A stretch of 40,989 nucleotides of DNA, taken from NCBI RefSeq assembly GCF_000337915.1, contig NZ_AOJE01000025.1, positions 1,010 to 41,998 of the forward strand, given 5' to 3'. The notes under the pieces were generated by a model. It was not told where the DNA came from and did no database searches. It worked only from the letters and a program-made list of their open reading frames with translations. The DNA is from Halorubrum saccharovorum DSM 1137 (GTDB taxonomy: Archaea; Halobacteriota; Halobacteria; Halobacteriales; Haloferacaceae). A program made the position numbers and the translations under genes. This document shows, one piece after another, positions 1-40,989 of this stretch (the first letter of the stretch is position 1; the number at the start of each line of letters is the position of its first letter).

Positions 1-109
1 GCGTGACCCCGAGACCCGAGCCGGCCGCGACCACCCCCGACATTCCCAGGTATTTGAGTACGCTACGCCTGTCCGCGTCGTACAGACCGTCAAATGTGTC
101 CTTGGACAT
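1..109 (-). CDS. Tat-exported protein, N-terminal fragment (runs off left edge)
   Basis: Reading leftward from an ATG at 107-109, 36 codons are open to the window edge. The peptide contains a twin-arginine motif (DRRSVLKYLG, residues 13-22) followed by a hydrophobic, Gly/Ala/Ser-rich stretch (MSGVVAAGSGLGV). This is a typical haloarchaeal Tat signal, so the protein is probably folded in the cytoplasm and exported. Nothing of the mature protein is visible, so its function cannot be stated; substrate-binding proteins and secreted enzymes commonly start this way. No TATA-like box lies 25-30 bases before the start. Confidence 0.6.
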   Translation of the reverse strand, partial: MSKDTFDGLYDADRRSVLKYLGMSGVVAAGSGLGVT

Positions 110-636
110 TGCTCTGTGTACACCCGTCGATGGGTTGGTGGGTGGTGTTACACCTTCGCGCGGCGATCACTCCCAACCAGGAAGGGGTAGTTAACGATTC
201 TACTTATAGTTGATGGATAATTGAACACTGTCTCGAACAGCGTGGTACGTAACTGACAGCGAGTGTGCCGAGACGAGATCCGGAGACGGTGTGCCGTCGT
301 ACCGCCGTCGAAGAGCAGTTCGTGCCCGCTCCAGCAATGTCGGCGAAGTGGATCCCACCCGCGGTTTCGACAGCCCCCTCCGTGGCGATGCGTCGGTCAA
401 GCCGTCACTGAGGACGAGAGCGTCGAACCGTGCTATCGTGGTGACCAGTCGTGACGACCCGCCACCCAGCCTGTGCCCTCAGTGTTCAATTTCCGAGAGG
501 CACGGTTCGAAAAATAACAAAAGTACCTCCATTATATCTGGGCAGAGAAACACTCCAAAGATCCACGAGAGACCGATGGACGGTGAATCCTCAGTCGATC
601 ACATCGGGGTAGAGTGAGTGTCTGCTTGAATGCAGT
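110..636. other. Intergenic stretch, no convincing gene
   Basis: Only short, compositionally random open frames occur on both strands. An AT-rich patch at about 190-225 could hold promoter elements for the leftward Tat gene, but its spacing is long. I see nothing else supportable here. Confidence 0.5.
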
Positions 637-909
637 GTGAAACATACCCAAGCAGACAGTGAGTTAGAGGAAGAGCACCTGCTTGATTTTGTTGTCAACA
701 GCTCCGGAGACGAACTTCCGATTGACCTCGCTGAGAATGTGAAGGTCACCTCCGATGAGTTGTACGAGGTCGTCGCCGGCGCCAGCGCCGGCAGGAGGTG
801 GCCGTTCACGGAGTTCCGTGAGATGGTGTTGCGAGCTGCTTGGACAGCGCTTGGTGTCCGCAGGGCTGTTCCAGCGAATTGGCCACTCGACGACCGGTTC
901 TTCCGGTAG
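637..909 (+). pseudogene. ISH3-like transposase N-terminal relic
   Basis: Residues about 10-50 of this frame (ELEEEHLLDFVVNSS, then LPIDLAENVKVTSDELYEVV) follow the N-terminal pattern I know from haloarchaeal ISH3/IS4-type transposases, roughly DVLNFLVN...SLDLAENAEIDAEDIYEVLVGA. After GASAG the similarity stops and the frame becomes arbitrary (Arg/Trp-rich). No catalytic DDE part and no terminal repeats were found nearby. This is inferred to be a truncated relic rather than a working gene. The family assignment is from memory of the pattern only. Confidence 0.35.
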
Positions 910-1307
910 CTGTCCACCGACCGGACAGCGGTCGTGAATGGCAACACTGTCGCTGGCGGCGACGAACCGCCGCCGGCAGTGACTCCTCTCCGTCGAAACT
1001 CACTGTCTGTGGCGTTTCGAGAATCAACCACGCATCGAAGATGCAGATTCAAGCTCTACTGGAGGGTTAGAACGTTCTCGATGTGATCGACTGAAGCTGA
1101 TTCCATGCGAAAGCGAAGATGGCAGCACTCGTTACGCGTTTCTGCGTCGGCGTTGGTTGAAAAGGTTAGTAAACAAATAGTTCAATGATTATATAACAAA
1201 ACAAATAGATCATTAGTTATATTAGAAAACAAATATATTATATACTATATAATGAAAATATAGTTTGTACGGTCCAATTTATATGTTGTTCGGATTTGAA
1301 GCCGAGA
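910..1307. other. Intergenic stretch with very AT-rich core
   Basis: No gene is visible. Positions about 1165-1270 are extremely AT-rich compared with the surroundings and contain the word AACAAATA three times, plus TATA-like runs. This could be a relic insertion-sequence end or a DNA-unwinding type sequence. AGTGACT occurs once at 978-984. Confidence 0.4.
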
Positions 1308-1657
1308 GGCTCTGTTGAAATCCTGTTTGTCAGACACTCTCCTCGGCGAAACAGCCGGTAAGTGGGATTACTTGTTGAATACCGTCTATTCTACTTGTAC
1401 CTCCACGTCAATTGTTCACCGACAAGTCTGCTGCTCACGACATACCCAACACGGGTCGGTTACGGGGGCACCGCAATACTGGCCGGCCTTGCGGTGATGG
1501 ACGGCATGTACGGCGACACGAGTACTGGTCTCGTCCTTGCTCTCGTCGCGATTTTTGTGGCGCTGTTCGGCGTGTTTAGTGAACGTGCATTCTAGGTACC
1601 CTGTCCTTCCCTATTCGACCAACTATCCTGTAAATCGCTGCGGATTTCAACAAAGCC
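1308..1657. mobile_element. 350-bp mini-element with IS6-type ends and membrane-protein cargo
   Basis: The left end reads GGCTCTGTTGAAATCC (1308-1323) and the right end GGATTTCAACAAAGCC (1642-1657), an inverted repeat with one mismatch in 16. Flanks are AGCCGAGA (1300-1307) and AGTCGGGA (1658-1665), 6 of 8 identical, consistent with an old 8-bp target duplication as made by IS6-family elements. No transposase is present. The interior holds one small membrane-protein frame (1362-1595). It resembles the element at 6698-7066 in end sequence, size and cargo type, but the interiors look unrelated. Confidence 0.6.
1362..1595 (+). CDS. Small membrane protein inside IS6-type mini-element
   Basis: This is a 77-codon frame. 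The C-terminal half carries two hydrophobic segments (TAILAGLAVMDGM and TGLVLALVAIFVALFGVF) separated by a short polar turn, so the product would be a two-helix membrane protein ending in SERAF. The N-terminal 30 residues look less protein-like, and the true start may be later or the gene may be truncated. It lies wholly between the terminal repeats at 1308 and 1657. I do not recognise the family. Confidence 0.35.
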   Translation: MGLLVEYRLFYLYLHVNCSPTSLLLTTYPTRVGYGGTAILAGLAVMDGMYGDTSTGLVLALVAIFVALFGVFSERAF

Positions 1658-1738
1658 AGTCGGGATTATATCTGTAATAGGCTCTGTGAAGTGGCTCCGG
1701 ACCATCAACGAGGAAGATCGCGTCATCTATGTCGTGTC

Positions 1739-1756
1739 TTCACGGAGCTCCGTGAA
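1739..1756. terminator. 18-bp perfect palindrome TTCACGGAGCTCCGTGAA
   Basis: This perfect inverted repeat is followed on the + strand by AAAAC. It lies between the mini-element at 1308-1657 and the IS6 transposase relic. It may be a terminator or a leftover insertion-sequence structure; its role is not determined. Confidence 0.3.
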
Positions 1757-1819
1757 AAACTAATCTACAAAATTATTTTGCAGATTTGAATTCGATATAT
1801 AGTTGGTATTTGGTTCTAG

Positions 1820-1945
1820 TTCAACAAATCGTACAGCCAATACCGTTCGCCGCCAAGCTGAATCACTGTCTCATCGACGGCAGCATGAGTCGGCTTCGAC
1901 CTGTTTCTGGCTGTAGATCTGCCTTGTGAACTCAGTTATAAATGG
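1820..1945 (-). pseudogene. IS6-family transposase relic (DDE core fragment)
   Basis: On the minus strand a short frame reads HAAVDETVIQLGGERYWLYD. It matches the IS6-family haloarchaeal pattern around the first catalytic Asp (VAVDETVIQLNGERYWLYAAVDP). Upstream in another frame lies a remnant of the W-V-H-K-A-D-L-Q-P type linker. Stops and frameshifts surround it and nothing else of the enzyme survives. The sequence GGCTCTGTGAAGT at 1681 may be its decayed terminal repeat. Confidence 0.55.
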
Positions 1946-1957
1946 AATTCCTCAATA

Positions 1958-2523
1958 AGCAAAATAGTATTCAAAATAGATGATTCAGAAATGTGATACT
2001 AAATACAGGGCCTTATCGGTAGTCGCGGTGGTGCTACTGATCCTAGTTATTAATTTGACCTCGACCCGTTTCGCACCGAATTTGGACACCGCCACGGCCA
2101 TTTCCAGTTCCATTTGTAATTTCATACGTCGATCACGATGTGGTCGTGGCTGCAGTTTATCGCTCGCCGAGTGCGTCGCCGACGATTACCAAATAACGAC
2201 CATTGGCATTACGTTCGTATGTTTGTAATATACTCCGGGCGCTTTGTGCAGCTATTCGCAGGCGGGGCCCAGTGAACCACCCCCACGACATCGACGAGAT
2301 CCGCGCCCGGATCGACGAGATTGTTTTCAAGCAATTGGAGACGGGCGAGATTGGAAGATGGTGACACCGCAGATAGACGGGATCAGCGATCCGTGGGTGA
2401 GTTCGCCCTCTACCGGAGTCTCTCGGCGGAACGGATCTGAGAGTCACCCCTCCGAGCGCGCGCAGTGAAATCACGGTGACAGTCAGACGTATAATCGAAC
2501 ATCTAACATCTCTGCGATTATCG
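1958..2523. other. Degenerate region, possible small membrane ORF and gene fragment
   Basis: An 82-codon frame at 1980-2228 starts with one clear hydrophobic helix (ALSVVAVVLLILVINL) and then becomes Cys/Arg-rich and unconvincing. A 30-codon frame from GTG 2271 (VNHPHDIDEIRARIDEIVFK...) looks like an acidic haloarchaeal coding fragment but ends at 2363. Neither has recognisable homology. The stretch is probably the debris of one or more genes. Confidence 0.3.
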
Positions 2524-3191
2524 ACAGGAGTTCACTCGTCGTTCCGGGAGCGGCCGGCCAGTTCATCAACATACTCGAAGACACTGGGGCAACGGTCACG
2601 TACCAACCGTGTCACGTTGCCGAGGCTGAGATCCCCGTACCCGCGAGGAGCTAGCCGGATTCGACCTGGTGATACTGAGTGATGTAGGTGCCGACATCCT
2701 CCAGGTGACGCCGGAGGTCGACGCGGGTGACCGAGATGTTGACCGGTGAAAGGTGCTCGCGGAGTAGGTCCAGAAGGGCGGAGCACTCGAGATCGCCGGC
2801 GGATACATGAGCTTCGCTGACAAAGGCGGGTAGGCCCGCTACGGCAATACCGCGTTCGCGGACGCCCGCCCGGTTGAGATCGCCGACGCCGACGACCGGG
2901 TCGAAACACCAGCAGGGGCGACACCACGGAATCGAGCGTTCCGGGCAACGCGTTCCCGGCAGAGTGGCCACACGTCCTTGGCTACAATCGTGTCAGCGCC
3001 GACCCTAACGCGGACGTGCGGGCGACAGTGAACGGTAACTCGTTCCTTACCTAGGTGACCACGGCGCCGGCAGTTCATTCGCGTACGCGCCTGACTGTGC
3101 ACTCCACTGGGCGCCTGAGGCGTTCCTCGAGTGGAACTACTTCCCGGCGCCGTGGGAGCGCCCCATCGACCGGGTTGTCCACGAGGCGTAG
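2524..3191 (+). pseudogene. Decayed class-I glutamine amidotransferase-like gene (DUF1355-like)
   Basis: Joining pieces from different frames gives a coherent protein: GAAGQFINILEDTGATVTYQ, then FDLVILSDVGADILQVTPE, then GGYMSFADKGG and YGNTAFADARPVEIADADD, and finally HGAGSSFAYAPDCALHWAPE with the end RVVHEA at 3191. This is the pattern of the GATase1-like trehalose-utilisation/DUF1355 family of haloarchaea. At least three frameshifts and an in-frame TAG interrupt it, and the N-terminus is missing, so it is dead. It sits 138 bases before an intact SelA-like gene on the same strand and was probably part of the same catabolic cluster. Confidence 0.6.
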
Positions 3192-3296
3192 TCACGGGCC
3201 GGGCGCCTGCTACTCGTCCTCACCCGCCGCAACGCGCTCCGCGACGGCACCCAATCGACTCTCTCACGCCCACCAGACCGGCACGAGACGACCAAC

Positions 3297-3303
3297 TATT
3301 TAG
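3297..3303 (+). promoter_or_regulatory. TATA-like box TATTTAG for the PLP-enzyme gene
   Basis: TATTTAG lies about 30 bases before the ATG at 3330, the haloarchaeal spacing for a leaderless transcript. Confidence 0.5.
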
Positions 3304-3329
3304 CGCTCGACAACGCACCCGCGAATACG

Positions 3330-4538
3330 ATGCCAGACGATACCATCTACGAGGACTTGGGCGTCCCGAGCGTCGTCAATGCCACGGGCACGAAAACGCG
3401 AATCGGCGGCAGTCGGATTCGTCCCGAAGCGGTGGACGCGATGAATCGTGCGGCGGATGCCTTTGTCCGGTTATCCGATCTGCAGGCACGCGCCAGCGAC
3501 CTCATTGCCGACGTAACGGGCGCGCAAGCAGGCTACGTCACGTCCGGAGCGGCGGCAGCACTAGCACTCGGGGCAGCCGCCTGCATCGCTGGGGATGACA
3601 TCGGCGCGATGGCGCAACTGCCCGATACTGAAGGATTACCGGGCGAGATCGTGATGGCGCGCACTCACCGCACAGGCTACGACCACGCCCTACGGGCGGC
3701 GGGTGCGCGCATCGTCGATGTCGGGACGAACGACCACCACCTCGGAACCGGCGCACAGAACGTCGAGCCCTGGGAGTACGCTGACGCCATCACCGAAGAC
3801 ACCGCCGCTGTCGCATATGTGCAAAAACCGTACACGGAGCCCTCTCTCGAGGCCGTCTGCGACGTCGCACACGACCACAACGTGCCAGTCGTCGTGGACG
3901 CGGCTGCCGAACTCCCGCCGGTGACCAACCTGGAAGCGTTCATCGACGCGGGGGCGGATCTCGTGGCGTTCAGCGGTGGTAAGGCCATCCGCGGCCCGCA
4001 GACGACAGGCTTCCTTGCTGGTCGGGCGGCCCTCGTGTCGTCGGTCGCGGCGCAACATCTCGACATGCACGCGGCCGAGGCCGTCTGGGAGCCACCGACG
4101 ACCCTCGTAGATCCGGAGGCGCTGGGTGGCGTCCCGCGACAGGGCATCGGTCGGCCAATGAAAGTCGGCAAGGAGGAACTTGCTGGGTTCATCCGGGCCT
4201 TGGACGCGTTCAAAGCGGAGGATCACGACGCACGCCAGCGCGAGTGGCGCGCCCGGTCTGAGCGTATCGCAGCGACCCTCGATTCGGTGGCTGGCGTTAG
4301 AACATCGATTACCGCCGCGGACAAGACGGCCGTCGCACCCGAACTGACGGTCACAGTCGAGGCCGGCTCGGCTGGGATCTCGGCCACCGAGGTCGTCGGT
4401 GCTCTCCGGCGCGAAGAACCACGCGTCTTCGTCGGCGCGGACGACCTTCCCGAGGCGTTCACAGTCAATCCCATGTGCCTCACCGATGAAGAAACCACGT
4501 ACGTCGATGAACGCATTCGGGCACAGTTCGACGCGTAG
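3330..4538 (+). CDS. SelA-like PLP-dependent enzyme (aminotransferase fold)
   Basis: This is an intact 402-residue protein of the fold-type I PLP family related to bacterial selenocysteine synthase SelA and D-glucosaminate-6-phosphate ammonia-lyases. Visible marks are the N-terminal GVPSVVNATGTKTRIGGS, the G-rich cofactor-binding stretch YVTSGAAAALALGAAACIAG, VVVDAAAELPPV with the cofactor-ring Asp, and SGGKAIRGPQTTGF with the probable Schiff-base lysine. SelA itself is unlikely here because no selenocysteine genes are nearby. In haloarchaea such genes usually sit in sugar-acid or amino-acid catabolic clusters, so an ammonia-lyase or aldolase-like role is inferred. The start is supported by a TATA-like box 30 bases upstream. 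Its presumed partner gene upstream is decayed. Confidence 0.8.
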   Translation: MPDDTIYEDLGVPSVVNATGTKTRIGGSRIRPEAVDAMNRAADAFVRLSDLQARASDLIADVTGAQAGYVTSGAAAALALGAAACIAGDDIGAMAQLPDTEGLPGEIVMARTHRTGYDHALRAAGARIVDVGTNDHHLGTGAQNVEPWEYADAITEDTAAVAYVQKPYTEPSLEAVCDVAHDHNVPVVVDAAAELPPVTNLEAFIDAGADLVAFSGGKAIRGPQTTGFLAGRAALVSSVAAQHLDMHAAEAVWEPPTTLVDPEALGGVPRQGIGRPMKVGKEELAGFIRALDAFKAEDHDARQREWRARSERIAATLDSVAGVRTSITAADKTAVAPELTVTVEAGSAGISATEVVGALRREEPRVFVGADDLPEAFTVNPMCLTDEETTYVDERIRAQFDA

Positions 4539-4708
4539 TGGCCGCAGTAGTCACGGGAATCGATCGGTATCGATCCATTTTCGAACGTCGGTGAAGTTGG
4601 GCGACAGCGAGCAAATGGATGTCCGGGATTGGGAACGACAGTGCAGCAACCGGTGCACGTCCGAAGTGAGTGCGTCTGACCGTCGCCGAGCAAACAACCG
4701 GGAGCTGA

Positions 4709-4867
4709 GTGGAGTACGAGCAGCCGCTACGGCGCCTCGAACTCGCCCGCCGGTACGGCAGACCGGTTCGTGAGCCCATCGTCGGGCTGTCGACGGCAGA
4801 TAAACAGCGGGCTGAGGCGTACTACAACCGGATTGTGGACGCCGACGTCGAACCAGGGACGATCTGA
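4709..4867 (+). CDS. Short acidic/basic ORF, probably a C-terminal gene fragment
   Basis: This is a 52-codon frame from GTG 4709 to TGA 4867 (starts VEYEQPLRRLELARRYGRPV, ends NRIVDADVEPGTI). The composition is protein-like, with an Arg-rich helix followed by an acidic tail. No ribosome-binding site or promoter is seen before the GTG, and the codon pattern begins abruptly. It is therefore probably the tail of a gene truncated by the insertion events just downstream. No family was recognised. Confidence 0.3.
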   Translation: MEYEQPLRRLELARRYGRPVREPIVGLSTADKQRAEAYYNRIVDADVEPGTI

Positions 4868-4925
4868 GCGAGAGTCGTGGAAACTGACGCGTCACCAGTT
4901 GTCGTTGAGGACACGGGAGGGCGCA

Positions 4926-5456
4926 TTAAGTTTGGCGTGAATTGCGGTGGACGGTGACGGCTTCGAGCCAGTTTTGAGCTGTCCCGAGTTCGACATTGCT
5001 GAAAATAATTTTGAACGTGTATTTTCGATATTCTATTACCTAAATGATATTTTTGATGGCACTCCGACTTCCATGTCGAATGACTAGAAATCGACAGCCA
5101 TCTTCAGCGAGAACTGATCCAAGATTGTCTGCGTCATCGACGAGAAATTCAACGTCATTCAGCTGGTAGCGCCGATGTAGCTCAATGAGAAACCATCGCG
5201 CCGTCTGTTTATTTGTGGTCGGATAGTGTCTTATACGGAGAATTTCGTTCGTATACGGATCAACAGCGCCGTACAGCCAGAACTTCTGGCCGTAGAGGTG
5301 AGAGCATCTTTTCGTCAACCGCGAGTTGCTCCTTAGAGACGGTCGAGATCGGCTGTAGATCAGCTTTATGAACCCAGTTGTGAATAGCGGTGTGACTCTG
5401 ATCGAGCCCTTATTGGCCGATAAAGTATATACTACATAGGATGACATACACACCAA
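4926..5456 (-). pseudogene. IS6-family transposase pseudogene
   Basis: Reading leftward, the pieces are HTAIHNWVHKADLQP, EQLAVDEKML (first catalytic Asp), then after a frameshift YGQKFWLYGAVDPYTNEIL (second Asp region), VEFLVDDADNLGSVLAEDG and RHGSRSAIKNII. An in-frame TAG follows, and beyond it the usual C-terminus continues (FSNVELGTAQNWLEAV... to TAA at 4926). This is the compact DDE transposase of haloarchaeal IS6-family elements. The N-terminal third is missing, and one frameshift and one stop inactivate it. It could in the past have mobilised the small elements with IS6-type ends in this window, but those need an intact copy elsewhere. Confidence 0.75.
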
Positions 5457-5471
5457 CTGACATGTTATTTC

Positions 5472-6528
5472 TATAGTAGCCGATAGAATTTTTTACTCAG
5501 AAAATGAGGTTGCCTAGAATGGATCACCTCAACGAGATCTCCGTCGAAGAACTCCAAGAGGCGCTTGACAATGTTGACGGAAACAAGCCGACACAACGGT
5601 TGTTAGCCGCGATCGCGTACAAAAATGGCGTCACGCAAACCGAACTTGCCGAGTGGTACGATACAGAACGAAAAACGATCTACAACTGGCTCAAGCGGTT
5701 CGATACGGACGACCCACTTGAACAGACCGTTTCTGATGCTCACCGATCGGGACGAAAGCGAAAGCTTTCAGAAAAACAGCAACAAGCGTTTGAGCAAACA
5801 GTTCACGAATCGCCCCAAGAGAGCGGTATTGACGCACCGGCGTGGACGCCGGCGCTCGCACAAGAATACCTTCAAGAAACGTACGGCGTCGAGTACTCAG
5901 TCCCGAGTTGTCGGCGGTTGTTGACAGAGGCGGGGTTGAGTTTTCAAAAACCACGCCGTTCAACCGCTGAATCCGACGAAAACGAGCAAGATGAGTTCTA
6001 CGACGAGATCAGAGAAAGTGGCGGGAAATGGATGCCACAGTAGTGTGTATCGATCAAACCAGGAAATCTGTCCAAGTGGAGCCGCGTGCTGCGTGGTTTC
6101 CGCGCGACACGCGGCCTTCTGTCGAACTTTCAGGCCGACGGGACTGGACGTGCCTGCTGGGCGCGATCACCGAGAACGGTGATCGCTTTTTTCTCGATTT
6201 ACAGAGTACATCACCGCCGCTCACGCAAAACAGTTCATTTTAGCACTATGTGGTGAATTCGAAGATGATCTAATTGTTGTCCTCGATGAGCACCGTACTT
6301 ACAGGCAACGGCCGTCACGGACTTGGCAGCCCGTGACGACCTCGCGTTTGTGACGCTCCCCTCGTACTCGCCGGAGTTGAATCCGATCCAGAAATGATGG
6401 AGACAGCTTCAAGCAGCTCTTAGCAACCAGTTCTTCGACTCGCTCGACGAGCTTACAACGGCAATCGATATCGCTCCTGATCAACTCTCGGTACTAAATA
6501 TGAGTAACTATTTCTAACGTCTACTATA
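5472..6528 (+). mobile_element. IS630-family insertion sequence, decayed
   Basis: The left end TATAGTAGCCGATAGAA (from 5472) and the right end, read inward from 6528 as TATAGTAGACGTTAGAA, form an inverted repeat with two mismatches in 17. Each starts with TA, the IS630-family target dinucleotide. The total length of about 1.06 kb is normal for the family. The single transposase gene inside is broken. Confidence 0.7.
5519..6517 (+). pseudogene. IS630-family transposase pseudogene
   Basis: The N-terminal part (MDHLNEISVEELQEALDNVD, KPTQRLLAAIAYKNGVTQTE) has a helix-turn-helix (TQTELAEWYDTERKTIYNWL) and the intact frame ends at WMPQ (6043). The catalytic half continues in other frames: DATVVCIDQTRKSVQVEPRA (first Asp), LIVVLDEHRTY (second Asp) and VTLPSYSPELNPIQK followed by a stop where an acidic residue and WRQLQ would be expected. 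It ends SVLNMSNYF at 6517. There are at least three frame breaks plus a stop, so it is non-functional. The ATG at 5519 fits the family start better than the in-frame ATG at 5504. Confidence 0.8.
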
Positions 6529-6697
6529 CTTCAATCGCTCAGTGTGACGTCCGATCTCGCTCCACAAACGACAAGTCGATTTACGTAGTACGTTCGCTGA
6601 GGCGGTCGAATTCCGGCATAGACACTCAGAAATCGTCCGTCTCATCCTCTAACTGAACGCGACCCCATAATCGCCGATAGATTATTTAGGTACCATC

Positions 6698-7066
6698 GGC
6701 TCTGTTGAAATCCTCAACAGGGGACATATTCTGACCCGGTTGCGGTCAATACAGGTAGTTCAGCGTCCGTAGAAGAGATACGACAATACGAGAAACCCTG
6801 CTATCGGTCCTGCAACAAATCCACTCAATCCCCCGATTCGGCCACCAACAGACCCGCCAATAGCAGCCAGAATAAACCCGATAACGACACTACCAAGGAT
6901 AAGAAAGGCTCCTGTCTGCCATTCCTCTAATATATCAACCCCGCCCTTATTGGACATATTTCACACATGAAATCCCTTTCATTAATAATTTGGTGTCTAT
7001 CTGCACTCTTCAGCGACCGGCTGTTTCAGGCAAGACTATATCTGAAGAATAGATTTCAACAGAGCC
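6698..7066. mobile_element. 369-bp mini-element with IS6-type ends, perfect 8-bp duplication
   Basis: The left end GGCTCTGTTGAAATC (6698-6712) is repeated inverted at the right end (7052-7066), 15 of 15 bases. The flanks are GTACCATC at 6690-6697 and GTACCATC at 7067-7074, a perfect 8-bp target duplication, the size made by IS6-family transposition. No transposase is inside; the only gene is a 65-codon membrane-protein gene on the minus strand. About 35 bases of the left end are also similar to the left end of the unit at 15863. The insertion is recent, judging by the perfect repeats, and lies 290 bases upstream of the Doc-family gene. Confidence 0.85.
6760..6957 (-). CDS. 65-residue glycine-zipper membrane protein carried by mini-element
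   Basis: The protein starts MSNKGGVDILEEWQTG and then has two hydrophobic segments: AFLILGSVVIGFILAAIGG, a glycine-rich turn (SVGGRIGGLSG), and FVAGPIAGFLVLSYLFYGR. Small-xxx-small spacing of Gly and Ala suggests tight helix packing or oligomerisation. It fills most of the 369-bp element and is the only frame there with coding character. I do not know the family. A role in helping the element persist, such as a toxin-like membrane peptide, is speculation. Confidence 0.55.
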   Translation of the reverse strand: MSNKGGVDILEEWQTGAFLILGSVVIGFILAAIGGSVGGRIGGLSGFVAGPIAGFLVLSYLFYGR

Positions 7067-7329
7067 GTACCATCCGATGGTTCACTCGAAATCACCAGAC
7101 AGGAGCGACTCCTGTGATGTGGCATTACGAACTTGATCCGCGGGAAGGTAGGCCTCTCTATAAGACGTCTACGCTGTCCTGTGTTTAGAAACGTACTGCA
7201 GCGACACGGGCGCGACGGGCGCTACTTCGACTGTCGAGCGACTAGACCTTTCAGGCGTGAGACGGTCGAAATCGGCGTCCTGAAAAAAGCGATTTCTGAC
7301 ATCACTCTCCCGTCTCATCATAGCAACAT

Positions 7330-7343
7330 CTACACTGGTGTAG
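7330..7343. promoter_or_regulatory. Inverted repeat CTACACTGGTGTAG before the Doc gene
   Basis: Six-base arms (CTACAC/GTGTAG) are separated by TG and end 17 bases before the ATG at 7361. The position suits an operator for self-regulation, as is common in toxin-antitoxin pairs. This is inferred from position and symmetry only. Confidence 0.35.
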
Positions 7344-7360
7344 TATCGAGATTGGAGCGA

Positions 7361-7849
7361 ATGGCCGACTCGTTGTGGTACCCGTCCGTCGAAGACGTCG
7401 TCACCATCCACGACGACGTCGTCGCGGAGTACCCCGATACTCCCGCCGGTGTTCGGAACCGTGGTGACATCGAGTTCGCACTGAACTACATCGAAGAGGG
7501 GAACTTCGGCTCAGCGCCGGAAACCGTCCACCAGAAGGCGTATCATCTTCTGCGGCTCCTCGTCGCTAATCACCCTTTCGTCGATGCGAACAAACGTACC
7601 GCGCTCAACGTGACGGTCGTCTTCTACTTCCTCAACGGGTATCGGTTCGAGTACGACAGCGAAGTGAGGACGATACTGAAAGCGTTCGGCACCGACGAAG
7701 CGGCCGTCGATGAGGAAGAAACCGCCGAGTATCTGCGATCCCACACCGAAGAGTTGGATCTGGCCGGTGAGATCGAAGCGTGGCGAGACGAACTCGTCCG
7801 GTACGGGCTATCGGAGTTGACAGGCGATTCGTCGGACCCGAACGATTAA
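7361..7849 (+). CDS. doc: Doc/Fic-family toxin
   Basis: This 162-residue protein carries the Fic-fold core HPFVDANKRTAL (residues 71-82), the Doc version HxFxDANKRT of the HPFx(D/G)xNGR/KRT motif. Doc-type proteins modify elongation factor Tu by phosphorylation; in archaea the target would be inferred to be aEF1A or another nucleotide-binding protein. The region before the motif (GDIEFALNYIEEGNFGSAPE) corresponds to the usual Doc N-terminus with RG/GxxEFAL. The start at 7361 (MADSLWYPSVEDVV) matches the family length; the frame is open further upstream but is not protein-like. A 46-codon gene follows after 25 bases. No antitoxin lies upstream, where a mini-element has inserted. Confidence 0.8.
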   Translation: MADSLWYPSVEDVVTIHDDVVAEYPDTPAGVRNRGDIEFALNYIEEGNFGSAPETVHQKAYHLLRLLVANHPFVDANKRTALNVTVVFYFLNGYRFEYDSEVRTILKAFGTDEAAVDEEETAEYLRSHTEELDLAGEIEAWRDELVRYGLSELTGDSSDPND

Positions 7850-7874
7850 CGGCGTTCGAAGCGTCAGTTCAGGT

Positions 7875-8015
7875 ATGGCCACCGAAGAAGGCGCAGAAAC
7901 GACCTCTCCGCTTGACGACGTGATGGAGGAGATCCGGCGGGAACTGGTTCGGCGGGTCGCGGCGGACGACCGAGATGCAAACCGAGAGATCTACGACGCT
8001 CTCGAAGACGAGTAA
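7875..8015 (+). CDS. 46-residue acidic protein, candidate Doc partner
   Basis: The protein starts MATEEGAETTSPLDDVMEEI and ends DANREIYDALEDE. It is highly charged and predicted helical, with no hydrophobic segment. It follows the Doc gene by 25 bases on the same strand, so the two are likely co-transcribed. Known Phd antitoxins are about 70 residues, precede doc, and neutralise the toxin with a short C-terminal helix carrying (S/T)xxxE(G/N). No clear copy of that motif is visible, so the antitoxin role is inferred from position and size. Confidence 0.5.
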   Translation: MATEEGAETTSPLDDVMEEIRRELVRRVAADDRDANREIYDALEDE

Positions 8016-9074
8016 CTGGTGCTGTTGAAATTCGTTGAGTTGGTCGCTTTTGCACCTAATTGCTGAACAAAAATCGGGTAGTGTCACCCACAGTTGGTTG
8101 ATTGGTTGATCGTGTATATAATCGGTGTGCTGAACGCGGGAGATACAGGAGTATCAGCGTCTCCATACTGTTAGCGCAGCTCCCCAGCGTACGGACTGCC
8201 CTGTCTGCGGAAGCACCGTCGTGGAGTTCGGCGAACTACCGGACGAGTTGCGGGAGCGCCCGGAGGCAGATCCACGGCGGCAGCGACAGTCGGTCGAGCA
8301 CCGCCGAGAGAAGCATACCGCCTATCCCGACTTACGTTAGGAAGACACGGCTGCGGCCAGCCGTATGCGATCCCTGAGGAAGCGACACCGGCGCGCTGAC
8401 GGCTATCTACGGGATCGCATTTTTAACTGCGCCTCGTCCTGCAGGTAGCTACGGCTCACGGAGAGGTCGTTCACGAGACCAACGGCGCTGAACGGGACGT
8501 GCGATTCGAGAGTGTTGGCATTACATTCGCCACTACGCGGACATCCTCCGTCTTACACGGCACTCCGAATTCTCTTGAAGTGCCAGAGGACGCTTCACCG
8601 TCCAGTTCGGCTGTACGCGAATGCCATTGATGCACCAGTAGGCGGTCATCTGTCGGACGAAAGCACGCGCCTTGCAGTATTACGGCAGTCACCCCGCCGC
8701 AGTCACGCGATTAGAACGATACGGGCGCGACGGGATTATCACCGCGCGGAGCGACGCTCCCACCGGTTTCGCGGGTGTCGCTCCCTGCCTGCTCGCTTCG
8801 CTCGCGGGCGGGGTGCGCTTCCACCGACCGCCCCCTGGAACCGAGTGGCGGTAGCTTCTATGCGCCCTCGATTAACCACGGAGGGTTCAACATGCTTCTA
8901 ATGGGTCGTAAGCCGGTCACCAGTTCGTCTGTTGATTCAGGATCAAAAGATGACGAGCAAAACCCGAACCCGAACCCGAGTATCGCCCACACATCGAACC
9001 GAACCCGATCATCAGTACCGAAACACCGACCCCAGTGACCAGCAGCAGTCTCTCCGAACCCGGGTGATCCGGGG
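8016..9074. other. Degenerate region between Doc pair and integrase
   Basis: GGTGCTGTTGAAATTCG at 8020-8036 is another IS6-type end without a visible partner. At about 8177-8338 a frame without a start codon reads APQRTDCPVCGSTVVEFGEL and ends at a stop in 8338. It looks like the tail of a small zinc-ribbon protein (CPVC) followed by an Arg-rich helix. The frames between 8340 and 8860 look random or decayed. At about 8960-8985 there are three copies of the 6-mer AACCCG. No intact gene is supported. Confidence 0.4.
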
Positions 9075-10082
9075 ATGACCCGACCCCGAGAGGCAATTAG
9101 CACCTACTTGGATGCGAGGCGATCCGAGGTCGCAGAATCAACTATCACCAGTCACAAATCTCGGCTCAGTCAGTTCCGTAGATGGTGTGAACAACAAGAC
9201 GACCTCGAAATAATGGCCGATCTGTCGCCGTTAGATCTGACGCAGTATCGGTCGTGGCGACGGGAAGATGGCGATCTCTCACCTGCCAGTGAAAAGACGC
9301 AGATGGATACCCTGCGGGTATTCATCAGGTGGTGCGAGAAAATGCAAATTGTCGAGGAGAATCTGTCTAATGCCGTCGAAAGCCCCACGCTATCCAGTGA
9401 CGAAAATAGCCGAGACGAGTACGTATCGGAAGATGAAGCCGAGATTATCCTTGATCACCTTGATCGGTTTGAGTACGCATCTCAGGATCACGTCGTCACT
9501 ACACTGCTCTGGACCACTGGTCTGCGCACCTGCTCGATTCGGTCACTGGATCTTGGTGACGTTGATATTGACGAGGAGCTGCTGGAGTTACGGCACCGGC
9601 CAGACAGAGGTACTACACTGAAGAATCAGTATGCGTCGGAGAGAATGGTGGCGATTAAACCGACGACTGCGGCCATCCTCGAAGATTACATCGAGCATAC
9701 ACGTGTGGATCAGTCTGATGAGTTTGATCGGGATCCGTTGATCACGACGACGGTGAATGGGAGAGTTGGGTCATCTGTAATTCGGAAGCACAGTTACGGT
9801 CTTACTCGGCCCTGCGAACAGGGGTTGGAGTGTCCTCACGAACGTGACCCTGAGAGTTGCGACGCCGCTCAAAATAGATCAGAGGCGTATGGGTGTCCGT
9901 CGAGTAAAAGCCCTCACACGTGGCGTCGGGGGCATATTACGCATCTTTTGTCGAACGATGTGCCGCCGGAAATCGTGTCTGGTCGGGCCGATGTCACTCC
10001 CGAGGTTATCGAGGATCACTACGATAGCCGCTCGCTCCGGACACGGGTCGAACAGAGAAGGGGGTATCTCGATAATATCTGA
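9075..10082 (+). CDS. Tyrosine recombinase / haloarchaeal integrase
   Basis: This 335-residue integrase is complete. Residues 1-100 form the SAM-like DNA-binding domain (TSHKSRLSQFRRWCEQ). The catalytic domain shows Arg151 (TTGLRTCSIRSLDL), a probable Lys183, the HxxR motif at 281-284 (SPHTWRRGHITHLL), Gly-Arg at 303-304 where His/Lys-containing motifs usually lie, and the nucleophile Tyr316 (IEDHYDSRS). Between the boxes lies a Cys-containing loop (CEQGLECPH...C...C, about 247-274), typical of haloarchaeal integrases and possibly zinc-binding. It would insert or excise an element at an att site, often a tRNA 3' end, but no tRNA is in the window. Whether it serves the element to its right or is a relic of another is unknown. 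Confidence 0.85.
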   Translation: MTRPREAISTYLDARRSEVAESTITSHKSRLSQFRRWCEQQDDLEIMADLSPLDLTQYRSWRREDGDLSPASEKTQMDTLRVFIRWCEKMQIVEENLSNAVESPTLSSDENSRDEYVSEDEAEIILDHLDRFEYASQDHVVTTLLWTTGLRTCSIRSLDLGDVDIDEELLELRHRPDRGTTLKNQYASERMVAIKPTTAAILEDYIEHTRVDQSDEFDRDPLITTTVNGRVGSSVIRKHSYGLTRPCEQGLECPHERDPESCDAAQNRSEAYGCPSSKSPHTWRRGHITHLLSNDVPPEIVSGRADVTPEVIEDHYDSRSLRTRVEQRRGYLDNI

Positions 10083-10094
10083 GATTAAGTCTCA

Positions 10095-10133
10095 ATGGTG
10101 CCAGTGACTCCGGGGGAGACGCACCGGCACCAT
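10095..10133 (+). terminator. Inverted repeat after integrase gene
   Basis: ATGGTGCC (10095-10102) pairs with GGCACCAT (10126-10133) across a 23-base loop that contains AGTGACT. It starts 12 bases after the integrase stop, and the next gene is convergent. It may be a bidirectional terminator or part of an attachment site. Confidence 0.35.
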
Positions 10134-10199
10134 GATCGCGCGTTCCTCACCCGCAAAACACGAATCGTAGACCTGCTCTCAGAACAGTACAGTTAGTAA

Positions 10200-10802
10200 T
10201 CAACTGTCCAACAATCCGGAATTGCTGAGAGTATCTAATAGATTATTTACACTTGATAACGCAGCATCGTATGTCTTAGCACCATTTACCATGTATTTTC
10301 CACTCGCAAAGAGTAGGATAGTAGTTCCTTCTGTCGGTCGGTAAATGACTCCAGGGAACTGCTCTGGTTCGTATTCAGTATTCTCCATACCTAAGCCTAT
10401 AATAGCCTGGTTGAGTTCTAATGTCAGATCAAGATCTCCCTGGATGACGATATTTTGAACCTCTAAATTAGTAGTCGACGGAAGCTTACTTGGAGCGATT
10501 GGCTGGAGTTCATTGATGAGATGGCTGCCCAGATCGTACAAATTTTTCTTAGATTTGCAGCCAACCAAGCTTGCCATCCCATTTGTGGGGATGAGGACCG
10601 TACCTTGCAAATTGCTTGGTTTGTAGACTAAGAATGGAAATGATTCGGGTTCATATTCACTTGAGCCAAGATAATTTCTAAGCTCTAACAGATCGAATTC
10701 CTGCTCAAGATCAATTGTAGCAACTATATTTTCGACCTTTAATCCATTCTCTGCGAGATCCTCCTCTGAAATATGTTCATCAATCTCATCTATCCGTGGC
10801 AT
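10200..10802 (-). CDS. Divergent TATA-binding-protein homologue in restriction operon
   Basis: The 200-residue protein has the two imperfect repeats of the TBP saddle. Repeat 1 (about 20-105) begins LKVENIVATIDLEQEFDLLE and has EYEPESFPFLVY (49-60). Repeat 2 (about 110-195) has EYEPEQFPGVIYRP (143-156) and ILLFASGKYMVNGAKTYDAA. In TBP two Phe per repeat kink the DNA. Repeat 2 keeps both (F149, F165). Repeat 1 keeps F55, but the second position reads VLIPTNG instead of the usual LIFxSGK. An acidic 20-residue extension precedes the core. The gene starts 6 bases after the stop of the restriction-methylase gene, so both are probably on one mRNA, and it is equally AT-rich. It may be a specialised promoter factor for the operon or a DNA-bending subunit of the enzyme. 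The family is confident; the role is inferred. Confidence 0.8.
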   Translation of the reverse strand: MPRIDEIDEHISEEDLAENGLKVENIVATIDLEQEFDLLELRNYLGSSEYEPESFPFLVYKPSNLQGTVLIPTNGMASLVGCKSKKNLYDLGSHLINELQPIAPSKLPSTTNLEVQNIVIQGDLDLTLELNQAIIGLGMENTEYEPEQFPGVIYRPTEGTTILLFASGKYMVNGAKTYDAALSSVNNLLDTLSNSGLLDS

Positions 10803-10808
10803 AGGGTA

Positions 10809-13800
10809 TTAGAATACCTCCAGGTAACTTTCTATTACGTCTTTAGTTTCCTCTGAAACTTCAAATAGTCTGTATACTTCGTTGTCAAGTTCAGATTCAA
10901 GTTCTGGTATATCTTTCTTATTTGCGGTATCTCTGTCTGATTTGAGAGCATCCAGAAGTTGTCTTACACCGTCTCCGTCAGATGGCACGGGGATGCTTAT
11001 TGTTTCCCCGCTTTCGAAATGACGATTATTGACCACTGATTGAACGTATTCTGCCCGTAATTTGCTTTCATTTTCGTCTCCTTTATCGATGAGAGCGGAT
11101 GTGATTTCGTCAGTACGTCCAGCTGTTACTGCGTACCGACCATTCTCAATTTCTTCAACTTGACTTTCTACTGGTTTGCGAGTTGTTTTCCATTTGTAAG
11201 TTAGGTAATCAACATCTCCTTGGTATTCCTTGACATACTCATTTGGAAATTCTTCTATTCGTTTTTGAAGAGATTCAAGATCCACTATTTTTTCAACAAT
11301 TGACGCAATATCGCCGGTATGATTCGGCAACGGTATTTGATTGACATACTGTGATTTGTATCGGTATCGGAATGGTTTGCCACGTAGTGGAGGGCTTGTT
11401 TGTTTGATTGAAAATTCTGCAATAGAAGAGTTGAGCAGTCCTAACAGTTCTTTTTCCGAGTAGGGATTAGAGTCGCTGAACGTTAGAACATACACCGTGT
11501 TTTTGAAACAATCTAAGCCATTTGTGAATGAGAAATGGTTTTCAGTAGCCATATCTGGTGTTGCAATTTTGAAATCACCCTCAAACATTGACTTAGGATG
11601 GGATCCATGATATTCATAGATGCCTTTATTCCCTTTCTTTACACAGTATCTATCCTTCAGATCTTCCTCGTGCGAGTCTAAATGGGCTTTTATATTTGGA
11701 TATTGGTCTATATCGACGAGGTCTCCCTGTTCATTATATGGGTATATTACAAGTTCGTCTTCCCACTCAACGGTCCATCTCCTAACATTTTTTCCACGGA
11801 CTATCGGCCATAAGAGTGAATCTTCTAACTCTTTCTCTTCAGCATATTCTGGAGAGACAATAAACGATTCGTCACCCCCCGAAGCAACCCCTTCACGAAC
11901 TCCGAGAGAAATATCATCAATCACATGCCGAGATTTGTTTCTAATTTGTTGCTCGGCAGTTCGAACCGGTTCTGGGGTGAATCGCCAGTTATCTTCGTTG
12001 AGTTCAGAGAGAGGGTATGTAGAAACCTCGATCGAGTCTGTAAGTATGTCATCTTGACCCAGATAGTTGCGAATGTCATCAAATATGTCTTCATCAGCTT
12101 CGTGTACTTTTGCATATGGAACCAATTTACGGGACTTGTCTCGATCAATCAACAGGATAGATGCAAAATTAGTCGCATCCGAGAATATGTCGACATCCCC
12201 AAATTCGATATACTGTTCTAATGAATATTCTGTTGAGATGAGACGGCGTATCTCTTTGCCGTAACTGGATCTGGTGAACTTATTTGAGGTAATATATCCT
12301 AATGTCCCATCCTCTTTTAACCACTCTAAGCCTCTTTCTAAGAACAGTACATAGAGGTCAAATCGACCGAAAGCAGAGGTATAGAGCTGTTTGTACCAAT
12401 CCTGCTTAGAATCTTTTATATTTTTAATATTCACATATGGAGGATTCCCCACAACATAATCGTATTCCATATAATTTTTCACGACGAGTGCAAGAATACT
12501 GTCTTCAAAGATTTTGAATAGACGTCCGTCACCGTGATCCTCTCGTAAGTACTGCATCGTCTCTAAGACATCATCAACATACGGTTCAAAGAACTCCTCT
12601 GCTTCCTCATACTCTTGGTTAGTATAACGATTAATGCCCGTTGTGAGACCTCCCTGATATTCCCACATATCTTCTTGCATATGATATTTCACGACATCAA
12701 GCACACCCTGTAATGCTGCAAAGTATTCTCCAAAGCTCCGAACCCCTGCATTCACTTTTACAGTGTCATACTTTGGCATTCGGACTCTTTGGACGAGAAA
12801 GCCATCTTCTACCTCTGAATCAAGCACTTGATCTTCATCGACTTCAATTGGGAGAGGGATTGGAATCTTAACATCCTGATTATCCTCCGTTACGCTTTCT
12901 AAAGTCATTTGAGTTTGTCCATCATCACCGAGATCAATACCCGTCAGTTTACGCTCGTTACGGAGCGAGTCGGTGCGGAAGATGGGAAGCCGACGAATTG
13001 TGAAATCTTCATTATCTCGTTTGGCCTCCCGGTACTCAGGAAGAATCGTGACCATGAATCGGATCTGAGCCATCAACACCGCGAACGGGTGAACGTCCAA
13101 CCCAACGATATGTGGTGTCGTACACAGGTCGGTGAGATGTTCCGACCAGTCCGGATCGTCGTCGTACCGGCGCACGTCCTCGATATATCGCTCGACGGCC
13201 TCCACGAGGAATGTCCCAGAACCACAGGAGGGATCAATAATACGCTCCTCCGAGACACCGACATCATAGTCCACTCCGTCCATGATGTACTCGATGACGG
13301 GCTGCGGCGTGTAGAACTCTCCAAGAGCCTTCCGGGTTTCTGGGTCGAAGTACCGCTGGTAGAGATTTCCAAGCGGGTCGCCCTCGATCCGGGAGAAGTC
13401 GAATTTCAACACGGCAAATGAAACGTGTGCGATAGACCGGCTGAATCGTTCTCGGGTTGCCGGACTCACGCGACTGACATCACTCCCATCTTTGGCTACG
13501 TCACGGAAGCGGTTGTACGGGTTGTCGTGCTGGCTGGCCGTCTGTTCACCGTACCCATCCGTCCACCAAACAAAAATGTCATCCTCAAAGAGACTCTGGA
13601 CAAGCTGATTCCGCATGTCTTCAATCATTCCGTTAGCCGCGACAGGATAGGCGTCAAGATCGATATTACCGCTGAATCCGCCGAGTTCATCGAAGTACCG
13701 TCGAAGCCCTTTCTCTGTGGGGAAGAAGTCATGATCATCAGTTGCCTTCGCGAGCAAGAGTCGGGACAGAAGCGCGTGACCGGATTCCAGACAGAACATG

Positions 13801-14540
13801 AAGTCACGCAGTGACTGCTTTCCGTCGATGAAGGGTTCCCACGAATCGGGTGTGTCGTCGGGGACGCTTGCGTAGCTCGCCTCCCAAAAGTCGTAGGCCC
13901 CCTTGACGAACTTTGCCTCCTGCTCGTCCCGGAGTTCTACGAGGAGATCCATCATCGCAGTAACGAGATTTGCGAACGGGCTGTCCTCCTCTAAGCGGAA
14001 CGTTTCGAAGAAGTGTTCCCGACCGAGTTGGCCGTCAAGTTCGACTTCATCAAGGTCATCAAGGAACGTTCCTACGCTTTCAGGGTTTGTGATGTCCCAC
14101 GCTGGCTTCTGTAGGGCAGCGTAGAGGTCATTTGCATCGCTCTGTGTTGCATTTTCAAGCGAGATAGCAAGAAGCTGGGAACGCCCGTCGCGGCGGTACA
14201 GACGTAGTTCCTCGCCATTCGTGAGAACACCGTAGTCAGCTTTTAGCTCATCGACGTAGTGGAACAGCTGATCTTCGTGGGGGCCGAGATCGCGTCCGGT
14301 CGTTTTGAACTCGTAAACAGTGGTCACCGATTCGTTGCTATCCAGCGTAACGTAGTCGGGGCGTCGATTGTCGGGGAGTGTCCACTCGCTTCGGAGGTCG
14401 TGTCCGGTGCCTTTGTATCCGAGATGGGTATAGAAGTTCTCGTTGAGAAATGCGTTCTCGACGTCTTTCTCCGTCATATCGGCATCGAGCCGAGAAGCGA
14501 TTCCGTGGAGGGAATCGAGAATCGCGGACGTGTCGGACAT
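10809..14540 (-). CDS. Fused restriction endonuclease / adenine-N6 methyltransferase (type IIG-like)
   Basis: This 1243-residue protein combines the parts of a one-chain restriction-modification enzyme. Residues about 20-120 look like a PD-(D/E)xK nuclease (RRPDYV with D62, VYEFKT with E77 and K79, then QLFHYVDELKADYGVLTNG), as in HsdR and Eco57I-type N-termini. The methyltransferase has motif I DPSCGSGTF (436-444) and motif IV NPPY (699-702), the adenine-N6 signature. Residues about 860-1100 contain WPIVRGKNVRRW, typical of TaqI-like target-recognition domains. It presumably cuts foreign DNA and protects its own. PglX of BREX or a DISARM methylase are alternatives, but neither carries this N-terminal nuclease as a rule and no other BREX or DISARM gene is present. 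Base composition changes from GC-rich (5' half) to AT-rich (3' half) near 12950. Confidence 0.85.
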   Translation of the reverse strand: MSDTSAILDSLHGIASRLDADMTEKDVENAFLNENFYTHLGYKGTGHDLRSEWTLPDNRRPDYVTLDSNESVTTVYEFKTTGRDLGPHEDQLFHYVDELKADYGVLTNGEELRLYRRDGRSQLLAISLENATQSDANDLYAALQKPAWDITNPESVGTFLDDLDEVELDGQLGREHFFETFRLEEDSPFANLVTAMMDLLVELRDEQEAKFVKGAYDFWEASYASVPDDTPDSWEPFIDGKQSLRDFMFCLESGHALLSRLLLAKATDDHDFFPTEKGLRRYFDELGGFSGNIDLDAYPVAANGMIEDMRNQLVQSLFEDDIFVWWTDGYGEQTASQHDNPYNRFRDVAKDGSDVSRVSPATRERFSRSIAHVSFAVLKFDFSRIEGDPLGNLYQRYFDPETRKALGEFYTPQPVIEYIMDGVDYDVGVSEERIIDPSCGSGTFLVEAVERYIEDVRRYDDDPDWSEHLTDLCTTPHIVGLDVHPFAVLMAQIRFMVTILPEYREAKRDNEDFTIRRLPIFRTDSLRNERKLTGIDLGDDGQTQMTLESVTEDNQDVKIPIPLPIEVDEDQVLDSEVEDGFLVQRVRMPKYDTVKVNAGVRSFGEYFAALQGVLDVVKYHMQEDMWEYQGGLTTGINRYTNQEYEEAEEFFEPYVDDVLETMQYLREDHGDGRLFKIFEDSILALVVKNYMEYDYVVGNPPYVNIKNIKDSKQDWYKQLYTSAFGRFDLYVLFLERGLEWLKEDGTLGYITSNKFTRSSYGKEIRRLISTEYSLEQYIEFGDVDIFSDATNFASILLIDRDKSRKLVPYAKVHEADEDIFDDIRNYLGQDDILTDSIEVSTYPLSELNEDNWRFTPEPVRTAEQQIRNKSRHVIDDISLGVREGVASGGDESFIVSPEYAEEKELEDSLLWPIVRGKNVRRWTVEWEDELVIYPYNEQGDLVDIDQYPNIKAHLDSHEEDLKDRYCVKKGNKGIYEYHGSHPKSMFEGDFKIATPDMATENHFSFTNGLDCFKNTVYVLTFSDSNPYSEKELLGLLNSSIAEFSIKQTSPPLRGKPFRYRYKSQYVNQIPLPNHTGDIASIVEKIVDLESLQKRIEEFPNEYVKEYQGDVDYLTYKWKTTRKPVESQVEEIENGRYAVTAGRTDEITSALIDKGDENESKLRAEYVQSVVNNRHFESGETISIPVPSDGDGVRQLLDALKSDRDTANKKDIPELESELDNEVYRLFEVSEETKDVIESYLEVF

Positions 14541-14654
14541 AGCAAGTCAGAGACAGCCACTCATTAAAAGGTTGTATCAAATTCCCTCAGTAGTTTCGAG
14601 GTACTGAAATTCCACGAGAAACAGAGGGGTCGTCTCGGTTGATCTTAGTGATTG

Positions 14655-15215
14655 TTATGACGTGAGCAGATCGGCGAGGGTTTTCCGATCGTCAATATCG
14701 CAGTCACTGGGTGAGTCCGGATCGCTGAGGTACACGCTCACTCCGCTCCGGTGCCCGTGATTCTGCACGTTCAGAATCTCGAAGCCAGTGGCATCAATTG
14801 TACGAGAGAGTGTGCTACCCACGAGTTTCGCACTCTTACGCTGTTCGTGGACGACTTCTAATTCGGTGAGATTTTCGTCTTCGGTGCGGTGGATGTCGAT
14901 GGTTCTCGGGAGAGCGGCTATGTCATCGATCGTTTTCGTCTCGGGGGCTGCGAGTCGGTCGCGGTCGATGACGCCAGTGACTGCGGGTGGCCCGCTGATT
15001 GTCTGCCCGATATGTAATATCTCCGCGTTAACGTCTCTGAGAGCGAAGAACACGAGTCCGGGCACGAGTAGGTCACCGGGGATCGAGGATAATCTGATGA
15101 AGAAGTCACTGGGCATGGAGGGGGCCGTGGTTTCAATCTCGTCTGTGAAGTTGTATTTCTGAAGGAGCCTCAGTGATTTGGGAAGTTCGGTCGTGTCTGT
15201 GTTGGAGGTGGCCAT
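14655..15215 (-). CDS. Unknown protein upstream of restriction gene, possible GIY-YIG-like fold
   Basis: This is a 186-residue soluble protein. The segment LVFFALRDVNAEILHIGQTI (about 51-70) has the pattern of a GIY-YIG nuclease core: a strand ending in an aromatic pair, a short loop, then a strand with H-I-G-Q-T in place of Y-I-G-K/Q-T. A Glu follows in LEVVHEQRKSAKLVGS. The canonical first Tyr is Phe, so catalysis is doubtful. The gene is on the same strand, 114 bases before the restriction-methylase gene, and could be the first gene of the operon. Its composition is GC-rich, like the 5' half of that gene. The fold is a guess from pattern; the function is unknown. Confidence 0.45.
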   Translation of the reverse strand: MATSNTDTTELPKSLRLLQKYNFTDEIETTAPSMPSDFFIRLSSIPGDLLVPGLVFFALRDVNAEILHIGQTISGPPAVTGVIDRDRLAAPETKTIDDIAALPRTIDIHRTEDENLTELEVVHEQRKSAKLVGSTLSRTIDATGFEILNVQNHGHRSGVSVYLSDPDSPSDCDIDDRKTLADLLTS

Positions 15216-15336
15216 CGCCTTGCTGTACCGATGTTATTCGGGTAAGAGTGAGCCATACCCGTGGTGAAAGTGTAAGTAATCAGACTAATATTAAAGGCAC
15301 CGAAAATACACCGGAAGATCAGCCAACCAAAATCCC

Positions 15337-15345
15337 TATTTAAAT
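15337..15345 (+). promoter_or_regulatory. TATA-like box TATTTAAAT
   Basis: TATTTAAAT is a near-consensus haloarchaeal TATA box, centred about 30 bases before the ATG at 15371, which predicts a leaderless mRNA. Confidence 0.6.
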
Positions 15346-15370
15346 ATGACTTGTTGAGCGAATATCCAAT

Positions 15371-15826
15371 ATGTTTAGCTCAGAGCCAACTCTCGACATG
15401 CTCCCCTCATTTATCGTTGTAGTGCTGATTTCTGTTTTCCTCATTAGTATCGGACACCGGTTTATCGACACTGTCTCAGACAAAACAACGTGGACTCACT
15501 TCGGTGGAGGATTTGTGTCGGGATTGTATCTCGGATATGATGTCGACCCGGACGCGATGATACTGCGGGAGCTTGTTGACCTAACAGTGATTCTCGGATC
15601 ATCGTTTCTCTCGTCTGTATTATCTGCTCTGAATATCCTGTTCGTTTTTGAAATCCTGCTTGGGTCGTTCTATATTGCAGACAAGCGAGGGAAGGCCGGA
15701 GTGCTTGGCTCTGTATTAGTGATCTGCTCCGGTTACTTGCTGCCGGGAACGACACAGGTGGTGGGTATCGGTTTATTCATAGCTGGCAGTTTGGCCTTCA
15801 TGTATTCTGACGAGTCTGATTTCTGA
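15371..15826 (+). CDS. Four-helix membrane protein, unknown
   Basis: This is a 151-residue protein with four hydrophobic segments: FIVVVLISVFLISIG (14-28), LTVILGSSFLSSVLSALNILFV (split here by SS), GVLGSVLVICSGYLL and VGIGLFIAGSLAFMY near the end. The loop after helix 1 is acidic and Gly-rich (FGGGFVSGLYLGYDVDPDA). It has its own strong TATA-like box and is divergent from the restriction operon, with 155 bases between start codons. It may be a passenger or an accessory of the defence locus. I do not recognise the family. Confidence 0.65.
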   Translation: MFSSEPTLDMLPSFIVVVLISVFLISIGHRFIDTVSDKTTWTHFGGGFVSGLYLGYDVDPDAMILRELVDLTVILGSSFLSSVLSALNILFVFEILLGSFYIADKRGKAGVLGSVLVICSGYLLPGTTQVVGIGLFIAGSLAFMYSDESDF

Positions 15827-15862
15827 ATCCGGTGTTTGAGACGTGTGTGCCGTGATTTTAGT

Positions 15863-17159
15863 GGCCCTGTTGAAATCCTCAACTGGTGATATGTTCTCAG
15901 CGTTCTGCTGAATACAGAGGTTCTATGAAGCAAGCGAAGTTGTTCGTTCCCCACGATTATCGGTGGGATAGCGTCTGAGTACGTGTACGAATATAATACT
16001 CTAAGAGTCAAAGCAGACCGCACAACCTCCTGCCGGCTTTCCACCAAAGATAAATCATTAATCAACAAAACTCGTCTCATATCCCATGCAACCTAAAGAC
16101 CAAGCAAACTTTCCCGAATTCAGCGGTTCTACATTTATACTATTCAGAATCGCAGAAATCGAAACCCTGGACACCTACGAAGACAATCTGGAACGATACC
16201 GGGAGAAAGACTTCTCCTACGTACCAATCCCTGAAGCTGACAAATACTACAACTTGAACACGGAATCACTCGAAGATCTCCACGAAAACCAGTACGTCGA
16301 AAAGAACATCAGCGTCCGAAAACTGTTCACTCTACTATCCACATACCCATTCCTCCTCCATGATAGCCTAACAGGATTAAAAGCATACGTTGACGAGGAC
16401 GGAGACTACTATTTCGAAGGCGGAGATCCGCCCGAAGATGCAGTCAAGAAAGACCTCGAAGAATTGGAAGAACAACACCCGGACATCTTGGACGAAATCC
16501 GCCAATCCCGTTACTGGTTCGTTAATCTTGCCGACCTAAACCGCCGGGAAATCCGAGAGGCACTGTACCCTGTCGTAGCAGAACTTGAGTCAGAGATAGC
16601 GGACGCAATCAGAGAAGATGTTGACGAACCCGAAGACTTGTATCATAACGCTCCAGACCACGTCGTCGGTCGCCGAGAGAAAGACAGACTCAGAGATATG
16701 GGGCTTCACACAGCCGAATACCTGAACCTTGGCGACATGATCGGATTGCTGAAGGGCCGTCAACATCTTTGGGGCGATTTCGGATTCAGTGATGCTGATG
16801 AAGTAGAGGACCGTCTCGGGAGTCTCAACCAGCTCCGTAACAGCGTGATGCACTCAAACCGGACACTGATCCGAAGCCAGACAGACATCGAAAAAACACT
16901 GGAACGAGTGAACGACGCTCAACGGATCATCATTAAATCCCGAGGAGGCTCAGTTGAAGCACTTCAAACCAGATTGTGGGAAGAAGGATAGATCATTCAG
17001 GTCAATTGACCGAGTTCAGGCTTGACCTACGTTCCCAACCGACCGCTTCTTTCATTTTTTCCATCCACCAACTCCAGCCCCCCCCACCCAACAATGCTGC
17101 TTATGCGCTCTGTATCTCGCACGCCGATCCGATCAGTTCTTAAGGATTTCAACAGATCC
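15863..17159. mobile_element. 1.3-kb IS6-end unit carrying a HEPN gene
   Basis: The left end GGCCCTGTTGAAATCCTCAA (15863-15882) is matched inverted by the right end at 17140-17159, which read inward is GGATCTGTTGAAATCCTTAA: 17 of 20 bases. The flanks are ATTTTAGT (15855-15862) and ATTTTGGT (17160-17167), 7 of 8 identical, as expected for an IS6-type 8-bp target duplication. The left 40 bases closely resemble the left end of the element at 6698. There is no transposase; the only gene is the HEPN-type gene at 16086-16991. The unit therefore looks like a defence or toxin gene mobilised by IS6-type ends in trans. Confidence 0.7.
16086..16991 (+). CDS. HEPN-domain protein (putative RNase), cargo of IS6-type unit
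   Basis: This is a 301-residue soluble acidic protein. The C-terminal helical region has LNLGDMIGLLKGRQHLWGDF and then GSLNQLRNSVMHSNRTLIRS. Arg251 and His256 form the Rx4-6H motif (RNSVMH) of HEPN RNases, as found in abortive-infection and toxin proteins (Swt1-like and related groups). The N-terminal 100 residues have a YVPIPEADKYYNL...SVRKLFTLLSTYPFLL pattern resembling CBS/regulatory-type domains in related proteins; this is weak. It is inferred to cleave RNA upon infection or stress. It stands alone between IS6-type terminal repeats. No antitoxin such as an MNT nucleotidyltransferase is adjacent, so the protein may control itself through the N-terminal domain. Confidence 0.65.
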   Translation: MQPKDQANFPEFSGSTFILFRIAEIETLDTYEDNLERYREKDFSYVPIPEADKYYNLNTESLEDLHENQYVEKNISVRKLFTLLSTYPFLLHDSLTGLKAYVDEDGDYYFEGGDPPEDAVKKDLEELEEQHPDILDEIRQSRYWFVNLADLNRREIREALYPVVAELESEIADAIREDVDEPEDLYHNAPDHVVGRREKDRLRDMGLHTAEYLNLGDMIGLLKGRQHLWGDFGFSDADEVEDRLGSLNQLRNSVMHSNRTLIRSQTDIEKTLERVNDAQRIIIKSRGGSVEALQTRLWEEG

Positions 17160-17249
17160 ATTTTGGTGTATTTACATTCGTAACTTGAGGTGTGTCGTGG
17201 AGAATCCCGAGCGGAAACGCGAGGTGTGGGGACCGACATAGCCAAACCC

Positions 17250-17284
17250 GCCAATATCGGTGGTTATCTCCCGACCGTTTAAGC
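17250..17284 (+). promoter_or_regulatory. Promoter with CCAATATCGG operator-like word and TTTAAG box
   Basis: CCAATATCGG (17251-17260) precedes a TATA-like GTTTAAGC (17278-17285 region), about 30 bases before the ATG at 17311. The CCAATATNGG word recurs before the genes at 24064, 29932 and 33761. Confidence 0.45.
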
Positions 17285-17310
17285 ACGGAAAGGAATCCCG
17301 ATGAGATACG

Positions 17311-17430
17311 ATGACACCATCGATTTACCTGCTGCACGCTGCGGTCGTTCTGAGTATCGCCGCTGGTTCCGTGATCACGCCCGTTATCTTCAGTGACTTC
17401 GCCCGGAACCACGTCGGGGCGGGTGCGTGA
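17311..17430 (+). CDS. 39-residue membrane peptide
   Basis: The frame MTPSIYLLHAAVVLSIAAGS continues VITPVIFSDFARNHVGAGA and stops at 17428-17430, overlapping the next ATG (TGATG). It has one hydrophobic segment (YLLHAAVVLSIAAGSVITPVIF) and a short charged tail. The TATA-like spacing and the translational coupling with the downstream gene support it. An overlapping frame from the ATG at 17301 is Arg-rich and less likely. Function unknown. Confidence 0.5.
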   Translation: MTPSIYLLHAAVVLSIAAGSVITPVIFSDFARNHVGAGA

Positions 17431-17684
17431 TGAACGCTGATTTATCCTCCGGGGAGCTGCGGGTCGGTGCGGAGTGCGGATCTCCCACAGAACGGATCGC
17501 AGTGCTTGAGCAGGGTGGACGAGTCCTCCGCTGTGTGTTTCACCAAGACGTGTTCAATTCGCACAGCCTCAAATTATGGGGCGGGATTGAACGCGGGAAG
17601 ATCGGGCGTGGGCATCTGGATCTGGAGCGCGCGGATGACGCGACTCGCATGGCGCTGCAAGCGGCTCTCGAACCAATCTCGTAG
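17430..17684 (+). CDS. Small soluble protein, unknown
   Basis: This 84-residue protein (MNADLSSGELRVGAECGSPT..., ends MALQAALEPIS) shares the base A at 17430 with the stop of the membrane peptide, so the two are probably translated together. It contains an alternating beta-like pattern (ERIAVLEQGGRVLRCVFHQD) and one or two Cys but no recognisable motif. It lies directly before the repeat array at 17726, the position where replication or partition proteins often lie in small elements. It is too short to be a known Rep. The GTG at 17427 is in frame, but ATG 17430 is preferred. Confidence 0.5.
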   Translation: MNADLSSGELRVGAECGSPTERIAVLEQGGRVLRCVFHQDVFNSHSLKLWGGIERGKIGRGHLDLERADDATRMALQAALEPIS

Positions 17685-17725
17685 ACTGTTGGTAGCGCGT
17701 TCCAACGTGGAATCCCGAGAAAAAG

Positions 17726-17982
17726 CTCCGGAAAACCGCTGTGTGTGGCCGAGAAAAAGCTCCGGAAAACCGCTGTGTGTGGCCGAGAAAAAGCTCCGGA
17801 AAACCGCTGTCCAAATCGCCATACACAACCGGGGTTCACTGATATTCATACAGATAGCTCCGGAAAACCGCTGTGTGGGTCCCGTGAAAAGACTCCGGAA
17901 AACCGCTGTGTGGATCCCGTGAAAAGACTCCGGAAAACCGCTGTGTGGATCCCGTGAAAAGACTCCGGAAAACCGCTGTGTC
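17726..17982. repeat. Seven iteron-like direct repeats
   Basis: The core TCCGGAAAACCGCTGT is perfectly repeated, with the repeats starting at 17726, 17760, 17794, 17858, 17893, 17928 and 17963. Spacing is 34, 34, 64, 35, 35 and 35 bases. The first three share one linker type (GTGGCCGAGAAAAAG) and the last four another (CCCGTGAAAAGA), so the array grew by two separate local duplications. The 14-16 base linkers are repeated and far too short for CRISPR spacers. Helical-turn spacing (about 3.3 turns) and the position between small genes suggest a protein-binding array: replication iterons, a partition site or a regulator array. It does not match the haloarchaeal ORB consensus I know. Confidence 0.85.
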
Positions 17983-18053
17983 CCTCCTCGTTGTGACTGG
18001 ACCTACACCTAACTACCTCTCTATTGGATAGGTGCGTATCGTCGAGACTGACC

Positions 18054-18062
18054 ATTAAGGGC
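18054..18062 (+). promoter_or_regulatory. TATA-like ATTAAGGGC
   Basis: ATTAAGGGC is centred about 27 bases before ATG 18084. The same 9-mer occurs at 24009 and 29900, before other genes of the element, suggesting a shared basal promoter type. Confidence 0.5.
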
Positions 18063-18083
18063 GGAGAGGCCACACCTCCGAGT

Positions 18084-18560
18084 ATGGACGTATCCATGCC
18101 TGAGTCTGTGGATCTGGCGTCACATCATGTCGTTCCTGAATCCGGTATCGAGCGCGAGCGCCTCGATTCCTACCACGAGATCAGCCCCGATGAACCGACA
18201 CTCCCGCGCCCGCCAGCCCCGCAGTCGAAACAGTACGCCGTGTTGGTCACGGATGACCCGGTCGAGATCGGAGGACGCACGGAACGAGACTGCTACCGTG
18301 TGGTGACAGAGTCACTGGCAGAGCCGGAGAAAGTGGGTGGTGAGTGGTGCTGGCGTAAGTCCGAGGTCGTACCGTGGACCACCGATCTGCACAACATCAT
18401 CGTCGGTGACCACGCTTACGAAACGTACAGTGACAGGAGTCACGAGTACGTAGTGACGCTATTCGCAGGGGTGCTGAGTCGGGAACAGGAGGCGGTTGAG
18501 GTGGATGGCGGGCCAGGGACACAGGCCGAACTCGGATTCACAGGAGTCACTGGCCAGTGA
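18084..18560 (+). CDS. Acidic protein of unknown function
   Basis: This is a 158-residue protein. It starts MDVSMPESVDLASHHVVPES after a promoter with leaderless spacing; the frame is open 20 codons further upstream, but those codons overlap the promoter. The middle (PRPPAPQSKQYAVLVTDDPV, CYRVVTESLAEPEKVGGEW) is followed by an aromatic and acidic C-terminal part. No transmembrane segment and no known motif were seen. It lies immediately after the iteron-like array. The stop codon lies inside the perfect palindrome at 18545-18562. Confidence 0.55.
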   Translation: MDVSMPESVDLASHHVVPESGIERERLDSYHEISPDEPTLPRPPAPQSKQYAVLVTDDPVEIGGRTERDCYRVVTESLAEPEKVGGEWCWRKSEVVPWTTDLHNIIVGDHAYETYSDRSHEYVVTLFAGVLSREQEAVEVDGGPGTQAELGFTGVTGQ

Positions 18561-18562
18561 CT
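18545..18562. terminator. 18-bp palindrome AGTCACTGGCCAGTGACT at convergent gene ends
   Basis: This perfect inverted repeat is made of two AGTSACT words and overlaps the stop of the gene ending at 18560. The next gene (18607) is convergent, so it could terminate transcription from both sides. Confidence 0.5.
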
Positions 18563-18578
18563 GCGGAGTGACCACCGC
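18555..18578 (+). repeat. 24-bp direct repeat, copy 1
   Basis: The 24 bases from CAGTGACTGCGG to GACCACCGC are identical to 23954-23977. The two copies bracket the cargo block at 18.6-23.95 kb; the identity ends exactly at both borders. Confidence 0.6.
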
Positions 18579-18606
18579 ACAAGCAGAAATAGGCCGTGTG
18601 AACCGA

Positions 18607-19083
18607 CTATTCGGTTAGTGCGAATGTGAAGTTGATGTCCCACGACGGCGATTGCACAGCATCCCGTTGATCGGGGAGGAGTCCGGTGAGCGGGGAATCG
18701 CATTCAATCGTGAAGTCTTCTGTTCGGAAGGTGCTGAGGATGCTTGCGTTGCTGTGGTATTCGTCACCTGTCAATATCTCGCTTGCCACGGCGCGGGTCT
18801 GCTCCGAACTGTCGTCGTAGACGCTGAGGACAGTTACCTGAGCGCCCCAGTCCAGCAGGACATCATCATCGTCAATCCGATGCTCGATGAGCAGATACCC
18901 ATCATAGTCGACAATGTCCCCGGAGTCGTACAGGGTGACGTGCCCGAGGTCTGAGGTGGCGGTGAATTCCGTCTCGTATTTCTGGACTGCGACCTTGAGG
19001 TCGCCCGAGGACGCGATTGTGTGGTTGTTGTCTGCTGTCAGTGCATCTGCGGCGTCTGCGAGCGTCTCGTCTGTATCCTTCAT
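18607..19083 (-). CDS. Unknown acidic protein
   Basis: The 158-residue product starts MKDTDETLADAADALTADNN, is very rich in Asp, and shows an alternating beta-strand pattern (HVTLYDSGDIVDYDGYLLIE, then VLLDWGAQVTVLSVYDD). No transmembrane segment or catalytic motif was seen. An AT-rich TATA-like patch at about 19100-19113 lies 25-30 bases upstream of the start, consistent with leaderless expression. It is convergent with the gene ending at 18560. I do not recognise it. Confidence 0.55.
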   Translation of the reverse strand: MKDTDETLADAADALTADNNHTIASSGDLKVAVQKYETEFTATSDLGHVTLYDSGDIVDYDGYLLIEHRIDDDDVLLDWGAQVTVLSVYDDSSEQTRAVASEILTGDEYHSNASILSTFRTEDFTIECDSPLTGLLPDQRDAVQSPSWDINFTFALTE

Positions 19084-19218
19084 ATCTACAGTTCAACCCC
19101 ATTAACATATAAGGGATTTCGAGTTTTTGAGTCTGGAAACGAGACAGAAAACCCGTGAGGCGCTTGTTTTCGGTCGATTCGGATTATCTCGGATGAGCCA
19201 GTGACTGCGAATTAGTTA

Positions 19219-20259
19219 CTAACGCCGGTACTGCTCCCAGTATCCTCTTTTCGGAGTATCGAACCGCAGTTCTTCCACCGTATCAATACAATGGTTGAAT
19301 CCCCACATTGCGTTCGCGGACTTTTGTTGATCGAGAATAATCTCCTTACCCTTTTCTCGATACCATCTCTGTTCGCTTGGAGTCGGTACCTTCACCGCGA
19401 TCTCTCGGGCCTTCTCTATTTCATCCATTTCGGCGTGAGGACCGCGAACATATTCCTTATTCGGGAAAGCATCACACATCTTCTCAATCATGACTCTGAG
19501 CAGATCCCCGTATTCAACGGGCGCAAATACCTCTCGGAAAGACGTTAATCCTTGTAGGAGATTGAACTTCCAGATTTCCGTCCGTTCTGAAACCTCTATC
19601 CGGGGTATGTCCCCATCCCCGTGTAGAGGCTCGATGTCGAAGGTAGCAGGATCAAGAAGCATCAGTAGGTGGTTGGGGCCGATTGGACAGTAAATTTCCA
19701 CTCGTTCGAAGAAATCCATCGTATTTGGATCTCGATCGGGATGTACATCGCGCCACCAGACGACAGGGAAGTCAGATGTGAAGAAGGGCAGCTCGGTATG
19801 GTTCTCGATTACACGCCAACCCATCATCATCAGGTTCTCAAAAGCGTGTTTCGAGTCGTGATGCACCACATCTTCCCAGTCATAATTTTGCCCTCCAAGA
19901 GCTTCGTTAAGGGTGCCCATGGTTTGATGGAACATTTTTGATCGTGGTGTTCGATCGCGCTGAAAAAGAAGGAACTCAGAGATCCAGATTAACTCGCTCT
20001 CAGAAAGAGAATCGCCAGAGTCCAACGATTTAAGCGCATTACGCATGTCTTCTTCCGCATCGGTTGTTTGCGGGTTTTCGAATAATTCGTCGGCGAACCC
20101 TGTTGCTGATGCCGCCTTCTGGATTGGATAGTAATCCTTGGGGTGATAGTAGTCGCCACCGCCGTGCTTTTCTACGAGTGAGTACCGGGAAATTCGGTCA
20201 TCATTTTCGGGGGCGAATAGCCTCAGATACGCTTGGGGGACGTAGTGTTCATTCTTCAT
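19219..20259 (-). CDS. DUF4238 family protein
   Basis: This 346-residue protein opens with the family signature HYVPQAYLRLFA (5-16) and has the second conserved block LPFFTSDFPVVWW near the middle, followed by IYCPIGPNHLLMLLDPATFD. These are the N-terminal HYVPQ-YL-NF and F-TSD-PV motifs of DUF4238. The family is widespread in bacteria and archaea, often next to mobile elements; its biochemical activity is not established to my knowledge. The Asp/His-rich conserved blocks would fit a metal-dependent enzyme (inference). It is divergent from the winged-helix gene at 20337. Confidence 0.75.
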   Translation of the reverse strand: MKNEHYVPQAYLRLFAPENDDRISRYSLVEKHGGGDYYHPKDYYPIQKAASATGFADELFENPQTTDAEEDMRNALKSLDSGDSLSESELIWISEFLLFQRDRTPRSKMFHQTMGTLNEALGGQNYDWEDVVHHDSKHAFENLMMMGWRVIENHTELPFFTSDFPVVWWRDVHPDRDPNTMDFFERVEIYCPIGPNHLLMLLDPATFDIEPLHGDGDIPRIEVSERTEIWKFNLLQGLTSFREVFAPVEYGDLLRVMIEKMCDAFPNKEYVRGPHAEMDEIEKAREIAVKVPTPSEQRWYREKGKEIILDQQKSANAMWGFNHCIDTVEELRFDTPKRGYWEQYRR

Positions 20260-20336
20260 TTATACAGGACACATTTCTAAAATGAGATGAATTTTCCGGA
20301 GGTGGATTCTTTTCCTCAGAGTCACTGAGTCGATAT

Positions 20337-20741
20337 ATGAGCGACCCCACCGATGGTGTATCGGAGTGGGTGGATCAGACGACTGCATACCGCCGGGTGC
20401 GGTCAATCGCCAGTACTGTGTCTCAGCCTCGTTCTGTGAAGTATATCGCGTCTGAGGCGCGAGTGTCTGAGGTGACGGCGCGCGAGTATCTGAATCGGCT
20501 CGCTGATCTGGGCGTCCTTCTGAAGTCCGAGCGAGAGGGAACACTGGTGTATTCCGAAGACCCGCTGTACACGCGGATGAGGGGCGTTCGAGAGCTGCTG
20601 AACGAACATGATCGAGAGGAGCTTATCGAGTTGCAGGCGGAAATCGAGGCAGACTCCGAGGCACGGGATTCGGATCTGGTATCGTATCGACTCTCGCTGG
20701 TAGAGGAAGCGATTGAGAACTACGATCGGTTACGGGTCTGA
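20337..20741 (+). CDS. Winged-helix DNA-binding protein
   Basis: This 134-residue protein has a winged helix at about 20-75 (VSQPRSVKYIASEARVSEVT, AREYLNRLADLGVLLKSERE), followed by a beta-wing (GTLVYSEDPLYTRM) and a long acidic helical tail (LNEHDREELIELQAEIEADS) that could dimerise. This arrangement is common in haloarchaeal regulators of the ArsR/MarR-like superfamily. It is divergent from the DUF4238 gene with 77 bases between, so it may regulate both. It is one of two regulator candidates in the element for the CCAATATNGG sites. AGTCACT lies at 20320, just before its start. Confidence 0.7.
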   Translation: MSDPTDGVSEWVDQTTAYRRVRSIASTVSQPRSVKYIASEARVSEVTAREYLNRLADLGVLLKSEREGTLVYSEDPLYTRMRGVRELLNEHDREELIELQAEIEADSEARDSDLVSYRLSLVEEAIENYDRLRV

Positions 20742-20749
20742 TCAGTACA

Positions 20750-21483
20750 GGTCTGTTGAGTTTAATCAGTCTGAACGCTGGGTTTAATCACAATGTGTTC
20801 CTTCACCAACTATGTCTCGCTTGGGAGTCCTCCGTGACCTAATCTCCCGCTACATCTCCTCATTTCTCTGGTGGATCGCGGGAGAGATTCCATTCCTGAA
20901 GACAATCGTCCGTACAATACCGATCGTTAACCGGTGGTTTGCTGAACGTATCGGGGAAGATGTGACTGTCGCTGATAGATCGTCGATGGACAATGCGGAA
21001 ATCAGTGTCAAAGTCGATACAATGCCGACGCCCGCAGAGATGGAATTCAAAATCCCGGTAGATAACCTCAGCGCGGACACTCTCGAAGTATCTGGGGTAG
21101 ACCTTCGGGTCGGGGTCAGCAAGGACGGTGATGCACTTGGGAAGGTTCAATGGTTGGATGACAGAGGAGTGGAGGATCCGCGATTCATCGTAAATCCGTC
21201 TATCTCCGGGAAATCCGAAACTGAAGCATTCCGTGTTCGACTGACGCCGCGCCCGTACATTTACCGACGACGTGATTCGTTCTCAATCTATGTCTCGGGA
21301 ACAGTTCGATTCAGAACGTCATTTGGTTCTGTGTGGATTCCGATAACCCAGATGGTGCGTATTGATGACGACCTCATCGAAAGCCGATTCAGCATCGCTC
21401 ACGGAGATGTTGATGGGCGGTACCCGTCAGAATTTCCGGGATAACTCACTACGTATCCTCGATCGATCAGACTTCAACAGACC
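20750..21483. mobile_element. Possible further IS6-end unit around 20812-21444
   Basis: GGTCTGTTGA (20750-20759) is matched inverted by TCAACAGACC (21474-21483), flanking exactly one gene and its promoter. The flanking octamers agree at only 4 of 8 positions, with three differences being transitions. The repeat is short. This may be an older member of the group at 1308, 6698 and 15863, or chance. Confidence 0.3.
20812..21444 (+). CDS. Membrane-anchored beta-sandwich protein, unknown
   Basis: In this 210-residue protein the N-terminal 45 residues are hydrophobic and amphipathic (SRYISSFLWWIAGEIPFLKT IVRTIPIV). The rest is an alternating polar/nonpolar beta pattern with paired half-domains (AEISVKVDTMPTPAEMEFKI, LEVSGVDLRVGVSKDG, DSFSIYVSGTVRFRTSFG), as in LEA14/WHy-like or Ig-like folds. 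A TTTAAT box 30 bases upstream supports the start. It lies in a stretch (20.3-23.3 kb) almost free of the AGTSACT word, suggesting a separately acquired cargo. Function unknown. Confidence 0.55.
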   Translation: MSRLGVLRDLISRYISSFLWWIAGEIPFLKTIVRTIPIVNRWFAERIGEDVTVADRSSMDNAEISVKVDTMPTPAEMEFKIPVDNLSADTLEVSGVDLRVGVSKDGDALGKVQWLDDRGVEDPRFIVNPSISGKSETEAFRVRLTPRPYIYRRRDSFSIYVSGTVRFRTSFGSVWIPITQMVRIDDDLIESRFSIAHGDVDGRYPSEFPG

Positions 21484-21522
21484 CTGGTAAACCCTTATGT
21501 GTAATTGGACGAGAAAGGGGAT

Positions 21523-21759
21523 ATGGCAACGATCAGTGAGGAACTGGATGTTGGCAAAGTCTCACTAACTGACGTAAAAGAAGCGGGTTATTCCGCAGAA
21601 TACGACTATCTGTATGTGAGGCTGTCTGGAGACAATTACTATTTCGTCACCACCAGTGGCGATAGAGTTGTAAAAGGCAAAGTAGCTGAGAAGGCGCTGG
21701 ACTCATCCGAAGCGAATGATAAGTTAGATCAGTTGATTTCGGATGCTGACGATGATTAA
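21523..21759 (+). CDS. Small acidic protein, unknown
   Basis: This 78-residue protein (starts MATISEELDVGKVSLTDVKE, ends LISDADDD) has a beta-rich middle (YDYLYVRLSGDNYYFVTTSG). The start is chosen at ATG 21523, about 30 bases after the TATA-like CTTATG at 21494. The last base pair overlaps the next gene (TAATG at 21757-21761), so the two form an operon. No family recognised. Confidence 0.55.
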   Translation: MATISEELDVGKVSLTDVKEAGYSAEYDYLYVRLSGDNYYFVTTSGDRVVKGKVAEKALDSSEANDKLDQLISDADDD

Positions 21760-22322
21760 TGCCGGTTGAGACATTAGTGGGGATTGCTCAATATTGGGAA
21801 GCGATCATAGCTGCATCGGCGTTGGTTGTCTCGATTCTGTCGCTGTTGCGGGATAAGCAGTCGCGGCAGATGGATATGCTACACGAGGTTTTCCGGAATA
21901 TCGGTGAGTTGAATTCTCAGCTTGTCGATTACAATCCCAGTGAGAGGGACGAAGAACAGCGAAAGCAGGACGGGAAAATAATATTTCAAGAGAAGGCCAA
22001 GGAGTTTGACTATCTGTGTTTCTTGATTAATCGGAATAAAGTCAAGGAGAGGGATGTTTACGAACTCGGTGGTGACGATATAGTCGACTTCTATGAGTCG
22101 TATAGTGATCGGATGGATGGTGAAAGCTATTCGGACATAGAGCCGGTCGTTGAACGCTGGGAGACACACCCCCCGACAACGGTATGGAACCGTCTGATAT
22201 TGAGATGGAAGAAAACCAGACTGGGTTCTCCTACCGAATCATCTGAGGGTGAAGAAAGTGAATCAGAATCAAGCAGCAGTGAAGATGACGCTGACGGTGA
22301 GACTGAGAAAGCCGAGTCCTAA
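21759..22322 (+). CDS. Single-span membrane protein with acidic tail
   Basis: This 187-residue protein has one N-terminal transmembrane helix (YWEAIIAASALVVSILSLL), then a charged, probably helical cytoplasmic part (QMDMLHEVFRNIGELNSQLV, EFDYLCFLINRNKVKERDVY), then a Ser/Glu/Asp-rich low-complexity tail. The layout resembles DUF4760-like membrane proteins of prokaryotes (weak). It is translationally coupled to the small gene before it by a one-base overlap. Function unknown; both may be accessory or defence cargo. Confidence 0.55.
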   Translation: MPVETLVGIAQYWEAIIAASALVVSILSLLRDKQSRQMDMLHEVFRNIGELNSQLVDYNPSERDEEQRKQDGKIIFQEKAKEFDYLCFLINRNKVKERDVYELGGDDIVDFYESYSDRMDGESYSDIEPVVERWETHPPTTVWNRLILRWKKTRLGSPTESSEGEESESESSSSEDDADGETEKAES

Positions 22323-22594
22323 CTCTATCGACGGTTAGTGGTTCCCGGGAACGGATGGGGACGTGTGCCTCTGACTTGGCCGGGCTGCCTCCTACAAGCG
22401 CCCGCGCGTCCCCGTCTTGCGATTAGGGGCCGAAGTGGTATCTCTGTGTTGGTAGAGTCTGTCAACGACTCGGGGGTCGCCGAGGTCTGAGGTCTTAAAA
22501 ACCCCCTCCGAATTACGAGTGTAAACCCACGAATCAGCGCCTCTATACGTTGTTTTTGGAGGGTGGGGGACCCCGTGTTTTCAGTGGGTCAGAG
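22323..22594. ncRNA. Intergenic region with strong inverted repeats, possible small RNA or terminators
   Basis: It contains the 12-bp palindrome GTTCCCGGGAAC (22341-22352). Next comes GGGGACG (22358-22364), paired with CGTCCCC (22408-22414), enclosing an inner stem CGGGC/GCCCG. A TATA-like CTTAAAAACC follows near 22493, and further G/C-rich inverted patches near 22570. No frame in it looks coding. It could be a structured RNA or a pair of terminators between convergent genes. Confidence 0.3.
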
Positions 22595-22903
22595 TCAATC
22601 GAGGGCATCGCCCCGGAGTTGAGCGTCGAGCCACGGATCATCACCATATCTTGCGCGCACAATCTCCTCGATCTCGTCCGTGATCGCAATTCCGGCATAA
22701 TTGCTTACCTCAAGCTCTGTGGCGGCCATTCGCCTCGTTAATTCAGAGTTGAGATAGTCAATAGTCAAGCCGAGGGCTTCCGCGAGCTTTTCGTCGCCGT
22801 GTTGTTCCTTGAACGCCCGGATGTCGTCTCGGTGAGACGCGGCGTCGAGAATCGCCTCGAAGGTTTCGGTTTCCTCGATTTCGTCTACGTCGGTGTTTGT
22901 CAT
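22595..22903 (-). CDS. Small acidic helical protein, unknown
   Basis: The 102-residue product starts MTNTDVDEIEETETFEAILD. It is predicted to be mainly helical and highly charged, with no transmembrane segment. The central block (DEKLAEALGLTIDYLNSELT RRMAATELEV) could be a helix-turn-helix-like three-helix unit, but the match is weak. It is divergent from the AbrB-like gene at 23080. Function unknown. Confidence 0.5.
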   Translation of the reverse strand: MTNTDVDEIEETETFEAILDAASHRDDIRAFKEQHGDEKLAEALGLTIDYLNSELTRRMAATELEVSNYAGIAITDEIEEIVRARYGDDPWLDAQLRGDALD

Positions 22904-23079
22904 GGTATCTCAATCGTGATCGTCACAGATTACGATTGGTGTTGCGTGCTACGTGATACCGTGACGTGATCTCCGGGTATCTGCCGCGAATGTCGCCGAT
23001 GATGTGTCCACGAGGCCGCCGACCCCCTGCCACCCCCAACAGATCCAAGTGTGGGCACACCTTTGTGACCATTACGAAG

Positions 23080-23247
23080 ATGCCCGAAACGACGAAGACA
23101 ACGGTCGTCCAAGACTCCGAAGGATATTATCGAGTTAGAGTTCCGAAGTCCCTCGGGGACGCCATGGATCTCGCTGGAGAAAAAGTAGAGTGGTCGGTTG
23201 ACTCGGGGAGATCCCTCAAAATCACTCGGGTGGATGACGATGAGTGA
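23080..23247 (+). CDS. AbrB/SpoVT-type swapped-hairpin DNA-binding protein
   Basis: In this 55-residue protein, residues 8-50 follow the swapped-hairpin AbrB pattern: TTVVQDSEGYYRVRVPKSLG (hairpin with the conserved R-V-P-K-x-L-G) then DLAGEKVEWSVDSGRSLKIT. Such dimers bind operator DNA and usually control their own operon, or act as antitoxins. The length is normal for the family. The gene overlaps the serine-recombinase gene by 8 bases, so it probably regulates recombinase expression. An inverted repeat GTGTG-GG-CACAC lies at about 23050-23061, just upstream. Confidence 0.75.
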   Translation: MPETTKTTVVQDSEGYYRVRVPKSLGDAMDLAGEKVEWSVDSGRSLKITRVDDDE

Positions 23248-23950
23248 CGTGGTTCGCGTCATCAGGCAGTCGCAGGGCAGCGAGGACAGTATCTCCCTCC
23301 AGCAGCAACGAGAAAGCACCCGCGAACTCAGTGAGGAACTCGGCGCGGAGTCACTCGACACGATTGACCTCGGGAACACCTCGGGCTTTAGTCTGTTCTA
23401 CAAAGACCCAGACGATGAGGGGCGTCTGGATGCTAACTCCGAGATGAAGCAACTGATCGCGGGGTTGCGCGCCGGACGGTGGGACTGCCTGATCGCGCAC
23501 GATGACACGCGACTCGCTCGCGATGAGTATTTCAGCGTGATCAAACACGCGGCTTTGGAAGGTGGGTGCGAATTCAGATTTGTATCGGATGTTCCGGATG
23601 ACCGACTGACGTTCCGGATTCAGAGAATCGTCGAATCGGAAGCGAAGGCCAAGGAGATCGAGAAATCCAAGGCTGCGGTGGAGCATCGCCGTGAACAGGG
23701 GTTTTACCACGGAGCGCCGCCGTTCGGACTCGAATTCGATGAGAACGGGGAATTTTTGGTTAAGGACATGGGTGAGTGGCCGATCGTCAAGCGCGTGTTC
23801 ACCCTGCGGGAGGAAGGACAGTCGTACCGTGACATCTCCAAAACGATCGGCGTGATCAGCAAGAGCGCAGTCGGCAACATCTTAACCGATAACCGGGAGC
23901 TGTATTTGGCTCGGATGCCTGCGGATCACCCCGCTGTTTCTGCGGATTAA
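23240..23950 (+). CDS. Serine recombinase (resolvase/invertase type)
   Basis: This is a 236-residue protein. The catalytic domain begins VVRVIRQSQGSEDSISLQQQ, with nucleophile Ser11 in the R-x-S motif and the QQQ/Arg helix. The AHDDTRLARDEYFSVIKHAA block carries the conserved Arg pair that activates the phosphate. The C-terminal part has a recombinase-like linker (RREQGFYHGAPPFGLEFDEN, typical G-x-P-x-G) and a helix-turn-helix (SYRDISKTIGVISKSAVGNI). It is shorter than large serine integrases (about 450-600) but longer than Tn3 resolvases (about 185). The gene starts inside the AbrB-like gene (ATGA-type overlap region). It may resolve, invert or integrate the element. Confidence 0.85.
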   Translation: MSDVVRVIRQSQGSEDSISLQQQRESTRELSEELGAESLDTIDLGNTSGFSLFYKDPDDEGRLDANSEMKQLIAGLRAGRWDCLIAHDDTRLARDEYFSVIKHAALEGGCEFRFVSDVPDDRLTFRIQRIVESEAKAKEIEKSKAAVEHRREQGFYHGAPPFGLEFDENGEFLVKDMGEWPIVKRVFTLREEGQSYRDISKTIGVISKSAVGNILTDNRELYLARMPADHPAVSAD

Positions 23951-23951
23951 G

Positions 23952-23988
23952 TTCAGTGACTGCGGAGTGACCACCGCGAGTCACTGAA
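23952..23988 (+). terminator. Long hairpin after recombinase gene
   Basis: TTCAGTGACT (23952-23961) pairs with AGTCACTGAA (23979-23988), and GCGG (23962-23965) with CCGC (23974-23977). This gives a 14-bp stem with one bulged G and an 8-base loop, directly after the stop at 23950. The two arms are AGTSACT words. Confidence 0.55.
23954..23977 (+). repeat. 24-bp direct repeat, copy 2
   Basis: This is identical to 18555-18578. It forms the left arm and loop of the hairpin at 23952-23988. Confidence 0.6.
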
Positions 23989-24008
23989 AACTGAGCGGGT
24001 GGCTGTGT

Positions 24009-24055
24009 ATTAAGGGCAGTGAGGGACTCCCGTGATACAGCACCCAATATTGGGT
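24009..24055 (+). promoter_or_regulatory. Promoter with ATTAAGGGC box and 14-bp palindromic operator
   Basis: ATTAAGGGC (24009-24017) is the TATA-like word shared with 18054 and 29900. ACCCAATATTGGGT (24042-24055) is a perfect 14-bp palindrome ending 8 bases before the ATG at 24064. Its position downstream of the TATA box suits a repressor site; this is inferred. Confidence 0.5.
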
Positions 24056-24063
24056 AGAGTATC

Positions 24064-27000
24064 ATGTTAGACTCACTCAGAAGCGGTGACGGTACAGCAC
24101 GTGAAACAATCATCAGCATCGGATTCGCGGCGCTAATCGTCACGTCCATGGTCGCGTCCGGGTTCGCGGCTGCTCCCGCATCAGCCGCGCCGGAAGACGA
24201 CAACAAAACCGCGCAGTGGACGACTGCTGCTGATTGGATCACCACCGTGGAATCCAACAGCGACACGGTGGTCACGGTTCGGGACACGGGCGATCTCAGC
24301 AGTAGCATCGTGGCGTATGACAGCACTGGCTCCGAAAAATGGAGTCGGGCGGAATCCGACTACATCAACGATGACATCGCGGTCAGTGACTCCTACGTGT
24401 ACTACGGCACTGCGAACAACACGGCAGTGCTGCGCGATGTTGACACGGGCGACCTCGTGTGGAGTGATTCACGTGACCGGGACTGGGTCGGTACTCCTGC
24501 AATCAACGAGGACGCCGGGATGGTGTACAACACCGAAACTCGGGAATTTCTCGGGCATGACATCAACACCGGCGAAACTGAATTCGTGACCCGGCCAACG
24601 TCCGCGTCGGAGATGAATCTGATTACGTCCCCGGTGAACGGGGAGATGTGGGTGGTGACCCCGGGATTTAGCGGTGGAACTGCACTTACGTCGATCGATC
24701 CGGCTACCGGGAAGTCTGTGGAACGGTCGACGTTCTCTACTGCGGTGGGTGTCGCGTCAGGAGCGACCGATCACCACGACGGTGACTTCTACATCGAGGA
24801 CTCCGGCTCGCTCGCTGAACTGACCCCGGAAACTGGTGAGTCAAAGCGGATCGACGTGGACGGTGTTGACTTCAGCACGGGCGGGTACTCTGTCGGGCCG
24901 ACAGGAGATGTCCTGACGGAAGTCACGGATGACCAGGACGCGGTGATTGTCGATCCTGACACCAGCGAAGTCACTGATGAGTACCCAACTGGAACTGACA
25001 CACCGAACAACTACGAGTACGCTGATGTGTCCGGGGATGGTGAGGCATCCGTGTTCGTCGGAACGACCGGCAGCACTGGGGAACTGAGTCGGTGGGGTGC
25101 CCCGACTCCGAACGGTGTCAGTGGGAAGGTAGTGAATCAGGACGGTGACCCTGTCGCTGACACGCACGTGAGTGTGTATGCGACTAATGTCAGTCACCCG
25201 GACATCGCTGACGCGCAGGACGCCCTCGACTACACCGAAGAAATCAGCGGTGTGAACGTGTCCAGAATCGGAATTCCGGACAACTACGATCTGAAGGGCG
25301 CTCTGGAGTCGGCGGACACGACGATGCCGATGGTGCATGACACTGCGGCGTGGCATGACCCTGACGCGGGCGGCGTCGACGTCGCTCCGGGGTCGGATCT
25401 CGCTGAACCGAGTTTTCGGGTTGAAGCGGGGGAAACGCACACGGTGAGTCTGTGGGATCCCAGTGAGGAGTCGATGGGGTTGCTCTCGGATCCGTATGAC
25501 CGGAATCTCCCGGCGACCACGACAGGCGGCACCGTGACTGTTGAGCGGTTCGGGGCGACTGGATCCGTGGTCGACAGCTGGGAGCAGGACACTTCCCCGA
25601 GTTACTCCGCTGTCGGGCGTGAGAAGGAACACGAGACGCTGCGCCTCACTCTGAAAGCCGGGATTTACCGGATTGACGCGCACGATGGCGGTGAGGCGTG
25701 GGTTGTTGCTGGTGATGGACTGAGCGCGGAGGACTCGGTGGATGACATCCCGGGGACTGATCTCGGATTCAGTGACTCGCTCGGGGATTCTGACCGGGAG
25801 CAAGAGATCAAGGACGCGGTGAATGATTCGAAACTCACTCGCCTGCACGCGAAGACGAACAGTGACGGGGAGTTCCGTTTCGGTGACCTGCCGCAGAATT
25901 ACGAGGCGGTTGCAGTGACTGCGTATGGCGCGGAGACGGACATGATCGAACAGTCCACGGATGTCCCTGACGCGGTCACTGACCCGTCTCTTGGGGAGTT
26001 CCGGTCGGCGTACAAGGACGTGGATGATGCTGGCGGAATCCCGGAATCTGGGCTGAGTGTGGTGGTGCAGTCTGAGCAGGTGACAACGTCAGTCCCGAAT
26101 CAGAACGTCGTTGTGCCGGTGACTGAGATGAACAGCCCGGGGATCGAGACGCTCGGCGTGGCGATGTCGCGCCTCGATTCGCTCCGTGATCTGCTCGATT
26201 CGGAGGATTACAGTAACCTCAACGACGTGCTGGGCAACACCCCGGATCTCTCCCAAGAGGAGGTTGAGGAGCGCATCGATGCAGTCACTGATGTCATCGA
26301 TAACGGCGGGGATGACGGGGACGACAGCGGTGTCAACGTCCCGGAACCGGGCTGGAACACTGACGACGGCCCTGACGTGGATGTGGACACCGGCGATAAC
26401 CCGAGTGTGACCGTCACCGTGCCGTTCGCCGGGTCGTTAGTGATGGAACACACCACCGTCATCGCCGAATTCAGCAACGGGGATTCTGCGGTTCTGAACG
26501 AGTCTGACTACCGCATCGAATCCGGCCTCCTCGGGAACGACAAAGTCGTGATTGAGGACTACGAGCTTCCTGACGACGCTGAAGGCGTGGAATTCGATGT
26601 TCTCGCGAGTGACGGTGGAGTCGACAGTGGCGCTGAGAACACGACTGAGTCGGTAGAGGAAGCCGCTGACTTCGGGCGAGAGAAGGTACAGGTTCAGAAT
26701 CCGGGGAGTGACGGTGAACTTCCGGGGATTGCGGCGTTCGCGGTCAGTGACTCGCAGCCGACTCCCGGTGATGACATTGAAGTCCGGGTCGTGCCCGAGG
26801 ACGATGACGACTCCTATCTCGGTGTGGCGAATGCGTCAGTCACTGCTCCGAACGGTACGGAAATCCCGACTTCCGCAGCTGGTGATCTCGTAACTGCTCC
26901 CGTGAGTAGTGCCGGGGAGCATCACGTTTCGATGCAGATCGAGACACCGACTGGATCTGTGACGGAATCCATCAGTGTCGGTGCTGTGGAGTCCCCGGTT

Positions 27001-27516
27001 CCTGTTCCGCCTTCGGTGCGGGTTGAGTCCGGGCCGAGTGGGTATTACGGCGTGGCTGCGGACGGCGCGGAACACGGCGCGGTGACAGTGACTGGCGCTG
27101 AAACTGACATCGAAATCGACGCAGCGGACGCAACTCGCCCGCTGCACGTGTATGCGACGGATCTTCCAGTGACTCAGGACATCACGATCGACGCGACAGA
27201 CGCGGAAGGTGAACCGGTTAGTCAGACTGCCCCGATTAAGCTCCACACGTCGGAGTTACCCGCTGAAGCACACGTCAGAGCGCACGGGGAACCGATTGAG
27301 ATTGACGGATCCGAGAATGCTGCGGGTGTTCGGAAGAACACTGGTGATGGGACGCTAATCGAAACGCGGATGCAGGACGGCAGTGCTGACGTGTCCGTCG
27401 TCACCTCACCGAGCATCTTCGAAGAAATCGAGTGGTGGTGGGACACCTCGAACCCGCTCACCGGAATTCCGGTGCTTCAGAGCGGAGCTGTCGGTGTGGG
27501 AGGTGTTTCTGCGTGA
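24064..27516 (+). CDS. Giant secreted beta-propeller surface protein
   Basis: In this 1150-residue protein, residues about 15-45 are a Sec signal (IISIGFAALIVTSMVASGFA, then APASAAPEDD). Residues about 50-350 have PQQ/WD-type repeats (SIVAYDSTGSEKWSRA, DVDTGDLVWS, TSIDPATGKSVERS), suggesting a beta-propeller. Residues 355-385 form a carboxypeptidase-regulatory-like beta-sandwich (SGKVVNQDGDPVADTHVSVY). A helical linker (about 705-745) and several Ig-like beta domains follow. The C-terminus (WWWDTSNPLTGIPVLQSGAV GVGG) is only mildly hydrophobic, so anchoring is unclear. It is the first gene of an operon with a Tat subtilisin (4-base overlap) that might process it. It could be a receptor-binding spike or adhesin of the element's particle or mating apparatus (inference). 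Confidence 0.75.
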   Translation: MLDSLRSGDGTARETIISIGFAALIVTSMVASGFAAAPASAAPEDDNKTAQWTTAADWITTVESNSDTVVTVRDTGDLSSSIVAYDSTGSEKWSRAESDYINDDIAVSDSYVYYGTANNTAVLRDVDTGDLVWSDSRDRDWVGTPAINEDAGMVYNTETREFLGHDINTGETEFVTRPTSASEMNLITSPVNGEMWVVTPGFSGGTALTSIDPATGKSVERSTFSTAVGVASGATDHHDGDFYIEDSGSLAELTPETGESKRIDVDGVDFSTGGYSVGPTGDVLTEVTDDQDAVIVDPDTSEVTDEYPTGTDTPNNYEYADVSGDGEASVFVGTTGSTGELSRWGAPTPNGVSGKVVNQDGDPVADTHVSVYATNVSHPDIADAQDALDYTEEISGVNVSRIGIPDNYDLKGALESADTTMPMVHDTAAWHDPDAGGVDVAPGSDLAEPSFRVEAGETHTVSLWDPSEESMGLLSDPYDRNLPATTTGGTVTVERFGATGSVVDSWEQDTSPSYSAVGREKEHETLRLTLKAGIYRIDAHDGGEAWVVAGDGLSAEDSVDDIPGTDLGFSDSLGDSDREQEIKDAVNDSKLTRLHAKTNSDGEFRFGDLPQNYEAVAVTAYGAETDMIEQSTDVPDAVTDPSLGEFRSAYKDVDDAGGIPESGLSVVVQSEQVTTSVPNQNVVVPVTEMNSPGIETLGVAMSRLDSLRDLLDSEDYSNLNDVLGNTPDLSQEEVEERIDAVTDVIDNGGDDGDDSGVNVPEPGWNTDDGPDVDVDTGDNPSVTVTVPFAGSLVMEHTTVIAEFSNGDSAVLNESDYRIESGLLGNDKVVIEDYELPDDAEGVEFDVLASDGGVDSGAENTTESVEEAADFGREKVQVQNPGSDGELPGIAAFAVSDSQPTPGDDIEVRVVPEDDDDSYLGVANASVTAPNGTEIPTSAAGDLVTAPVSSAGEHHVSMQIETPTGSVTESISVGAVESPVPVPPSVRVESGPSGYYGVAADGAEHGAVTVTGAETDIEIDAADATRPLHVYATDLPVTQDITIDATDAEGEPVSQTAPIKLHTSELPAEAHVRAHGEPIEIDGSENAAGVRKNTGDGTLIETRMQDGSADVSVVTSPSIFEEIEWWWDTSNPLTGIPVLQSGAVGVGGVSA

Positions 27517-29045
27517 ACGATTTGAGTCGGCGTGACCTGATGAAGGGCGGTGGGTCAGTCGCCGCAGGTGCCCCGTTCCTCCTCCCGACATCGATGAGCG
27601 AGTCGGTGTTCGCTCCGGGTGTTGAAGCGCGCACCACCCTATTCGGCGGATTCGACGCAGATGGAGTTCCGGCGGGGGTGAACAGCGATCCGAAGTGGGT
27701 GGTGTCGACCGGGGACACCGCCGAAGTCACTGACTGGGCGGACGGGCATGACCGCCGCCTCATCCGCAGTACGGACACCGAGGGCGGGCGCGTAGTCGTG
27801 TCCGCTCCCGCTGAGGAAATCGGTGCAGCGTCCTCGCTGTGGTCGTCCGGACTGGTGCAGGCCGTTGACGTTGACCGTGTCGACGTGGTTCGTGAATTTG
27901 CAGTCGATCCGGTGGAGTCACTGACGCAGAGCGTGAGTGATGTGCCGACGCCGCCCGGTGACTGGATGGTGTCTGCACTGCCTGAGTACGAGATTAATCG
28001 GGGGGTTGCAGTTGGTGAAGACGTGGAACCGGCATCGATGAGCGCGGTGAAGGACGTGCTGAACGTCCCGGACACCACGGCGACCGGCGAAGGGATCACT
28101 GTTGCAGTGCTTGACACCGGCGTTAATTACGATTCCTCGCTGTACGGTTCCCGGATCGTTGCGGGACGGAATGTGTTGGAGGAGACGGACATCGATCCGT
28201 CGACGGACGACTACAGCGCCACACAGAACACGAATCTGCACGGTGACTGGGTTGCGTCGGCAGTCGCGTCATCCACGACCGGAATCGCGCCAGATGCCGA
28301 TGTGATCCCGGTGAAGGTTCTGGGTGATGACGGATCGGGGGACACCGAGTTCATTCTTGACGGCATCCAGTACGCCGCGAATCAGGGCGCGGACATCTTG
28401 GTGATGAGCCTCGGCACGCCAATGAGAACCCCGGACGTTGAAGACGAACTCACCCGTGTCATGTCGGAAGAAGGAGTCACTGGAGCGTTCGTCGCGGCTG
28501 GGAATAGCCGCCCGTCAACTCGGTACGTGAGCAGTCCAGCGAGTGAGCCGGACACGATCACGGTCGGGGCTACGACCACGGACTCGCCCACTGACGCGAT
28601 GAGCGCGTACTTTTCGTGCGTTGGAGATCGCCCGGAGACGGGCGCGGGCGTCGACGTGGCCGCGCCCGGGATGCAGATCAGAACCGACGTAGCAGACAGC
28701 ACCGGAACAGTCACCAGCAAGGAACTGAGCGGTACGTCGATGGCCGCGCCGATCGCGGCAGGCGTCGGCGCACTCATGCTCTCGTCGAACTCCGAGGTAG
28801 TCGGTGATCCGGTGCTGTTCAGGAAGTCGATGCGTGATGCGGCGGTGCCTGTTCCGGCAGCGAGTGAATCGGAGGTTGGGGCTGGCATGGTTGATGCGTC
28901 TCTCGCGGAGTCACTGGGTGAATCAGAGAACAAGCAGATGGATGTGCAGGATGATCTGGCCGCGTACCGAGGAGCGACAAATAAGTTACTTCCAAAAGTA
29001 TGGGGAGCGACCGGGCGCGAATTCCCCAAGGATTTCAGTCAGTGA
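27513..29045 (+). CDS. Tat-exported subtilisin-like serine protease (S8)
   Basis: This is a 510-residue protein from GTG 27513. It has the twin-arginine signal LSRRDLMKGGGSVAAGAPFL at 4-23. The catalytic triad is visible: Asp201 (TVAVLDTGVNY), His243 (NLHGDWVAS) and Ser409 (SGTSMAAPIAAG), with oxyanion Asn331 (FVAAGN). The segment 25-180 between signal and catalytic domain may be an inhibitory propeptide. A 90-residue tail follows the core. Haloarchaeal halolysins are also Tat substrates, so export of the folded enzyme is expected. GTGA overlap with the genes on both sides implies co-translation with the surface protein before it. It may mature surface or particle proteins of the element. Confidence 0.9.
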   Translation: MNDLSRRDLMKGGGSVAAGAPFLLPTSMSESVFAPGVEARTTLFGGFDADGVPAGVNSDPKWVVSTGDTAEVTDWADGHDRRLIRSTDTEGGRVVVSAPAEEIGAASSLWSSGLVQAVDVDRVDVVREFAVDPVESLTQSVSDVPTPPGDWMVSALPEYEINRGVAVGEDVEPASMSAVKDVLNVPDTTATGEGITVAVLDTGVNYDSSLYGSRIVAGRNVLEETDIDPSTDDYSATQNTNLHGDWVASAVASSTTGIAPDADVIPVKVLGDDGSGDTEFILDGIQYAANQGADILVMSLGTPMRTPDVEDELTRVMSEEGVTGAFVAAGNSRPSTRYVSSPASEPDTITVGATTTDSPTDAMSAYFSCVGDRPETGAGVDVAAPGMQIRTDVADSTGTVTSKELSGTSMAAPIAAGVGALMLSSNSEVVGDPVLFRKSMRDAAVPVPAASESEVGAGMVDASLAESLGESENKQMDVQDDLAAYRGATNKLLPKVWGATGREFPKDFSQ

Positions 29046-29770
29046 CTCACCCCGAATCAAACGCAGTGACTCGACGGGCGTTCCTCGCAAGTGCAGCTGC
29101 TGTCGGCGCAGTCGCGGGTTCTCAGTCAGTCACTGCAACACACCCCGAACAGAAACCCGATCACGTCACTGTCCGGTACGACACCGACATCATCGAGAGG
29201 TATCAGCCCGCCCTGGTACTGGATGGAGTTGAAATCGAGCCGTACAGTTACTGCGCAATGGTCGCTGAATCCCCGGAGCGTGGACTCGGGTGCGTTGTCG
29301 GATTCCATAGGTACACGCATCAGGAAGGGTTCTCGATGGAGGACTCGCATTTCGGCGACACTGAACCCGCCTACGTCTTTTTCGACAGTCGAACCGGGGA
29401 TGTGGTGCAGGTCGTCTACAGTGGGTATCACTGGTATCAGGCGAGTACGTGGGCGAATAACCTCGACTACGTGGTTGACGATCGGCAACGCCCAATCCTC
29501 CGGGTCATCCCGCCGCATCACCACCACACCACCGACTTCGCTCGCAGTGAGATCAGTGACGTGCGGACTGACATCCCCACCAGCGACCTCACTGAACGCT
29601 ATCCGGAGTGGCTGGAAGATGATCTTGAAGACCAGATCCGTCCGGGTTCGGTGTATAGTCCGTGGAATATGCGGGACTGGGAGGCGTGGTGGGAGCCGTC
29701 AACGATGACGGAATTCGAAATCACATTGCAACGAATCTGGTTGGCGTGGGAGGGCGTCCGACTCCGCTGA
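29042..29770 (+). CDS. Tat-exported protein of unknown function
   Basis: This 242-residue protein starts with GTG 29042, overlapping the protease stop (GTGA). The signal is TRRAFLASAAAVGAVAGSQS (10-29). The mature part is rich in Tyr, Trp and His (HWYQASTWANNLDYVVDD, VIPPHHHHTTDF) with two Cys (SYCAMVAESPERGLGCVVG), and ends in a Trp-rich segment (WNMRDWEAWWEPS). The His cluster could bind metal. No family recognised. It closes the three-gene export operon; a long intergenic gap and a new promoter follow. Confidence 0.65.
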   Translation: MTHPESNAVTRRAFLASAAAVGAVAGSQSVTATHPEQKPDHVTVRYDTDIIERYQPALVLDGVEIEPYSYCAMVAESPERGLGCVVGFHRYTHQEGFSMEDSHFGDTEPAYVFFDSRTGDVVQVVYSGYHWYQASTWANNLDYVVDDRQRPILRVIPPHHHHTTDFARSEISDVRTDIPTSDLTERYPEWLEDDLEDQIRPGSVYSPWNMRDWEAWWEPSTMTEFEITLQRIWLAWEGVRLR

Positions 29771-29873
29771 CGAGTCAGTAACTCCACTATTCAGCACGTC
29801 TCACGACTTCATGTTGGCAGGTCATGCCAACCTCACATCGGGTGTGAGGATTTCAGTTCTTCCCTGTACTCCG

Positions 29874-29908
29874 ACCAATATAGGGTTGCGTGGCGAGCAA
29901 TTAAGGGC
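29874..29908 (+). promoter_or_regulatory. Promoter with ACCAATATAGGGT site and ATTAAGGGC box
   Basis: ACCAATATAGGGT (29874-29886) lies 13 bases before ATTAAGGGC (29900-29908), which is about 28 bases before ATG 29932 (leaderless). An operator upstream of the TATA box suits an activator or BRE-overlapping regulator. Confidence 0.5.
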
Positions 29909-29931
29909 AGTGACCCATTCCGAACATCCGG

Positions 29932-30921
29932 ATGAGTATCCTAAACATCAATCGCAGTAGCGTCATCAGTCTGATGATGGCGCTGATCATCGGCATGGCC
30001 GCCGTTACGGGCGGCGCAGCCGCAGCCAGCTGGGACACAGAGACGACAAACACCGGTACCGAGAGTGATCTGACGGGAGGGCCTGCCTCCTTCATGATCG
30101 ACTCCGACAGCGACACCTCCGGGCAGGACGTGTACGTGGAGACACAGGGCGCGGCGAGTAGCGACCTCACTGTTGAGGTAATCCCGGCGAATCCGGACGT
30201 GAACACGACGCTCTTCAGCACGTCCGACTTCACCACGCAGGATGACGCGAACGGGCACTACTCGGCGACTCTGACGCAGACCGAGCTTGAGAACAACCTC
30301 CCGCGAACCGCCGGGCCGTCTCAGTACACGGTTCAGGTCGTGAATTCCTCGGACGAGGTTATTCTTTCGAATCCGCTCGAACTCACCTACGACAACGGTG
30401 ACACCGTCATCTCGCTGACGGGTGATTCCACCGGGACGACGGGTCTCGACACGCCGCTGCTCGCTGACGGACTCACGATTTCGGAGCAGGACACGCTCCT
30501 CCCGAACTTCCTCACGGACGACAACACCTCGGTTGCGTCGATGTCGAGTCAGGTCGGGATTCCGACCGACCCGGCGAATGCGTCCACGGTCATCTCGCTG
30601 GACAGTCAGGAGACTCGTGACGCCTACGACGCCGCCGCTGCTGACGCTGAGGCTGGCGAGCAGATCGATGCCGTCGCCTCCGTCAACAGTGAGCCGGTTC
30701 AGGTCTTCGCAGTCGGTGACGCCGCTCCTGAAGACGTTGAGGGCGCGTACCTCACCTACGACGACACTGACGGCGACCTCACCCTCGAAACGAACGGCGA
30801 CGAGAATCTCGAATCCGCGAACACCGCGTTCGTCACGTCGACCGCTGGTGACGGCGGGTACGGCCCGTTCTCGGAGTTCGGCGTGTTCAGCTTCGACTCC
30901 TTCGATTTCGGTGACTTCTGA
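29932..30921 (+). CDS. Secreted acidic protein, possible major surface or particle protein
   Basis: This is a 329-residue protein with a Sec signal peptide (VISLMMALIIGMAAVTGGAA, cleavage near AAAS). The mature part is Thr/Ser/Asp-rich with a beta-sandwich look (SDLTVEVIPANPDVNTTLFS, GPSQYTVQVVNSSDEVILSN), and it ends in an aromatic, acidic FGVFSFDSFDFGDF. There is no C-terminal transmembrane helix. It has its own promoter and heads the second block, a position fitting an abundant structural protein. The gene contains none of the AGTSACT words so frequent around it and uses mostly C/G-ending codons, which may reflect high expression. Function inferred only. Confidence 0.55.
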   Translation: MSILNINRSSVISLMMALIIGMAAVTGGAAAASWDTETTNTGTESDLTGGPASFMIDSDSDTSGQDVYVETQGAASSDLTVEVIPANPDVNTTLFSTSDFTTQDDANGHYSATLTQTELENNLPRTAGPSQYTVQVVNSSDEVILSNPLELTYDNGDTVISLTGDSTGTTGLDTPLLADGLTISEQDTLLPNFLTDDNTSVASMSSQVGIPTDPANASTVISLDSQETRDAYDAAAADAEAGEQIDAVASVNSEPVQVFAVGDAAPEDVEGAYLTYDDTDGDLTLETNGDENLESANTAFVTSTAGDGGYGPFSEFGVFSFDSFDFGDF

Positions 30922-30933
30922 GATCGTAACACA

Positions 30934-31107
30934 ATGAAATGGAAGCATGTCGGGTACATGTACGCCGCGATGTGGGTGATCGCCATCGTGCTTGCCGCAG
31001 AGATGGCTGTCCGCAACTTAATCTCGACAGATGACGGTGCAATCGAGGAGAATCGATCGATGAACGACCGGAACGCCGAACACGACGACACCGAACCGGC
31101 GGAGTAG
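30934..31107 (+). CDS. 57-residue single-span membrane protein
   Basis: The frame MKWKHVGYMYAAMWVIAIVL continues AAEMAVRNLI and an acidic tail ending HDDTEPAE. It has one transmembrane helix (8-26) with a positive N-terminus, so the tail is probably outside. It starts 12 bases after the secreted protein's stop and is likely co-transcribed. Small single-span proteins next to structural genes are usual in membrane-containing haloarchaeal viruses, but the family is not recognised. Confidence 0.6.
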   Translation: MKWKHVGYMYAAMWVIAIVLAAEMAVRNLISTDDGAIEENRSMNDRNAEHDDTEPAE

Positions 31108-31179
31108 GGGTGTAGAAGACTCCGTTCGCTGCACCGTTTTCTAACCAATTTCAGAAAACAGAATAGAAGACAAGAACCC

Positions 31180-31896
31180 ATGAATAGGAACACATTCCTC
31201 TCGGTTGTCGGTGCTGTGTTACTGGTCGGCGCTCTCCTCTACGGAGCCGCTGGCCTCGCAGCAGCCGACACCACAACAGACACGAACGTATCGGTACTCG
31301 ATGAGATGATTTACGGCGATGCGGCAGCGGAAGACCCCGGTGTACTGGATCAGGTCAGCGCCGCCATGGACGGATTCCGAGGCGCTATGGAGGGCTGGGT
31401 TGAGCAGCAGCGGTACGACGCTGAGGAGGCTGACGGTGTCGATGCTGCCGCTCAGTCCCTCACCGAGTCGATTAATGCACAGTCCAGCAGCGAAGCACCG
31501 GACGGTGCAGTGACTTGGTCGGAGTACCTGAACTCCCGGGTCACTGCGGATCAGGACGTACAGGTCATCGAGGTCGACATGCACATGGACGGAGAATCCG
31601 CGACCCGGTACATCATCGCGGACTACAACACCACCGACTCCACCTACAACTCAGTGACTGCGGTGCAGGGAACTGACCGGTCGGTGGATCGTTCAGTGAC
31701 GCTGTGCGGCATGGCAGCGGATCAGGCCTCCGAGGAGGTTGAAGCGGTAGTTGACGGGTTCATCTCCAGTGACTCGATGCTCACGATTGACGAGGTTAGC
31801 CGACTCAACTCGCAGTACGGCGACCACGTCGCCGGGGACATCGATGGGCTTAACGATGAAATCGGGGCGGACTGCTCGGTGGGTGGTTCGCAGTGA
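31180..31896 (+). CDS. Secreted protein with signal peptide, unknown
   Basis: This 238-residue protein has the signal peptide FLSVVGAVLLVGALLYGAAG followed by AAAD. The mature part is acidic and probably helical in its first half (VLDQVSAAMDGFRGAMEGWV), with a beta segment in the middle (VQVIEVDMHMDGESATRYII) and two Cys (TLCGMAAD, ADCSVGG) that could form a disulfide outside the cell. It overlaps the next gene by 4 bases (GTGA). Function unknown. Confidence 0.6.
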   Translation: MNRNTFLSVVGAVLLVGALLYGAAGLAAADTTTDTNVSVLDEMIYGDAAAEDPGVLDQVSAAMDGFRGAMEGWVEQQRYDAEEADGVDAAAQSLTESINAQSSSEAPDGAVTWSEYLNSRVTADQDVQVIEVDMHMDGESATRYIIADYNTTDSTYNSVTAVQGTDRSVDRSVTLCGMAADQASEEVEAVVDGFISSDSMLTIDEVSRLNSQYGDHVAGDIDGLNDEIGADCSVGGSQ

Positions 31897-32288
31897 ATGC
31901 CTCGGATGTAGTCGTGAAGCCCGTGTCGTGGACATGGACACAAGTCACTGGGTGGGCGAGTAATGTCCGGAACCTCGTCACTGACACGAGTCTGGACGAC
32001 ATCCTCCCGCCCGCTGTCACCGAGGGTGTGGAGTGGCTCGCGGAGCAGCTCCCGCTTGCGTTTGGAACCGGGAGTCCGGAAGACCAGATCAAGGCTTCAG
32101 CCGTCCTCGCGGTGGCATCCATCATCACGTCAGTGTTCAGTGGCGGCCTCACGATCGGGGCGGTGCTGGTGTTCGCACTCACTGGGATGATCGGCGCGCT
32201 CCGATTCTGGCCCGCGCTCGACTCGGCGTGGGGTTCGCTCGGTGATGTCCGGGGTTCCGGCGGCGAGAAAGAGTGGAGGCGTCGATGA
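31893..32288 (+). CDS. Two-helix membrane protein
   Basis: This is a 131-residue protein from GTG 31893, coupled to the secreted protein before it. An amphipathic N-terminal half (WTWTQVTGWASNVRNLV) is followed by two hydrophobic segments (IKASAVLAVASIITSVFSGG and IGAVLVFALTGMIGALRFW) and a basic C-terminus (GGEKEWRRR). It resembles holin-like or viral membrane proteins only in layout. ATGA overlap with the next gene. Confidence 0.6.
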   Translation: MNASDVVVKPVSWTWTQVTGWASNVRNLVTDTSLDDILPPAVTEGVEWLAEQLPLAFGTGSPEDQIKASAVLAVASIITSVFSGGLTIGAVLVFALTGMIGALRFWPALDSAWGSLGDVRGSGGEKEWRRR

Positions 32289-33142
32289 ATGATCGCGCGC
32301 TCACGATCCTACTCGGGATCATGGTGGTGTTGTCAGTGACGACTGCTGGCCTCGCAGGTGCATCAGAGTCGGTGGAGGCGGCGGAATGCACGGCAGTGAC
32401 TCACAGTGACTTCCTCAGCAACGAGGATGCGATCAAGGCCGCGCAGACCGACAGTGGCGGGACGAGCGTCGAGCAGAACACGGAGGTGACCGTCAGTCAG
32501 AATTCGGCGTTCGTGAGAGTTGGCGCTGAGAACCCGAACGGATACTGTGTCGAACTCACCGTCGAGATCAGTAACGAGGTCGTGGCTCCGAGTGACATCG
32601 GCAGCGTCACTGCATCCGGTGACTCCCAGACTGAAGCCGAGTGGGAGGCAATCCACGACTACGACTCCGGGTCGACACACACGCGCGTGACGATGCGACT
32701 GGGCGCGGGCGAGGACGCAATCATCGCCCCGTCCAAGACTCGGGTCATCGCGCTGGACTGGACAGGGCTGACCAGTGAGGCGACGTCGGGCGATGCGTCA
32801 TGGATTGGCGGCTTGTTCAGCCCGGAAACCGAGTTAGAGCAGAACGAGTACGTGATCACGCCGCCGGAGAACGGCGATGTAGTGACTGTGGACTTGACGG
32901 CGGAGGACGGCACTGAGGTGCAGGACTGGCGCGCGTCCTACGGTGACAGCCCTGTGGAGCAGGACGTTGAGGATCCGGTTTACTACACTCGGGACACCGC
33001 TGCGGATCAGCTCACGTTCCACTTCAACAAGAACCGGAATGTGGACTTCGTCGCGAATCCCAGCACGGCGCAGAAACTCCAGACCGACATCGACTCGTAC
33101 TTCAACGGGTTCGACAGTCTGTTCAACTGGGGGGCGAGCTAA
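32285..33142 (+). CDS. Secreted beta-rich protein, unknown
   Basis: This 285-residue protein starts at ATG 32285, overlapping the previous stop. The signal peptide is LTILLGIMVVLSVTTAGLAG. The mature protein has two Cys (EAAECTAVT, GYCVELTVEIS) that may pair, and several beta-strand segments (AFVRVGAENPNG, THTRVTMRLGAGEDAIIAPS, VIALDWTGLTSEAT). It ends with an aromatic amphipathic stretch (DSYFNGFDSLFNWGAS) that may touch the membrane. No family recognised. The next gene begins immediately after the stop. Confidence 0.6.
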   Translation: MNDRALTILLGIMVVLSVTTAGLAGASESVEAAECTAVTHSDFLSNEDAIKAAQTDSGGTSVEQNTEVTVSQNSAFVRVGAENPNGYCVELTVEISNEVVAPSDIGSVTASGDSQTEAEWEAIHDYDSGSTHTRVTMRLGAGEDAIIAPSKTRVIALDWTGLTSEATSGDASWIGGLFSPETELEQNEYVITPPENGDVVTVDLTAEDGTEVQDWRASYGDSPVEQDVEDPVYYTRDTAADQLTFHFNKNRNVDFVANPSTAQKLQTDIDSYFNGFDSLFNWGAS

Positions 33143-33397
33143 ATGGCGGGGACGTGGGATGTTGTGCTGCTCATCGCGGGCGCGGTACTGCTCGCTCCCG
33201 TAATCGTGAACCCGTCAACGTGGCCGATTGCCGCCGCGATAGGGCTGACCGTCGTACTCGGAGGGAAACTGTTGAAGTACCTCCTCGGGGAGATGTGGGA
33301 TCTGGAAAAGCAGCGGCGGATGGGGGAGAAATCCGGGTTCAGTGACGACCTGATGTACGGATCCGAGTCCGGTGACGATGACCGAGGTGGTCGATGA
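33143..33397 (+). CDS. Small two-helix membrane protein
   Basis: This 84-residue protein starts directly after the stop of the secreted protein. It has two hydrophobic segments (VVLLIAGAVLLAPVIV and WPIAAAIGLTVVLGGKLL), then a charged cytoplasmic tail (GEMWDLEKQRRMGEKSGFSD). It overlaps the next gene by 4 bases (ATGA). Function unknown. Confidence 0.6.
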   Translation: MAGTWDVVLLIAGAVLLAPVIVNPSTWPIAAAIGLTVVLGGKLLKYLLGEMWDLEKQRRMGEKSGFSDDLMYGSESGDDDRGGR

Positions 33398-33669
33398 GTT
33401 CCGTGTTATTCACCGCGCCCGTGGCTCTCGCAGGGATCCTCGGCGTTATCGTGTACGGTAAGTGGTCGGACTCGGTGACGACACTGAGGGACGGGAGTGC
33501 GGTCGTGAGCAGCGCGCTCCGAATCATGGTCGGGGTGTTCTTCGTGAGTACGGAGTACCCGCTTTTCGTGGTTCTCGGCGTCGTGATGATCGCAATCGGC
33601 ACCGTCATGGGGGCGAGTGGGGCAGACCGTGTTCTCGGTGGGCGACTCCGCCGGACGCTATCCACGTGA
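33394..33669 (+). CDS. Small membrane protein
   Basis: This 91-residue protein has hydrophobic segments LFTAPVALAGILGVIVYG, ALRIMVGVFFVS and YPLFVVLGVVMIAIGTVMG, so two to three transmembrane helices, with a basic C-terminus (GGRLRRTLST). It is the last gene of the second block. The hairpin at 33682-33701 follows, then a new promoter. Confidence 0.6.
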   Translation: MSSVLFTAPVALAGILGVIVYGKWSDSVTTLRDGSAVVSSALRIMVGVFFVSTEYPLFVVLGVVMIAIGTVMGASGADRVLGGRLRRTLST

Positions 33670-33681
33670 TCCCCTGATCTG

Positions 33682-33701
33682 AGTCACTGCGGTCAGTGAC
33701 T
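33682..33701 (+). terminator. Hairpin AGTCACTG-CGGT-CAGTGACT
   Basis: This is a perfect 8-bp stem with a 4-base loop, 12 bases after the stop at 33669 and 60 bases before the next start. It is built from two convergent AGTSACT words. Confidence 0.55.
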
Positions 33702-33727
33702 CCCTGATTCTGACGTTTGCCGTCCAA

Positions 33728-33760
33728 CCATTTATCCCCAGACTCCTACCAATATCGGGT
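33728..33760 (+). promoter_or_regulatory. Promoter with TTTATC box and ACCAATATCGGGT at the start site
   Basis: The TATA-like CATTTATC (33730-33736) is about 28 bases before ATG 33761. ACCAATATCGGGT (33748-33760) abuts the ATG, so a bound protein would cover the predicted transcription start. Confidence 0.5.
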
Positions 33761-34390
33761 ATGATCGAACGGAACGCGGAGGAATTGAGAAGCGAATTTT
33801 TGCAGCACGTCGCTTTTATCGAGGATAAAACCCTGAAGACGGAGATTCTGACGTGGATCGATGAGAGTGTCATCCGCACCGATTCCGTGTCCGGCGCGGA
33901 ACACGTCGAGGGGCGGCTTGCGGAGTTGAAGGCGTCGAATCCGATGCGGCACGACTCCGGCGACCCCGAGGACGACTTCCCTGCTGACTGCAAGGGCTGC
34001 CCGCATTACGGTGTCGTGTGCCCCGTCATCTCCGACCGCACGACGCGGGAGACTCGGCACCGGCGACTGGAGCAGGCGGAGACGGAGCAGGATCGCCTCC
34101 GCGTGTATCAGGACATCGCCACGGACGCGGACTGCCACATCATTCCCGCCGCGATCAGTGACTGGAAGCAGAACGACCGCGAAATCATCGAACGCGGCTA
34201 CGAACTATTCTCGGCGATGGTTCGGCACCTCGACTCCGACGAGTTAGACGTGGACGCGCCGGACATCGGGGACGACCCCGAGATCGAGGACGTGTGGCGC
34301 GACACCCCCACAGAATCCGGCGGGATGCAGCTATCAGAAGACGAACTGCTGGATCGCGGTGTGTTACAGTCCGAGGAGGCGGATGGGTGA
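33761..34390 (+). CDS. Cys-cluster protein of unknown function
   Basis: This is a 209-residue soluble protein heading the third block. A central cluster DCKGCPHYGVVCPVISD (Cys at about 82, 85 and 92, His 87), with a further Cys-His in DADCHIIPAAISDW, could bind zinc or an iron-sulfur centre. The flanks are long charged helices (EELRSEFLQHVAFIEDKTLK, RRLEQAETEQDRLRVYQDIA). The C-terminal 60 residues are acidic and probably disordered. It is coupled to the membrane protein behind it (TGATG). No family recognised; a soluble adaptor for the membrane complex is possible. Confidence 0.55.
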   Translation: MIERNAEELRSEFLQHVAFIEDKTLKTEILTWIDESVIRTDSVSGAEHVEGRLAELKASNPMRHDSGDPEDDFPADCKGCPHYGVVCPVISDRTTRETRHRRLEQAETEQDRLRVYQDIATDADCHIIPAAISDWKQNDREIIERGYELFSAMVRHLDSDELDVDAPDIGDDPEIEDVWRDTPTESGGMQLSEDELLDRGVLQSEEADG

Positions 34391-35409
34391 TGCAGGCGTC
34401 ACCGACCGGACTCGCGATCGCCGTTCTCGTCGTCGTCGGTATCGTGGGGGTGACGTGGGTCGTGAGCCGCCGCCTCCTCCAAAACTCGGGGAACGCCACG
34501 GACGCGGTGGACACCCCAGCAGACTCCCCTGATGACCCCGATGACGTGTCCGAGTTAGGGATCACTGACCGCGCAAAGTCGTGGACTCGGGCGAGGAAGA
34601 TGCTGTACGGGTCTGCGGCGGCGGCGGCAGTGCTGTTGTCGGGTGGGGCGTGGCGTGTCATGCAGACGGGAGCGCCCACGTCTACCCTGCTGAGTCCGGA
34701 GGCCGGGATGGTCACGATCGGAGTCACTGGCGTTGTTCTCGGCATCCGATTCCACGCAAGCCAAAACGACTCCACGAACCCGTTGTACGTCCAAAACGAG
34801 CAACCGGGCGGTGACGATGTTGTCCGGAAAATCCCGCACCCTGAATCCGAAGTCACGGTTCGTGATGGACGCCCTGTCGTCCCGGAACTCACTCCGAACC
34901 CGATCCTCGGAGTGTTTCATCGGTTCAAGTTACTCGCGGAAGACCGGAATCTTCGCAGCACCAGGAAGCCGGGGAGTGACCGAGTTGAACACATGGTTCC
35001 GGATCACGCCGTGGAGCTACCCGATGGTGGGTGGTTCGTAAGGACGTGGGCGTCAGCCAGTGACTCCGGGGAGACGATTCTCGGCTCTCCGAGCGCCCCC
35101 GCTGACTACACTTATTCCAGCCCTCGGTCGATGAGTTACGCCGAGTCGACGGGGCAGCGAGAGGAAATTCGGCGGATGAGGATAGAGAACCGGGAGCTGA
35201 GGAAGACGGCTGCGAAGGCGGAGTCGGAACTGCGGTCGTGGCGGCAGACAGTCTTGAATGAAGAATTCAGGAACAAAGAAGAGATGAAGGAAGAATTCGG
35301 AGAATTCACTGAGCAGATCGCGACGGTATTGGACGCCAGTCAGGACGGTGGGAGTGATGACGGTGACGACTCCTCCGACTCCGTGTTCGACGGCGGTGAT
35401 TCTGAGTGA
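34390..35409 (+). CDS. Membrane protein with cytoplasmic coiled coil
   Basis: This 339-residue protein starts at ATG 34390, which overlaps the previous stop. It has hydrophobic segments at about 7-26 (GLAIAVLVVVGIVGVTWVV), 70-88 (LYGSAAAAAVLLSGGAWRVM) and 100-120 (GMVTIGVTGVVLGIRF). A soluble domain follows (VPDHAVELPDGGWFVRTWAS). A long charged helix at about 255-315 (REEIRRMRIENRELRKTAAK, AESELRSWRQTVL) should form a coiled coil. It ends in an Asp/Ser-rich tail. The topology suits a scaffold linking membrane and cytoplasmic parts of an assembly. GTGA overlap with the next gene. Confidence 0.65.
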   Translation: MQASPTGLAIAVLVVVGIVGVTWVVSRRLLQNSGNATDAVDTPADSPDDPDDVSELGITDRAKSWTRARKMLYGSAAAAAVLLSGGAWRVMQTGAPTSTLLSPEAGMVTIGVTGVVLGIRFHASQNDSTNPLYVQNEQPGGDDVVRKIPHPESEVTVRDGRPVVPELTPNPILGVFHRFKLLAEDRNLRSTRKPGSDRVEHMVPDHAVELPDGGWFVRTWASASDSGETILGSPSAPADYTYSSPRSMSYAESTGQREEIRRMRIENRELRKTAAKAESELRSWRQTVLNEEFRNKEEMKEEFGEFTEQIATVLDASQDGGSDDGDDSSDSVFDGGDSE

Positions 35410-36737
35410 CTCGTCGATTCACTGCACTCACGGCGATCATGCTGGTGGTGTGTCTGATCGGCGCGGGGGTCGGCGGGGTTGCGGCGGACTCGCCGGGAGT
35501 CACTGCCGACCAGTTCGCAGTGGGTGATCAGGTCAGTGAACCCGTGGATGAGGAACCCACGCAGAACGAGACGGCTGAACAAGACGGCGGCGGGAACACG
35601 TCGACGGAGTCCAGTGACTCCGACCAGCCTCCCGACACAGACACGCCGTCGATGAGTGACACCGCGCGAATCACCGGGGTGGACACCGAGAGCGAAGTCG
35701 GGAGTGCGACCGCGCGCGATAGCGCGAACGGCACGGCGTTCAACACGAAGGGGGAGTTCGTTGTGTTCAGGGTGTCGGAGCCGCTGGACGCCGCCAGAAT
35801 CCAGCAATCCCCCGCGACAGTTGAGATGCTCGGCCCGCAATCCGTCATGGTGGAGTTCGAGTCGGATGCCGCGCCGCTCGATGAGGAGAGCCTGTACACG
35901 CTCGAACTGTTCTACACTGACGGCAGTGACTCGCAGGTGGATCTGTACGCGAGTGACACTGACATCACAGTCGGGTCTGACGTGATGGAGGACATGCGCC
36001 CGGTCATCCTCGGCATCATGGACAGAGCGGAGGAAGCCGGGTACGAGGACAGCGCGACCGGACTCCAGAATTACGTTGAGGACACCGAGGAGACTGCGGA
36101 ACTCCTCGACAGCGTCTTCTCGGAGCAAGCGGCGCGACTCGCTCAGATCGGACTCATGGCCGCAATGAACCCGCTGTTCTGGGTGATTGTCGTGTCCGGA
36201 GCCGCGCTCCTCGCCGTTCGCTCCTACCGACGCGATGGGCGCATCCACCGACTCATCAGCCAAGACACCGGGCAGGACACCCGACTCCTCCGCGAAGCAT
36301 GGCTTCAGTGGCAAAGCGACCGACAAACAGCGGCGGAGGAGCCGCTGTCCGAACTGAAATCGGTCGGTCAGATGGGGGAGATTTACTGGAGAGACACCTA
36401 CGGCGTCTCCTCAGTCGCTGACCTCGCGGAAATCGCGCACAACGGAATCCCCGTCGAGGACGAACACGGGGACGTGAATCACGTGGGCGGTATCGAGGAA
36501 CTGCAAGAAGCGGACGACCTGATGGAATCGTGGCTGGAGCCGGTGTGCCGCGAATCTCGTGTGGCCGCGCCCGAGATCGCGCTCGCGCATCTCAAGTCTG
36601 CACTGACTCGGATGTGCAGTGACCACGGGATGAGTCACCGGTACCGGTCGACTCGGGAGGACGTGCGTCGACTCATCGAACAGCGCGATGGATCGACGGC
36701 CAGCAGTGAATTCGACACCGATGGAGGAACCCAATGA
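35406..36737 (+). CDS. Type-I membrane protein with signal peptide and cytoplasmic domain
   Basis: This is a 443-residue protein from GTG 35406. The signal peptide is ALTAIMLVVCLIGAGVGGVA. An extracellular part of about 230 residues (acidic linker, then the beta-rich GEFVVFRVSEPLDAARIQQS) is followed by one transmembrane helix (MNPLFWVIVVSGAALLAVRS, about 257-276) and a 165-residue cytoplasmic helical domain (HRLISQDTGQDTRLLREAWL, WLEPVCRESRVAAPEIALAH). It thus connects the outside to the cytoplasm and could transmit a signal or anchor an ATPase. ATGA overlap with the next gene. Family not recognised. Confidence 0.65.
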   Translation: MTRRFTALTAIMLVVCLIGAGVGGVAADSPGVTADQFAVGDQVSEPVDEEPTQNETAEQDGGGNTSTESSDSDQPPDTDTPSMSDTARITGVDTESEVGSATARDSANGTAFNTKGEFVVFRVSEPLDAARIQQSPATVEMLGPQSVMVEFESDAAPLDEESLYTLELFYTDGSDSQVDLYASDTDITVGSDVMEDMRPVILGIMDRAEEAGYEDSATGLQNYVEDTEETAELLDSVFSEQAARLAQIGLMAAMNPLFWVIVVSGAALLAVRSYRRDGRIHRLISQDTGQDTRLLREAWLQWQSDRQTAAEEPLSELKSVGQMGEIYWRDTYGVSSVADLAEIAHNGIPVEDEHGDVNHVGGIEELQEADDLMESWLEPVCRESRVAAPEIALAHLKSALTRMCSDHGMSHRYRSTREDVRRLIEQRDGSTASSEFDTDGGTQ

Positions 36738-38179
36738 TGAACCCGCGTGACGTGGTGAAGAAACTGGTCGGTGACCCGGAGACAGTGGAAGACCGAGTGC
36801 TTCCCGGGGTTGCGCTCGTGTCGATCTCAATCGCCGCCGCCGGACTGATCTACACGTTACTCATCCGGGGGATAGAGGCCGGAGGCGCGTCGAGTCTGCC
36901 GTATCTCGAACCAGTGATGCAGTACGCCACCAGCCCGTGGATCCTCGTTCTGGTCGCCGTGTTCATCGGGCGCGCGTGGTTGACGGGAAGCAAGAAGCGG
37001 GAGGCGCGCACGGCAGCCACAGCCACCGGGCGCTCCCCGCGAACGGTGAAGCGCCTGTCGATGGAGGCGTCCCGGGCGTCCGGCTGCACGCGCGCAATCA
37101 TCACGTCCGAGGATGATGTGGAGTCGGCGCGTGACCGGATCGAGGCGGCGCTGGACGGTGACGCCGACCGATTGGAACCCACCGCAGTCACTGACTCCGA
37201 GGGTGACGAATCCGGTGGGGAGTCACTGAGCAGTGACTCCGAATCCCCACGCGACGGTGCGTCGTGGAGTCAGAAGTTGAAGGAGAAGCAGCTGGACGTG
37301 GCCGCGACTCTCGACATCCCCCGCGTCATCTGGGGCGGTGTCATCCCGGCAGTCACTGCTATGGCCGCGCTCCTCATCGCCGTTCAGATCTGGGTGAGTC
37401 CGATTGTTTACCCGTTCATCTTCGCCGCCGGAGTCGGGGTCGGCGCGGCGAATCTGTGGCGGCACCACGTCATGGATCACCGCAGGATCGATTCGTTGGA
37501 AGGGTCTACCAACATCGAGCAGTGGGATCAGGTCGCGGCGCTGGTGAAAACGGTGGAGACGCCTGACAGCACCGTGTACATCGGGTGGCTCCGAGGAACG
37601 GCCTTCGCTCACTACAACCGAGGCGAATTCAGTCACGGACTCGCAGTTCGGGCGTGTGAAACAACCCATGGCGACCCGGTGAGTCCGTCCATCATGACGC
37701 AGTACGCCCGGAATCTTCAGAAGATGTACCCCGACTTACGAGGGTTCTTGGCTAATGAGAGGGAGCAGATCATCCACGATCTGCTCGATGAGGTGCAGGG
37801 CAGCGACATGGGGATGATCCCCCGGCAGACACTCATCACTGACGTTGTTGAGAAAGGAATCAAGAACTCCGCCACGGGACGTATCGAAGGCGATCACGGA
37901 CACGATCCGAAACTGGTCGCGGAATGTTACAGGGCACTCGTTCCGGCGGCGCTGGTTGAGGAGGACATCGAAATCGAGCGCGATGGGGAGTCGCAGACAA
38001 TCCCCTCCGTCCGACTCCGAACCGACCCCGTGCCGCTGGACTTCAGTGAGATCACCGCGCAGTTCAGCTTCAGATTCGGATCCCTCGGTTCCCCACGGTA
38101 TCCGGTCCCGGACACTGGCGTCGATGACATCCCGGAGTGGGCAGAATCCGCGATCAGCGAGTACCACCCCGACAACTGA
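36734..38179 (+). CDS. Four-helix membrane protein with large cytoplasmic domain
   Basis: This 481-residue protein has helices at about 20-42 (GVALVSISIAAAGLIYTLLI), 62-78 (WILVLVAVFIGRAWL), 195-220 (WGGVIPAVTAMAALLIAVQI) and 225-245 (YPFIFAAGVGVGAANLW). An acidic loop of about 110 residues lies between helices 2 and 3. The C-terminal 230 residues are a soluble helical domain (DQVAALVKTVETPDSTVYIG, LRGFLANEREQIIHDLLDEV). Being directly before the ATPase gene, with 21 bases between, it is the natural membrane partner for that enzyme, as in conjugation or packaging couplers (inference). No family recognised. Confidence 0.65.
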   Translation: MMNPRDVVKKLVGDPETVEDRVLPGVALVSISIAAAGLIYTLLIRGIEAGGASSLPYLEPVMQYATSPWILVLVAVFIGRAWLTGSKKREARTAATATGRSPRTVKRLSMEASRASGCTRAIITSEDDVESARDRIEAALDGDADRLEPTAVTDSEGDESGGESLSSDSESPRDGASWSQKLKEKQLDVAATLDIPRVIWGGVIPAVTAMAALLIAVQIWVSPIVYPFIFAAGVGVGAANLWRHHVMDHRRIDSLEGSTNIEQWDQVAALVKTVETPDSTVYIGWLRGTAFAHYNRGEFSHGLAVRACETTHGDPVSPSIMTQYARNLQKMYPDLRGFLANEREQIIHDLLDEVQGSDMGMIPRQTLITDVVEKGIKNSATGRIEGDHGHDPKLVAECYRALVPAALVEEDIEIERDGESQTIPSVRLRTDPVPLDFSEITAQFSFRFGSLGSPRYPVPDTGVDDIPEWAESAISEYHPDN

Positions 38180-38200
38180 ACCCCACATTCAAATCTTCAA

Positions 38201-40570
38201 ATGACCACAGACTTCAGCAGTTTACAGTCCAGTGACTTCGGCGAGACGACGGACGCGCTCGCATCCACGATCGAATCCAAACAGCAAGACGTACAGGAAG
38301 AACGCGCTCGTGCCATAGAAGCGTATGCGCGGAAGCTCATCAAGGCGGCGCAGATGAGTCTCAGCGGCGTCGACCCGGAGTCGGTCGCCGATGACACCAG
38401 TGACCGCGACATCCTCAGAGAGATCCATCACGTGCTACGGCTCTCCCCACGGATCGAGGAGGTGATGTCCCCAGCCACGGACACGGCAGTGACGCCGCGA
38501 TCCGCGTCCCTATTCCGTCGATTGTGCAGCAGGTACGACGACGAGAACCCAGTGACTGCGGACAAAACCGCCGAGCTACAAGTGTACGTCGAGGCCGCCG
38601 AGTCACTGGGGTGGCTACACAGCATCAGCGACATGACGAGGTACGCGCCGATCCGGCTGGAGACGCTGGACGTGGCGGGGTCGCAATCACGAGTCACTGA
38701 ATCCAGTCCACTCGGTCGACTCCGAATCGCGCACGACGACCCGAGTAGCCTCGAACACCGCGCGGTGGACATCCCACACGAGGACTGCGAGCATATCTTG
38801 ATGATCGCCAACCCCCGCAAAGGGAAGGACAGTCTCGCGTGCCGTATCGCCGGGAATTTGAAGGATGAGCATCAGTACAAGTGGTTTAGCCTCTTTGACG
38901 ACGGGCGGAATGAGACACCGATGATCTCGATTCCGAACACCGAGGACGCAATCAAGGAGTCACTGGCGAACGTCGATCAGGTGCCGAAAGGGTACCAGTC
39001 GACCGTTTGGGTTCCGAACAGCAATCTACCAGATCGCCTCCCGAGGAATCACCGCCCGTTCGCTATCGGGGTGGATTCGCTGACTCCCGGCATTATCGCG
39101 TCACTGAGCGGCGTCTCCCCTGAGTCCAGCGTCGAACGGAGGATCAAGCAGGCACTCAGTGACGCGATGAATCACGGCGGGGACGTGGACATCCTCATCG
39201 ATCGCCTCGAAGAACTGGCCGGTGAGACGGCGGCAGTCGTGGAAGTCACGGAACGAGTCGATGACGGAACAGGGGAAGAAACCTCCGCGAGAAGCTATGA
39301 GATGGGTGAGGCCAGCGTTCTGGAGGACTGCGCGGAGTCACTGATGCTCCTCGCGTCAGAGGGTCTGCTGGTGGACGCGGGCGATCCGTTAGCCCTCGAT
39401 ATGCCCGCCGTACTCGACGATCAGGAACACGTTGCGATTCTGAACTGCAATTTTCTCTCTGACGGCGATGAGCATCTCAAATTCCTTTTGGTTAATCTGT
39501 GGATGCAGCTCATCTTCCGCGCGCGAGACACACACCCGGATCTCCCCCGTGCAGTCCTCGAACTCAGGGAGATCAAGAATCTCGCCCCGAGTAAGCTCGG
39601 CGACACCAAATACCGGCAGGTCGTGCAGTCACTCCGGCAAACGATCTACAGGATCGCGAGTCAGGGCGGATCACGGCGGGTGATGATGGTCGGATCCACG
39701 CAGAAGCTCAACGACGTGTACAAAGCTGTACGCGGCAATTTCCCGTTAAAAATCGTGCTTCAGATCGGGGAGGAGAAAATCAACACGCTGCGAAGCGCCG
39801 GGTTCAACCTCAAGAATAAGGAAAAAGACCAACTGAAAGGATTTAGGGTCGGATGGGGGATGCTCATCAGCCACGACGGGAAACATTACCCGATTCAATG
39901 GAGTGGCGCTCGCTGCGGGCTGGGACTCGGGGATCAGCACTGGCTCACGCGGTACGCGGACGCCGCAGGCGCGCGCATCCACACCCCCGGCGAGAGTTTC
40001 ACCGTGGACACGTGGATCGACATGGACGGTGGCGTCCACCACACCGAGGAGGATGGAGCGCCGAACACGCACCAGTGGTACCTCACACCCCCGGACATCG
40101 TCGGAGAGATCGACGGGGAGCCGATCATAGACGACGCGGTGCTGACAGAGTCACTGGAAAAACGGCAGGGAACGCCCGCTCCGCCGCAAGACCTCCGCCC
40201 CGCCGACGTGACGTCGGGTGAGGTTGATCGGGAGATGACGATGATGAGCAGCGACCGAGCTGAACAGGCCATTCAATCCGGTTCCAGTGACTCCCCGGAT
40301 TTGGTCGGTGTCCTCGGGGAGTGGGTGGAGTTCGAGGACGACAAATTTGGTCGGATGATGAGGACACTGGAAACAATTGAGCGGCATGACCTCGGGAGTT
40401 ACGACGACATCGCGCAGAGATCCGGCGTCAAAAGGAACACGTTGAGTAAGTACATCAGAAAACAGAACGAACTCGGAGCTGCCGTCGAGAAACACGACGA
40501 CGTGTACCAGATCACGGAGACAGGGTACGATGCACTGCCCTCCGTCGACTGGGACTCGGCCCGTGACTGA
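38201..40570 (+). CDS. HerA/FtsK-like P-loop ATPase with C-terminal winged helix
   Basis: This 789-residue protein has no transmembrane segment. After a helical N-terminal 150 residues comes the P-loop IANPRKGKDSLACRI (202-216), a GKD-S variant of GxxxxGK(S/T). The Walker B region LPRAVLELREIKNLAPSKL (448-466) occupies the place of the usual hhhhDEa-hlaP but has Arg where Asp is expected. The sensor-like VGSTQKLNDVYKAVRGNFPL (497-516) and the GFRVGWGMLISHDG strand complete a HerA/VirB4-type core. Residues about 725-789 form a winged helix (DIAQRSGVKRNTLSKYIRKQ). Such ATPases pump DNA across membranes in conjugation, viral packaging or segregation. Being the last gene of a membrane-protein operon supports a DNA-translocation or assembly motor. 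Confidence 0.8.
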   Translation: MTTDFSSLQSSDFGETTDALASTIESKQQDVQEERARAIEAYARKLIKAAQMSLSGVDPESVADDTSDRDILREIHHVLRLSPRIEEVMSPATDTAVTPRSASLFRRLCSRYDDENPVTADKTAELQVYVEAAESLGWLHSISDMTRYAPIRLETLDVAGSQSRVTESSPLGRLRIAHDDPSSLEHRAVDIPHEDCEHILMIANPRKGKDSLACRIAGNLKDEHQYKWFSLFDDGRNETPMISIPNTEDAIKESLANVDQVPKGYQSTVWVPNSNLPDRLPRNHRPFAIGVDSLTPGIIASLSGVSPESSVERRIKQALSDAMNHGGDVDILIDRLEELAGETAAVVEVTERVDDGTGEETSARSYEMGEASVLEDCAESLMLLASEGLLVDAGDPLALDMPAVLDDQEHVAILNCNFLSDGDEHLKFLLVNLWMQLIFRARDTHPDLPRAVLELREIKNLAPSKLGDTKYRQVVQSLRQTIYRIASQGGSRRVMMVGSTQKLNDVYKAVRGNFPLKIVLQIGEEKINTLRSAGFNLKNKEKDQLKGFRVGWGMLISHDGKHYPIQWSGARCGLGLGDQHWLTRYADAAGARIHTPGESFTVDTWIDMDGGVHHTEEDGAPNTHQWYLTPPDIVGEIDGEPIIDDAVLTESLEKRQGTPAPPQDLRPADVTSGEVDREMTMMSSDRAEQAIQSGSSDSPDLVGVLGEWVEFEDDKFGRMMRTLETIERHDLGSYDDIAQRSGVKRNTLSKYIRKQNELGAAVEKHDDVYQITETGYDALPSVDWDSARD

Positions 40571-40748
40571 CTCTTACGCGCACGACATCAGTTGGTGGAT
40601 CCGCCCCGACTCACCCCCTACTGGCTGGGGTAGTGTGTGCGATCAATACCCCGCCGGAATATCGATAAAGCGCGTGCGTCACGTACAGTGTATGCGGGGC
40701 ACCTTGCGCGCGGCGGCACAACGCACACGCTCGCGAAGAATCGCATGA
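40563..40748 (+). CDS. Possible small ORF after the ATPase gene
   Basis: A 61-codon frame from GTG 40563 overlaps the ATPase stop by 8 bases (VTDSYAHDISWWIRPDSPPT...). The second half is Arg-rich and overlaps a promoter-like AT patch near 40660, so coding is doubtful. Confidence 0.2.
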   Translation: MTDSYAHDISWWIRPDSPPTGWGSVCDQYPAGISIKRVRHVQCMRGTLRAAAQRTRSRRIA

Positions 40749-40757
40749 CGTGACCGG

Positions 40758-40801
40758 GGCAGTGACTGTGCCCGAGTCATCGAACCCTACCAGTCACTGC
40801 C
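40758..40801. terminator. Bidirectional terminator-like hairpin
   Basis: GGCAGTGACTG (40758-40768) pairs perfectly with CAGTCACTGCC (40791-40801), an 11-bp stem around a 22-base loop. It lies between the rightward block and a convergent leftward gene whose stop is inside the right arm. Confidence 0.5.
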
Positions 40802-40989
40802 TCGGTTCATCACCACCGACAGACTCGGGTTCGTCCTCACCAGACTCGTGGGGATACGCGAACACATCCGGCGCTCCCGTCCCAGTGAAGTACACCCGGC
40901 TCAGTGGGCCGGGCCGCCAAATACTGCTGCGCGGCGGATCACGCTCCACCCATCCCTCCTCCTCCATCACGCGCAGTGTCCGTCGCGCC
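40794..40989 (-). CDS. Winged-helix protein, C-terminal fragment (runs off right edge)
   Basis: The last 64 residues of a leftward gene are visible. ARRTLRVMEEEGWVERDPPR then SSIWRPGPLSRVYF is the end of a winged helix: recognition helix ending in R-x-L-x-x-M-E-E-E-G-W-V, then the wing. An acidic tail (SGEDEPESVGGDEPRQ) follows. This is the typical pattern of small haloarchaeal IclR- or MarR-type regulators. The N-terminal part lies outside the window. It is convergent with the ATPase operon and may be the element's regulator. Confidence 0.55.
   Translation of the reverse strand, partial: ARRTLRVMEEEGWVERDPPRSSIWRPGPLSRVYFTGTGAPDVFAYPHESGEDEPESVGGDEPRQ

Follow-up and report, generated by a model that had tools for sequence, protein, structure and literature searches.

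What is a homologue of the TATA-binding protein (TBP), in its ordinary role a general switch for transcription, doing directly behind a restriction gene? The question is raised by the window analysed here, the whole stretch of 40,989 nucleotides from Halorubrum saccharovorum, in which the two genes lie on the minus strand with 6 bases between the stop codon of the enzyme and the ATG of the TBP.

The TBP and the enzyme that precedes it

The features of the locus on which the analysis draws are the following.

10200..10802, minus strand: TBP homologue, 200 aa, FPFF type (Pfam, PDB sequence matches, predicted fold)
10743..10802, minus strand: N-terminal extension of the TBP, MPRIDEIDEHISEEDLAENG
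10482..10742, minus strand: TBP repeat 1; central Asn and Val and first Phe kept, second Phe replaced
10587..10589, minus strand: codon of Pro72, at the second intercalating Phe position of repeat 1 (VLIPTNG)
10224..10466, minus strand: TBP repeat 2; both Phe kept
10353..10376, minus strand: EYEPEQFP stirrup, putative contact site for TFB, as judged from homology with E284/E286 of human TBP
10809..14540, minus strand: type IIG restriction enzyme-methyltransferase, 1243 aa
14304..14375, minus strand: probable PD...(E)xK-like nuclease motif, RPDYVTLDSNESVTTVYEFK (pattern; weak, sub-threshold HSDR_N_2 match)
13215..13235, minus strand: methyltransferase motif I, DPSCGSG (motif pattern)
12435..12446, minus strand: methyltransferase motif IV, NPPY (motif pattern)
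11328..11807, minus strand: TaqI-like C-terminal specificity domain, TaqI_C (Pfam)
14562..14574, minus strand: TATA-like element CAACCTTTTAATG ahead of the IIG start; TBP-less orthologues have it too
10809..12860, minus strand: C-terminal half of the IIG gene, of low G+C (39-43%)
9075..10082, plus strand: tyrosine recombinase, convergently oriented to the TBP gene; a sign that the region is mobile

The protein is a TBP homologue by fold. Pfam recognised both TBP repeats (123 bits), the AlphaFold model had a pLDDT of 96.4 with the two-repeat TBP saddle, and the top PDB matches to that model were TBPs, with Z about 20 and an rmsd of about 2 Å over about 178 residues. Alignment against four-Phe TBPs gave F,P,F,F at the intercalating positions, so that the protein is a non-canonical TBP; open reading frame, Pfam and alignment thus agree with the original prediction of a 200-residue, two-repeat TBP with three of the four intercalating Phe, lacking the second one of repeat 1. 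Its placement of the gene 6 bases behind a fused restriction-methylation gene was equally accurate. A Pfam scan of the protein returned TBP only and no helix-turn-helix domain. The N-terminal 20 residues resemble, by eye and over this short stretch, the linker that follows the winged helix in a related TBP of a BREX-5 locus, L306 (RIDELDAVISEETLRNDCG). The residue alignment shows Asn, Val and EPEQF, the contact residues, to be in place; TATA DNA binding and TFB recruitment are predicted activities of this TBP. The EYEPEQFP stirrup has the highest conservation of any segment across all TBPs compared. Two further TBPs are encoded in the same genome; the copy on contig C8 has no restriction gene nearby, and the copy on C21 was excluded from the neighbour check and from the count below.

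The preceding enzyme scored above the Pfam cut-offs for Eco57I (109 bits), N6_Mtase and TaqI_C, and enzymes of this kind were classed by PADLOC as REase_MTase_IIG (Eco57I/TaqI-like). It combines in one chain an N6-adenine methylase, a specificity domain and a probable nuclease, the latter read from a PD..EFK pattern and the sub-threshold HSDR_N_2 match; DNA cleavage and methylation are both predicted activities. From the 6-base gap we infer one mRNA shared by the two genes. The TBP gene (41% G+C) is close in composition to the C-terminal half of the IIG gene, while the N-terminal half of the latter reaches 54%. At the C terminus, identity to the closest full-length homologue in the comparison drops from 0.87 to 0.47. 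The shared low G+C and this drop suggest that the TBP may have been brought in with a recombined 3' segment of the IIG gene.

Elsewhere in the window, a Fic/DOC family protein (7133-7849) is encoded near the recombinase and the restriction gene, and a DUF4238 protein at 19219-20259. A BREX-5-like locus of the same genome (L313; G000:C21:156306-170059) encodes two PglX proteins and a helicase, and no TBP was found there within 1.5 kb of the first-ranked PglX.

Altered TBPs beside haloarchaeal defence systems

A profile built from four divergent TBPs was run against 392 genomes of the order; its best matches, like the ordinary TBPs, were taken together with up to 20 kb of surrounding sequence. 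Neighbours were scored as methylase-type defence genes with 23 reference proteins drawn from the neighbourhoods of the defence-linked TBPs (dTBPs). Haloarchaeal TBPs split into two kinds, those that keep four Phe (FFFF) and those in which the set is altered. A defence gene lay within 5 kb of 62 of the 68 non-FFFF TBPs (within 150 bp of 44 and within 50 bp of 32), whereas a methylase-type defence gene was found within 5 kb of none of the 20 FFFF TBPs, several of which are also on plasmid-sized contigs (Fisher p = 7e-15, in a test that ignores shared ancestry). The count of 62 is partly circular, since the reference proteins came from dTBP neighbourhoods, and three of the four profile seed proteins are included in it. 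Independent support for the link to defence comes from the PADLOC classes of the neighbours, from annotated plasmids and from the FFFF control. PADLOC assigned neighbours to type I HsdR/HsdS, IIG, PglX/PglZ/BrxL, the BrxHII helicase, and DrmMI-like and MADS2-like methylases, and the systems found beside altered TBPs comprise type I, several IIG families, BREX-1, BREX-5, methylase plus BrxHII helicase, and MADS-like ones. All nine annotated plasmid contexts that were opened contained methylase-type defence operons, the one of TbpC in Halobacterium NRC-1, three BREX-5 and one BREX-1 among them. Many altered TBPs stand at the 3' end of their operon with short gaps or overlaps (TbpC on pNRC100 of Halobacterium NRC-1 overlaps the helicase stop by 4 bp), and 12 are divergent from the operon. 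The suspicion that a branch of TBPs is tied to restriction-type systems was thus borne out on a far wider scale than could be seen from the window. No TBP with a dTBP-like score was detected in a small sample of 47 genomes from outside the haloarchaea.

Residue conservation and selection speak against decay of the altered TBPs. Exact Tyr-Tyr in repeat 1 (YYFF) is found in 50 of the 68; every one of these 50 retains the repeat-2 Asn, Val and Phe together with the EPEQF stirrup, and 49 retain the repeat-1 Asn; and dN/dS was 0.06-0.16 in the 11 computable pairs, drawn from the larger dTBP family, which is under purifying selection. In human TBP the EPE stirrup (E284/E286) contacts TFIIB and, the stirrup being kept, dTBPs probably retain TFB recruitment.

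TbpC had been described as possibly nonfunctional or as having a very specialised role, in a study that found TbpC-like TBPs to be numerous (Becker et al. 2014, PMC4230888), and a tbpC knockout has been reported in Halobacterium NRC-1 (PMC2121645). The text of the former mentions neither restriction nor methylases, and the latter makes no mention of restriction. The conserved residues and the dN/dS values argue against the loss-of-function reading of TbpC in PMC4230888. TbpC-like TBPs resemble the window TBP in being divergent members of the haloarchaeal TBPs in which one repeat has lost intercalating Phe. However, TbpC of NRC-1 belongs to a large defence-linked clade with Tyr at both repeat-1 positions, whereas the window TBP, of FPFF type, falls outside that clade in the tree. 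TbpC-like TBPs, numerous and without known function in 2014 (PMC4230888), are hereby given a setting, and part of the large haloarchaeal TBP expansion is tied to antiviral defence.

Lineages, pairings and promoters

In a phylogenetic tree the window TBP grouped with a Natribaculum luteum plasmid TBP and with a TBP carrying an N-terminal winged-helix-like domain (L166), separately from the ordinary TBPs and from the TbpC clade, which lies across a 100/99 branch; the tree carried long-branch warnings and had as outgroups a few TBPs from DPANN and other non-haloarchaeal metagenome-assembled genomes, obtained from a single-sequence contig scan that yielded mostly such TBPs. With the same warnings, the comparison with Tbp paralogues proposed in the original prediction places the window TBP outside the ordinary chromosomal ones. 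A profile of this rare lineage, hereafter P-type, retrieved five members from the 392 genomes, each of them carrying Pro where repeat 1 ordinarily has its second Phe and scoring above ordinary TBPs: four scored 294-308 bits, all four having been used in the profile, and the fifth 191. Besides the window TBP with its IIG enzyme, they are the L166 protein (L166:7377-8201), tail to tail with a YYFF TBP beside type I genes; a second winged-helix TBP (L306:11047-11922) between pglX and pglZ, 5 bp before pglZ, in a BREX-5 locus whose genes were named by similarity and order; a TBP divergent from two N6_N4 methylases (L319) and preceded, at a distance of 53 bp, by a PadR-type winged-helix protein; and the Natribaculum protein, with an insertion element upstream and a methylase about 3.2 kb away. 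The winged helices, fused in L166 and L306 and 53 bp upstream in L319, point to promoter work.

With the thresholds applied, the IIG family itself occurs in 31 of 170 genomes of the taxonomic family and in 43 of the 392 of the order; full-length relatives of the window enzyme are found in many haloarchaea, nearly all without a TBP. A TBP accompanies it in three of 49 loci, namely the window, genome G113, where a 59% identical IIG is followed after 16 bp by a TBP gene of the same orientation, and genome G004, where a distant IIG has a divergent TBP about 90 bp away. The G113 TBP is YYFF and TbpC-like, although its exact position in the tree is weakly supported; the window TBP is neither, which indicates that two TBP lineages stand behind one IIG family. 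The pairing of IIG with TBP is therefore not unique to the window, but it recurs with a TBP of another lineage: the exact combination was seen in the window alone, and no close relative of its TBP was found in the 170 genomes of its own taxonomic family. On two Halorussus plasmids, a TBP-less relative of the IIG is preceded, at a distance of about 3 kb, by a TFB gene (L040:852-1841 and L041:1038-2030).

IIG orthologues with and without a TBP share a canonical TATA layout, and no TBP-specific promoter was visible by eye in this family. The methylase-helicase operons gave the same picture: the upstream DNA of an operon with a TBP (L192) and of one with a TBP remnant (L307) is identical over the 110 bp compared, and a promoter change accompanying the TBP was rejected as a candidate, none being found in that comparison. 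The remnant, of the YYFF type, lies behind the L307 helicase at about 11866 (33 aa at 64% identity; locus L277) and implies that the TBP can be lost while the operon persists. An AGTCT...AGACT inverted repeat overlaps the TATA of the methylase-BrxHII operons (L307, upstream of 4573; L192, L198, L199, L201 and L310-L312), and is present beside it with and without a TBP; the first gene of these operons encodes a 67-aa protein, AbrB-like by eye. Beyond the IIG loci, scans reaching 1.5 kb from the match found a TBP in 2 of 30 BREX-5 PglX loci and in 5 of 20 close helicase loci, and it is thus optional in every system examined. No dedicated TFB gene accompanies dTBPs; TFB homologues lie near few of them only, and a dedicated TFB partner was rejected on this ground. 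Shared promoters and an optional TBP suggest that a dTBP acts at the shared TATA, at other promoters or within an effector complex.

What a defence-linked TBP may do

We propose, at about even confidence, that the window protein is a dTBP in the sense of a dedicated transcription controller of mobile methylase-based defence operons and not an ordinary spare copy. Such a module, encoded with the operon, would bind TATA-type promoter DNA together with TFB and bend it differently, and the altered bending would let it set the timing of transcription of the defence genes, or from competing promoters, whether by activation or by repression. The kept TFB half, the winged-helix links and fusions and the position at the operon 3' end or divergent from it are the basis of this reading. 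In its favour we count the 62 of 68 against 0 of 20, the nine plasmid contexts, the PADLOC classes, the two TBP lineages behind one IIG family, the residue conservation, the dN/dS and the winged helices; against it, the like promoters with and without a TBP, the absence of the TBP from most relatives and the lack of a co-travelling TFB gene. The earlier suggestion that the TBP is the operon's own transcription factor survives as a possible reading, whereas its strong form is weakened by the like promoter layouts.

The like promoters count in favour of a rival reading, in which the dTBP is a targeting or structural subunit: as a physical component of the defence complex it would guide the methylase or nuclease to promoters or to AT-rich invader DNA. 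Tight 3' adjacency to methylase and helicase genes, sometimes with overlap, is in line with this role, as is the company of many systems whose only common need is to engage DNA. We nevertheless consider it rather unlikely, given that the TBP is optional throughout, that IIG and type I systems have specificity domains of their own, that a mere DNA adaptor could dispense with the strictly kept TFB-binding stirrup, and that the winged-helix fusions look regulatory. Among the mechanisms first put forward, a specificity subunit is the least likely, since the IIG has its own TaqI_C domain and the TBP is optional. Unlikely too, in our estimate, is a broader scheme whereby archaeal immunity recruited a general transcription factor into defence complexes, with dTBPs recognising promoter or TATA DNA on the invader and directing or licensing modification and restriction, one module serving type I, IIG, BREX and methylase-helicase systems. 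Interference with viral transcription, the dTBP competing with viral or host TBP at viral promoters as effector or helper, would suit the asymmetric saddle, in which TFB-binding residues are kept and half of the DNA-bending set is altered, and some haloviruses do encode TBPs; yet nothing links dTBPs to viral promoters and they are mostly carried with a methylase system, not alone, which makes this account improbable. Even more doubtful is simple hitchhiking, that is, a spare TBP paralogue on plasmids or genomic islands that also bear defence genes. The region is mobile, with its recombinase at 9075-10082 and its low G+C, TBP duplicates are common in haloarchaea, and the window TBP is without a close relative, so that the dN/dS values are those of the larger clade only. 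Plasmid hitchhiking is disfavoured by the FFFF control, with its several plasmid-sized contigs, and further by the carriage of the same clade with non-homologous systems and by the low dN/dS in that clade.

Returning to the proposed transcription controller, a working analogy is offered by the C proteins of bacterial restriction-modification systems, small helix-turn-helix regulators that are encoded with the restriction-modification genes and time their expression. A dTBP would likewise be a small DNA-binding regulator encoded with such genes; the window protein, however, is a TBP, and a winged helix is found in some relatives only (N-terminal and winged-helix-like in L306 and L166). The nearest precedent for dTBPs is provided by the TOTE and TALON conflict systems, whose operons likewise encode TBP-domain proteins (described in PMC12458937, which cites Aravind et al. 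2022). TALON has been reported from Bacillati, and in both systems the TBP-domain protein is combined with TPR-CSD or OB proteins and further effectors. No such partner was recognised in general Pfam scans of the genes next to the window TBP, nor among the neighbours classified in this analysis. In the open-access literature and a few preprints we found no description of haloarchaeal TBPs tied to restriction or BREX systems. If dTBPs control transcription, they would constitute an archaeal restriction-timing factor made from the basal machinery; if they target enzymes, immunity would have a novel means of locating foreign DNA.

Two minor observations concern TBPs in other arrangements. TBPs are also encoded by two viruses, Halorubrum virus HRTV-9 and Haloarcula virus HJTV-2 (MZ334505 and MZ334513 / NC_062755). 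Two methylase-helicase operons carry a pair of TBPs each (L172:2821-3369 and 6310-6858; L208:2580-3128 and 6091-6648), an FFSP one, altered in repeat 2, between methylase and helicase and a YYFF one, altered in repeat 1, after the helicase; it is conceivable that the two, with their complementary defects, function as a working pair.

Follow-up and report, generated by a model that had tools for sequence, protein, structure and literature searches.

Why a short word should be repeated dozens of times in one part of a haloarchaeal genome, and what might read it there, is the question raised by this locus. The window, i.e. the whole stretch of 40,989 nucleotides that was analysed (contig C25:1010-41998 of a 3.42-Mb draft genome), had been predicted from its letters to contain a 7-base word, AGTSACT, massively over-represented in a presumed element at 23349-40798; DNA uptake, packaging, segregation, Chi-like function and methylation had been put forward as possible causes.

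An 8-bp word selected at the DNA level

A direct count of AGTGACT/AGTCACT in 23349-40798 gave 50 copies, exactly the number of the original prediction, and the excess survives Markov correction, with 2.2, 4.9 and 6.5 copies expected under models of order 1, 2 and 3, respectively. Alignment of the copies revealed that C precedes 46 of the 50, and the unit is therefore the asymmetric 8-mer CAGTGACT, read on either strand. Across the 39,251-bp element delimited below, this 8-mer occurs 69 times compared with 2.6 copies expected (order-2 Markov), which is about 27 times chance, and with 34 and 35 copies on the two strands it has no polarity. Most of its one-mismatch neighbours stay near expectation across the element; the exceptions are CAGTGACG (13 copies, 3.4 expected) and CAGTCACT, which is also above expectation, explained by its overlap with CAGTGACTG. 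Copy alignment and neighbour counts thus rule out the reversed word or one-mismatch words as the true motif, and the small number of decayed copies says that selection on CAGTGACT is recent or current. The flanks of the word are graded, with A in only 2 of 69 copies at position -1 and in none at +1, a preference for C at +2 and one for G at +3. The counts thus demand the full 8-mer with its graded flanks and not the short core GTSAC that had been suggested as a methylation target.

In the core genes, 39 copies of CAGTGACT were observed, compared with 2.2 +/- 1.4 (maximum 7) in 400 rounds of synonymous-codon shuffling. Selection therefore acts on the DNA and not on the protein, as had been supposed, and codon or protein bias is ruled out as the cause of the excess. 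The word uses four codon phases, one more than had been noted, in both orientations, and as predicted it also occurs between genes. One inverted pair of words, AGTCACTG-CGGT-CAGTGACT, is located between two genes at 33682..33701, where its sequence would possibly permit a terminator hairpin.

Bounds and identity of the word-bearing element

The word array begins at 10102, continues on both strands to 40799 and runs on beyond the window to window-equivalent 47654, and it is enclosed by the ends of an integrated element. Its attL (17 bp, ACGGGCGCGACGGGATT, 8721..8737, starting at C25:9730) is a direct repeat of the 3' end of a tRNA-Arg gene, and the corresponding attR lies in the 3' end of that gene past the window end (C25:48964-48980); tRNA-Arg(ccg) was called by ARAGORN at L003:8965-9037. 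The element extends from window position 8721 to contig position 48980 (window-equivalent 47971), so that the window holds most of it. Both here and in a sister element described below, the words end at the att sites. The original notion that the signal is tied to an element is thus correct, but this element is larger than 23349-40798.

The density of CAGTGACT per kb is 2.54 in the core, 1.90 in the right part, 0.76 in integrase plus cargo, 0.23 in the genes for a TATA-binding protein (TBP) and a type IIG enzyme, 0.10 in the left flank (1 copy in 9.7 kb) and 0 in the right flank (no copy in 33 kb). This peak in the vesicle core and the right part favours a reader encoded there. Elsewhere in the genome there are about 35 copies in the remaining 3.3 Mb, far from the equal density across the host that would have spoken against an element-borne signal, and in this remainder the word stands to its reversed control in a ratio much like that seen in the host's genus. 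None of 392 genomes drawn from the order Halobacteriales showed a genome-wide excess. Background counts and survey together rule out a host-wide word, and, like a second vesicle-type element of the same genome that lacks the word, they do not support the earlier suggestion of DNA uptake in the sense of an uptake sequence of the host; the suggested Chi-like role fails on the absence of enrichment in the host core genome. With respect to local counts, the first 18 kb contain seven copies of AGTSACT and not six, and the segment 20.33-23.34 kb is indeed free of them.

The left end carries a tyrosine integrase (9075..10082, + strand; Pfam Phage_integrase, E 4e-8), followed by an element-encoded TBP (10200..10802, - strand; Pfam TBP, E 4e-36, and NCBIfam) and a type IIG restriction-modification protein (10809..14540, - strand; Pfam Eco57I, E 3e-31; PADLOC type IIG/MTase_II). 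In alignment to solved TBPs, the C-terminal half of the TBP is canonical and its N-terminal half degenerate; the type IIG translation shows PD..ExK and NPPY motifs. These two genes together contain only one word. A further word-poor segment (18579..23953) has just two copies, at 19200 and 20320, and is flanked by exact 24-bp direct repeats (18555-18578 and 23954-23977); it is probably inserted cargo, with genes for a DUF4238 protein and for a serine recombinase that has a resolvase N-terminal domain (23198..23950, + strand; Pfam Resolvase, E 2e-7).

About 20 haloarchaeal elements have homologues of the core operon (24064-40570) in the gene order of annotated pR1SE, as do 14 plasmid records, pR1SE included. 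All core genes named here are on the + strand. They include an ORF6-like protein of the pR1SE family with N-terminal PQQ-like repeats (24064..27516; Pfam PQQ_2 and synteny with pR1SE; homologues in 14 elements), an ORF7-like S8 subtilase (27432..29045; Pfam Peptidase_S8, E 3.5e-37) and an ORF8-like core protein (29000..29770; homologues in 16 elements). The second cluster includes a core protein that is ORF23-like by synteny (35406..36737; homologues in 20 of the 20 elements compared) and a conserved core protein that is ORF24-like by synteny (36734..38179; found in 23 of 293 Halobacteriales genomes). With its ORF6-9 and ORF17-25 clusters in conserved order, the element is of the pR1SE type. 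Such haloarchaeal elements of the plasmid-vesicle type are called apHPVs, and in the literature pR1SE, which spreads in membrane vesicles, is the only one for which vesicle transfer is shown (Lucking et al. 2023, PMC10818511); main-text passages of that paper do not describe dispersed words of this sort. Vesicle transfer of the window's element is putative. It shares with pR1SE and other apHPVs the core gene order, the S8 protease, an ORF25-like translocase and an integrase; unlike pR1SE, it is located in tRNA-Arg, encodes a TBP and a type IIG protein and has dispersed words, whereas a sparse palindrome is all that pR1SE has.

Different words in related elements

A sister element from another genus (G047:C42:39910-91898), likewise integrated in a tRNA-Arg gene, shares the integrase (45% identity), the TBP (37%), the serine recombinase (38%), a type IIG-like gene and the core. 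Among the loci compared, such a TBP, and its pairing with a type IIG gene, are found in these two elements only. The words of the sister are different ones: TACCAAC occurs 52 times on the + strand and never on the - strand (4.4 expected), and GTTACTAA(Y) occurs 26 times on the + strand and never on the - strand (0.7 expected). Altogether 78 words are thus on one strand, irrespective of which way the genes run (called there by an ORF heuristic), and the opposite strand is empty within the element.

No word as strong as CAGTGACT was found in about 28 other apHPVs by our word detection, an approach that would miss short or degenerate words; a word common to all apHPVs is thereby ruled out. A clade-wise word search among the other apHPVs yielded only host-like CTCGAG-type words and, in the pR1SE clade, a sparse dispersed palindrome, GTTACTAYNNNRTAGTAAC, which is common to pR1SE, pR1SE2, an element of genome G033 and the second apHPV in the genome studied here (C51), and which looks like an operator. 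Among 21 integrase-bordered regions, there was again no word of such strength (best z about 11), ruling out a dispersed word as a general trait of integrase-borne elements. Scans of viral and of genome contigs with ORF25, type IIG and integrase as queries, and a scan of phage records, gave nothing informative, and a PHROGs search provided weak HTH hints only.

The second apHPV has just two copies of CAGTGACT in 48 kb. Two vesicle-type elements in one genome thus have different words, which speaks for element-encoded readers; the reader of CAGTGACT is therefore probably encoded by the element and not by the host.

Candidate reader of the word and rival explanations

Judged by its fold, the best candidate for a reader is the ORF25-like protein of the core (38201..40570, + strand, 789 aa), a predicted hexameric DNA translocase of the HerA family (AlphaFold model with pLDDT 81; Foldseek match to HerA, E 9e-11). 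Its residues 683-789 (40247..40567, + strand) are predicted to form a C-terminal winged helix, modelled with pLDDT > 90 across the fold, which matches the DNA-binding domains of MarR, CggR and Sso10a with weak E values (0.02-0.08) and probabilities near 1. The fold search gave no particular match of this domain to FtsK gamma, and its recognition helix varies between elements.

The gamma winged helix of FtsK/SpoIIIE reads the 8-bp KOPS/SRS (PMC2680272; PMC8190038). The window's element resembles this system in its asymmetric 8-bp word, over-represented as KOPS are (69 against 2.6), and in encoding a predicted HerA-FtsK superfamily motor that ends in a winged helix; strict strand polarity is seen in the sister element alone. 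Unlike KOPS, the word of the window's element is confined to a mobile element, dense and non-polar, and its reader is a candidate by fold. We infer both that the translocase reads CAGTGACT and that the purpose is packaging: the winged helix would recognise the word as the gamma domain binds KOPS, so that vesicles would take in element DNA and not host DNA. With the one-way words of the sister element, the same system would determine the pumping direction as well. Graded flanks suit a binding domain better than the all-or-none site of an enzyme, and words that are unlike between relatives are expected for an element-encoded reader with changing specificity. However, the density of 1.8 words per kb is far higher than a loading or orienting site requires, the sister element is word-rich outside its core as well, and the same protein is also encoded by word-free elements, given that most of the roughly 28 apHPVs without a comparable word have the same translocase layout. 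Because the protein is present in most apHPVs while no word is detectable in them, and because CAGTGACT, unlike KOPS, is non-polar, we put the probability that the translocase reads the word for the selection of packaged DNA at about 0.36. A packaging or segregation word is nevertheless the best of the explanations originally offered, although the KOPS-like polarity is lacking in the window's element.

We rank the rival explanations behind packaging by the translocase in the order coating or partition, methylation, uptake and relic. The dense, non-polar distribution over genes and intergenic DNA would suit a protein of the element that coats, silences or partitions it, marking or condensing its DNA in the way of Noc, SlmA or a dispersed repressor, as would the dispersed, operator-like palindrome shared by pR1SE, pR1SE2, G033 and C51. 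The TBP could be this protein, as it occurs in the two word-bearing elements only among the loci compared, and its specificity may differ given its degenerate N-terminal half. TBP sites are A/T-rich and bound in the minor groove, whereas CAGTGACT is half G/C; 44 of 55 sites are inside genes in both orientations and not upstream in one orientation as promoter elements would be; the TBP/type IIG segment is almost without words; and the strict one-strand words of the sister element have no obvious reason under a coating or partition role, which we consider rather unlikely. Still less probable is that the type IIG enzyme of the element methylates CAGTGACT as its own site, the dense marks labelling the element as self or guarding it. 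Type IIG/IIL enzymes have asymmetric 6-7-mer sites with a penultimate A (such as TCCRAC or CRTTGAC), a form which both CAGTGAC and TACCAAC fit, and both word-bearing elements have a type IIG-like gene adjoining the TBP gene. Systems with single-strand m6A can favour one site orientation, as exemplified by EcoP15I sites in phage T7. Yet a restriction-modification enzyme gives no reason for enrichment of its own site, which is not expected on the element encoding it; the type IIG proteins of the window's element and its sister fall into different subfamilies (34% identity over short stretches), and a single enzyme would need to account for both words of the sister element. In addition, the window's enzyme has relatives, with identities of up to 76%, in 45 other sampled genomes without a genome-wide excess, the four relative loci counted have no local excess of CAGTGAC, the type IIG and TBP genes themselves are almost word-free, and the flanks of CAGTGACT are graded.

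A role as an entry tag for recipient cells or vesicle receptors is suggested by the likeness to DUS and USS, the uptake words of Neisseria and Pasteurellaceae, which extends to a short, sharp word that is dispersed without polarity over genes and the DNA between them and to an inverted pair resembling DUS terminators. Uptake words are enriched genome-wide in naturally competent hosts, whereas CAGTGACT is at background in the host outside the element, is in excess in none of the 392 genomes, is missing from the co-resident apHPV and has few one-mismatch decay products; moreover, the word differs per element and, unlike uptake words, is strictly polar in the sister, all of which makes an uptake tag very improbable. 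We give equally little credence to the idea that the element has carried its words along from a former host with genome-wide Chi, KOPS or uptake words. A genome-wide enriched word, CGAGTTCAG, may exist in genomes G371 and G246, and the apHPV of G371 has this host word at host density, but CAGTGACT is enriched in none of the sampled genomes and the scarcity of its decayed copies points to recent or current selection.

Returning to readers encoded by the elements themselves, we tentatively propose, at somewhat less than even odds, that some vesicle-transmitted archaeal plasmids are dotted over their whole length with private address words. Each plasmid's motor, or a different protein that it encodes, would read these words and so distinguish the element from host DNA and from a rival element in the same cell. 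Words and reader would co-evolve and change between sisters, and may give direction, as in the sister element, or not, as in the window's element. If this is true, a private word that differs between sisters and co-resident elements would be a direct and testable answer to how plasmids carried in vesicles select their DNA, and dispersed address words, as in bacterial segregation and uptake, would exist on archaeal mobile elements too.

A weak precedent is GCCCA, a motif located where betapleolipovirus genomes have single-strand interruptions (PMC5867852). It is likewise a short dispersed word on a vesicle-like haloarchaeal element, but only a 5-mer, and no genes except integrases are known in common with the window's element. 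In our own counts, GCCCA was not enriched in HHPV3 or HGPV-1, and it occurred 15 times against 4.8 on one strand of HRPV-3.

A word-poor segment and other features of the element

Two exact 24-bp direct repeats (window 18555-18578 and 23954-23977), both of which begin with the word (the asymmetric 8-mer containing AGTSACT), enclose a 5.4-kb segment that is poor in it. This segment, probably an insertion, carries genes for DUF4238, for an HTH protein (DUF7342) and for a serine recombinase. Two copies of the word form an intergenic hairpin at window 33682-33701, which resembles the paired uptake sequences that act as terminators in Neisseria.

The element also encodes a TATA-binding protein (window 10200-10802) with a canonical C-terminal and a degenerate N-terminal half, whose gene is directly adjoined by the type IIG gene; the same pairing is present in the sister element G047.

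Iterons and a dispersed palindrome

Outside the window, about 10 palindromic iterons (ATCCCATGGGAT) lie within 1.3 kb (C25 about 45503-46810; L003 about 5503-6810) beside an ORF of 480 aa that matches no Pfam family, and this array is the probable replication origin of the element.

A dispersed 19-bp palindrome, GTTACTAYNNNRTAGTAAC, is common to the pR1SE clade: pR1SE (L090), G033 (L030, L031), the second plasmid-vesicle element C51 (G000:C51; L022, L023, L068) and pR1SE2 (L098). Those elements in which it was counted have 4-5 perfect copies each. Its copies in pR1SE (3435, 14639, 18162, 28205, 33290) are largely intergenic, and in this known vesicle plasmid it likely serves as a master operator or as a site for packaging.

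Word counts in two other genomes

CTGAACTCG/CGAGTTCAG occurs 1606 and 1423 times in the haloarchaeal genomes G371 and G246 (L110-L119), and 155 times in the congener G365. This excess might represent a genome-wide word or, possibly, codon-pair usage. In 120 kb of the G371 chromosome, 112 copies of CGAGTTCA were observed versus 19 expected, and the pR1SE-type plasmid resident in G371 (L099-L101) shows the same CGAGTTCAG density as its host.
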